DNA of 64,000 bases from the NCBI GenBank assembly GCA_947650365.1, contig CANTAL010000129.1, positions 248,001-312,000 of the forward strand. Direction: 5' to 3'. This document shows, in pieces, positions 1-64,000 of the stretch; position 1 is the stretch's first letter; each line of letters opens with the position of its first letter. The notes beneath the pieces were generated by a model. The model was not told the DNA's origin, did not search any database, and saw nothing but the letters and a program-made list of their open reading frames with translations. This stretch comes from Chamaelirium japonicum. Taxonomy: Eukaryota; Streptophyta; Magnoliopsida; Liliales; Melanthiaceae. Both the position numbers and the translations under genes were made by a program.

Positions 1-3000
1 AATGGATTAGAATAGATCGTACGAATGGATCATGCGAATGAATTAGAATGGATCGTACGAATGAATTAGAATGGATCGTACGAATGAATTAGAATGGATA
101 CATTCGAGTGAATGAATTAGAATGGATCATACGAATGAATTCGAATGGATCGTGCGAATGAATTAGAATGAATCGTACGAATGAATTAGAATGGATCGTA
201 CGAATGAATTGGAATGGATACATTTGTATGAATAAAATAGAATGCATTGTACGAATGAATTAGAATGGATATATTCTTGCGAATAAATTAGAATGGATCG
301 TATATTCGTGCAAATAAATTAGAATGGATCATACGAATGAATTAGAATGGATCGTGCGAATGAATTAGAATGAATCGTACGAATGCATTAGAATGGATCA
401 GACGAAAGAATTAGAATGAATCGTACGATCCATTCTAATTCATTTGTACGATCCATTCTAATCCATTCGCACGATCCATTCTAATTCATTCGTACGATCC
501 ATTCTAATTCATTCGTATGATCAATTCTAATTCATTCGTACAATCCATTCTAATTCAGTCGTATAAATGGATCATACGAATGAATTAGAATGGATCTTGC
601 GAATGAATTAAAATGGATCGTACAAATGAATTGGAATGGATCGTACGAATGAATTAGAATACATCATGTGAATGAATTAGAATGGATCGTACGTTTAAAT
701 TAGATTGGATTGTGCGAATGAATTAGAATGGATACATTCGTGCGAATGAATTAGAATAGATCGTATGAATGAATTAGAATGGATCGTACGAATGAATTAG
801 AATGGATACATTTGTACGAATGAATTATAATGGATCGTACGAATGAATTAGAATGGATCGTACGAATGAATTAGAATGGATAGTGCGAATGAATTAGAAT
901 GGATCGTACGAATGAATTAGAATGGATTGTAGGAATGAATTAGAATAGATCGTGCGAATGAATTAGAATGGATCGTACGAAAGAATTAGAATGGATCGTA
1001 CGAATGAATTAGAATGGATCATACGAATGAATTAGAATCGATCGTGCGAATAAATTAGAATGGATCGTAAGAATGAATTAGAATGGATACAATTGTGCGA
1101 TGAATAAGAATGGAGCGTACGAATGAATTAGAATGGAGTGTACGAATGAACTAGAATGGATACATTCGTGCGAATGAATTAGAATGGATCGTGCGAATGA
1201 ATTAGAATGGATCGTACGAACGAATTAGAATGGATCGTACGAACGAATTAGAATGGATCATATGAATAAAATAGAATGGATCGTATGAATAAATTACAAT
1301 GGATACATTCGTACGATCCATTCTAATTCATTCGTATGATCCATTCTTATTCATTTGTACGATCCATTCAAATTCATTCGCATGATCCATTCTAATTCAT
1401 TCGTACGATCCATTCTAATTCATTCTCATGAATGTAACCTTTCTAATTCATTTGTATGATCCATTCTAATTCATTCGTACGATCCATTCTAATCTATTCG
1501 TACGATCCATTCTAATCCATTCGTACGATCCATTCTAATTCATTCTCACAAATGTAACCTTTCTAATTCATTTGTACAATCCATTTTAATTCATTCATAC
1601 GATCCATTCTAATTTATTCGTACGATCCATTCTAATTCATTCGTACGATCCATTCTAATTCATCGCACGAATCTGTTCTAATTCATTCGCACGAATGAAT
1701 CAGAATGGATACATTCGTGCGAATGAATTAGAACGGATTCGTGCGATGAATTAGAATGGATTAGAATGGATACATTCGTGCGAATGAATTAGAATGGATC
1801 ATCCGAATAAATTAGAATGGATCGTATGAATGAATTAGAATGAATATATTTCAACGAATAAATTAGAATTGATCGTACAAATGAATTAGAATGGATACAT
1901 TTGTGCGAATTAATTAGAATAGATCATACGAATAAATTAGAATGGATCTTGCGAATGAATTAGAATGGATCGTACGAATAAATTAGAATGGATCCACCAA
2001 ATGAATTTAATGGATCATACAAATGAATTAGAAAGGTTACATTCGTGAGAATGAATTAGAATGGATCGTACGAATGAATTAGAATGGATCATGCGAATGA
2101 ATTTGAATGGATCGTACGAATGAATTAGAATGGATCGTACGATCCATTCTAATTCATTCTCACAAATGTATCCATTCTAATTCATTCGTATGATCCATTC
2201 TAATTCATTCGCACGATCCATTCTAATTCATTCGCACGAATATATCCATTCTAATTCATTCGTACGATCTATTCTAATTCATTTGTACGATCCATTCTAA
2301 TTTATTCGCACGATCCATTCTAATTCATTCGTACGATCCATTCTAATTCATTCGTATGATCCATTCTAACTCATTTGGTGGATCCATTCTAATTTATTCG
2401 TACGATCCATTCTAATTCATTCGCAAGATCCATTCTAATTTATTTGTATGATCTATTCCAATTAATTCGCACAAATGTATCCATTCTAATTCATTTGTAC
2501 GATCAATTCTAATTTATTCGTTCAAATATATTCATTCTAATTCATTCATACGATCCATTCTAATTCATTCGGATGATCCATTCTAATTCATTCGCACGAA
2601 TGTATCCATTCTAATCCATTCTAATTCATCGCATGAATCCGTTCTAATTCATTCGCACGAATGTATCCATTCTGATTCATTCGTGCGAATGAATTAGAAC
2701 AGATTCGTGCGATGAATTAGAATGGATCGTACGAATGAATTAGAATGGATCGTACGAATAAATTAGAATGGATCGTATGAATGAATTAAAATGGATTGTA
2801 CAAATGAATTAGAAAGGTTACAAATGAATTAAAATGGATTGTACAAATGAATTAAAATGGATTGCACGAATGTAACCATTCTAATTCATTCGTACGATTC
2901 ATTCTAATTCATTCGTATGAGCTATTCTAATTCATTCGTATGATCCATTCTAATTCATTCGTACGATCCATTGTAATTCATTCATACAATCCATTCAGAT

Positions 3001-6000
3001 TCATTCGCACAAATGTATCCATTCAAATTCATTTGTACGATCCTTTCTAATTAATTCGCACGATCCATTCTAATTCATTCTCACGAATGTAACCTTTCTA
3101 ATTCATTTGTATGATCCATTCTAATTCATTCGTACGATCCATTCTAATCCATTCGTACGATCCATTCTAATCCATTCGTACGATCCATTCTAATCCATTC
3201 GTACGATCCATTCTAATTCATTCTCACAAATGTAACCTTTCTAATTCATTTGTACGATCCATTCTAATTCATTCGTACGATCCATTCTAACCCATTCGTA
3301 TGATCCATTCTAATCCATTTGTACGATCCATTCTAATTCATTCGCACGAATGTAACCATTCTAATTCATTCGTACGATCCATTCTAATTCATTCCTACGA
3401 TCCATTCTAATTCATTCGCACGAATGTATCCATTCTAATTCATTTGCACGATCCATTCTAATTCATTTCTATAATCCATTCTAATTCATTCGTACGATCC
3501 ATTCTAATCCATTTGTACGATCCATTCTAATCTATTCGTACGATCCATTCTAATCCATTCGTACGATCCATTCTAATTTATTCTCACAAATGTAACCTTT
3601 CTAATTCATTTGTACGATCCATTCAAATTCATTCGTACGATCCATTTTAATCCATTCGTACGATCCATTCTAATTCATTCGTACGATCCATTCTAATTCA
3701 TTCATACAATCCATTCTAATTCATTCGCATAAATGTATCCATTCTAATTAATTCGTACGATCCATTCAAATTCATTCGTATGATCCATTCATATTCATTC
3801 GCACGATCCAATCTAATTGATTCGCACGATCCAGTCTAATTGATTCGCACGATCCAGTCTAATTGATTCGCACAATCCAGTCTTATTGATTCGCACGATC
3901 CAGTCTAATTGATTCGCACGATCCAGTCCATTCTAATTCATTCGTACGATCCATTCTAATTCATTAATATGATCCATTCTAATTCATTCGTACGATCCAT
4001 TCTAATTCATATGCACAAAGGTATCCATTCTAATTTATGTGCACGATCCATTTTAATTCATTCCTATGATCCATTCTAATTCATTCGTACGATCCATTCT
4101 AATTCATTCGCTTGAATGTATCCATTCTAATACATTCGTACGATCCATTCTAATTCATTCGTACGATCCATTCTTATTCATTCGTACGATCCATTCAAAT
4201 TCATTCGCATGATCCATTCTAATTCGTTCGTACGATCAATTCTAATTCATTCGTATGATCCATTCTAATTCATTCCTACGATCTATTCTAATTCATTCGT
4301 ATGATCCATTCTAATTCATTCCTACGATCAATTCTAATTCATTCGCTCGAATGTATCCATTCTAATTCATTCGTTCGATCCATTCTAATTCATTCGTCCG
4401 ATCCATTCTAATTCATTAGCTCGAGTGTATCCATTCTAATTCATTCGTACGATCCATTCTAATTCTTTCGTACGATCCGTTCTAATTCATTCCTATGATC
4501 CATTCTAGTTCATTCGCACGAATGTAACCATTCTAATTCATTCGTACGATCCATTCTAATTCATTCCTACGATCCATTCTAATTCATTCTCACGAATGTA
4601 TCCATTCTAATTTATTTGCACGATCCATTCTAATTCATTCCTGTGATCCATTCTAATTCATTCGTACGATCTATTCTAATTCATTCGCTCGAATGTATCC
4701 ATTCTAATTCATTCCTACGATCCATTCTAATTCATTCATACGATCCATTCTAATTCATTCTCACGAATGTAACCTTTCTAATTCATTTGTATGATCCATT
4801 CGTACGATCCATTCTAATTCATTCGTACGATCCATTCTAATTCATTCGCTCGAATGTATCTATTCTAATTCATTCGTACGATCCATTCTAATTCGTTCAT
4901 ACGATCCATTCTAATTCGTTCGTACGATCCATTCTAATTCATTCGTACGATCCATTCTAATTCATTCGCACGAATGTATCATACGAATGAATTAGAATGG
5001 ATCATGCGAATGAATTAAAATGGATCATACAAATGAATTAGAATGGATCGTGCGAATGAATTAGAATGGATCGTACGGACGAATTAGAATGGATCGTACG
5101 AACGAATTAGAATGGATCGTATGAATGAATTAGAATGGATACATTCGAGCGAATGAATTAGAATGGATCGTACGAATGAATTAGAATGGATCATAGGAAT
5201 GAATTAGAATGGATCGTGCAAATGAATTAGAATGGATACATTCGTGCGAATGAATTAGAATGGATCGTAGGAATGAATTAGAATGGATCGTAGGAATGAA
5301 TTAGAATGGATCGTACGAATTGATTAGAATGGATCGTACAAATGAATTAGAATGGATCGTACGAATGAATTAGAATGGATCGTACAAATGAATTAGAAAG
5401 GTTACATTTGTGAGAATGAATTAGAATGGATCGTACGAATGAATTAGAATGGATCGTACGAATGGATTAGAATGGATCGTACGAATGGATTAGAACGAAT
5501 TGTACGAATAAATTAGAATGGATCGTACGAATGGATTAGAATGGATCGTACGAATGAATTAGAATGGATCGTACGAATAAATTAGAATGGATACATTCGA
5601 GCGAATGAATTAGAATGGATTGTACGAATGAATTATAATGGATCATAGGAATGAATTAGAATGGATTGGGCAAATGAATTAGAATGGATACATTCGTGCG
5701 AATGAATTAGAATGGATCATGCAAATGAATTAGAATCGATACATTCGTGCGAATAAATTAGAATGGATCGTAGGAATGAATTAGAATGGATCGTATGAAT
5801 GAATTAGAATGGTTACATTCGTGCGTATGAATTAGAATGGATCGTACGAATGGATTAGAATAGATCGTACGAATGGATTAGAATGGATCGTACGAATGGA
5901 TTAGAATGGATCGTACAAATGAATTAGAAAGGTTACATTTGTGAGAATGAATTAGAATGGATCGTATGAATGAATTAGAATGGATCGTACGAATGGATTA

Positions 6001-6480
6001 GAATGGATCATACGAATGAATTAGAATGGATCGTACGAATGCATTAGAATAGATACATTCGTGCGAATGAATTAGAATGGATCATACGAATGAATTAGAA
6101 TGGATCGTGCGAATAAATTAGAATGGATCGTACGAATGAATTAGAATGGATCGTGCGAATGAATTAGAATGGATCGTACAAATGAATTAGAATGGATACA
6201 TTTGTGCGAATGAATTAGAATGGATCGTACGAATGAATTAGAATGGATCGTACGGATGAATTAGAATGGATCGTGCGAATGAATTAGAATGGATCGTACG
6301 AATAAATTAGAATGGATACATTTGTGCGAATGTGTTAGAATGGATCATACGAATGAATTAGAATAGATCGTACGAATGAATTAGAATGGATCATAAGAAT
6401 GAATTAGAATGGATCGTGTGAATGAATTAGAATGGATTGTACGAATTAATTAGAATGGATACATTCGAGCGAATGAATTA
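1..6480. repeat. Satellite segment with eight strand switches before the large duplicated unit
   Basis: Orientation blocks read by eye: plus 1-426, minus 427-564, plus 565-1311, minus 1312-1691, plus 1692-2137, minus 2138-2683, plus 2684-2867, minus 2868-4977, plus 4978-6480 and onward. The minus block 2868-4977 is the longest here and is rich in the 28-bp form, read as GAATGTATCC or GAATGTAACC. The plus stretch after 4978 is monotone. I see no gene or non-satellite sequence. Confidence 0.9.
3805..3930 (-). repeat. Local subarray of a private monomer variant
   Basis: About five consecutive 23-bp monomers share two linked changes, CCAGTCTAATTG in place of CCATTCTAATTC, and are followed by CGCACGAT. 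Neighbouring monomers on both sides have the ordinary form. Consecutive copies of a private variant indicate a very local, probably recent, expansion by slippage or unequal exchange. Confidence 0.85.
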
Positions 6481-9400
6481 GAATAGATCGTAGGAATGAA
6501 TTAGAATGGATCATACGAATGAATTAGAATGGATCGTGCAAATCAATTAGACTAGATTGTACGAATGAATTATAATGGATACATTCGTGCAAATGAATTA
6601 GAATTGATCGGACAAATGAATTAGAATGGATCGTACGATTCATTCTAATTCATTCGTACGATCCATTCTAATGCATTCGTACGATTCATTCTAATTCATT
6701 CGCACGATCCATTCTAATTAATTCGTACGATCCATTCTAATTTATTCGTATGATCCATTCTTATTTATTCGTACGATCCATTCTAATTCATTCGCACAAT
6801 CCATTCTAATTCATTCGTACGATCCATTCTAATTTATTCGTATGATCCATTCTAACTCATTCGGTGGATACATTCTAATTCATTCGTACGATCCATTCTA
6901 ATTCATTCGCACGATCCATTCTAATTTATTCATACGATCCGTTCTAATTCATTGGTACGATCTGTTCTAATTCATTCGCACGAATGTAACCATTCTAATT
7001 CATTCGTACGATTCATTCTAATTCATTCGTATAAGTTATTCTAATTCATTCGTACGATCCATTCTAATTCATTTGTACGATCCATTGTAATTCATTCATA
7101 CAATCCATTCAGATTCATTCGCATAAATGTATCCATTCAAATTCATTCGTACGATCCATTCTAATTAATTCGTATGATCCATTCTAATTCAGTCGTATGA
7201 ATGTATCCATTTTAATTCATTCGTACGATCCATTCTAATTCATTCGTACGATCTAATTCATTCGTACGATCCATTCTAATTCATTCGTACAATCGATTCT
7301 AATTCATTCGCACGATCCATTCTAATTCTTTCGTACGATCCATTCTAATTCATTCGTATGATCCATTCTAATTTATTCATTCAAATATATCCATTCTAAT
7401 TCATTCGTACGATCCATTCTAATTCATTCGCACGATCCATTCTAATACATTCGCACGAATGTATCCATTCTAATTCATTTGCACGATCCATTCTAATTCA
7501 TTCATACGATCCATTCTAATTTATTCGTACGATCCATTCTAATTCATTCGTACGATCCATTCTAATTCATTCATATGATCTATTCTAATTCATTCACACA
7601 ATCCATTCTAATTCATTCGCACGAATGTATCCATTCTAATTCATTCGTGCGATGAATAAGAATGGATCGTGCAAATGAATTAGAATGGATCATAGGAATG
7701 AATTAGAATGGATCGTGCAAATGAATTAGAATGGATACATTTGTGCGAATGAATTAGAATGGATCGTAGGAATGAATTAGAATGGATCATACGAATGAAT
7801 TAGAATGGTTACATTCTAATTCATTCGTACGCTCCATTCGTATTCATCGCACAAATGTATCCATTCTAATTCATTTGTACGATCCATTCTAATTCATTCG
7901 TACGATCCATTCTAATTCATTCATACGATCCATTCTAATTCATTTGTACAATCCATTCTAATTCATTCGCTCGAATGTATCCATTCTAATTCATTCGTAC
8001 GATCTATTCTAATTCGTTCATACGATCCTTTCTAATTCGTTCGCACGATCCATTCTAATTCATTCGTACGATCTATTCTAATTCATTCGCATGATCCATT
8101 CTAATTCATTCCTATGATCCATTCTAATTCATTTCCATGATCCATTCTTATTCATCGCACGAATGAATTAGAATGGATACATTCGTGCGAATGAATTAGA
8201 TTGGATTGTGTGAATGAATTAGAATAGATCATACGAATGAATTAGAATGGATCATACGAATGAATTAGAATGGATCGTACGAATGAATTAGAATGGATCG
8301 TACGAATGAATTAGAATGGATCGTGCAATTGAATTAGAATGGATCATAGGAATGAATTAGAAGGGATCATAGGAATGAATTAGAATGGATCATAGGAATG
8401 AATTAGAATGGATCGTACGAATGAATTAGAATGGATCGTACGAATGAATTAGAATGGATCGTATGAATGGATTAGAATGGATCGTACGAATGGATTAGAA
8501 CGCATTGTACGAATGAATTAGAATAGATACATTTGTTTGAATGAATTAGATTGAATCGTATGAAAGAATTTGAATGGATTGTATGAATGAATTAGAATGG
8601 ATCGTACGAATGAATTAGAATGGATCATGCGAATGAATTAGAATAGATCGTACGAATGAATTAGAATGGATCGTGCGAACGAATTAGAATGGATCGTATG
8701 AACGAATTAGAATGGATCGTATGAATGAATTAGAATTGATACATTCGAGCGAATGAATCAGAATGGATCGTACGAATAAATTAGAATGGATCATAGGAAT
8801 GAATTAGAATGGATGGTGCAAATGAATTAGAATGGATCATAGGAATGAATTAGAATGGATCGTGCAAATGAATTAGAATGGATCATAGGAATGAATTAGA
8901 ATGGATCATAGGAATGAATTAGAATGTATCCATTCTAATTCATTCGTACGATCCATTCTAATTCATTCGTACGATCCATTCTAATTCATTCATACGATCC
9001 ATTCTAATTCATTCGTACGATCTATTCTAATTCATTCACACAATCCATTCTAATTCATTCGCACGAGTGTATCCATTCTAATTCATTCGTGCGATGAATA
9101 AGAATGGATCGTGCAAATGAATTAGAATGGATCATAGAAATGAATTAGAATGGATCGTGCAAATGAATTAGAATGGATCTTCGGAATGAATTAGAATGGA
9201 TCGTACGAATGAATTAGAATGTTTACATTCTAATTCATTCGTACACTCCATTCTTATTCATCGTACAAATGTATCCATTCTAATTTATTTGTACGATCCA
9301 TTCTAATTCATTCGTACGATCTATTCTAATTCATTCCTATGATCCATTCTAATTCATTCATACGATCCTTTCTAATTCATTCGCTCGAATGTATCCATTC

Positions 9401-12400
9401 TAATTCATTCATACGATCCATTCTAATTCGTTCATACGATCCATTCTAATTCGTTCGCACGATCCATTCTAATTCATTCGTACGATCTATTCTAATTCAT
9501 TCACATGATCCATTCTAATTCATTCGTACGATCCATTCTAATTCATTCGTACAATCCATTCAAATTCATTCGTACGATGCAATCTAATTCATTCGCACAA
9601 ATGTATCTATGCTAATTCATTTGTACAATGCGTTCTAATCCATTCGTACGATCCATTCTAATCCATTCGTACGATTCATTCTAATTCATTCGCATGATCC
9701 ATTCTAATTCATTCGTACGATCCATTCTAATTCATTCGTACGATCCATTCTAATCCATTCGTATGATCAATTCTAATTCATTCGCACTATCCATTCTAAT
9801 TTATTCTCACGAATGTAACCTTTCTAATTCATTTGTATGATCCATTCTAATTCATTCGTACGATCCATTCTAATCCATTCGTACGATCCATTCTAATCCA
9901 TTCGTACGATCCATTCTAATTCATTCGTACGATCCATTCTAATCCAATCGTACGATCCATTCTAAAACATTCGTACGATCCATTCTAAATCATTCGCACG
10001 AATGTAACCATTCTAATTCATTCATTCGATCCATTCTAATTCATTCGCACAATCCATTCTAATTCATTCGTACGATCCATTCTAATCCATTCGTACGATC
10101 CATTCTAATTCATTCGTACGATCCATTGTAATTCATTCTCACAAATGTAACCTTTCTAATTCATTTGTACGATCCATTCTAATCCATTCGTACGATCCAT
10201 TCTAATCCATTCGTACGATCCCTTCTAATTCATTCGCACGAATGTAACCATTCTAATTCATTCGTACGATCCATTCTAATTCATTCCTATGATCCATTCT
10301 AATTCATTCGCACGAATGTATCCATTCTAATTCATTTGCACGATCCATTCTAATTCATTCCTATGATCCATTCTAATTCATTCGTACGATCCATTCTAAT
10401 TCATTCGCTCGAATGTATACATTCTAATTCATTCGTACGATCCATTCTAATTCGTTCATACGATCCATTCTAATTCGTTCGTACGATCCATTCTAATTCG
10501 TTCATACGATCCATTCTAATTCATTCGTACGATCCATTCTAATTCATTCGCACGATCCATTCTAATTCATTCGCACAAATGTATCCATTCTAATTCATTC
10601 GTACGATCCATTCTAATTCATTCGTACGATCCATTCTAATTCATTCGCACAAATGTAACCTTTCTAATTCATTTGTATGATCCATTCTAATTCATTCGTA
10701 CGATCCATTCTAATCCATTCGTACGATCCATTCTAATCCATTCGTACGATCCATTCTAATCCATTTGTACGATCCATTCTAATCCATTCGTACGATCCAT
10801 TTTAATTCATTCGCATGATCCATTCTAATTCATTTGCACGATCCATTCTAATTCATTCGTATGATCCATTCTATTTCATTCGTCTGATCCATTCTAATTC
10901 ATTCGTACGATCCATTCTAATTCATTCGGTGGATCCATTCGAATTCATTCGTACGATCCATTCTAATTCATTCCCACGATGTATTCTAATTTATTCGTAC
11001 GATCTATTCTAATTCATTCGTACGATCTATTCTAATTCATTCGCATGATCCATTCTAATTCATTCGTACGATCCATTCTTATTCATTCATACGATCCATT
11101 CTAATTCATTCGAACGATCCATTCTAATTCATTCACACAATCCATTCTAATTCATTTGTACGATCCATTCTAATTCATTTGTACGAATGAATTAGAATGG
11201 ATCGTACGAATGGATCGTACGAATGAATTAGAATGGATCGTACGAACGAATTAGAATGGATCGTATGAAAGAATTAGAATGGATCGTACGAATGAATTAG
11301 AATGGATACATTCGTGCGAATGAATTAGAATGGATCATACGAATGAATTAGACTGGATCGTATGAATAAATTAGAATGGATACATTCGTGCGAATGAATT
11401 AGAATGGATTGTGCGAATGAATTAGAACGGATTGTGCGAATGAACTAGAATGGATCGTGCGAATGAATTAGAATGGATCGTACGAATGAATTAGAATGGA
11501 TCATAGGAATGAATTAGAATGGATCATGCAATCGAATTAGAATGGATCGTACAAATGAATTAGAATGGATCGTACGATCCATTCTAATTCATTCTCACAA
11601 ATGTATCCATTCAAATTCATTCGTATGATCCATTCTAATTCATTCGCACGATCCATTCTAATTCATTCGCACGAATATATCCATTCTAATTCATTCGTAA
11701 GATCCATTCTAATTCATTCGTACGATCCATTCTAATTCGTTCGTACGATCCATTCTAATTCATTCGCACGATCCATTCTATTTCATTTGTATGATCCATT
11801 TTAATTCATTCGCATGATCCATTCTAATTCATTCGTACAATGCGTTCAAATTCATTCGCTCGAATGTATCCATTCTAATTCATTCGCTCGAATGTATCCA
11901 TTCTAATTCATTCGCACGAATGAATTAGAATGGATCGGACGAATGAATTAGAATGGATTGTACGATTCATTCTAATTCATTCGTACGATCCATTCTAGTG
12001 CATTCGTACGATTCATTCTAATTCATTCGCATGATCCATTCTAATTCATTCGTACGATCCATTCTTATTCATTCATACGATCCATTCAAATTCATTCGCA
12101 CAATCCATTCTAATTCATTCGTACGATCCATTCTAATTCATTTGTATGATCCATTCTAACTCATTTTAGAATGGATCGTACGAACGAATTAGAATGGATC
12201 GTATGAACGAATTAGAATGGATCGTACGAATGAATTAGAATGGATACATTCGAGCGAATGAATTAGAATGGATCGTATGAATGAAATAGAATGGATCGTA
12301 CGAATGGATTAGAATGGATCGTACGAATGAATTAGAATGGATCGAACGAATGAATTAGAATAGATACATTCGAGCGAATGAATTAGAATAGATCGTAGGA

Positions 12401-15400
12401 ATGAATTAGAATGGATCGTGCGAATGAATTATAAAGGATCGTACGAATGAATTAGAATGGATATATTCGTGCGAATGAATTCGAATGGATCGTACGAATG
12501 GATTAGAATGGATCGTACGAATGGATTAGAATGGATCGTACGAATGAATTCGAATGGATCATACAAATGAATTAGAAAGGTTACATTCGTGAGAATGAAT
12601 TAGAATTGATCGTACGAATGAATTAGAATGGATCATGCGAATGAATTTGAACGGATCGTACGAATGAATTAGAATGGATCGAACGAATGAATTAGAATGG
12701 ATACATTCGAGCGAATGAATTAGAATAGATCGTAGGAATGAATTAGAATGGATCATACGAATGAATTAGAATGGATCGTGCGAATGAATTAGAATGGATT
12801 GTACGAATGAATTAGAATGGATACATTCGTGCGGATGAATTAGAATGGATCGTACGAATGAATTAGAATGCATCGTGCGAATGAAATAGAATTGATCGTA
12901 GGAATGAATTAGAATGGATCATACGAATGAATTAGAATAGATCGTACGAACGAATTAGAATGGATCGTACGAACGAATTAGAATGGATCATACGAATGAA
13001 TTAGAATGGATCGTACGAATGAATTAGAATGGATACATTCGTGCGAATGAATTAGAATGTATCGTACGAATGAATTAGACTGGATCGTACGAATAAATTA
13101 GAATGGATACATTCATACGAATGAATTAGAATGGATCGTACGAATGGATTAGAATGGATCGTACGAATGGATTAGAATGGATCGTACGAATGGATTAGAA
13201 TGGATCGTACGAATGAATTAGAATGGATCATACAAATGAATTAGAAAGGTTACATTCATGAGAATGAATTAGAATAGATCGTACGAATAAATTAGAATGG
13301 ATCATGCGAATGAATTTGAATGGATTGTAGGAATGAATTAGAATGGATCGAACGAATGAATTAAATGGATACATTCATGCAAATGAAATAGAATGGATCG
13401 TACGAATTAATTAGAATGGATCATATGAATGAATTAGAATGGATCGTCCGAATGGATTTCAATGGATCATACGAATGGATTAGAACGCATTGTACGAATG
13501 AATTAGAATAGATACATTTGTACGAATGAATTAGAATGGATCGTACGAATGGATTAGAATGGATCATGCAAATGAATTAGATTAGATACATTCGTGCGAA
13601 TGAATTAGAATGGATCGTAGAAATGAATTAGAATGGATCGTACGAATGAATAAGAATGGATCATGCAAATGAATTTGAATGGATCGTACGAATGAATTAG
13701 AATGGATCGTGCGAATGAATTAGAATGGATACATTCGTGCGAATGAATTAGAATGGATCGTACAAATGAATTAGAATGGATCGTACGAATGAATTAGAAT
13801 GGATCGTACGAATGAATTAGAATGGTTACATTCGTGCAAATGAATTAGAATGGATCGTGCGAATGGATTAGAATGGATCGTACGAATGGATTAGAATGGA
13901 TCGTATGAATGAATTAGAACGGATCATACAAATGAATTAGAATGGTTATATTTGTGAGAATGAATTAGAATAGATCGTACGAATGAATTGGAATGGATCG
14001 TACGAATGAATTAGAATGGATCGTACAAATGAATTAGAAAGGTTACATTTGTGGGAATGAATTAGAATAGATCGTACGAATGAATTAGAATGGATCGTAC
14101 GAATGGATTAGAATGGATCATACGAATGAATAAGAATAGATCGTACGAATGCATTAGAATGGATACATTCGTGCGAATGAAATAGAATTGATCGTACGAA
14201 TGAATTAGAATGGATCGTGCAAATGAATTAGAATGGATCGTACGAATGAATTAGAATGGATCGTGCGAATGAATTAGAATGGATCATACGAATGAATTAG
14301 AATGGATACATTTGTGCGAATGAATTAGAATGGATCGTACGAATGAATTAGAATTGATCGTATGAATGAATTAGAATGGATCGTACAAATTAATTAGAAT
14401 GGATACATTTGTGCGACGAATAAGAATGGAGCGTACGAATGAATTAGAATGGAGCGTACCAATGAACTAGAATGGATACATTCGTGCGAATGAATTAGAA
14501 TGGATCATATGAAAGAATTAGAATGGATCGTGCGTATGAATTAGAAAGGATCGTACGAATGAATTAGAATGGATATATTCGTGCGAATGAATTAGAATGG
14601 ATCGTACGAATGAATTAGATTGGATCGTACGAATAAATTAGAATGGATACATTCATGCAAATGAAATAGAATGGATCGTACGAATGAATTAGAATGGATC
14701 ATACGAATGAATTAGAATGGATCGTACGAATGAATTAGAATAGATCATATGAATGAATTAGAATGGTTACATTCGTTCGAATGAATTAGAATGGATCATA
14801 CGAATGGATCGTACGAATGGATTAGAATGGATCGTATGAATGAATTAGAATGGATACATTCGTGCGAATGAATTAGAATGGATCGTACGAATGAATTAGA
14901 ATGGATCATGCGAATGAATTAGAATTGATCATACGAATGAATTAGAATGGATCGTACGAATGAATTAGAATGGATACATTCGTGCGAATGAATTAGAATG
15001 GATCATACGAATGAATTAGAGTTGATCGTGCGAATGAATTAGAATAGATTGTACGATGTAATCTAATTCATTTTAATTCATTCGTACATTCGTACGATCC
15101 ATTCTAATTCATTCGCACTAATGTATCCATTCTAATTCATTTGTACGATCCATTCTAATTCATTCTCATGATCCATTCTAATTCATTCGTATGATCCATT
15201 CTATTTCATTCACACGATCCATTCTAATTCATTCGCACGATCCATTCTAATCCATTCGTACGAATGTAACCATTCTAATTCATTCGTACGATCCATTCTA
15301 ATTCATTCCTACGATCCATTCTAATTCATTCGCACGAATGTAACCATTCTAATTCATTCGTACGATCCATTCTAATTCATTCCTACGATCCATTCTAATT

Positions 15401-18400
15401 CATTCTCACAAATGTAACCTTTCTAATTCATTTGTACGATCCATTCGAATTCATTCATACGATCCATTCTAATCCATTTGTACGATCCATTCTAATCCAT
15501 TCGTACGATCCATTCTAATTCATTCGCACGAATGTAACCATTCTAATTCATTCGTCCAATCCTTTCTAATTCATTCCTATGATCCATTCTAATTCATTCG
15601 CACGAATGTATCCATTCAAATTTATTTGCACGATCCATTCTAATTCATTCCTATGATCCATTCTAATTAATTCGTACGATCCATTCTAATTCATTCGCTC
15701 GAATGTATCCATTCTAATTCATTCGTACGATCCATTCTAATTCGTTCATACGATCCATTCTAATTCGTTCGTACGATCCATTCTAATTCGTTCGTACGAT
15801 CCATTCTAATCCATTCGTACGATCCATTATAATTCATTCGTACAAATGAATTAGAATGGATCGTATGAATGAATTAGAATGGATCGTACGAATGAATTAG
15901 AATGGATCGTGCGAATGAATTAGAATGAATCGTACGAATGAATCAGAATGGATACATTCGTGCGAATGAATTAGAATTGATCGTACGAATGGATTAGAAT
16001 GGATCGTACGAATGGATTAGAATGGATCGTACGAATGAATTAGAATGGATCGTACAAATGAATTAGAAAGGTTACATTTATGAGAATGAATTAGAATGGA
16101 TCGTACCAATGAATTAGAATGGATACATTCGTGCAAATGAATTAGAGTGGATCGTAGGAATGAATTAGAATGGATAGTACGAATGAATTAGAATGGTTAC
16201 ATTCGTGCAAATAAATTAGAATGGATCGTACGAATGAATTAGAATGGATCATGCGAATGAATTAGAATTGATCATACGAATGAATTAGAATGGCTCATAC
16301 GAATAAATTAGAATGGATCATATGAACGAATTAGAATGGATCATACGAATGAATTAGAATGGATCGTACGAATGGATTAGAATGGATCGTACGAATGAAT
16401 TAGAATGGATCGTGCGAATGAATTAGAATTGATCGTACGAATGAATTAGAATGGATCGTACGAATTAATTAGAATGGATCATATGAAAGAATTAGAATGG
16501 ATCATGCGAATGAATTACAAAGGATCGTACGAATGAATTAGAATGGATATATTCGTGCGAATGAATTAGATTGCATCGTACGAATGAATTTGAATGGATT
16601 GTACGAATGAATTAGAATGGATCGTACGAATGAATTATAATGGATCATGCGAATCAATTAGAATAGATCGTACGAATGAATTAGAATGGATCGTACGAAT
16701 AAATTAGAATGGATCGTGCGAATGAATTAGAAAGGATCGTATGAATGAATTAGAATGGATCCACCGAATGAGTTAGAATGGATCATGCGAATGAATTAGA
16801 ATGGATCGTACGAATGAATTAGAATGGATACATTCGTGCGAATGAATTAGAATGGATCGGACGAATGAATTAGAATTGATCGTGCGAATGAATTAGAATG
16901 GATCATACGATTGAATTTTAATGGATCATACGAATAAATTAGAATGGATACATTTGTGCGATGAATAAGAATGGAGCGTACGAATGAATTAGAATGGAGC
17001 ATACGAATGAACTAGAATGGATACATTCGTGCGAATGAATTAGAATGGATTGCACGAATGAATTAGAATGGTTACATTCGTGCGAATGAATTAGAATGGA
17101 TCGTACGAATGAATTAGAATGGATAGTGCGAATGAATTAGAATGAATCGTACGAATGAATTAGAATAGATCGTTCGAAAAAATAAGAATGGATCATACAA
17201 ATAAATTAGAATAGATATATTCATGCGAATGAATTAGAATGGATCGTACGAATGTATTAGAATGGATCGTGCGAATGAATTAGAATGGATCGTATGAATA
17301 AATTAGAATGGATCGTACGACTGAATTAAAATGGATACATTTGTGTGAATTAGAATTGATCGTGTGAATATATTAGAATTAGTTCGTACGAATGAATTAG
17401 AATGGATCATACGAATGAATTAGAATGAATCATATGAATGCATTAGAATGGATCATACGAATGGATTAGAATGGATCGTACGAATGGATTAGAATGAATC
17501 GTACGAATGGATTACAATGGATCATACAAATGAATTAGAAAGGTTACATTCGTGAGAATGAATTAGAATGGATCGTACGAATGAATTAGAATGGATCATG
17601 CGAATGAATTTGAATGGATCGTACGAATGAATAAGAATGGATCGTACGAATGAATTAGAATGGATACATTCGAGCGAATGAATTAGAATAGATCGTAGGA
17701 ATGAATTAGAATGTATCATACGAATGAATTAGAATGGATCGTGTGAATGAATTAGAATAGATTGTACGAATGAATTAGAATGCATACATTCGTGCAAATG
17801 AATTAGAATGGATCGGACGAATGAATTAGAATGGATCGTACGATTCATTCTAATTTATTCATACGATCCATTCTAATGCATTCGTATGATTCATTCTAAT
17901 TCATTCGCATGATCCATTCTAATTCATTCGTACGATCCATTCTTATTCATTCATACGATCCATTCTAATTCATTTGCACAATCCATTCTAATTCATTCGT
18001 ACGATCCATTCTAATTCATTCGTATGAGCCATTCTAATTCATTCGCACGAATGTATCCATTCTAATTCATTTGCACGATCCATTCTAATTCATTCCTATG
18101 ATATATTCTAATTTATTCGTACGATCCATTCTAATTCATTCGCTCGAATGTATCCATTCTAATTCATTCGTACGATCCCTTCTAATTCATCCGTACGATC
18201 CATTCTAATTCATTCTCACGAATGTAACCTTTTTAATTCATTTGTATGATCCATTCTAATTCATTCGTACGATCCGTTCTAATGCATTCCTACGATCTAT
18301 TCTAATCCATTCGTATGATCCATTCTAATTCATTCGTACGATCCATTCTAATTCATTCGCACAAATGTAACCATTCTAATTCATTCGTATGATTCATTCT

Positions 18401-18850
18401 AATTCATTCGTATGAGCTATTCTAATTCATTCGTAGGATCCATTCTAATGCATTCGTACGATTTATTCTAATTCATTTGCATAAATATATCCATTCTAAT
18501 TCATTCGTACGATCCATTCTAATGCATTCGTACGATTCATTCTAATTCATTTGTACGATCCAGTCTAATTCATTCGTACGATCTATTCTAATTCATTCGT
18601 CCGATCCATTCTAATTCATTCACACGAATGTATCCATTCTAATTCATTCGTACAATCCGTTCTAATTCATTCGCACGATCCATTCTAATTCATTCGTATG
18701 ATCCATTCTAATTCATTCCTACGATCTATTATAATTCATTCGCTTGAATGTATCCATTCTAATTCATTCGTACAATCCATTCTAATTCATTCGCACGATC
18801 TATTCTAAATCATTCGTATGATCCATTCTAATTCATTCGTACGATCCATT
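6480..18850. repeat. Compound satellite segment, copy A of a ~12.4 kb direct duplication
   Basis: Blocks: plus to 6633, minus 6634-7647, plus 7648-7812, minus 7813-8157, plus 8158-8925, minus 8926-9089, plus 9090-9227, minus 9228-11181, plus 11182-11573, minus 11574-11915, plus 11916-11963, minus 11964-12165, plus 12166-15054, minus 15055-15843, plus 15844-17841, minus 17842 onward. All fifteen switches recur in the same order about 15.4-15.9 kb downstream, with the same junction sequences. The left edge is soft: identity is clearly above background from about 6600 and near background before about 6480. The right edge is where the copies part, at about 18840-18870. Confidence 0.88.
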
Positions 18851-21800
18851 CTAAATTATTTGTATGATCCATGAGTATTCACACAAATGTATCCATTCTA
18901 ATTCATTCATACGATCCATTTTAATTCATTCGCACGATCCATTCTAATTCATTCGTACGATCCATTCTAATCCATTCATACGATCCATTCTAATTCAATC
19001 GTACGATCCATTCTAATTCATTCGCACAAATATATCCATTCTAATTCATTCACACGATCCATTCTAATTCATTCGCACGATCCATTCTAATTCATTCGCA
19101 CGAATGTATCAATTATAATGCATTCGTATAATCCATTCTAATTCATTCGTACGATCAGTTCAAATTCATTCGCATGATCCATTCTAATTCATTCGTACGA
19201 TCCATTCTAATTCATTCTCACGAATGTAACCTTTCTAATTCATTTGTATGATCCATTCTAATTCATCCGTACGATCCATTCTAATCCATTCGTACGATCC
19301 ATTCTAATTCATTCTCACAAATGTAACCTTTCTAATTCATTTGTACGATCCATTCTAATTCATTCGTACGATCCATTTTAGTCCATTCGTATGATCCATT
19401 CTAAACCATTCGTACGATCCATTCTAATTCATTCGCACGAATGTAACCATTCTAATTCATTCGTACGATCCATTCTAATTCATTCGCATGAATGTACCTA
19501 TTCTAATTCATTTGCACGATCCATTCTAATTCATTCCTATGATCCATTCTAATTTATTCGTACGATCCATTCTAATTTATTTGCTCGAATGTATCCATTC
19601 TAATTCATTCGTACGTTCCATTCTAATTTGTTCATACAATCCATTCTAATTCGTTCGTACGATCTATTCTAATTCGTTCGTACGATTCATTCTAATTCAT
19701 TCGTACGATCCATTCTAATTCATTCTCACAAATGTAACCTTTCTAATTTTTTTGTACGATCCATTCTAATTCATTCGTACGATCCATTCTAATTCATTCC
19801 TATGATCCATTCTAATCCATTTGTACGATCCATTCTAATTCATTAGCACGAATGTAACCATTCTAATTCATTCGTACGGTCCGTTCTAATTCATTCCTGT
19901 GATCCATTCTAATTCATTCGCACGAATCTATCCATTCTAATTCATTATCACGATCCATTCTAATTCATTCCTATGATCCATTCTAATTCATTCTTACGAT
20001 CCATTCTAATTCATTCGCTCGAATATATCCTTTCTAACTCATTCGTACGATCCATTCTAATTCGTTCATACGATCCATTCTAATTCGTTCGTACGATCTA
20101 TTCTAATTCGTTCGTACGATCCGTTCTAATTCATTCGCACGATCCATTCTAATTCATTTGTACGATCCATTTTAATTCATTCGTACAAATGAATTAGAAT
20201 GGATCGTATGAATGAATAAGAAATGATCGTACGAAAGAATTAGAATGGATATATTTTTGCGAATTAATTAGACTGGATCGTACGAATGAATTAGAATGGA
20301 TCGTACGAATGAATTAGAATGGTTACATTCGTGCGAATGAATTAGAATGGATCGTACGAATGGATTAGACTGGATCGTACGAATGGATTAGAATGGATCG
20401 TACGAATGAATTAGAATGGATCGTACAAATGAATTAGAAAGTTTACATTTGTGAGAATGAATTAGAATCAATCGTACGAATGGATTAGAATGGATCGTAC
20501 GAATGGATTAGAATGGATCGTACGAAGGGATTAGAATGGATCGTACGAATGAATTAGAATGGATCATACAAATCAATTAGAAAGGTTACATTCGTGACAA
20601 TGAATTAGAATGGATCGTACGAATGAATTAGAATGGATCGTACGAATGAATTAGAATGGATACGTTCGAGCGAATGAATTAGAATGGATCGTATGAATGA
20701 ATTAGAATGGATCATGCAAATCAATTAGAATGGATACATTCGTGCGAATGAATTAGAATGGATCATAGGAATGAATTAGAATGGATTGTACGAATGAATT
20801 AGAATGGTTACATTCATGCGAATGAATTAGAATGGATCGTACGAATGGATTAGAATGGATCGTACAAATGGATCAAAATGGATCGTACGAATGAATTAGA
20901 ATGGATCGTACAAATGAATTAGAAAGGTTACATTTGTGAGAATGAATTAGAATGGATCGTACGAATGGATTAGAATGGATCGTACGAATGGATTAGAATG
21001 GATCGTACGAATGGATTAGAATGGATCGTACAAATGAATTAGAATGGATCATACAAATAAATTAGAAAGATTACATTCGTGAGAATGAATTGGAATGCAA
21101 ATGAATTAGAATGGATACATTTGTGCGAATGAAATAGAATGGATGGTAGGAATGAATTAGAATAGATCGTACGAATGAATTAGAATGGATCGTACGAATG
21201 AATTAGAATGGATACATTCGAGCGAATGAATTAGAATGGATCGTACGAATGAATTAGAATGGATCATTGGAATGAATTAGAATGGATCGTGCAAATGAAT
21301 TAGAATGGATACATTCGTGCGAATGAATTAGAATGGATCGTAGGAATGAATTAGAATGGATCGTACAAATGAATTAGAATGGATCGTATGAATGGATTAG
21401 AATGAATCGTACGAATGAATTAGAATGGATCATACAAATGAATTAGAAAGGTTACATTCGTGAGAATGAATTAGAATGGATCGTGCGAATGAATTAGAAT
21501 CGATCGTACGAATGAATTAGAATGGATCGTACGAATGAATTTGATCGTACGAATGAATTAGAATGGATCATACAATTTAATTATAATGGATCGTACAAAT
21601 GAATTAGAATGGATCATGCAAATGAATTAGAAAGGTTACATTCATGAGAATGAATTAGAATGGATCGTACGAATGAATTAGAATGGATCGTACGAATGAA
21701 TTAGAATGTATCATACGAATGAATTAGAATGGATCGAACGAATGAATTAGAATGGAATGGATCGTATGAATGAATTAGAATGGATACATTCGAGCGAATG

Positions 21801-22067
21801 AATTAGAATGGATCATACGAATGAATTAGAATGGATCGTGCGAATGGATTAGAATAGATCGTACGAATGGATTAGAACACATTGTATGAATGAATTAGAA
21901 TAGATACATCTGTACGAATGAATTAGAATGGATCGTACGAATGAAGTAGAAAAGATCATACGAATTAATTAGAATGGATCATACGAATGAATTAGAATGG
22001 ATCGTGCGAATTAATTAGAATGGATTGTACGAATGAATTAGAATGGATACATTCATGCGAATAAATT
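18851..22067. repeat. Satellite between the two copies of the large duplication
   Basis: Minus block to about 20185, then a plus block from 20186. The junction at 20186 has the form TTCGTACAAATGAATTAG, the same as the junctions at 15844 and 31587, so this junction class is present three times. The segment is otherwise ordinary 23/28-bp satellite and is not part of the A/B correspondence. Confidence 0.8.
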
Positions 22068-25000
22068 AGAATAGATCGTAGGAATGAATTAGAATGGATC
22101 ATACGAATGAATTAGAATGGATCGTGCGAATGAATTAGATTAGATTGTACGAATGAATTAGAATGGATACATTCGTGCGAATGAATTAGAATGGATCGGA
22201 CGAATGAATTAGAACGGATCGTACGATTCATTCTAATTCATTCGTACGATCCATTCTAATGCATTCGTACGATTCATTCTAATTCATTCGCACGATCCAT
22301 TCTAATTAATTCGTACGATCCATTCTAATTTATTCGTATGATCCATTCTTATTTATTCGTACGATCCATTCTAATTCATTCGCACAATCCATTCTAATTC
22401 ATTCGTACGATCCATTCTAATTTATTCGTATGATCCATTCTAACTCATTCGGTGGATACATTCTAATTCATTCGTACGATCCATTCTAATTCATTCGCAC
22501 GATCCATTCTAATTTATTTATACGATCCATTCTAATTTATTCGTATGATCTATTCTAATTCATTCGCACGAATGTAACCATGCTAATTCATTCGTACGAT
22601 TCATTCTAATTCATTCGTATAAGCTATTCTAATTCATTCGTACGATCCATTCAAATTCATTCGTACGATCCATTGTAATTCATTCATACAATCCATTCAG
22701 ATTCATTCGCACAAATGTATCCATTCAAATTCATTCGTACGATCCATTCTAATTAATTCGCACGATCAATTCTAATTCAGTCGTATGAATGTATCTATTT
22801 TAATTCATTTGTACGATCCATTCTAACTCATTCGTACGATCTAATTCATTCGTACGATCCATTCTAATTCATTCGTACGATCGATTCTAATTCATTCGTA
22901 CGATCCGTTCTAATTCATTCGTACGATCCATTCTAATTCATTCGTATGATCCATTCTAATTTATTCGTTCAAATATATCCATTCTAATTCATTCGTACGA
23001 TCCATTCTAATTCATTCGCATGATCTATTCTAATTCATTCGCACGAATGTATCCATTCTAATTCATTTGCACGATCCATTCTAATTCATTCGTACGATCC
23101 ATTCTAATTCATTCGTACGATCCATTCTAATTCATTCGTATGATCCATTCTAATTCATTCATATGATCTATTCTAATTCATTCACACAATCCATTCTAAT
23201 TCATTCGCACGAAAGTATCCATTCTAATTCATTCGTGCGATGAATAAGAATGGATCGTGCAAATGAATTAGAATGGATCATAGGAATGAATTAGAATGGA
23301 TCGTGCAAATGAATTAGAATGGATACATTTGTGCGAATGAATTAGAATGGATCGTAGGAATGAATTAGAATGGATCGTACGAATGAATTAGAATGGTTAC
23401 ATTCTAATTCATTCGTACGCTCCATTCTTATTCATCGCACAAATGTATCCATTCTAATTCATTTGTACGATCCATTCTAATTCATTCGTACGATCCATTC
23501 TAATTCATTCCTATGATCCATTCTAATTCATTTGTACAATCCATTCTAATTCATTCGCTCGAATGTATCCATTCTAATTCATTCGTACGATCTATTCAAA
23601 TTCGTTCATACGATCCATTCTAATTCGTTCGCACGATCCATTCTAATTCATTCGTACGATCTATTCTAATTCATTCGCATGATCCATTCTAATTCATTCC
23701 TATGATCCATTTTAATTCATTTGCACGATCCATTCTTATTCATCGCACGAATGAATTAGAACGGATACATTCGTGCGAATGAATTAGAATGGATTGTGTG
23801 AATGAATTAGAATAGATCATACGAATGAATTAGAATGGATCATATGAATGAATTAGAATGGATCGTACGAATGAATTAGAATGGATCGTACGAATGAATT
23901 AGAATGGATCGTGCAAATGAATTAGAATGGATCATAGGAATGAATTAGAAGGGATCATAGGAATGAATTAGAATTGATCATAGGAATGAATTAGAATGGA
24001 TCGTACGAATGAATTATAATGGATCATGCGAATGAAATAGAATGAATCGTACGAATGGATTAGAATGGATCGTACGAATGGATTAGAACGCATTGTACGA
24101 ATGAATTAGAATAGATACATTTGTTCGAATGAATTAGATTGCATCGTACGAAATAATTTGAATGGATTGTATGAATGAATTAGAATGGATCGTACGAATG
24201 AATTAGAATGGATCATGCGAATGAATTAGAATAGATCGTACGAATGAACTAGAATGGATCGTGCGAACGAATTAGAATGGATCGTATGAACGAATTAGAA
24301 TGGATAGTATGAATGAATTAGAATTGATACATTCGAGCGAATGAATCAGAATGGATCGTACGAATGAACTAGAATGGATCATAGGAATGAATTAGAATGG
24401 ATGGTGCAAATGAATTAGAATGGATCATAGGAATGAATTAGAATGGATCGTGCAAATGAATTAGAATGGATCATAGGAATGAATTAGAATGGATCATAGG
24501 AATGAATTAGAATATTTCCATTCTAATTCATTCGTACGATCCATTCTAATTCGTTCATACGATCCATTCTAATTCATTCGTACGATCTATTCTAATTCAT
24601 TCACACAATCCATTCTAATTCATTCGCACGAATGTATCCATTCTAATTCATTCGTGCGATGAATAAGAATGGATCGTGCAAATGAATTAGAATGGATCAT
24701 AGAAATGAATTAGAATGGATCGTGCAAATGAATTAGAATGGATACATTCGTGCGAATGAATTAGAATGGATCTTCGGAATGAATTAGAATAGATCGTACG
24801 AATGAATTAGAATGGTTACATTCTAATTCATTCGTACACTCCATTCTTATTCATCGCACAAATGTATCCATTCTAATTTATTTGTACGATCCATTCTAAT
24901 TCATTCATACGATCCATTCTAATTCATTCCTATGATCCATTCTAATTCATTCATACGATCCTTTCTAATTCATTCGCTCGAATGTATACATTCTAATTCA

Positions 25001-28000
25001 TTCGTACGATCCATTCTAATTCATTCACATGATCCATTTTAATTTATTCGTACGATCCATTCTAATTCATTCGTACAATCCATTCAAATTCATTTGTACG
25101 ATGCAATCTAATTCATTCGCACAAATGTATCTATTCTAATTCATTCACATGATCCATTTTAATTCATTCGCACGATCCATTCTAATCCATTCGTACGATT
25201 CATTCTAATTCATTCGCATGATCCATTCTAATTCATTCGTACGATCCATTCTAATCCATTCGTATGATCAATTCTAATTCATTCGCACGATCCATTCTAA
25301 TTTATTCTCACGAATGTAACCTTTCTAATTCATTTGTATGATCCATTCTAATTCATTCGTACGATCCATTCTTATCCATTCGTACGATCCATTCTAATCC
25401 ATTCGTACGATCCATTCTAATCCATTCGTACGATCCATTCTAAAACATTCGTACGATCCATTCTAAATCATTCGCACGAATGTAACCATTCTAATTCATT
25501 CATACGATCCATTCTAATTCATTCGCACAATCCATTCTAATTCATTCGTACGATCCATTCTAATCCATTCGTACGATCCATTCTAATTCATTCGTACGAT
25601 CCATTCTAATTCATTGTCACAAATGTAACCATTCTAATTCATTTGTACGATCCATTCTAATCCATTCGTACGATCCATTCTATTCCATTCGTACGATCCC
25701 TTCTAATTCATTCGCACGAATGTAACCATTCTAATTCATTCGTACGATCCATTCTAATTCATTCCAACGATCCATTCTAATTCATTCGCACGAATGTATC
25801 CATTCTAATTCATTCTTATGATCCATTCTAATTCATTCGTACGATCCATTCTAATTCATTCACTCGTATGTATACATTCTAATTCATACGTACGATCCAT
25901 TCTAATTCGTTCATACGATCCATTCTAATTCGTTCGTACGATCCATTCTAATTCGTTCGTACGATCCATTCTAATCATTCGTAAGATCCATTCTAATTCA
26001 TTCGCACGATCCATTCTAATTCATTCGCACAAATGTATCCATTCTAATTCATTCGTACGATCCATTCTAATTCATTCGTACGATCCATTCTAATTCATTC
26101 GCACAAATGTAACCTTTCTAATTCATTTGTATGATCCATTCTAATTCATTCATACGATCCATTCTAATCCATTCGTACGATCCATTCTAATCCATTCGTA
26201 AGATCCATTCTAATCCATTCGTATGATCCATTTTAATTCATTCGCACAATCCATTATAATTCATTTGCACGATCCATTCTAATTCATTCGTATGATCCAT
26301 TCTATTTCATTCGTATGATCCATTCTAATTCATTTGTACGATTTATTCTAATTCATTCGGTGGATCCATTCTAATTCATTCATACGATCCATTCTAATTC
26401 ATTCACACGATCTATTCTAATTTATTCGTACGATCCATTCTAATTCATTCGTACGATCTATTCTAATTCATTCGCATGATCCATTCTAATTCATTCGTAC
26501 GATCCATTCTTATTCATTCATACGATCCATTCTAATTCATTCGCACGATCCATTCTAATTCATTCACACAATCCATTCTAATTCATTCATACGATCCATT
26601 CTAATTCATTTGTACGAATGAATTAGAATGGATCGTACGAATGAATCGTACGAATGAATTAGAATGGATCGTACGAACGAATTAGAATGGATCGTATGAA
26701 AGAATTAGAACGGATCGTACGAATGAATTAGATTGGATACATTCGTGCGTATGAATTAGAATGGATCATACGAATTAATTAGACTGGATCGTACGAATAA
26801 ATTAGAATGGATACATTCGTGCGAATGAATTAGAATGGATTGTGCGAATGAATTAGAACGGATTGTGCGAATGAACTAGAATGGATCGTGCGAATGAATT
26901 AGAATGGACCGTACGAATGAATTAGAATGGATCATAGGAATGAATTAGAATGGATCATGCAATCGAATTAGAATGGATCGTACGAATGAATTAGAATGGA
27001 TCGTACGATCCATTCTAATTCATTCTCACAAATGTATCCATTCAAATTCATTCGTATGATCCATTCTAATTCATTCGCACGATCCATTCTAATTCATTCG
27101 CACGAATATATCCATTCTAATTCATTCGTAAGATCCATTCTAATTCGTTCGTACGATCCATTCTAATTCATTTGTACGATCCATTTTAATTCATTCGCAT
27201 GATCCATTCTAATTCATTCGTACAATGCGTTCTAATTCATTCGCTCGAATGTATCCATTCTAAATCATTCGCACGAATGAATTAGAATGGATCGGACGAA
27301 TGAATACGAATGGATCGTACGATTCATTCTAATTCATTCGTACGATCTATTCTAGTGCATTCGTACGATTCATTCTAATTCATTCGCACGATCCATTCTA
27401 ATTCATTCGTACGATCCATTCTTATTCATTCATACGATCCATTCAAATTCATTCGCACAATCCATTCTAATTCATTCGTACGATCCATTCTAATTCATTC
27501 GTATGATCCATTCTAACTCATTTTAGAATGGATCGTACGAACGAATTAGAATGGATCGTATGAACGAATTAGAATGGATCGTACGAATGAATTAGAATGG
27601 ATACATTCGAGCGAATGAATTAGAATGGATCGTACGAATGAAATAGAATGGATCGTACGAATGGATTAGAATGGATCGTACGAATGAATTAGAATGGATC
27701 GAACGAATGAATTAGAATGGATACATTCGAGCGAATGAATTAGAATAGATCGTAGGAATGAATTAGAATGGATCGTGCGAATGAATTATAAAGGATCGTA
27801 CGAATGAATTAGAATGGATATATTCGTGCGAATGAATTAGAATGGATCGTACGAATGGATTAGAATGGATCGTACGAATGGATTAGAATGGATCGTACGA
27901 ATGAATTAGAATGGATCATACAAATGAATTAGAAAGGTTACATTCGTGAGAATGAATTAGAATGGATCGTACGAATGAATTAGAATAGATCATGCGAATG

Positions 28001-29929
28001 AATTTGAATGGATCGTACGAATGAATTAGAATGGATCGAACGAATGAATTAGAATGCATACATTCGAGCGAATGAATTAGAATAGATCGTAGGAATGAAT
28101 TAGAATGGATCATACGAATGAATTAGAATGGATCGTGCGAACGAATTAGAATGGATTGTACGAATGAATTAGAATGGATACATTTGGGCGAATGAATTAG
28201 AATGGATCGTACGAATGAATTAGAATGGATCGTGCGAATGAAATAGAATAGATCGTAGGAATGAATTAGAATGGATCATACGAATGAATTAGAATGGATC
28301 GTACGAACGAATTAGAATGGATCGTACGAACGAATTAGAATGGATCATACGAATGAATTAGAATGGATCGTACGAATGAATTAGAATGGATACATTCGTG
28401 CGAATGAATTAGAATGTATCGTACGAATGAATTAGACTGCATCGTACGAATAAATTAGAATGGATACATTCATACGAATGAATTAGAATGGATCGTACGA
28501 ATGGATTAGAATGGATCGTACGAATGGATTAGAATGGATCGTACGAATGGATTAGAATGGAACGTACGAATAAATTAGAATGGATCATACAAATGAATTA
28601 GAAAGGTTACATTCGTGAGAATGAATTAGAATAGATCGTACGAATGAATTAGAATGGATCATGCGAATGAATTTGAATGGATTGTAGGAATGAATTAGAA
28701 TGGATCGAACGAATGAATTAAATGGATACATTCATGCAAATGAATTAGAATGGATCGTACGAATGAATTAGAATAGATCACACGAATGAATTAGAATGGA
28801 TCGTACGAATGGATTTCAATGGATCGTACGAATGGATTAGAACGCATTGTACGAATGAATTAGAATAGATACATTTGTACGAATGAATTAGAATGGATCG
28901 TACGAATGGATTAGAATGGATCGTGCAAATGAATTAGATTGGATACATTCGTGCGAATGAATTAGAATGGATCGTAGAAATGAATTAGAATGGATCGTAC
29001 TAATGAATAAGAATGGATCATGCAAATGAATTTGAATGGATCGTACGAATGAATTAGAATGGATCGAACGAATGAATTAGAATGGATCGTGCGAATGAAT
29101 TAGAATGGATACATTCGTGCGAATGAATTAGAATGGATTGTACAAATGAATTAGAATGGATCGTACGAATGAATTAGAATGGATCGTAGGAATGAATTAG
29201 AATGGATCGTACGAATGAATTAGAATGGTTACATTCGTGCAAATGAATTAGAATGGATCGTACGAATGGATTAGAATGGATCGTACGAATGGATTAGAAT
29301 GGATTGTATGAATGAATTAGAACGGATCAAACAAATGAATTAGAAAGGTTACATTTGTGACAATGAATTAGAATAGATCATACGAATGAATTGGAATGGA
29401 TCGTACGAATGAATTAGAATGGATCGTACAAATGAATTAGAAAGGTTACATTTGTGGGAATGAATTAGAATGGATCGTACGAATGAATTAGAATGGATCG
29501 TACGAATGGATTAGAATGGATCGTACGAATGAATTAGAATAGATCGTACGAATGCACTAGAATGGATACATTCGTGCGAATGAATTATAATTGATCGTAC
29601 GAATGAATTAGAATGGATCGTGCGAATGAATTAGAATGGATCGTACGAATGAATTAGAATGGATCGTGCGAATGAATTAGAATGGATCGTACGAATGAAT
29701 TAGAATGGATACATTTGTGCGAATGAATTAGAATGGATCGTATGAGTGAATTAGAATGGATCGTATGAATGAATTAGAATGGATCGTACAAATGAATTAG
29801 AATGGATACATTTGTACGACGAATAAGAATGGAGCGTACGAATGAATTAGAATGGAGCGTACGAATGAACTAGAATGGATACATTCGTGCGAATGAATTA
29901 GATTGGATCATATGAAAGAATTAGAATGG

Positions 29930-30575
29930 ATCGTGCGAATGAATTAGAAAGGATCGTACGAATGAATTAGAATGGATATATTCGTGCGAATGAATTAGAA
30001 TGGATCGTACGAATGAATTAGACTAGATCGTACGAATAGATTAGAATGGATACATTCATGCAAATGAAATATAATGGATCGTACGAATGAATTAGAATGG
30101 ATCATACGAATGAATTAGAATGGATCATACGAATGAATTAGAATGGATCGTACGAATGAATTAGAATAGATCATATGAATGAATTAGAATGGTTACATTC
30201 GTGCGAATGAATTAGAATGGATCATACAAATGGATTAGAATGGATCGTACGAATGGATTAGAATGGATCGTGCGAATAAATTAGAAAGGATCGTACGAAT
30301 GAATTAGAATGGATCGTGCGAATGAATTAGAATGGATCGTACGAATGAATTAGACTAGATCGTACGAATAAATTAGAATGGATACATTCATGCAAATGAA
30401 ATATAATGGATCGTACGAATGAATTAGAATGGATCATACGAATGAATTAGAATGGATCGTACGAATGAATTAGAATAGATCATATGAATGAATTAGAATG
30501 GTTACATTCGTGCGAATGAATTAGAATGGATCATACAAATGGATTAGAATGGATCGTACGAATGGATTAGAATGG
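29930..30575 (+). repeat. Tandem duplication of ~310-335 bp inside copy B
   Basis: Rare variants recur in order at a spacing of about 332-337 bp: ATTAGACTAGATCG, CATGCAAATGAAATATAATGG, then ATCATATG and GGTTACATTCGTGCG. The second unit lacks one 23-bp monomer. Copy A has only one such unit (about 14500-14850), which accounts for most of the offset jump between the copies and dates this duplication after the large one, if B is the derived state. Confidence 0.82.
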
Positions 30576-33118
30576 ATCGTATGAATGAATTAGAATGGAT
30601 ACATTCGTGCGAATGAATTAGAATGGATCATACGAATGAATTAGAATGGATCATGCGAATGAATTAGAATTGATCATACGAATGAATTATAATGGATCGT
30701 ACGAATGAATTAGAATGGATACATTCGTGCGAATGAATTAGAATGGGTCATACGAATGAATTAGATTGGATCGTGCGAATGAATTAGAATGGATCGTACG
30801 ATGTAATCTAATTCATTCTAATTCATTCGTACATTCGTACGATCCATTCTAATTCATTCGTACGATCCATTCTAATTCATTCGCACTAATGTATCCATTC
30901 TAATTTATTCGTACGATCCATTTTAATTCGTTCGCATGATCCATTCTAATTCATTCGTACGATCCATTCTAATTCATTCACACGATCCATTCTAATTCAT
31001 TCGTACGATCCATTCTAATCCGTTCGTACGAATGTAACCATTCTAATTCATTCGTACAATCCATTCTAATTCATTCCTACGATCCATTCTAATTCATTCG
31101 CACGAATGTAACCATTCTAATTCATTCGTACGATCCATTCTAATTCATTCCTACGATCCATTCTAATTCATTCTCACAAATGTAACCTTTCTAATTCATT
31201 TGTACGATCCATTCTAATTCATTCAAACGATCCATTCTAATCCATTCGTACGATCCATTCTAATCCATTCGTACGATCCATTCTAATTCATTCGCACGAA
31301 TGTAACCATTCTAATTCATTTGTATGATCTATCTAATTCATTCCTATGATCCATTCTAATTCATTCGCACGAATGTATCCATTCTAATTCATTTGCACGA
31401 TCCATTCTAATTCATTCCTATGATCCATTCTAAATCATTCGTACGATCCATTTTAATTCATTCGCTCGAATGTATCCATTCTAATTCATTCGTACGATCC
31501 ATTCTAATTCGTTCGTACGATCCATTCTAATTCGTTCGTACGATCAATTCTAATCCATTCGTACGATCCATTCTAATTCATTCGTACAAATGAATTAGAA
31601 TGGATCGTATGAATGAATTAGAATGGATCGTACGAATGAATTAGAATGGATCGTGCGAATGAATTAGAATGAATCGTACGAATGAATTAGAATGGATACA
31701 TTCGTGCGAATGAATTAGAATGGATCGTACGAATGGATTAGAATGGATCGTACGAATGGATTAGAATGGATCGTACGAATGAATTAGAATGGATTGTACA
31801 AATGAATTAGAAAGGTTACATTTATGAGAATGAATTAGAATGGATCGTACGAATGAATTAGAATGGATAGTACCAATGAATTAGAATGGATACATTCGTG
31901 CGAATGAATTAGAGTGGATCATAGGAATGAATTAGAATGGATCGTACGAATGAATTAGAATGGTTACATTCGTGCGAATGAATTAGAATGGATCGTACGA
32001 ATGAATTAGAATGGATCGTGCGAATGAATTAGAATGGATCGTACGAATGGATTAGAATGGATCGAACGAATGGATTAGAATGGATCGTACGAATGAATTA
32101 GAATGGATCGTGCGAATGAATTAGAATTGATCATACGAATATATTAGAATGGATCGTACGAATGAATTAGAATGGATCATATGAAAGAATTACAATGGAT
32201 CGTGCGAATGAATTAGAAAGGATCGTATGAATGAATTAGAATGGATATATTCGTGCGAATGAATTAGATTGCATCGTACGAATGAATTTGAATGGATTGT
32301 ACGAATGAATTAGAATGGATCGTACGAATGAATTAGAATGGATCATGCGAATCAATTAGAATAGATCGTACGAATGAATTAGAATGGATCGTACGAATAA
32401 ATTAGAATGGATCGTGCGAATGAATTAGAATGGATCGTACGAATGAATTAGAATGGGTCCACCGAATGAGTTAGAATGGATCATGCGAATGAATTAGAAT
32501 GGATCGTACGAATGAATTAGAATGGATACATTCGTGCGAATGAATTAGAATGGATCGGACAAATGAATTAGAATTGATCGTGCGAATGAATTAGAATGGG
32601 TCATACGATTGAATTTGAATGGATCGTACGAATAAATTAGATTGGATACATTTGTGCGATGAATAAGAATGGAGCGTACGAATGAATTAGAATGGAGCGT
32701 ATGAATGAACTAGAATGCATACATTCGTGCGAATGAATTAGAATGGATTGCACGAATGAATTAGAATGGTTACATTCGTGCGAATAAATTAGAATGGATC
32801 GTACGAATGAATTAGAATGGATAGTTCGAATGAATTAGAATGAATCGTACGAATGAATTAGAATAGATCGTTCGAAAAAATAAGAATGGATCATACAAAT
32901 GAATTAGAATAGATATATTCATGCGAATGAATTAGAATGGATCGTATGAATGTATTAGAATGGATCGTGCGAATGAATTAGAATGGATCGTATGAATAAA
33001 TTAGAATGGATCGTACGAATGAATTAAAATGGATACATTTGTGCGAATTAGAATGGATCGTACGAATATATTAGAATGAATTATATGAATGCATTAGAAT
33101 AGAATTATATGAATTAGA

Positions 33119-33444
33119 ATGAATTATATGAATGCATTAGAATAGATCATACGAATGGATTAGAATGGATCGTACGAATGGATTAGAATGAATCGTACGA
33201 ATGGATTAGAATGGATCATACGAATGAATTAGAAAGGTTACATTCGTGAGAATGAATTAGAATGAATTAGAATGAATTAGAATGAATTATATGAATGCAT
33301 TAGAATAGATCATACGAATGGATTAGAATGGATCGTACGAATGGATTAGAATGAATCGTACGAATGGATTAGAATGGATCATACGAATGAATTAGAAAGG
33401 TTACATTCGTGAGAATGAATTAGAATGGATCGTACGAATGAATT
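33119..33444 (+). repeat. 163-bp tandem duplication inside copy B
   Basis: The string ATTATATGAATGCATTAG, followed by three GGATTAG-type monomers and a GGTTACATTCGTGAG 28-mer, occurs twice with a 163-bp spacing (GATTAGAATGAATCG at 33181 and 33344). A short irregular run of ATGAATTAG words lies at the seam. Copy A has a single unit at about 17430-17570. Confidence 0.82.
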
Positions 33445-34707
33445 AGAATGGATCATGCGAATGAATTTGAATGGATCATACGAATGAATAAGAATGGATC
33501 GTACGAATGAATTAGAATGGATACATTCAAGCGAATGAATAAGAATAGATCGTAGGAATGAATTAGAATGGATCATACGAATGAATTAGAATGGATCGTG
33601 CGAATGAATTAGAATAGATTGTACGAATGAATTAGAATGGATACATTCGTGCGAATGAATTAGAATGGATCGGACGAATGAATTAGAATGGATCGTACGA
33701 TTCATTCTAATTCATTCGTACGATCCATTCTAATGCATTCGTATGATTCATTCTAATTCATTCGCATGATCCATTCTAATTCATTCGTACAATCCATTCT
33801 TATTCATTCATACGATCCATTCTAATTCATTTGCACAATCCATTCTAATTCATTCGTACGATCCATTCTAATTCATTCGTATGAGCCATTCTAATTCATT
33901 CGCACGAATGTATCCATTCTAATTCATTTGCACGATCCATTCTAATTCATTCCTATGATACATTCTAATTTATTCGTACGATCCATTCTAATTCATTCGC
34001 TCGAATGTATCCATTCTAATTCATTCGTACGATCCATTCTAATTCATTCATACGATCCATTCTAATTCATTCTCACGAATGTAACCTTTTTAATTCATTT
34101 GTATGATCCATTCTAATTCATTCGTACGATCCATTCTAATCCATTCGTACGATCTATTCTAATCCATTCGTACGATCCATTCTAATTCATTCATACGATC
34201 CATTCTAATTCATTCGCACAAATGTAACCATTCTAATTCATTTGTATGATTCATTCTAATTCATTCGTATGAGCTATTCTAATTCATTCGTACGATCCAT
34301 TCTAATGCATTCGTACGATTCATTCTAATTCATTTGGATAAATATATCCATTCTAATTCATTCGTACGATCCATTCTAATGCATTCGTACGATTCATTCT
34401 AATTCATTTGTACGATCCAGTCTAATTCATTCGTACGATCTATTCTAATTCATTCGTCCGATCCATTCTAATTCATTCGCACGAATGTATCCATTCTAAT
34501 TCATTCGTACAATCCATTCTAATTCATTCGCACGATCCATTCTAATTCATTCGTATGATCCATTCTAATTCATTCCTACGATCTATTCTAATTCATTCGC
34601 TCGAATGTATCCATTCTAATTCATTCGTACAATCCATTCTAATTCATTCGCACGATCTATTCTAATTCATTCGTATGATCCATTCTAATCCATTCGTATG
34701 ATCCATT

Positions 34708-37700
34708 CTAATTCATTCGTACGAATGTATCCGTTCTAATCATTTTGTACGATCCATTCTAACCCATTCATACGATCCATTCTAATTCATTCGCACGAAT
34801 ATAACCATTCTAATTCATTCATATGATCCATTCTAATCCATTCGTACGATCCATTCTAACTCATTCCTACGATCCATTCTAATTCATTCGCACGAATGTA
34901 TCCATTCTAATTCATTTGCACGATCCATTCTAATTCATTCCTATGATCCATTCTAATTCTTTCATACGATCCATTCTAATTCATTCGCTCGAATGTATCC
35001 ATTCGAATTCATTTGCACGATCCATTCTAATTTTTTCATATGATCCATTCTAATTCATTCGCAGGAATGTATCCATTATAATTCATTCGTAGAATCCATT
35101 CTAATTCATTCGCACGATCCATTCTAATTCATTCCTACGATCCATTCTATTTCATTCGTATGATCTATTCTAATTCATTCGCACGAATGTATCCATTCTA
35201 ATTTATTTGCACGATCCATTCTAATTCATTACTACGATCCATTCTAATTCATTCATACGATCCATTCTAATTCATTCGCTCGAATGTATCCATTCTAATT
35301 CATTCGTACGATCCATTCTAATTCGTTCATACGATCTATTCTAATTCGTTCATACGATCCATTCTAATTCGTTCGTACGATTCATTCTAATTCATTCGTA
35401 CGATCCATTCTAATGCATTCGTACGATTCATTCTAATTCATTAGTACGATCCATTCCAATCCATTCGTATGATCCATTCTAATCCATTCATATGATCCAT
35501 TCTAACTCATTCGGTGGATCCATTCTAATGCATTCGTACGATTCATTCTAATTCATTCGCACGATCCATTCTAATTCATTTGCACGATCCATTCTAATTC
35601 ATTCCTTTGATCCATTCTAATTCGTTCGTACGATCAATTCTAATTCATTCGCTCGAATGTATCCATTCTAATTCATTCGTACGATCCATTATAATTCATT
35701 CGTACGATCAATTCTAATTCATTCTCACGAATGTAACCTTTCTAATTCATTTGTACGATCCATTCTAATTAGAAAGGTTACATTCGAGCGAATGAATGAG
35801 AATAGATCGTAGGAATGAATTAGAATGGATCATACGAATGAATTAGAATGGATCGTGCGAATAAATTAGAATGAATCGTACGAATGCATTAGAATGGATC
35901 GTACGAATGAATTAGAATGAATCGTACGAACGAATTAGAATGGATCGTACGAACGAATTAGAATGGATCGTACGAACGAATTATAAAGGATCGTATGAAC
36001 GAATTAGAATGTATCGTACGAATTAATTAAAATGGATTCATTCGAGCGAACGAATTAGAATGGATCGTACGAATGAATTAGAATGGATCATAGGAATGAA
36101 TTAGAATGGATCATGCAAATGAATTAGAATGGATACATTCGTGCGAATGAATTAGAATAGATCATATGAATGAATTAGAATGGATCATACGAATGAATTA
36201 GAATGGATCGTGCGAATGAATTAGAATGAATCGTACGAATGAATTAGAATGGATCGTACGAATGAATTAGAATGGATACATTTGTACGAATGAAGTAGAA
36301 TGGATCGTACGAATGGATTAGAATAGTTACATTTGTGCGAATGAATTAGATTGCATCGTATGAATGAATTTGAATAGATTGTACGAATGAATTAGAATGG
36401 ATCGTACGAATGAATTAGAATGGATACATTCGAGCGAATGAATTAGAATGGATCATACGAATGAATTAGAATGGATACATTTGTGCGAATGAATTTGAAT
36501 GGATTGCACGAATTGAATTAGAATGGATCATACGAATGAATTAGAATGGATCGTGCGAATAAATTAGAATTGATCATACGAATGAAATAGAATGGATCGT
36601 ACGAATGAATTAGAATGGATCGTACGAATGAATTAGAATGGATCATATGAAAGAATTAGAATGGATCGTGCGAATGAATTAGAAAGGATCGTACGAATGA
36701 ATTAGAATGGATTGTACGAATGAATTAGAATGGATCATACAAATGAATTAGAATGGATCATACAAATGAATTAGAAAGGTTACATTCATGAGAATTAATT
36801 AGAATGGATCGTACGATTGAATTAGAATGGATACATTCGAGCGAATGAATTAGAATGGATCGTACGTATGAATTAGAATGGATCATAAGAATGAATTAGA
36901 ATGGATCGTGCAAATGATTTAGAATGGATACATTCGTGCGAATGAATTAGAATGGATCGTAAGAATGAATTAGAATGGATCGTACAAATGTATTAGAATG
37001 GTTACATTCGTGCGAATGAATTAGAATGGATCATAGGAAAGAATTAGAACGGATTGTGCGAATGAATTAGAATGGATCGTACGAATGAATTAGAATGGAT
37101 CGTATGAATGAATTAGAATGGATTGTACGAATGAATTAGAATGGATACATTCGTGCGAATGAATTAGAATAGATCGTGCGAATAAATTAGAATGGATCGA
37201 TCGTACGAATGAATTAGAATGGATCGTGCGAATGAATTAGAATGGATCGTACAAATGAATTAGAATGGATCGAACGAATGAATTAGAATAGATCAAACGA
37301 ATGAATTTGAATGAATACATTCGAGCGAATGAATTAGAATAGATCGTAGGAATGAATTAGAATGGATCATACGAATGAATTAGAATGGATCGTGCGAATG
37401 AATTAGAAAGTATCGTATGAATGAATTAGAATGGATATATTCGTGCGAATGAATTAGATTGCATCGTACGAATGAATTTGAATGGATTGTACGAATGAAT
37501 TAGAATGGATCGTACGAATGAATTAGAATGGATCATGCGAATGAATTAGAATAGATCGTACGAATGAATTAGAATGGATCGTACGAATAAATTAGAATGG
37601 ATCGTGCGAATGAATTAGAATGGATCATACGAATGAATTAGAATGGATCGTACAAATGAATTAGAAAGGTTACATTTGTGAGAATGAATTAGAATGGATC

Positions 37701-40700
37701 GTACGAATGAACTAGAATGGATCGTACAAATGGATTAGAATGGATCGTACGAATGAATTAGAATGGATCATGCGAATGAATTAGAATGGATTGTACGAAT
37801 GAATTAGAATGGATACATTTGTGCGAATGAATTAGAATGGATTGTGCGAATGAATTAGAATGGATCGTACGAATGAATTAGAATGGATATATTTATGCGA
37901 ATAAATTAGAATGGATCGAACGAATGAATTAGAATGGATACATTTGTGCGAATGAATTAGAATAGATCATACAAATGAATTAGAATGCATCGTACGAATG
38001 AATTAGAATGGATACATTTATGCGAATGAATTAGAATGGATCGTATATTCGTGCAAATAAATTAGAATGGATCGTACGAATGAATTATAATGGATCCACC
38101 GAATGAGTTAGAATAGATCATATGAATGAATTAGAATGGATCGTACGAATAAATAAGAATGGATTGTGCGAATGAATTAGAATGGATCGTATGAATGAAT
38201 AAGAATGGATCGTACGAATGGATTAGAATGGATCGTACGATGCAATCTAATTCATTCTAATTCATTCGCAAGAATGTTTCTAATTCATTCGCACGATCCA
38301 TTCTAATTCATTCGTATGATCCATCCTAATTCATTCATACAATCCATTCTAATTCATTCGCACAATCCATTCTAATTCATTCATACGATCCATTCTAATT
38401 CATTCGTATGATCCATTCTAACTCATTCGATGGATCCATTCTAATTCATTCGTACGATCCATTCAAATTCATTCGTACGATGCAATCTAATTCATTCACA
38501 CAAATGTATCTAATCTAATTCATTCGTACAATACGTTCTAATCCATTCGTACAATCCATTCTAATCCATTCGTACGATCCATTCTAATTCATTCGCACGA
38601 ATGTAATTATTCTAATTCATTCATATGATCCATTCTAATTCATTCGTATGATCCATTCGAATTCATTCGTACGATCCATTCGAATTCATTCGTACGATCC
38701 ATTCTAATTCGTTCATACGATCCATTCTAATTCGTTCGTACGATCCATTCTAATTCGTTCGTATGATCCATTCTAATTCATTTGTACGGTCCATTTTAAT
38801 TCATTCGCATGATCCATTCTAATTCATTCATACGATCCATTCTAATTAATTCCTACGATCTATTCTAATTCATTCCTACGATCTATTCTAATTCATTCGC
38901 TCGAATGTATCCATTGTAATTCATTCGTACGATCTATTCTTATTCATTCGTACGATCTATTCAAATTCATTCGCATGATCCATTCTAATTCATTCGTATG
39001 ATCCATTCTAATTCATTCTCATGATCCATTCTAATACATTCTAATCCATTCGTACGATCCATTCTAATCCATTCGTACGATCCGTTCAAATCCATTCGCA
39101 CGAATGTATCCATTCTAATTCATTCGCTCGAATGTATCCATTCTAATTCATTCGTACGATCCATTCTAATTCATTCGTCCGATCCATTCTAATTCATTCG
39201 CACGAATGTATCCATTCTAATTCATTCGTACAATCTATTCGAATTCATTCGCACGATCCATTCTAATTCATTCGTATGATCCATTTTAATTCATTCGTAC
39301 GATCCATTCTAATTCATTCGCTCGAATGTATCCATTCTAATTCATTCGTACGATCCATTCTAATTCATTCGTACGATTCATTCTAATCCATTCTCACGAA
39401 TGTAACATTTCTAATTCACTTGTATGATCCTTTCTAATTCTTTCGTACGATCCATTCTAATCCATTCGTACGATCCATTCTAATCCATTCGTACGATCCA
39501 TTCTAACTCATTCGTATGATTCATTCTAATTCATTCGCTCGAATGTATCCATTCTAATTCATCGCACGAATCCGTTCTAATTCATTCGCACGAATGTGTC
39601 CATTCTAATTCATTCATGCGAATGAATTAGAACGGATTCGTGCGATGAATTAGAATGGATCGTACGAATGAATTATAATGGATCGTATGAATGGATTAGA
39701 ATGGATCGTACGAATGGATTAGAATGAATCTTACGAATGGATTAGAATGGATCGTACGAATGAATTAGAATGGATCATACAAATGAATTAGAAAGGTTAC
39801 ATTCGTGAGAATGAATTAGAATGGATCGTACGAATGAATTAGAATGGATCGTACGAATGAATTAGAATGGCTACATTCGAGCAAATGAATTAGAATGGAT
39901 CGTACGAATGAATTATAATGGATCATACGAATGAATTAGAATGGATCGTGCGAATGAATTAGAATGGATTGTACGAATGAATTAGAATGGATACATTCGT
40001 ACGAATGAATTAGATTGGATCGGACGAATGAATTAGAATGGATCGTACGAATAAATTAGAATGGATACATTCGAGCGAATGAATTAGAATAGATTAGAAT
40101 GGATACATTCGTGCGAATGAATTAGAATGGATCGTACGAATGAATTAGAATGGATCGTACGAATAGATTAGAATGGATCGTATGAATGGATTAGAATGGA
40201 TCGTACGAATGAATTAGAATGGATCATACAAATGAATTACAAAGGTTACATTCGTGAGAATGAATTAGAGTGGATCATACGAATGAATTAGAATGGATCA
40301 TGCGAATGAATTTGAATGGATCGTACGAATGAATAAGAATGGATCGTACGAATGAATTAGAATGGATACATTCGAGCGAATGAATTATAATAGATCGTAG
40401 GAATGAATTAGAATGGATCATACGAATGAATTAGAATGGATCGTGCGAATGAATTAGATGATCCATTCTAATCCATTCGTACGATCCATTCTAATTCATT
40501 CGCACGAATGTAACCATTCTAATTCATTCGTACGATCCATTCTAATTCATTCGTACGATCCATTTTAATTCATTTGTACGAATGTATCCATTCTAATTCA
40601 CTCGCACGATCCATTCTAATTCATTCGCACGATCCATTCTAATTCATTCGTATGATCCATTCTAATTCATTCGCACAAATGTATCCATTCTAATTCATTC

Positions 40701-42835
40701 GTACGATCCATTCTAATTTATTTGCACGATCCATTCTAATTTATTCGTACGATCCATTCTAATTCATTCGCACGATCCATTCTAATTCATTCGTACGATC
40801 CATTCTAATTCATTCGCACGAATGTATCCATTGTAATGCATTCGTACGATCCATTCTAATTCATTAGTATGATCCATTCTAATCCATTCGTACGATCCAT
40901 TCTAATTCATTCGTACGATCCATTCTAATTCATTCTCACAAATGTAACCTTTCTAATTCATTTGTACGATCCATTCTAATTCATTCGTACGATCCATTCT
41001 AATTTATTCGTTCAAATATATCCATTCTAATTCATTCGTACGATCCATTCTAATTCATTCACACGATCCATTCTAATTCATTTGTACGATCCATTCTAAT
41101 TCATTCATATGATCTATTCTAATTCATTCGTACAATCCATTCTAATTCAGTCGTATGAATATAATGAATTAATATGGATCATGCGAATTAATTAAAATGG
41201 ATCATACAAATGAATTAGAATGGTTCGTGCGAATAAATTAGAATGGATCGTACGAATGAATTAGAATGGATATATTTGAACGAATAAATTAGAATGGATC
41301 GTACGAATGAATTAGAATGGATCGTACGAATGGATTAGAATGGATCGTACGAATGGATTAGCATGGATCGTACGAATGGATTAGAATGAATCGTAAGAAT
41401 GAATTAGAATAGATATATTTGTGCGAATGAATTAGAATGGATCGTACGAATGAATTAGAATGGATCGTACGAATGAATTAGAATGGATCGTGCGAATGAA
41501 TTAGAATGGATCGTATGAATGAATTAGAATGGATACATTGGTGCGAATGAGTTAGAATGGATCATACGAATGAATTAGAATGGATCGTACGAATGAATTA
41601 GAATGTATCGTACGAATGAATTAGAATGGATCGTGCGAATGAATTAGAATGGATCGTACGAACGAATTAGAATGGATCGTACGAACGAATTAGAATCGAT
41701 CGTAGGAATGAATTAGAATGGATCATACGAATGGATTAGAATGGATCGTACGAATGGATCATGCGAGTGAATTAGATTGGATCGTACGAATGAATTAGAA
41801 TGGATCGTACGAATGAATTTGAATGGATCGTACAAATGAATTAGAATGGATCGTAGGATTGAATTAGAATGGATCGTGCAAATGAATTAGAATGGATACA
41901 TTCGTGCGAATGAATTAGAATGGATTGTAAGAATGAATTAGAATGGATCGTACGAATGAATTATAATGGTTACATTCGTGCGAATGAATTTGAATGGATC
42001 GTACGAATGGATTAGAATGGATCGTACGAATGGATTAGAATGGATCGTACGAATGAATTAGAATGGATCGTACAAATGAATTAGAAAGGTTACATTTGTG
42101 AGAATGAATTAGAATGGATCGTACAAATGGATTAGAATGGATCGTACGAATGGATTAGAATGGATCGTACGAATGGATTAGAATGGATTGTACGAACGAA
42201 TTAGAATGGATCGTACGAACGAATTAGAATGGATCGTACGAATGAATTAGAATGGATACATTCGAGCGAATGAATTAGAATGGATCGTACGAATGAAATA
42301 GAATGGATCATAGGAATGAATTAGAATGGATCGTGCAAATGAATTAGAATGGATACATTCGTGTGAATGAATTAGAATGGATCATAGGAATGAATTAGAA
42401 TGGATCGTATGATGAATTAGAGTGGTTACATTCGTGCGAATGAATTAGAATGGATCGTACAAATGGATTAGAATGGATCTTACGAATGGATTAGAACGCA
42501 TTGTACGAATGAATTAGAATAGATACATTTGTGCGAATGAATTAGATTGCATCGTACGAATGAATTTGAATGGATGGTACGAATGAATTAGAATGGATCG
42601 TACGAATGAATTAGAATGGATCATGCGAATGAATTAGAATAGATCGTACGAATGAATTAGAATGGATCGTAGGAATAAATTAGAATGGATTGTGCGAATG
42701 AATTAGAATGGATCGTACGAATGAATTAGAATGGATCCACCGAATGAGTTAGAATGGATCATACGAATGAATTAGAATGGATCGTACGAATGAACTAGAA
42801 TGGATACATTCGAGCGAATGAATTAGAATGGTTCG
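34708..42835. repeat. Satellite between the duplicated segment and the retrotransposon
   Basis: Blocks: minus to 35768, plus 35769-38237, minus 38238-39616, plus 39617-40458, minus 40459-41157, plus 41158-42835. The switch at 35769 is abrupt, joining CATTCTAATT to AGAAAGGTTAC. A stretch near 37380-37620 (ATTGCATCGTACG, then GAATTTGAATGG) resembles 16540-16740 and 32220-32420, so this variant block has at least three copies. No gene is seen. Confidence 0.88.
42831..42835. repeat. Target site duplication, left copy
   Basis: GTTCG directly precedes the TGTTGGGGG end of the 5' LTR. The right copy at 51125 is GTTCA, so four of five bases agree. It occupies the GATCG position of a 23-bp monomer. 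Confidence 0.75.
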
Positions 42836-42950
42836 TGTTGGGGGTAGCTGAAACTCGCCCAGGAGTTTGCGCCCCCGTGCTCACTAAATCATCTTGACAG
42901 GGAGCGAGATTCACATTGGGCTGAAGGGGCCCAAGGCCAAGAGCTCGCTC

Positions 42951-43190
42951 AGGAGCTCGCCTAGCTCGCGCAGGAGCTCGCCCATGCTTGCTCAGGAGCT
43001 CGCCTAGCTCGCGCAGGAGCTCTCCCAAGCTCGCCCAGGAGCTCGCCTAGCTCGCGCAGGAGCTCGCCCAAGCTCGCTCAGGAGCTCGCCTAGCTCGCGC
43101 AGGAGCTCGCCCATGCTCGCCCAGGAGCTCGCCTAGCTCGCGTAGGAGCTCGCCCATGCTCGCTCAGGAGCTCGCCCAAGCTTGCCCAGC
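42951..43190 (+). repeat. 43-bp tandem subrepeats in the 5' LTR
   Basis: AGGAGCTCGCC words start at 42951, 42994, 43037, 43080, 43123 and 43166, a strict 43-bp spacing. Each unit has two diverged halves (AGGAGCTCGCCTAGCTCGCG and AGGAGCTCGCCCATGCTCGC). They lie in the U3-like part upstream of the TATA-like box, where tandem repeats often act as promoter modules in plant LTRs; that role is inference here. Confidence 0.92.
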
Positions 43191-43499
43191 CCCTGTTTAT
43201 CGAAGAAGTCACTTCCGCGAAGTCCGACTCTTGATAGATATGGACGAAAGGGTGGAGCAGTGCAGGGCGAGCTTGCCTTTGCTTTCTCCCTGAGACCGCC
43301 CAGACTTGAACATTCTTGAATGGCCACCTGGCAGCGACAAGAAAGATGCTCTCCCCCACTCAAACCGCCTGGCAGGCTTGACGACAGAATGTCAGGGCGC
43401 GAGTACCAAGGACAGTCAGACCCACGCGAGCCAGATCGTGGGGGTCTAGAAGGCCCTGGAAGAATCTCCACGTGCCGGGCCACCATAGGCCGCCAATGT

Positions 43500-43507
43500 C
43501 TATAAAT
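43500..43507 (+). promoter_or_regulatory. TATA-like box in the 5' LTR
   Basis: CTATAAAT followed by GCA. It is conserved at 50920-50927 in the 3' LTR and sits about 200 bp before the LTR end, a normal place for the U3/R start of transcription. Not tested. Confidence 0.6.
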
Positions 43508-43706
43508 GCATACCCCCAGGCTCCAAAGTACAGGTTCGAATCCCATTTTCCTACCACTTTGGTATACAACAGCTCGCCGTTGTGCACCCGTGACTGACTT
43601 GAGCGTCGGAGGGTCTATGCTCCTAAGGGAGCCAGCCATTCTCACGTTCTCTTTTCTTTGTCTTGCAGGTGGCTCGCAAGGATCAGTGAAAAATCCCCCA
43701 AACATT

Positions 43707-43724
43707 TGGCACCGTCTGTGGGAT
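43707..43724 (+). promoter_or_regulatory. Primer-binding-like site
   Basis: Two bases after the 5' LTR end lies TGGCACCGTCTGTGGGAT. A TGG start, complementary to a tRNA CCA end, in this position is the hallmark of a minus-strand primer site, and similar TGGCGCCGTCTGTGGG strings are common after plant gypsy LTRs from memory. I could not assign the tRNA. Confidence 0.7.
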
Positions 43725-43793
43725 TTCGACTGGTTCCTGCGAGAACGCCCACGACCGCACGGTTGAACGCCATCGGCTCTTGTAAACCCAAGG

Positions 43794-45185
43794 ATGGCTC
43801 TGGTGATAAGAGGACGCAGGCGGACGAGGGCCCGTATGGGGTCTGTGCACAGCGAACCCCCCGTTGAGACTCCCCAGCCCCTTGTCCCGCTCAGTGACCA
43901 GCTCCTATTGGAGATGTTGGCCACCCAGCGGGCAATGATGGAGGAGTTGACGCGCTTGCATCAGGCCCCGGCGGCGAGCCGGCGATCGGGACCATCGAGG
44001 CCCGCATCCCCCGCGCGACCTCCCGTCTCGTCGCGTCTGCCCACAACCGTACCAGCACGGCGAACTTCCCGTCCGGAACCCCCGGTTGAGAGGACGGCCG
44101 TGCGTGGAGCGAAGGAGACCCCACTCACAAGGTTACAGAAGCTTGTAACCCAGCGGTCTAGCAACCAGGCAACCTCGCGCGCGACCATCCCTCGCCGCCA
44201 TAGCCGGAGCGTCGACTCTGATGGGTTAGAGGCAAGGTCTCAAGAAAGGGATCGTGACCCGCGCCATCGGCGACGAGGGAAAGAGCCCGCGGTGGCTGTA
44301 CCTTCCGAACCTCGGGAGGCGACGGCCTCCCATAGACCAACCGCCACGCTGAAGGGATCCGCGGGCGAGCAGCCAGGAGGCCGCCGATCGGTAGCCCCCG
44401 AGGGTCGCCGCGGGGTGGATCTGAACCTCCCTAGAGGGAGTGCACACTGCCACCTAGGACCTGCGCAGCCGCCTTTGGGATTTCCCCCCGGGCACTGGCA
44501 GCGATCTAGTGCGCCAGCGGATTTACTGGAGGATCTCGCCGCCCACGGAGGAAGCTCGCCCTTCACCAGCGAGGTCCACCAAGGGGGTTTTCCGCACCAT
44601 TGGACCCCCCCGAAGTTTGTTTTGTTCGACGGGTCGCAGGATCCTGTTGACCACCTCTTGGCCTACAAAAAGCTTCTGTTTTTCCGGGACCAAGACCACG
44701 TCTTGTGCCGAGCATTCCCGAGCAGTCTGACCAGCTCGACGTTGAACTGGTTCCACAAGTTGCCGCCCGGCATGATCCCCGACTTTCCAACTCTCTCTAG
44801 GCTGTTCCTGGAGCAGTATCACTGCAATAGGCAGCCCCCGAAGAGAATCGAGTCTCTGTTTACTTTGGCCATGGGAGCTCGCGAAACGCTCCGGTGCTTC
44901 GCAACGCGATTCCGAAGCGCCTACCACGCTCTGGAAGACGCAGCGGGCCAAGATCGTACTGCGGTGAGTGCTTTCAGAAACGCCCTCCCCGAGGGGAGCA
45001 AGCTTCATGACGCACTGGTGATCAAAGATCCTCGCGCGATGGTCGAGCTCTTCGCTCTTGTCCAGCAACACATCAAGCTCGAAGATGCGGTGTTAGACCG
45101 GGAGGGAAAGACAGTCGAGCAGCGACCCCCTCCGGCTCTGCGGCCTCTTGTCGTTGAGACCGTGGAGAGCCCGCATGATCTATAA
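43794..45185 (+). CDS. gag: Retrotransposon Gag (capsid-type) protein
   Basis: A 463-residue ORF beginning about 90 bp after the LTR. Residues 1-250 are low-complexity, rich in Arg, Pro and Ser, with a short Leu-rich helix near 33-55. Residues about 272-430 carry the plant Retrotrans_gag pattern: FDGSQDPVDHLLAYKK, then CRAFPSSLTSSTLNWFHKLPPG, then FPTLSRLFLEQY and a helical tail with ARETLRCFATRF. In the family this domain assembles the virus-like particle that packages the element's RNA. I see no CCHC zinc knuckle after it, and no polymerase domains follow. The GC-rich codon use is unlike the AT-rich satellite outside. The ORF is open and could be translated from a full-length LTR transcript; whether it is expressed is unknown. 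It is far longer than chance and the domain is clear. Confidence 0.88.
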   Translation: MALVIRGRRRTRARMGSVHSEPPVETPQPLVPLSDQLLLEMLATQRAMMEELTRLHQAPAASRRSGPSRPASPARPPVSSRLPTTVPARRTSRPEPPVERTAVRGAKETPLTRLQKLVTQRSSNQATSRATIPRRHSRSVDSDGLEARSQERDRDPRHRRRGKEPAVAVPSEPREATASHRPTATLKGSAGEQPGGRRSVAPEGRRGVDLNLPRGSAHCHLGPAQPPLGFPPGHWQRSSAPADLLEDLAAHGGSSPFTSEVHQGGFPHHWTPPKFVLFDGSQDPVDHLLAYKKLLFFRDQDHVLCRAFPSSLTSSTLNWFHKLPPGMIPDFPTLSRLFLEQYHCNRQPPKRIESLFTLAMGARETLRCFATRFRSAYHALEDAAGQDRTAVSAFRNALPEGSKLHDALVIKDPRAMVELFALVQQHIKLEDAVLDREGKTVEQRPPPALRPLVVETVESPHDL

Positions 45186-45577
45186 AGCAAGACCGGGATC
45201 CTCAGAGGCAGCCAGTGGGCGACCTTGAGCTTCCCGGGGCAGTCCGCCGTTGTGCGGACTTAAAGCAAGACCGGGATCCTCAGAGGCAGCCAGTGGGCGA
45301 CCTTGAGCTTCCCAGGGCAGTCCGCCGTTGTGCGGACTTAAAGCAAGACCGGGATCCTCAGAGGTAGCCAGTGGGCGACCATGAGATTCCCGGGGCAGTC
45401 CGCCGTTGTGCGGACTTAAAGCAAGACCGGGATCCTCAGAGGCAGCCAGTGGGCGACCTTGAGCTTCCCGGGGCAGTCCGCCGTTGTGCGGACTTAAAGC
45501 AAGACCGGGATCCTCAGAGGCAGCCAGTGGGCGACCTTGAGCTTCCCGGGGAAGTCTGCTGCCAAGTGGACTCTAAA
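45183..45577 (+). repeat. 78-bp tandem array (about 5 copies) after gag
   Basis: TAAAGCAAGACCGGGATCCT recurs at 45183, 45261, 45339, 45417 and 45495, an exact 78-bp period (26 codons). The first four units are nearly identical and the fifth drifts at its 3' end. Because the period is a multiple of three, a short sense frame (45371-45712) stays open across it; I treat that as a by-product and not a gene. Such arrays downstream of gag are common in Tat/Ogre-like and non-autonomous plant gypsy elements. Confidence 0.93.
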
Positions 45578-46030
45578 CCTAACCAGGATCCTTCGCGTTC
45601 GCCTGCCATGAACGGAAGCATCCTGGCGTTGGCATACCCCTCGAAGGGCGAGCCCGCCAAACAGGATCATCGAGAGAAATTAACCGGGCAGGGGGCAGCT
45701 AGCACTTATTAGTTTCCTTTAAAAACAAAAATGGTTTAAGTCTCTGAGTGTAGGGAAGTTTTTGAAATAGTTTGGTTTGCTTATCGTTTTCCAGGCTCAG
45801 AGACTAATTGCGTTTTTGCGAGCATACCGAGTTTTTCGTTTGCATATACTTTAAAATAAAAAGGTTGAATCGAATTAGCTGCCTCGCCCGGGGTATCGCT
45901 CTCGAGATTGCTGCGAAACTCCTGAAGCGGACTCATGAGCGAGACAGAGAAAGAAAGAAACAGGCAGACTCAAAAAGTTTCATTTCATTCACTGGTTAAA
46001 GATTACAAAAAGATTACAAAGAGATACAGC
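45578..46030. other. Non-coding stretch between the 78-bp array and the antisense gene
   Basis: About 450 bp. The first part continues as GC-rich sequence; from about 45715 it turns AT-rich with runs such as TTTAAAAACAAAAATGG, TTAAAATAAAAAG and repeated GATTACAAA. An AATAAA word at 45854-45859 on the plus strand could be a polyadenylation signal, but this is weak. As the space between convergent sense and antisense ORFs, it is where both 3' ends would lie. Confidence 0.5.
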
Positions 46031-46582
46031 CTAAGCTGGGCCCGCGCCAGCGCCCTCGTCGTCGCCGCCGCGCTTCCTCTTCTTCGACCTTTCGGCCTTG
46101 TATTTCTCAATGGCGTCCAGCGCGCCCTTCTGGAGAAGCTTGCCCAGCTGCGACTGGAGGCGCTCTCGCTGGGAGTTGAGGTCGCGAAGATGTGCCTCCT
46201 TCAGCGCCGCGATCTCATCCCGGGAGGCCGCCACTTGACTGCGGAGCTCGAGGATCTCTTTCTGGGCGGACTCTTTGGCCTTGGTCGCCTCTTGTAGGTC
46301 CGCGAGGGCGCGGGCGTGAGCGTCCTTGACCGAGGCTAGCCCCGTGGTGAGAGTGGCAGCCCGCTGGCGCAGCTGGGCAACCTCTGTATCAACAGAGGCG
46401 GCCTGCTGGCGCAGCCGGTCCACCTCAGCTTGGAGCTCGCCGGATCGGTCCGCCTGGCGAAGCTGGTGGATGTGCTCGTCTACTCTCCTCTCCGAGCTGT
46501 GGAGAGTGTCATCGTATAGAGCAACTGTGTCCCCCGCGACACCAGCGACCTCATCGGTGAGGGCCCGGCTGACCCGCTCCAC
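46031..46582 (-). CDS. Antisense ORF, coiled-coil part (probable second exon)
   Basis: About 183 residues from the candidate splice acceptor to the end of the frame. It is almost entirely heptad-patterned helix: LQAEVDRLRQQAASVDTEVA, LRQRAATLTTGLASVKDAHA and similar, with Ala/Glu/Gln/Arg-rich composition, and it ends in a basic patch ERSKKRKRGG followed by an acidic Gly-rich tail. This predicts a dimerising coiled coil and a possible nuclear localisation signal. It has no clear ATG near its start; the open frame begins inside the candidate intron at a TTG, which supports it being an internal or terminal exon. Coiled-coil C-termini are usual in the long antisense ORF proteins of plant gypsy elements. 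Function unknown. Confidence 0.7.
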   Translation of the reverse strand: MERVSRALTDEVAGVAGDTVALYDDTLHSSERRVDEHIHQLRQADRSGELQAEVDRLRQQAASVDTEVAQLRQRAATLTTGLASVKDAHARALADLQEATKAKESAQKEILELRSQVAASRDEIAALKEAHLRDLNSQRERLQSQLGKLLQKGALDAIEKYKAERSKKRKRGGDDEGAGAGPA

Positions 46583-46673
46583 CTGCGCCAAGGTGAAACA
46601 GTTAGAGAAAGTCTTAAGGAGAAATTTAGAACAGAGAAGGATTTGAAACGGAGAAATACGAAGGTAATCTTAC
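46583..46673 (-). other. Candidate 91-bp intron of the antisense gene
   Basis: On the minus strand the upstream ORF reads CTCGAG then GTAAGAT, a strong plant donor, and 91 bases later a T-rich stretch ends TTGGCGCAG before GTGGAGCGG, a good acceptor. Both flanking frames are in phase 0, and the intron is more AT-rich than the exons. The size is typical of plant introns. Based on sequence only. Confidence 0.65.
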
Positions 46674-48839
46674 CTCGAGGAGCCGGTTGATAAGGGCGAT
46701 GTAGGGAGTTCGGGCGAAAATGTTGCGCCCCAGGATCTCTCGCGTGAAGTAGGGGACGCGCTCGGGGTCGCCTGAGGATGAGCCCGCCTGGCTCACCTCG
46801 GTTGTGGCAGCCGGGGAAGGCGCATCGACGGCAGTAGCGGCGGGCTCGCCCCCTTGAGTGCCGGCTCCCCCTTCCTTGGTAAGGGGAGGCACGGCTGGTT
46901 CCGAGGGCTCCGAGCTGGAGCTCGGAAGGTCGTCCAGGATGGCCCCCAGGTCCGGAGACCAGTAGACCAGCCCGTCCAGCTCCGGGAGAGGAGGAACCTC
47001 AAGAATGGCAGGCGCGGGCTCGGGCGCGGGCGCACTGATAGCAGGCGCAGGCGCGGGCTCGAGCGCGGGCGCGCTGAGGACAGGCGCAGGCGCGAGCGCG
47101 GGTTCGAGCGCAGGCATGCTGGCAGGCGTGGGCTCGGGCGCAGGCTCGGGCACGGGCTCGGGCGCAGGAGCAGGCACGGGCTCGGGCACGGGCTCGGGCG
47201 CAGGCGCAGGCGCGGGCTCGGGCACAGGCTCGGGGGCAGTAGGTGCGGGCTCGGGCGCAGGCGCGCTGGCAGCAGAGGGCACAGGCGCAGGCACGGGCGT
47301 GCTGGGAGCAGGCGCGGCCGGTGTTGGTGTCGCGCTCGGAGCGGGCGGAAGGTTTGAGCCCGCTGGAGCCGGTCCCTCGAAGGGCGGGGGAGGCCCCGCA
47401 GTTGCAGTCGCGGGCTCATCTTCCGAAGCCCGCTCCTCGTCATCGGAGCTGGAGGTCGTGCTGAGATCATCGGCTGATCCCAACCCTGCCTCCGCGAGGG
47501 CGGCCTTCCTCTGCTCCTCGACGACTCGCTGGAAGGCTTCACGAGCCTCCCGAACAATGGTGTCCTCTCCCGACGGGCGGGCTGGAGGAGTCTTTTTCTT
47601 CTTCAACTTCTTTCGCGAAGCACCTTCCTCTGGGTTCATCACCGCAACAAAGAGAGGTTTAGTCAGGTCGCCCGGGAATCCACGCATCAGCACTTTAGCC
47701 ATTGGGGACTCCACTTCCGCCATGCTGAGAAGAAGCTCGACGCGCGGATCCTCGGGCTCGACGAAGGAAATGCGACGTCGCCGAGGCTCTAGGACTGGGG
47801 CCCTCGGAGAAATGAGAGAAAGAGAGGTCGCCTGACCTGTGGCTGCTTCGCGGGTTGGTGGCGGCGGTGGCACGACATCCTCCTCATGGAGCATCTCGAG
47901 GGTGTCCTTGTCGGCGACCTGGATGGGGGAAGCCCGCTTCTTCCCCTTCTTCACCGAGGTCCCCGCAGCGGAGGTCACGGCAGCAGGCTGGGAGACCGCG
48001 ACCTTCTTCCGCATCACCTTCTGCCGGGTGGTGATGGTTCCGCTCCGTAGATCCTTCCAGAGGAAGGAGAAGTCCGGTGGGAGGACCTTATCGAGGGTTC
48101 GACCTCCGAGGAAATCCAGAATCGCCTCGTCGAGCGATCTTTCGCGGGCTGCGGCGATGCACTTCTTACCCTTGGGCCGGTATTCCGCGATCTCCTTGAA
48201 GACAGGGAGAGGCGGTCTGCCGGGAAGAGAGGGGATACCGGCTTGAGGACCTTGCCAGTCGCCGTCGATCACGAACGGATATTGTTTCCAGTACCGGTCC
48301 TTGTTCTCAACGGCGGTGAACGGGAGTACCTCACCAGTGCGACCAGTGAGATAAAACTGGCCGCAGCCCGCCTCAATGAAGGCGGTCCCTGGCTTGAGGA
48401 ACCACTTCTTCAGGAGGTAGGAAAGGGGGATCCTTACGTTGAGGGCTTCGTCAATTCGAGAAAGCCCGTAGAGGATCCCCCATGAGTTTCCTGGAAGCTG
48501 GGCAGGGCACAAGCCCGCCAGTTCCAGTAGCTCGCTGGCGAGGTGGTTTAGGGGTAGCCGGAGCCCTGACCAAATCTGCCCCACGGAGACCGCCGTACCG
48601 GAGAGCGGCCTCCCCGAGTGCGGGAAGGGCAGGATGGCGAGCTCCTGAGGAATGTTCGCCGCGGAGCGTAAGCTAGCAGGGATCGGCGCCCCGCCGATGT
48701 CATTAAACCAGACAATGGCGGGCTCCCTTGAGGGAACCTCCTCGCTGCCAGGTTCAAGCACCGAAATTAGGGCGACGTTGAGAGGTTCCTCATGGGAGGA
48801 AGCGGCAGCAGCAGAAGAAGCAGCAGCAGAAGAAGCCAT
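46674..48839 (-). CDS. Antisense ORF, main part; plant 'putative gypsy-type transposon' family-like protein
   Basis: The open frame runs 737 residues to 46626; about 722 lie before the candidate splice donor. The ATG is followed by an Ala/Ser-rich leader (1-15). Residues about 90-185 hold the most recognisable part: LRLPLNHLASELLELAGLCP, QLPGNSWGIL, then a segment with FYLTGR and KDRYWKQYPFVIDGDW. This resembles the N-terminal domain of plant antisense-ORF proteins annotated as putative gypsy-type transposon or Transposase_28 (Pfam PF04195, from memory). Then come a basic patch RKKLKKKKTP (about 409-418), an acidic Ser stretch (460-475) and a Pro/Ala/Glu tract of about 120 residues (485-615). 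There are no catalytic motifs. The gene runs against gag, with its own TATA-like box upstream. The role of these proteins is not known; nuclear localisation is inferred. Family call moderate, reality of the ORF high. Confidence 0.75.
46975..47375 (-). repeat. Pro/Ala/Glu codon repeat in the antisense ORF
   Basis: A degenerate 6-12 bp repetition of GCGCCTGCGCCCGAGCCC-type codons encodes PAPAPEPVPEP-like runs. The opposite strand reads as an open Gly/Ala frame (47005-47835), which is a shadow. The tract probably varies in length between copies of the element. Confidence 0.85.
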
Positions 48840-48942
48840 AAGAGCAAGGGGGTGTGAGTGAGCTGCGAGCTGCGAGATGAAAGCAGAAGCAGAAGGAGAA
48901 GGGAGAGCTGTTTTTCACGCAGCGGTAAAAATCGCCCCCCGT

Positions 48943-48955
48943 CCCCTATTTGTAG
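48943..48955 (-). promoter_or_regulatory. TATA-like box for the antisense gene
   Basis: On the minus strand CTACAAATAGGGG lies about 105 bp before the antisense ATG, at the end of a GC-rich stretch and preceding an A/G-rich leader. The spacing suits a plant TATA box and 5' leader. Prediction only. Confidence 0.45.
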
Positions 48956-49257
48956 GCAAGTGAGAGGCAGGTGAATCGGGCCGCAGTTAATACTCAAGCG
49001 TGCCCAACGAGGCGGCACGCCGACGGTTGAAGCGACAGCTCGCCTTTCTCCAATCAGGCAGCGCCACGTGGGCCACGCGTGGAAAAAGCTGTGCCGGCGC
49101 CGACACTATCATTTACTGACAAAAGAAGAACAAATGAGGAGACACGTGTATCGCGCCGATCGGGATCTCATGATGAGATTCATTGTATCAACATCGAGCC
49201 TCGTGCCGCAGTTAAGGTGAAGCGCCCGTTGGAGATTTGGCGTGATACCCAAGTCAC
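48956..49257. other. Unassigned stretch upstream of the antisense gene
   Basis: About 300 bp of mixed composition with no supported ORF. It holds CACGTG-like cores (CCACGTGG near 49066, ACACGTGT near 49142), which are G-box-type words in plants and could belong to the antisense promoter. No other structure is seen. Confidence 0.35.
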
Positions 49258-50150
49258 GAGACCGCTCGCGGCAGTTGCCCGCAGCTCGCTCGAGGCAGAC
49301 CCTGATCGCGTGTGACAAGCTCGCACCGGAAGGAGATCGCTCATGGCTGACGCTCCCGGCCCGCCCAGCGTTTGAAAAGTATTGAGTCAAAGCTCTCGGC
49401 GCAAATCGCCCACGGCTGGAGCCCGCAGCTCGCCCGACGCTGACCCTGACCGCGTGTGACGAGCTCGCACCGGAAGGAGATCGCTCGTGGCTGAAGCTCC
49501 CGGCCTGCCCAGTGTGCGAAATACTGGTAGTCAAAGCTCTCGGCACAAATCGCCCACGGCTGGAGCCCGCAGCTCGCCCGACGCCGACCCTGACCGCGTG
49601 TGACGAGCTCGCGCCGGAAGGAGATCGCTCGTGGCTGAAGCTCCCGGCCCGCCCAGTGTGCGAAAAACTGGCAGTCAAAGCTCTCGGCGCAACTCGCCCA
49701 CGGCTGGAGCCCGCAGCTCGCCCGACGCCGACCCTGACCGCGTGTGACGAGCTCGCGCCGGAAGGAGATCGCTCGTGGCTGAAGCTCCCGGCCCACCCAG
49801 TGTGCAAAATACTGGCAGTCAAAGCTCTCGGCGCAAATCGCCCACGACTGGAGCCCACAGCTCGCCCGACGCCGACCCTGACCACGTGTGACGAGCTCGC
49901 ACCGGAAGGAGATCGCTCATGGCTGAAGCTCCCGGCCCGCCCAGTGTTTGCGAAATACTGGCAGTCAAAGCTCTCGGCACAAATCGCCCAAGGCTGGAGC
50001 CCGTAGCTCGCCCGACGCCGACCCTGACCGCGTGTGACGAGCTCGCACCGGAAGGAGATCGCTCGTGGCTAAAGCTCCTGGCCCGCCCAGCGTTTGTGAA
50101 ATACCGGCAGTCAAAGCTCTCGGCACAGACCGCCCACCACAAGTGCCCGC
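49258..50150 (+). repeat. 144-bp tandem array (about 6 copies) before the 3' LTR
   Basis: TGTGAC words start at 49311, 49455, 49599, 49743, 49887 and 50033; spacings are 144 bp four times and then 146. A partial unit precedes (49258-49310) and the last unit fades near 50140. Each unit holds GAGCTCGCACCGGAAGGAG, then GTGGCTGAAGCTCCCGGCCC and AGTCAAAGCTCTCGG. The period is a multiple of three, so frames on both strands stay open for up to 258 residues; no domain is seen in them and I do not call a gene. The array has the same GAGCTC-rich vocabulary as the LTR subrepeats. Confidence 0.93.
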
Positions 50151-50252
50151 AATCCACAAGGTGGAGGTCGCCACTGCCTGGTACTCCCAATCCAATCGTC
50201 GTGGGCAACAAGACTCCAGAGCAAGCGTCAAGGTCTCCTTGGTCGCTCCCTC

Positions 50253-50264
50253 AGGAGGGGGTAA
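50253..50264 (+). promoter_or_regulatory. Polypurine tract
   Basis: AGGAGGGGG followed by TAA lies immediately before the 3' LTR, where plus-strand DNA synthesis is primed in LTR elements. Position and composition are typical. Confidence 0.8.
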
Positions 50265-51124
50265 TATTGGGGGTAGCTGAAACTCGCCCAGGAGTTCGCG
50301 CCCCCGTGCTCACTAAATCATCTTGACAGGGAGCGAGATCCACATTGGGCTGAAGGGGCCCAAGGCCAAGAGCTCGCTCAGGAGCTCGCCTAGCTCGCGC
50401 AGGAGCTCGCCCATGCTCGCTCAGGAGCTCGCCTAGCTTGCGCAGGAGCTCGCCCAAGCTCGCCCAGGAGCTCGCCTAGCTCGCGCAGGAGCTCACCCAA
50501 GCTCGCTCAGGAGCTCGCTCAGGAGCTCGCCCATGCTCGCCCAGGAGCTCGCCTAGCTCGCGTAGGAGCTCGCCCATGCTCGCTCAGGAGCTCGCCCAAG
50601 CTTGCCCAGCCCCTGTTTATCGAAGAAGTCGCTTCCGCGAAGTCCGACTCTTGATAGATATGGACGAAAGGGTGGAGCAGTGCAGGGCGAGCTTGCCTTT
50701 GCTTTCTCCCTGAGACCGCCCAGACTTGAACATTCTAGAATAGCCACCTGGCAGCGACAAGAAAGATGCTCTCCCCCACTCAAACCGCCTGGCAGGCTTG
50801 ACGACAGAATGTCAGGGCGCGAGTACCAAGGACAGTCAGACCCACGCGAGCCAGATCGTGGGGGTCTAGAAGGCCCTGGAAGAATCTCCACGTGTCGGGC
50901 CACCATAGGCCGCCAAAGTCTATAAATGCACACCCCCAGGCTCCAAAGTACAGGTTCGAATCCCATTTCCCTACCACTTTAGTATACAACAGCTCGCCGT
51001 TGTGCACCCGTGACTGACTTGAGCGTCGGAGGGTCTGTGCTCCTAAGGGAGCCAGCCGTTCTCACGTTCTCTTTTCTTTGTCTTGCAGGTGGCTCGCAAG
51101 GATCAGTGAAAAATCCCCCAAACA
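50265..51124 (+). repeat. 3' LTR
   Basis: 860 bp, begins TATTGGGGG and ends CCCCCAAACA. It is nearly identical to 42836-43704; the length difference is one shortened 43-bp subrepeat (spacing 34 in place of 43 near 50509-50543). The TATA-like word is conserved at 50920-50927. Confidence 0.95.
50380..50615 (+). repeat. 43-bp tandem subrepeats in the 3' LTR
   Basis: AGGAGCTCGC words start at 50380, 50423, 50466, 50509, then 50543 after a shorter interval, matching the array in the 5' LTR. The array length is therefore the most variable part of the LTR. Confidence 0.9.
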
Positions 51125-51129
51125 GTTCA
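51125..51129. repeat. Target site duplication, right copy
   Basis: GTTCA directly after the CAAACA end of the 3' LTR, pairing with GTTCG at 42831. The satellite resumes as TACAAATGAATTAG in the correct monomer phase. Confidence 0.75.
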
Positions 51130-53219
51130 TACAAATGAATTAGAATGGATCGTACGAATGAATTAGAATGGATCGTACGAATGGATTAGAACGCATTGTA
51201 TGAATGAATTAGAATGGATCGTACGAATGGATCGTACGAATGAATTAGAATGGATACATTCGAGCAAATGAATTAGAATCGATTGTACGAATAAATTAGA
51301 ATGGATCATAGGAATGAATTTGAATGGATCGTGCAAATGAATTAGAATGGATACATTCGTGCGAATGAATTAGAATGGATCGTAGGAATGAATTAGAATG
51401 GATCGTGCGAATGAATTAGAATGGTTACATTCGTGCGAATGAATTAGAATGGATCGTACGAATGGATTAGAATGGATCGTACGAATGGATTAGAATGGAT
51501 CGTACGAATTAGAATGGATCGTACGAATGAATTAAAATGGATACATTCATACGACTGAATTAGAATGGATCGTGCGAATTAATTAGAATGGATCGTACGA
51601 ATGAATTTGAATGGATACTTTTGTGCGAATGAATCTGAATGGATTGTTTGAATGAATTACAATTGATTGTACGAATGGATTAGAACGGATCGTATGAATG
51701 AATTAGAATGGATCGTACAAATGAATTAGAAAGGTTACATTCGTGAGAATGAATTAGAATGGATCGTACGAATGAATTAGAATGGATCATGCGAATGAAT
51801 TTGAATGGATTGTACGAATGAATTAGAATGGATCATACGAATGAATTAGAATGGCTCGTGCGAATGAATTAGAATGAATCGTACGAATGCATTAGAATGG
51901 ATCATACAAATGAATTAAAATGGATCATACAAATGAATTGGAATGGATTGTACGTTTGAATTAGATTGGATCGTACGTTTGAATTAGAATGGATCATACA
52001 AATGAATTAGAATGGATCGTACGTTTGAATTAGACTGGATTGTGCGAATGAATTAGAATGGATCATACGAATGAATTAGAATGGATCGTGCGAATGAATT
52101 AGAATGGATCGTACGAATGAATTTGAATGTATCGTACGAATGAATTAGAATGGATCGGACGAATGAATAAGAATGGATCGTACGAATGAATTAGAATGGA
52201 TCGTGCGAATGAATTAGAATGAATCGTACGAATGCATTAGAATGGATCGTACGAATGAATTCGAATGAATCGTACGAACGAATTAGAATGGATCGTACGA
52301 ACGAATTAGAATGGATCGTATGAACGAATTAGAATGGATCGTACGAATGAATTTGAATGGATACATTCGAGCGAATGAATTAGAATGGATACATTCGTGC
52401 GAATGAATTAGAATGGATCGCACGAATGAATTAGAATGGATTGTATGAATAAATTAGAATGGATCATAGGAATGAATTAGAATGGATCGTGCAAATGAAT
52501 TGGAAAGGATCGTACGAATGAATTAGAATGGATATATTCGTGCGAATGAATTAGAATGGATCGTACGAATGAATTAGACTGGATCGTACGAATAAATTAG
52601 AATGGATACATTCGTGCAAATCAATTAAAATGGATCGTATGAATGAATTAGAATGGATCGTACGAATGAATTAGAATGGATCGTACGAATGAATTAGAAT
52701 GGATCGTACGAATGAATTAGAATGGATTATATGAATGAATTAGAATGGTTACATTCGTGCGAATGAATTAGAATGGATTGTACGAATGGATTAGAATGGA
52801 TCGTACAAACGGATTAGATTGCATTGTACGAATGAATTAGAATAGATACATTTGTGCGAATGAATTAGATTGCATCGTATGAATGAATTTGAATGGATTG
52901 TACGAATGAATTAGATTGAATCGTACGAATGAATTAGAATGGATCGTGCGAATGAATTAGAATGGAACGTACGAATAAATTAGAATGGATCGTGCGAATG
53001 AATAAGAATTGATCGTACGAATTAATTAGAATGGATACATTTGTGCGAATGAATTAGAATGGATCGTACGAATGGATTAGAATGGATCGTACGAATGAAT
53101 TAGAATGGATCATACAAATGAATTAGAAAGGTTACATTCGTGAGAATGAATTAGAATGGATCGTACGAATGAATTAGAATGGATCGTACGAATGGATTAG
53201 AATGGATCGTACGAATGAA

Positions 53220-53425
53220 TTAGAATGGATCGTGCAAATGATCGTGCGAATGAATTAGAATGGATCGTGGGAATGATCGTGCGAATGAGTTAGAATGGAT
53301 CGTGCGAATGATCGTGCGAATGATCGTGCGAATGAATTAGAATGGATCGTACGAATACATTAGAATGGATCGTATGAATGAATTAGAATGGATCGTGCGA
53401 ATGATCGTGCGAATGAATTAGAATG
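53220..53425 (+). repeat. Cluster of truncated 12-bp satellite units
   Basis: The word GAATGATCGTGC, a 23-bp monomer lacking 11 bases of its core, occurs repeatedly, singly and in direct tandem (about 53300-53330), interspersed with full monomers. I saw no other cluster like it. It suggests slippage between the two GAATG words of a monomer and then local amplification. Confidence 0.85.
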
Positions 53426-54779
53426 AATTGTACGAATACATTAGAATGGATCGTACGAATAAATTAGAATGGATACATTTGTGCGAATGAATTAGAATGG
53501 ATCGCACAAATGAATTAAAGTGGATATATTTATACGAATGAATTAGAATGAATCGTACGAATGCATTAGAATGGATCGTACGAATGAATTAGAATGGATA
53601 CATTCGTGCGAATGAATTAGAATGGATCGTACGAATAAATTAGAATGGATCGTGTGAATGAATTAGAATGGATCGTGCGAATGAATTAGAATGGATCGTA
53701 TAAATGAATTAGAATGGATCGTACGAATGAATTAGAATGGATCGTACAAATGAATTAGAATGGATCATACAAATGAATTAGAAAGGTTACATTCGTGACA
53801 ATGAATTAGAATGGATCGTTCGAATGAATTAGAATGGATCATAGGAATGAATTAGAATGGATCATGCAAATGAATTAGAATCGATCGTACGAATAAATTA
53901 GAATGAATTAGAATCGATACATTCGTGCGAATGAATTAGAATGGATCGTACGAATGAATTAGAATGGATTGTACGATTGAATTAGAATAGATCGCACGAA
54001 TGAATTAGAATGGTTACATTCGTGCGAATGAATTGGAATGGATCGTACGAATGAATTAGAATGGATCGTGAGAATGAATTAGAATTGATCATACGAATGA
54101 ATTAGAATGGATCGTACGAATGGATTAGAACGCATTGTATGAATGAATTAGAATAGATACATTTGTGCGAATGAATTAGATTGCATCGTACGAATAAATT
54201 TGAATGGATTGTATGAATGAATTAGAATGGATCGTACGAATGAATTAGAATGGATTATGCGAATGAATTAGAATAGATCATACGAATAAATTAGAATGGA
54301 TCGTGCGAATGGATTAGAATGGATCATATGAATGAATTAGAATGGATCCACCGAATGAGTTAGAATGGATCATGCGAATGAATTAGAATGAATCAGACGA
54401 ATGAATTAGAATGGATACATTCGTGCGAATGAATTAGAATGGATCGGACGAATGAATTAGAATTGATCGTGCGAATGAATTAGAATGGATCATACGATTG
54501 AATAGAATGGATCGTACGAATGAATTAGAATGGATCATACAAATAAATTAGAAAGGTTACATTCGTGAGAATGAATTAGAATGGATCGTACGAATGAATT
54601 AGAATGGATCATTCGAATGAATTTGAATAGATCGTACGAATGAATTAGAATGGATCGAACGAATGAATTAGAATAGATACATTCGAGCGAATGAATTAGA
54701 ATAGATCGTAGGAATGAATTAGAATGGATCATACGAATGAATTAGAGTGGATCGTGCGAATGAATTAGAATGGATTGTA

Positions 54780-56178
54780 CGAATGAATTAGAATGGATAC
54801 ATTCGTGCGAATAAATTAGAATGGATCGAGGAATGGATATATTTATGCGAATGAATTAGAATGGATCGTACGAATAAATTAGAATGGATTGTACGAATGA
54901 ATTAGAATGGATACATTTGAGGGAATGAATTAGAATGGATCGTACGAATGAATTAGAATGGATCATAGGAATGAATTAGAATGGATCGTTTAAATGAGTT
55001 AGAATGGATCCTACGAATGAATTAGAATGGATCGAACGAATGAGTTAGAATGGATACATTTGAGCGAATGAATTAGAATAGATCGTAGGAATGAATTAGA
55101 ATGGATCGTACGAATGAATTAGAATGGATTGAGCGAATGAATTAGAATGGTTACAATTGTACAAATGAATTAGAATGGATCGTACGAATGGATTAGAATG
55201 GATCGTACGAATGGATTAGAACGCATTGTACGAGTGAATTAGAATAGATACATTTGTGCGAATGAATTAGATTGCATCGTACGAATGAATTTGAATGGAT
55301 TGTACGAATGAATTAGAATGGATCGTACGAATGAATTAGAATGGATCATGCGAATGAATTAGAATAGATCGTACGAATGAATTAGAATGGATCGTGCGAA
55401 CGAATTAGAATGGATCGTATGAACGAATTAGAATGGATCGTATGAATGAATTAGAATGGATACAATCGAGCGAATGAATTAGAATGGATCGTACGATGCA
55501 ATCTAATTCATTCGCACGATCCATTCTAATTCATTCGCATGATCCATTCCAATTCATTCGTATGATCCATTCTAATTCATTCGTACGATCCATTCTAATT
55601 CATTCGCACGAATGTATCCATTCTAATTCAGTTGCACGATCCATTCTAATTCATTCCTATGATCCATTCTAATTCATTCGTAAGATCCATTCTAATTCAT
55701 TCGTCCGATCAATTTCAAAATCATTCGTACGATTCAATCTAATTCATTCGCACAAATGTATCTATTCTAATTCATTCGTACAATGTGTTCTAATCCATTC
55801 GTACGATCCATTCTAATCCATTCGTACGATCCATTCTAATTCATTCGTATGATCCATTCTAATTCATTCGTACGATCCATTCTAATTCATTTGCATGAAT
55901 GTATCCATTCTAATTCATTCGTACAATCCATTCTAATTCATTCGCACGATCCATTCTAATTCATTCGTATGATCCATTCTAATTCATTCCTACGATCTAT
56001 TCTAATTCATTCGCTCGAATGTATCCATTCTAATTCATTCGTTTGATCCATTCTAATTCATTCGTACGATCCATTCAAATTCATTCGCATGATCCATTCT
56101 ATTTCATTCGTACGATCCATTCTAATTCATTCTCACGAATGTAACCTTTCTAATTCATTTGTATGATCCATTATAATT
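54780..56178. repeat. 1.4 kb higher-order unit, first copy
   Basis: Matches about 58436-59860 at an offset of 3.63-3.68 kb, including the rare word GGATCGAGGAA near 54826, the AACGCATTG variant at 55220, the plus-to-minus switch CGTACGATGCAATC near 55495 and the minus-strand series up to about 56178. Confidence 0.82.
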
Positions 56179-56185
56179 CATTCGT

Positions 56186-58430
56186 GCGAATGAATTAGAA
56201 TGGATCGTACGAATGGATTAGAATGGATCGTACAAATGGATTAGAATGGATCGTACGAATGAATTAGAATGGATCGTACAAATGAATTAGAAAGGTTACA
56301 TTTTTGAGAATGAATTAGAATGGATCGTACGAATGAATTAGAATGGATCGTACGAATGGATTAGAATGGATCGTACAAATGAATTAGAATGGATCGTACG
56401 AATGCATTAGAATGGATACATTCGTGCGAATGAATTAGAATGGATCGTACGAATGAATTAGAATGGATCGTGCGAATGAATTAGAATGGATCGTATGAAC
56501 GGATTAGAATGGATCGTGCGAATGAATTAGAATGGATCGTACGAATGAATTAGAATGGATACATTTGTGCGAATGAATTAGAATGGATCGTACGAATTAA
56601 TTAGAATGGATCGTACGAATGAATTAGAATGGATCGTACAAATGAATTAGAAAGGTTACATTTGTGAGAATGAATTAGAATGGATCGTACGAATGAATTA
56701 GAATGGATCGTACGAATGGATTAGAATGGATCGTACGAATGGATTAGAATGGATCGCACGAATGAATTAGAATGGATCATATAAATGAATTAGAAAGGTT
56801 ACATTCTTGAGAATGAATTAGAATGGATCGTACGAATGAATTAGAATGGATCATGCGAATGAATTTGAATGGATTGTACGAATGAATTAGAATGGATCGA
56901 ACGAATGAATTAGAATGGATACATTCGAGCGAATGAATTAGAATAGATCGAAGGAATGAATTAGAATGGATCATACGAATGAATTAGAATGGATCGGGCG
57001 AATGAATTAGAATGGATTGTACGAATGAATTAGAATGGATACATTCATGCAAATGAATTAGAATGGATCGTACGAATGAATTAGAATGGATCATACGAAT
57101 GAATTAGAATGGATCATACAAATGAATTAGAATGGATCGTACGAATGGATTAGAACGCATTGTACGAATGAATTATAATAGATACATTTGTGCAAATGAA
57201 TTAGATTGCATCGTACGAATAAATTTGAATGGATCGGACGAATGAATTAGAATGGATCGTACGAATGAATTAGAATGGATCATAGGAATGAATTAGAATG
57301 GATCGTGCAAATGAATTAGAATGGATACATTCGTGCGAATGAATTAGAATGGATCGTGCGAATGAGTTAGAATGGATCGTACGAATGAATTAGAATGGAT
57401 ACATTCATGCAAATGAATTAGAATGGATCGTACGAATGAATTAGAATGGATCATACGAATGAATTAGAATGGATCGTACGAATGGATTAGAATGGATCGT
57501 ACGAATGGATTAGAACGCATTGTACGAATGAATTAGAATAGATACATTTGTGCGAATGAATTAGATTCCATCGTACGATGCAATCTAATTCATTCGCACG
57601 ATCCATTCTAATTCATTCGTACGATCCATTCTAATTCATTCGTATGATCCATTCTAATTCATTCGTACGATCCATTCTAATTCATTCACTCGAATGTAAC
57701 CATTCTAATTCATTCGTACGATTCATTCTAATTCATTCATATGATCCATTCTAATACATTTGTACGATTCATTCTAATTCATTCGTACAATCCATTCTAA
57801 TTCAGTCGTATGAATTTATCATACGAATGAATTAGAATGGATCATAGGAATGAATTAGAATGGATCGTGCAAATGAATTAGAATGGATACATTCGTGCGA
57901 ATGAATTAGAAAGGATCGTAGGAATGAATTAGAATGGATCGTACGAATGAATTAGAATGGTTACATTCGTGCAAATGAATTAGAATGGATCGTACGAATG
58001 GATTAGAATGGATCGCACGAATGGACTAGAATGGATCGTAGGAATGAATTAGAACGGATCGTACGAATGGATTAGAATGGATCGTACGAATGAATTAGAA
58101 TGGATTGTACAAATGAATTAGAAAGGTTACATTTGTGAGAATGAATTAGAATGGATCGTACGAATGGATTAGAATGGATCGTACGAATGGATTAGAATGG
58201 ATCGTACGAATGAATTAGAATGGATACATTCGTGCGATTGAATTAGAATGGATTGTATGAATGAATTAGAATGGATCGTACGAATGAATTAGCATGGTTA
58301 CATTCGTGCGAATGAACGAGAATGGATCGTACCAATTATTTAGAATGGATACATTCGAGCGAATGAATTAGAATAGATCATATGAATGAATTAGAATGGA
58401 CCGTACAAATGAATTAGAAAGGTTACATTC
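56186..58430. repeat. 2.2 kb higher-order unit, first copy
   Basis: Corresponds to about 61678-63905 at an offset of 5.47-5.50 kb. Shared landmarks in order: AAAGGTTACATTTGTGAG monomers, a GCATTAG variant before ATACATTCG, the short minus-oriented island (57577-57819 against 63069-63282), and the CAGTCGTATGAAT switch back to plus. Confidence 0.82.
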
Positions 58431-58435
58431 GTGCG

Positions 58436-59860
58436 AATAAATTAGAATGGATACATTCGTGCGAATTAATTAAAATGGATCGAGGAAGGGATATATTTAT
58501 GCGAATGAATTAGAATGGATCGAACGAATGAATTAGAATGGATACATTTGTGCGAATGAATTAGAATGGATCGTACGAATGAATTAGAATGGATCGTACG
58601 AATGAATTAGAATGGATACATTTGTGCGAATGAATTAGAATGGATCGTACAAATGAATTAGAATGGATTATACGAATGAATTAGAATGGATACATTTGAG
58701 CAAATGAATTAGAATGGATCGTACGAATGAATTAGAATGGATCATAGGAATGAATTAGAATGGATCGTGCAAATGAATTAGAATGGATCGTACGAATGAA
58801 TTAGAATGGATCGAACGAATGGATTAGAATGGATCGTACGAATGGATTAGAACGCATTGCACGAATGAATTAGATTAGATATTTTTGTGCGAATGAATTA
58901 GATTGCATCGTACGAATGAATTTGAATGGATTGTACGAATGAAATAGAATGGATCGTACGAATGAATTAGAATGGATCATACGAATGAATTAGAATAGAT
59001 CGTACGAATGAATTAGAATGGATCGTGCGAACGAATTAGAATGGATCGTATGAATGAATTAGAATGGATCGTATGAATGAATTAGAATGGATACATTCGA
59101 GCGAATGAATTAGAATGGATCGTACGATGCAATCTAATTTATTCGCACGATCCATTCTAATTCATTCGTACGATCCATTATAATTTATTCGTATGATCCA
59201 TTCTAATTTATTCGTTCAAATATATCCATTCTAATTCATTCGTATGATCCATTCTAATTCATTCCCACGATCCATTCTAATTCATTCGCACGAATGTATC
59301 CATTCTAATTCAGTTGCACGATCCATTCTAATTCATTCCTATGATCCATTCTAATTCATTCGTACGATCCATTCTAATTCATTCGTCCGATCCATTCAAA
59401 TTAATTCGTACGATGCAATCTAATTCATTGACACAAATGTATCTATTCTAATTCATTCGTACAATGCGTTCTAATCCCTTCGTACGATCCATTCTAATCC
59501 ATTCGTACGATCCATTCTAATTCATTCGTATGATCCAATCTAATTCATTCGTACGATCCATTCTAATTCATTTGCATGAATGTATCTATTTTAATTCATT
59601 CGTACAATCCATTCTAATTCATTCGCACGATCCATTCTAATTCATTCGTATGATCCATTCTAATTCATTCCTACGATCTATTCTAATTCATTCGCTCGAA
59701 TGTATCCATTCTAATTCATTCGTTCGATCCATTCTAATTCATTCGTACGATCCATTCAAATTCATTCGCATGATCCATTCTTATTCATTCATACGATCCA
59801 TTCTAATTCATTCTCACGAATGTAACCTTTCTAATTCATTTGTATGATCCATTATAATTC
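58436..59860. repeat. 1.4 kb higher-order unit, second copy
   Basis: Partner of 54780-56178. Beyond about 59860 the minus-oriented block continues to 60785 while the first copy turns back to plus at 56186, which marks the end of the shared segment. Confidence 0.82.
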
Positions 59861-60920
59861 ATTCGTACGATCCATTCTAATCCATTCGTACGATCCATTC
59901 TAATCCATTCGTATGATCCATTCTAATTCATTCGTACGATCCGTTCTAATTCATTCTCACAAATGTAACATTTCTAATTCATTTGTACGATCCATTCTAA
60001 TTCATTCGTACGATCCATTCTAATTCATTTGTACGATCGATTCTAATTCATTTGCACAAATGTATCCATTCTAATTCATTCGAACGATCCATTCTAATTC
60101 ATTCGCACGATCCATTCTAATTCGTTCGCACGATCCATTCTAATTCATTCGCACGATCCATTCTAATTCATTCGCACGATCCATTCTAATTCATTCGCAC
60201 GAATGTATCCATTCTAATGCATTCGTATGATCCATTCTAATTCATTCGTACGATCCATTCTAATCCATTCGTACGATCCATTCTAATTCATTCGTACGAT
60301 CGATTCTAATTCATTCTCACAAATGTAACCTTTCTAATTCATTTGTACGATCTATTCTAATTCATTCGTACGATCCACTCTAATCCATTCGTATGATCCA
60401 TTCTAATCCAATCGTACGATCCATTCTAATTCATTCGCACGAATGTAACCATTCTAATCCATTCGTACGATCCATTCTAATTCATTCCTACGATCCATTC
60501 GAATTCATTTGTACAAATGTATCCATTCTAATTCATTTGTACGATCCATTCTAATTCATTCCTATGATCCATTCTAATTCATTCGTATGATCCATTCTAA
60601 TTCATTCGCTAGAATATATCCATTCTAATTCATTCGTACGATCCATTCTAATTCGTTCGTACGATCCATTCTAATTCGTTCATACGATCCATTCTAATTT
60701 GTTCGTACGATCCATTCTAATTCATTTGTATGATCAATTTTAATTCATTCGCATGATCCATTCTAATTCATTCGTTTGATTCATTCGTGTGAATGAGTTA
60801 GAATGGATCATACGAATGAATTAGAATGGATCGTACGAATGAATTAGAATGGATCGTACGAATGGATTAGAATGGATCGTACGAATGAATTAGAATGGAT
60901 CGTACGAATGAATTAGAATG

Positions 60921-62075
60921 GATACATTCCAGCGAATGAATTAGAATGGATCGTACGAATTAATTAGAATGGATCATAGGAATGAATTAGAATGGATCGT
61001 GCAAATGAATTAGAATGGATACATTCGTGCGAATGAATTAGAATGGATCGTAGGAATGAATTAGAATGGATCGTACGAATGAATTAGAATGGTTACATTC
61101 GTGTGAATGAATTAGAATTGATCGTACGAATGGATTAGAATGGATCGTACGAATGGATTAGAATGGATCGTATGAATGAATTAGAATGGATCGTACAAAT
61201 GAATTAGAAAGGTTACATTTGTGAGAATGAATTAGAATGGATCGTACGAATGAATTAGAATGGATCGTACGAATGGATTAGAATGGATCGTACGAAAGAA
61301 TTAGAATGGATCGTACGAATGCATTAGAATGGATACATTCGTGCGAATGAATTAGAATGGATCATACGAATGAATTAGAATGGATCGTGCGAATGAATTA
61401 GAATGGATTGTACGAATGAATTAGAATGGATCGTGCGAATGAATTAGAATGTATCGTACGAATGAATTAGAATGCATCGTACGAATGAATTAGAATGGAT
61501 ACATTCCAGCGAATGAATTAGAATGGATCGTACGAATGAATTAGAATGGATCATAGGAATGAATTAGAATGGATCGTGCAAATGAATTAGAATGGATACA
61601 TTCGTGTGAGTGAATTAGAATGGATCGTAGGAATGAATTAGAATGGATCGTACGAATGAATTAGAATGGTTACATTCTTGCGAATGAATTAGAATGGATC
61701 GTACGAATGGATTATAATGGATCGTTCAAATGGATTAGAATGGATCGTACGAATGAATTAGAATGGATCATACAAATGAATTAGAAAGGTTACATTTGTG
61801 AGAATGAATTAGAATGGATCGTACGAATGAATTAGAATGGATTGTACGAATGAATTAGAATGGATCGTACGAATGCATTAGAATGGATACATTCGTGCGA
61901 ATGAATTAGAATGGATCGTACGAATGAATTAGAATGGATCGTGCGAATGAATTAGAATGGATCGTACGAATGAATTAGAATGGATCGTGCGAATAAATTA
62001 GAATGGATCGTACGAATGAATTAGAATGGATACATTTGTGCGAACGAATTAGAATGGATCGTACGAATGAATTAG
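60921..62075 (+). repeat. ~577-bp tandem higher-order pair
   Basis: The private 28-mer variant ACATTCCAGCG occurs at about 60924 and 61501, spaced 577 bp, each followed by the same order of ATCATAGG, ATCGTGCAAATG, GGTTACATTC and AAAGGTTACATTTGTGAG monomers. Confidence 0.75.
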
Positions 62076-63905
62076 AATGGATCTTACGAATGAATTAGAA
62101 TGGATCGTACAAATGAATTAGAAAGATTACATTTGTGAGAATGAATTAGAATGGATCGTACGAATGAATTAGAATGGATCGTACGAATGGATTAGAATGG
62201 ATCGTACGAATGGATTAGAATGGATCGCACGAATGAATTAGAATGGATCATACAAATGAATTAGAAAGGTTATATTCGTGAGAATGAATTAGAATGGATC
62301 GTACGAATGAATTAGAATGGTACATGCGAATAAATTTGAATGGATCGTACGAATGAATTAGAATGGATGGAACGAATGAATTAGAATGGATACATTCGAG
62401 CGAATGAATTAGAATAGATCGTAGGAATGAATTAGAATGGATCATACAAATCAATTAGAATGGATCGTGCGAATGAATTAGAATGGATTGTACGAATGAA
62501 TTAGAATGGATACATTCATGCAAATGAATTAGAATGGATCGTACGAATGAATTAGAATGGATCATACGAATGAATTAGAATGGATCGTACAAATGGATTA
62601 GAATGGATCGTACGAATGGATTAGATTGCATTGTACGAATGAATTAGAATAGATACATTTATGCGAATGAATTAGATTGCATCGTACGAATGAATTTGAA
62701 TGGATCGGACGAATGAATTAGAAGGGATCGTACGAATGAATTAGAATGGATCTAGGAATGAATTAGAATGGATCGTGCAAATGAATTAGAATGGATACAT
62801 GAGTGCGAATGAATTAGAATGGATCGTGCGAATGAATTAGAATGGATCGTACGAATGAATTATAATGGATACATTCATGCAAATGAATTAGAATGGATTG
62901 TACGAATGAATTAGAATGGATCATACGAATGAATTAGAATGGAACGTACGAATGGATTAGAATGGATCGTACGAATGGATTAGAACGCATTGTACGAATG
63001 AATTAGAATAGATACATTTGTGCGAATGAATTAGATTGCATCGTACGAATGAATTTGAATGGATCGTACGATGCAATCTAATTCATTCGCACGATCCATT
63101 CTAATTCATTCGTACGATCCATTCTAATTCATTCGTATGATCCATTCTAATTCATTCGCTCGAATGTAACCATTCTAATTCATTCGTACGATTCATTCTA
63201 ATTCATTCGTACGATCCATTCTAATGCATTCGTACGATTCATTCAAATTCATTCGTACCATCCATTCTAATTCAGTCGTATGAATGTATCATACGAATGA
63301 ATTAGAATGGATCATAGGAATGAATTAGAATGGATCGTGCAAATGAATTTGAATGGATACATTCGTGCGAGTAAATTAGAATGGATCGTAGGAATGAATT
63401 AGAATGGATCGTACGATTGAATTAGAATGGTTACATTCGTGCAAATGAATTAGAATGGATCGTACGAATGGATTAGAATGGATCGTACGAATGGATTAGA
63501 ATGGATCGTACGAATGGATTAGAATGGATCGTACGAATGAATTAGAATGGATCGTACAAATGAATTAGAAAGGTTACATTTGTGAGAATGAATTATAATG
63601 GATCGTACGAATGGATTAGAATGGATTGTACGAATGGATTAGAATGGATTGTACGATTGGATTAGAATGGATCGTACGAATGAATTAGAATGGATACATT
63701 CGTGTGAATGAATAAGAATGGATTGTATGAATGAATTAGAATGGATCGTACGAATGAATTAGAATGGTTACATTCGTGCGAATGAACTAGAATGGATCGT
63801 ACGAATAAATTAGAATGGATACATTCGAGCGAATGAATTAGAATAGATCATACGAATGAATTAGAATGGATCGTACAAATGAATTAGAAAGGTTACATTT
63901 GTGAG
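61678..63905. repeat. 2.2 kb higher-order unit, second copy
   Basis: Partner of 56186-58430. The order of 28-bp landmarks and both strand switches is conserved. Small indels of single monomers shift the offset between 5.47 and 5.50 kb. Confidence 0.82.
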
Positions 63906-64000
63906 AATAAGTTAGAATGGATCGTATGAATGAATTAGAATGGTTACATTTATGCAAATGATTTAGAATGGATTATACGAATGAATTAGAATGGATCATA

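Follow-up and report, generated by a model that had tools for sequence, protein, structure and literature searches.

Chio1 and Chio2 are the 23- and 28-bp CENH3-binding repeats of the holocentric plant Chionographis japonica (PMC10264360; PMC12722358). The published assembly of this species, built from HiFi reads at 58.5x, was reported in 2023 to hold a mixture of forward and reverse Chio arrays, with CENH3 binding taken from ChIP-seq (PMC10264360), and the arrays were called "frequently alternating" in 2025 (PMC12722358). Alternating orientation as such is already published for the apparent species of our sequence. The Chio units are described as megabase-sized and spaced about 10 Mb along the chromosomes (PMC10264360; PMC12722358). 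How these centromere units multiplied along Chionographis chromosomes was stated to be unknown in the 2025 paper, which itself proposed the idea of hairpin breakage and repair and gave the 9-mer TTCGTACGA as a motif common to Chio and Chama (PMC12722358); the candidates named in 2023 were interlocus gene conversion, inversions and circular DNA (PMC10264360). Symmetries of opposite-orientation blocks are documented in Tribolium only, according to PMC13081366, in whose main text the word Chionographis is absent. What is newly described here is the properties of the switch points, not the alternation; in the literature surveyed, at the level of abstracts, we found no mention of switch-point sharing in Chio.

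Results

The window is a stretch of 64,000 nucleotides of one contig (C141), the whole of which was scanned with a two-strand cyclic profile of the 23/28-bp monomer. The 23-bp satellite alternates in orientation, with 52 direct switches (26 plus-to-minus and 26 minus-to-plus) across 55,712 bp of satellite, or roughly one flip per thousand bases, and the same monomers all turned to one strand gave one block and 0 switches. Switch penalties of 10, 14 and 20 all led to 52 direct switches; the run with a penalty of 30, which placed background gaps of 1-9 bases at the switches and so returned 0 direct switches, is not comparable. The 54 blocks have a median length of 730.5 bp (range 45-4,367 bp) and contribute 33,870 bp of plus and 21,842 bp of minus strand. 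These values confirm the initial annotation, which had counted about 52 reversals in about 56 kb, with one block above 4 kb (51126-55492, 4,367 bp) and one of about 50 bp given as 11916-11963, which the profile places at 11917-11961 (45 bp). The denominator of 56 kb was also right, 42838-51125 being an LTR retrotransposon without satellite. Beyond the window, we counted 218 switches in 216,303 bp of satellite (C141:148001-377542), and there was no N within the 264 kb read of this contig. Three 10-kb samples (30 kb) of the 137-Mb scaffold C1 contained 40 switches. An exact satellite 30-mer occurs in the assembly 820,588 times forward and 831,105 times in reverse.

Table 1 Features of the window. 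Column Position denotes window coordinates. Basis denotes the analysis from which the feature was derived.
Position	Strand	Feature	Basis
1..42837	.	Chio-type satellite, 23-bp unit GAATGGATCGTACGAATGAATTA and 28-bp variant, 45 alternating blocks	profile scan, tandem repeats, block count
6623..6646	.	plus-to-minus switch in TCGT/ACGA dyad register (TCGT/ACGA joined at the switch), asymmetric variant arm (GGATCGTACGATTCATTC)	junction clustering
6635..22222	.	macro-repeat copy A, 16 blocks: -1017 +160 -343 +768 -171 +124 -1958 +398 -343 +45 -204 +2887 -782 +2005 -2338 +2045	profile scan, alignment
7640..7672	.	minus-to-plus switch with private truncation	junction clustering; exact 33-mer
11917..11961	+	shortest block, 45 bp; twin 27274-27318	profile scan
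12148..12177	.	minus-to-plus switch with private truncation (CTAACTCATTTTAGAATGG); twin at 27522	junction clustering; exact 30-mer
22223..38236	.	macro-repeat copy B, 16 blocks, strand order as in A	profile scan, alignment
42838..51125	+	GC-rich LTR retrotransposon inside plus satellite block	profile boundaries; LTRs about 860 bp at each end
43794..45185	+	gag ORF of retrotransposon	Pfam Retrotrans_gag, E 5e-7
51126..64000	.	satellite resumes, 9 blocks, the last continuing past window end	profile scan, block count
51126..55492	+	longest block, 4,367 bp	profile scan

The 23- and 28-bp monomers differ by a 5-bp deletion and one substitution, and a profile on that relation covers all 55,712 bp, and in the window the 28-bp form is entered about 431 times for 2,337 monomer starts. 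This relation was read from the window, and the letters of the published Chio monomers stand in a figure, so the match is by description. The satellite unit holds the 9-mer TTCGTACGA on its reverse strand, and forward and reverse arrays are mixed both in the window and over the 216 kb. Among the matches listed, satellite clusters on C1 lie at 1.4-3.3, 10.3-10.8, 17.1-18.4, 27-31, 40, 49-51, 65-67, 75-76 and 134 Mb. The monomer relation and the 9-mer fit the published description, the arrays lie in separate clusters along a scaffold, and the satellite looks like Chio1/Chio2 of Chionographis japonica; we infer the name of the source species.

The element interrupting the array appears to fit a non-autonomous, gag-only LTR retrotransposon, a family named TR-GAG. 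It has a gag frame and two LTRs (16 mismatches in 848 aligned bases, 23 gap columns), and no pol domain was matched in Pfam among the 16 window ORFs of at least 120 aa. Among these ORFs, one of 737 aa in antisense had no Pfam match, one of 186 aa had matches only below curated cut-offs, and the remaining 13 comprised 10 without a match at E 0.01 and 3, located in tandem repeats, whose matches all stayed below the cut-offs. Neither Rfam at gathering scores (42500-51700) nor a tRNA search across the window gave a hit.

Sixteen consecutive blocks occur twice in tandem as copies A and B, at an offset of 15.4-15.9 kb. Block lengths are identical in 7 of 16 cases, and identity between the copies is 0.96-0.99 in 16 of the 32 500-bp steps and only 0.77-0.89 in the last 8. 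When switches are clustered at 90%, 14 of the 16 corresponding pairs fall in one cluster each. Judged by block lengths, C141:315124-331844 holds three copies of a 5.64-kb, 8-block unit.

The TCGTACGA core is palindromic, forming an 8-bp dyad. The register of this dyad, one of 23, accounts for 118/218 switches on C141 (66/109 plus-to-minus and 52/109 minus-to-plus), for 19/26 and 11/26, respectively, in the window, and for 7/40 in the 30 kb sampled on C1. Being strong on C141 and weak on C1, it may reflect local amplification and not a rule.

The switch-point sequences themselves were compared by clustering. At 96% identity the 66 plus-to-minus dyad-register switches of C141 formed 27 clusters, the largest having 33 members, compared to 63-66 clusters with a largest of 1-2 in four sets of artificial joins. 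The corresponding values at 90% were 13 and 16-21; this null also merges at looser thresholds, and cluster counts at 88-92% are rough. Single switches make up 47 of the 79 clusters on C141 at 92%, and a good share of switches is thus without a relative in the region examined. By 90% single linkage, the switch at 6623-6646 clusters with those at 424, 11961, 17839, 22222, 27318, 33696 and 63067. Its asymmetric junction has 9,825 exact genome copies (5,023/4,802 by direction) versus 2,878 for the symmetric form, a ratio of 3.41 where monomer forms predict 0.075; for the minus-to-plus counterpart the copies number 2,721 versus 3,560 (ratio 0.76, predicted 0.12). The junction at 7640-7672 is one of six window switches that cluster together, with both orientations represented (7651, 8154, 9093, 23239, 23742 and 24658), and its exact 33-mer is found 5 times in the window and 213 times in the genome (98/115 by direction), on several chromosome-size scaffolds and in both directions. 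The exact 30-mer at 12148-12177 is found 2 and 753 times, respectively (347/406 by direction). Since such truncated junctions are rare and exact, they can serve as lineage markers. Because of the low cluster number at 96%, the excess of the asymmetric form and the exact truncated copies, many switch points look like copied older junctions that distant centromeres have in common, and not like fresh folding accidents.

The initial annotation had further proposed that single strands could fold into long hairpins at the switches. Prediction bears this ability out: mean predicted DNA folding energy of 300-nt windows is -107.0 kcal/mol at the 52 switches versus -27.6 kcal/mol in 60 uniform-block windows. 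Facing arms exceeded the 95% null of identity in 0/88 and 0/93 cases at 100 bp, 0/75 and 0/79 at 200 bp (0/154 together), and 0/55 and 4/52 at 400 bp (2.6 expected), in a test that left out switches beside blocks shorter than the arm (37, 64 and 111 of 218) and whose plus-to-minus null is inflated because one junction is present in flipped copies. The highest identities (0.90, 0.86 and 0.88 at 100, 200 and 400 bp) fall well short of a newly formed mirror image. The arm comparison argues against a main role of recent fold-back in generating the switches, although conversion would erase arm symmetry with time and old founding fold-backs may remain behind the switches. Inverted copies of at least 94% identity within the same 216 kb were found for 75 of 1,076 400-bp windows, only 10 of the 75 within 20 kb; direct copies lie within 20 kb in 140/150 cases. 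Within 5 kb the counts are about equal (9 inverted, 12 direct), and one of the few local inverted copies is exact over 188 bp (window 1553-1740 and 2635-2822). The scan combined k-mers and alignment on C141. It covered copies at least 500 bp apart, used 20-mers with no more than 40 occurrences, and aligned the three best places for each window in each direction. It was used instead of a BLAST self-comparison of C141, which missed the known 15-kb copy and whose matches were not used.

Discussion

Taken as a whole, the explanation we consider probable is that the window comes from one of the centromere units of a holocentric plant of the Chionographis type, built of Chio1/Chio2 satellite, and that a restricted set of ancestral junctions, multiplied by tandem duplication and carried between arrays by exchange, explains many of the switches. 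Many window switches would descend from few ancestral inverted junctions, often in the palindromic TCGTACGA register, where monomer strands can join seamlessly. Local multiplication would occur by tandem duplication of multi-kilobase segments already holding several switches, and homologous exchange (conversion, break-induced copying, or inversion between blocks of opposite orientation) would carry junctions to far-off arrays in either direction. Exchange between opposite blocks would turn a segment round while creating no further junction, so that few founding events could give very many switches. The same truncated junctions on several chromosome-size scaffolds, in both directions, make inter-unit exchange directly testable, and they show that a count of switches is larger than that of inversion events.

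It seems unlikely that every switch arises separately by template switching in a replication fold-back that still generates and extends the array. The far more stable folding predicted at switches, the many C141 switches in the 8-bp dyad register and the few local inverted copies would agree with such an origin, but two arms that face each other at a switch resemble one another no more than arms drawn from different switches do, identical junction sequences exist in hundreds to thousands of copies, and inverted copies are mostly far away; fold-back replication, which the initial annotation suggested, is not upheld as the main generator of today's switches. We find it equally hard to accept the TCGTACGA dyad as a recurrent inversion hot spot, whose hairpins repeatedly break or recombine so that same-looking junctions form independently. 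The concentration of C141 and window switches in one of 23 registers is what a hot spot would give, and breaks at 9-mer hairpins followed by ectopic repair have been proposed (PMC12722358). However, the commonest plus-to-minus junction has a variant arm that makes up only 3.6% of the two forms counted, and its directions are about equal, which points to descent; truncated junctions outside the dyad register have been amplified too, and on C1 the register is taken by few switches. Inverted chimeras are a known long-read artefact and would count for an origin of the switches in assembly or library preparation, through chimeric inverted reads or scaffold joins. This we regard as very improbable, and on sequence grounds an assembly artefact is rejected: 264 kb are free of N, the switches reappear in tandem copies that have diverged, and exact copies of the junctions are numerous in both directions. 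The published HiFi assembly also reports the orientation mixture (PMC10264360).

A role in centromere function, with selection keeping the alternation because inverted arrays or loops help CENH3 loading or shape centromeric chromatin, is improbable in our view. Chio arrays bind CENH3 (PMC10264360), and conserved inversion sites are also described in putative (peri)centromeric satellites of Tribolium madens (PMC13081366). Yet the centromeric Chama arrays of Chamaelirium luteum, the sister species, keep a consistent orientation (PMC12722358), and copying alone could explain the conservation. A wider proposal, which is doubtful, would make inverted junctions the copied module by which the satellite colonised about a hundred centromere units: hairpin breaks at the palindromic core would set off the copying of blocks of kilobase size to other units in either direction, junction lineages would be a readable record, and conserved inversion sites would be a trait on which plant and beetle centromeric satellites have converged. 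If true, its novelty would lie in the lineages as a record of spread and in this convergence.

The window has in common with published Chio1/Chio2 the 23/28-bp monomers with a 5-bp deletion and one substitution, the dyad core and the mixture of forward and reverse arrays (PMC10264360; PMC12722358). The switch rate, switch-point sequences, macro-copies and inter-unit junction sharing are measured here and are not given in what was available of those publications; CENH3 binding belongs to the published repeats, the window satellite being known from its letters. Chama of Chamaelirium luteum, from the sister genus, has the 9-mer TTCGTACGA in common with Chio but differs in its 60-bp monomer, consistently oriented arrays and higher-order repeats over hundreds of kilobases (PMC12722358). 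Tribolium madens and congeners resemble the window in having blocks of opposite orientation and highly conserved inversion sites unlike ordinary monomers, in thousands of copies (PMC13081366). For the commonest junction types of our satellite, inversion sites are likewise conserved and distinct from ordinary monomers, and many other switches are unshared singletons. The Tribolium satellites derive from an element of about 110 bp and mostly form two subarrays per array (PMC13081366); their organisation in two roughly symmetric subarrays is not seen among the window's blocks of 45 to 4,367 bp. The present locus, in contrast to these beetle arrays, has 23/28-bp monomers in 54 blocks within 56 kb of a plant.

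Orientation switches and their register

To score the window on both strands, the 23-bp unit was made into a cyclic profile, in which the 28-bp form was the unit with five additional bases and the phase was free after a switch. The profile gave an identical 52 switches in the window at penalties of 10, 14 and 20, and at a penalty of 30 background gaps of 1 to 9 bases replaced switches. When every block was re-oriented to one strand and the profile was rerun, zero switches were obtained, so the count is no artefact of the model. This bears out the roughly 52 reversals of the initial annotation and the examples that it named. Satellite makes up 55,712 bp of the window, in 54 blocks, and the remainder is a retrotransposon. 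With 100 kb added on either side, contig C141, which holds the window at 248001-312000, has 218 switches in 216,303 bp of satellite (110,985 bp of it plus), about one per kb, and C141:377542 marks the end of the array. On scaffold C1, of 137 Mb, 40 switches were counted in three 10-kb samples. Exact matches to a 30-mer of the unit, counted over the assembly of 1,518,659,071 bp, number 820,588 forward and 831,105 reverse.

The register of a switch was measured as the sum of the phases on either side, which is constant wherever the exact breakpoint falls. On C141, 66 of 109 plus-to-minus and 52 of 109 minus-to-plus switches lie in the dyad register, aligned on the palindromic TCGT/ACGA core, where 4.7 each would be expected under 23 equal registers; with one representative per 92% cluster the values are 15/41 and 15/38. 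The corresponding values are 19/26 and 11/26 in the window and 5/20 and 2/20 in the C1 samples. The preference is clear on C141 and weaker elsewhere. Binomial values are no guide to the probability of origin, because junction copies are not independent.

Shared junction sequences

Clustering of 100-bp junction windows placed the 52 window switches in 21 to 30 groups, depending on threshold. At 96%, the 66 dyad-register plus-to-minus switches of C141 formed 27 clusters, the largest with 33 members, versus 63-66 clusters with at most 1-2 members for four sets of artificial joins. The contrast is weaker at 90% (13 clusters versus 16-21), since plain runs of monomers resemble one another in any case. 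The commonest junction among these 66 has one variant arm, and its core is present in both directions, with 14 and 13 occurrences. Genome-wide, the exact 28-mer of this asymmetric junction has 9,825 copies (5,023/4,802) and the symmetric junction 2,878, the latter being a palindrome of which every place appears on both strands in the match list. When the two monomer forms are counted together, the variant arm accounts for 3.6%, from which random joining predicts an asymmetric to symmetric ratio of 0.075, and the observed ratio is 3.41; for minus-to-plus junctions it is 0.76 versus 0.12 predicted.

The clearest case of sequence sharing between switches is that of two junctions with private truncations, which have 213 and 753 exact copies genome-wide, both in both directions. 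Among the first 100 sites listed for each, the former is found on scaffolds C3, C4, C5, C6, C7, C11, C15, C22, C27, C31, C37 and C69, and the latter on C2, C3 and C4. We do not find hundreds of independent origins for such sequences credible. One plus-to-minus type recurs in the C1 samples (L029:1811, L029:4194, L030:1688 and L031:8414) with 40 bases alike bar one base, at sites up to 49 Mb apart.

Tandem duplication of switches

The two macro-copies (see table) are 95.5% identical at aligned positions over the whole alignment and 87.5% with gaps counted. Unrelated 1.5-kb pieces, compared in 25 pairs, set the baseline at 0.817 when gaps are counted and 0.890 when they are not. In 500-bp steps, 16 of 32 reach at least 0.96, some inner steps 0.83-0.89 and the final eight 0.77-0.89, a measure that counts identical letters of the first copy only and is not strictly the same as the baseline. 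Corresponding switches share a 90% cluster in 14 of 16 cases (the exceptions are 9217/24818 and 20177/35766), and therefore about 14 of the 52 window switches are second copies through tandem duplication alone. In the 5.64-kb unit, one block gains 23 bp per copy (856, 879, 902), a single monomer each time. At C1:2553956-2779737 of the assembly (G000), the matches listed place the asymmetric junction in pairs with a spacing of about 10.2-10.5 kb, and of about 51 kb for some pairs, which would point to nested macro-repeats there as well.

Satellite features and inserts. Positions without prefix are those of the window; L numbers denote stretches of the assembly.
Feature	Position	Description
Macro-repeat pair	6635-22222 and 22223-38236	16 blocks each, same strand series; 7/16 block lengths identical
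Exact inverted copies	1553-1740 and 2635-2822	188 bp, each across a minus-to-plus switch; among the few local inverted duplications
LTR retrotransposon	42838-51125	Within a plus block of satellite
5.64-kb unit	C141:315124-331844 (L019-L021 region)	Eight blocks; three tandem copies, judged by block lengths
Insert	C141:224306-229256 (L016, L017)	4,951 bp; T run at start; 1,353-codon open frame on minus strand
Flank	C141:377543-412000 (L025-L028)	Satellite stops sharply; 49.8% GC

Fold-back replication and inverted copies

The initial annotation had proposed that the inverted junctions would let single strands fold into very long hairpins and would favour fold-back replication errors, an architecture that may generate and spread the array. 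The capacity to fold holds as a prediction and not as a sign of folding in the cell: predicted energies are -107.0 kcal/mol per 300 nt at switches versus -27.6 inside uniform blocks, about four times stronger. A fresh fold-back would leave mirror-image arms, and hence facing-arm identity was compared with that between arms of different switches of the same type, using only switches with both blocks long enough. Facing arms above the 95% point of this null numbered 0/88 plus-to-minus and 0/93 minus-to-plus at 100 bp, 0/75 and 0/79 at 200 bp, and 0/55 and 4/52 (2.6 expected) at 400 bp; in the dyad register alone they numbered 0/54 and 1/47, 0/47 and 0/43, and 0/33 and 2/30. Because flipped copies of one junction raise the plus-to-minus null (95% points of 0.95, 0.94 and 0.95 in the dyad register), absolute identities weigh more, and the highest facing pair reached 0.90, 0.863 and 0.880 at the three lengths.

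Among 1,076 400-bp windows of 216 kb, 150 have a direct copy at an identity of at least 94% and 75 an inverted one. Within 20 kb there are 140 direct and 10 inverted copies, and within 5 kb 12 and 9; the median distance of inverted copies is 120 kb. Tandem duplication is therefore chiefly direct and most inverted copies are distant, a pattern better matched by duplication together with exchange between opposite blocks that lie far apart than by local folding over and over. Many of the present switches would have come from such duplication and exchange. Repeated folding as the main generator is disfavoured by arms that lack mirror identity in the switches compared and by inverted copies that are mostly far; some local inverted duplication does occur, as the nine nearby copies show. 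Old fold-backs could be blurred by conversion, and so the founding events of the switches may have been of the local inverted duplication or fold-back kind.

Retrotransposon and other inserts

The two LTRs of the window element align over 848 bases, of which 16 differ, and the alignment has 23 gap columns. At a substitution rate of 1.3e-8 per site and year the element would be roughly 0.7 million years old. It is flanked by GTTCG and GTTCA, perhaps a target duplication in which one base has changed. A Pfam search identified a gag ORF; the other 15 listed ORFs matched no family at the curated cut-off, and no pol was found among them. The element also carries opposite-strand ORFs of 737 and 186 aa and internal tandem repeats of 43, 78 and 144 bp. 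By eye, the long frame of the C141 insert reads like a LINE endonuclease/reverse transcriptase, and frames in the flank look retroelement-like, of Ty3 and Ty1 appearance.

Comparison with known systems

The satellite matches the published description of Chio1/Chio2 of Chionographis japonica (PMC10264360) in its 23-bp unit, 28-bp variant, 5-bp difference with one substitution, and TTCGTACGA core; the alternating orientation is already in print. The satellites of Tribolium madens have inverted subarrays whose inversion sites, as described in PMC13081366, show about 98-99% conservation across thousands of copies although they have diverged from normal monomers; whether function or mode of spread is the cause is left undecided there by the authors. 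The commonest Chio junctions act like these conserved sites. The window satellite differs from the two-subarray form described for T. madens, and for this reason we file it as Chio and take Tribolium as an analogue only. Our reading of the junctions builds on the proposal in PMC12722358 that a 9-mer may form hairpins, leading to breaks and ectopic repair.
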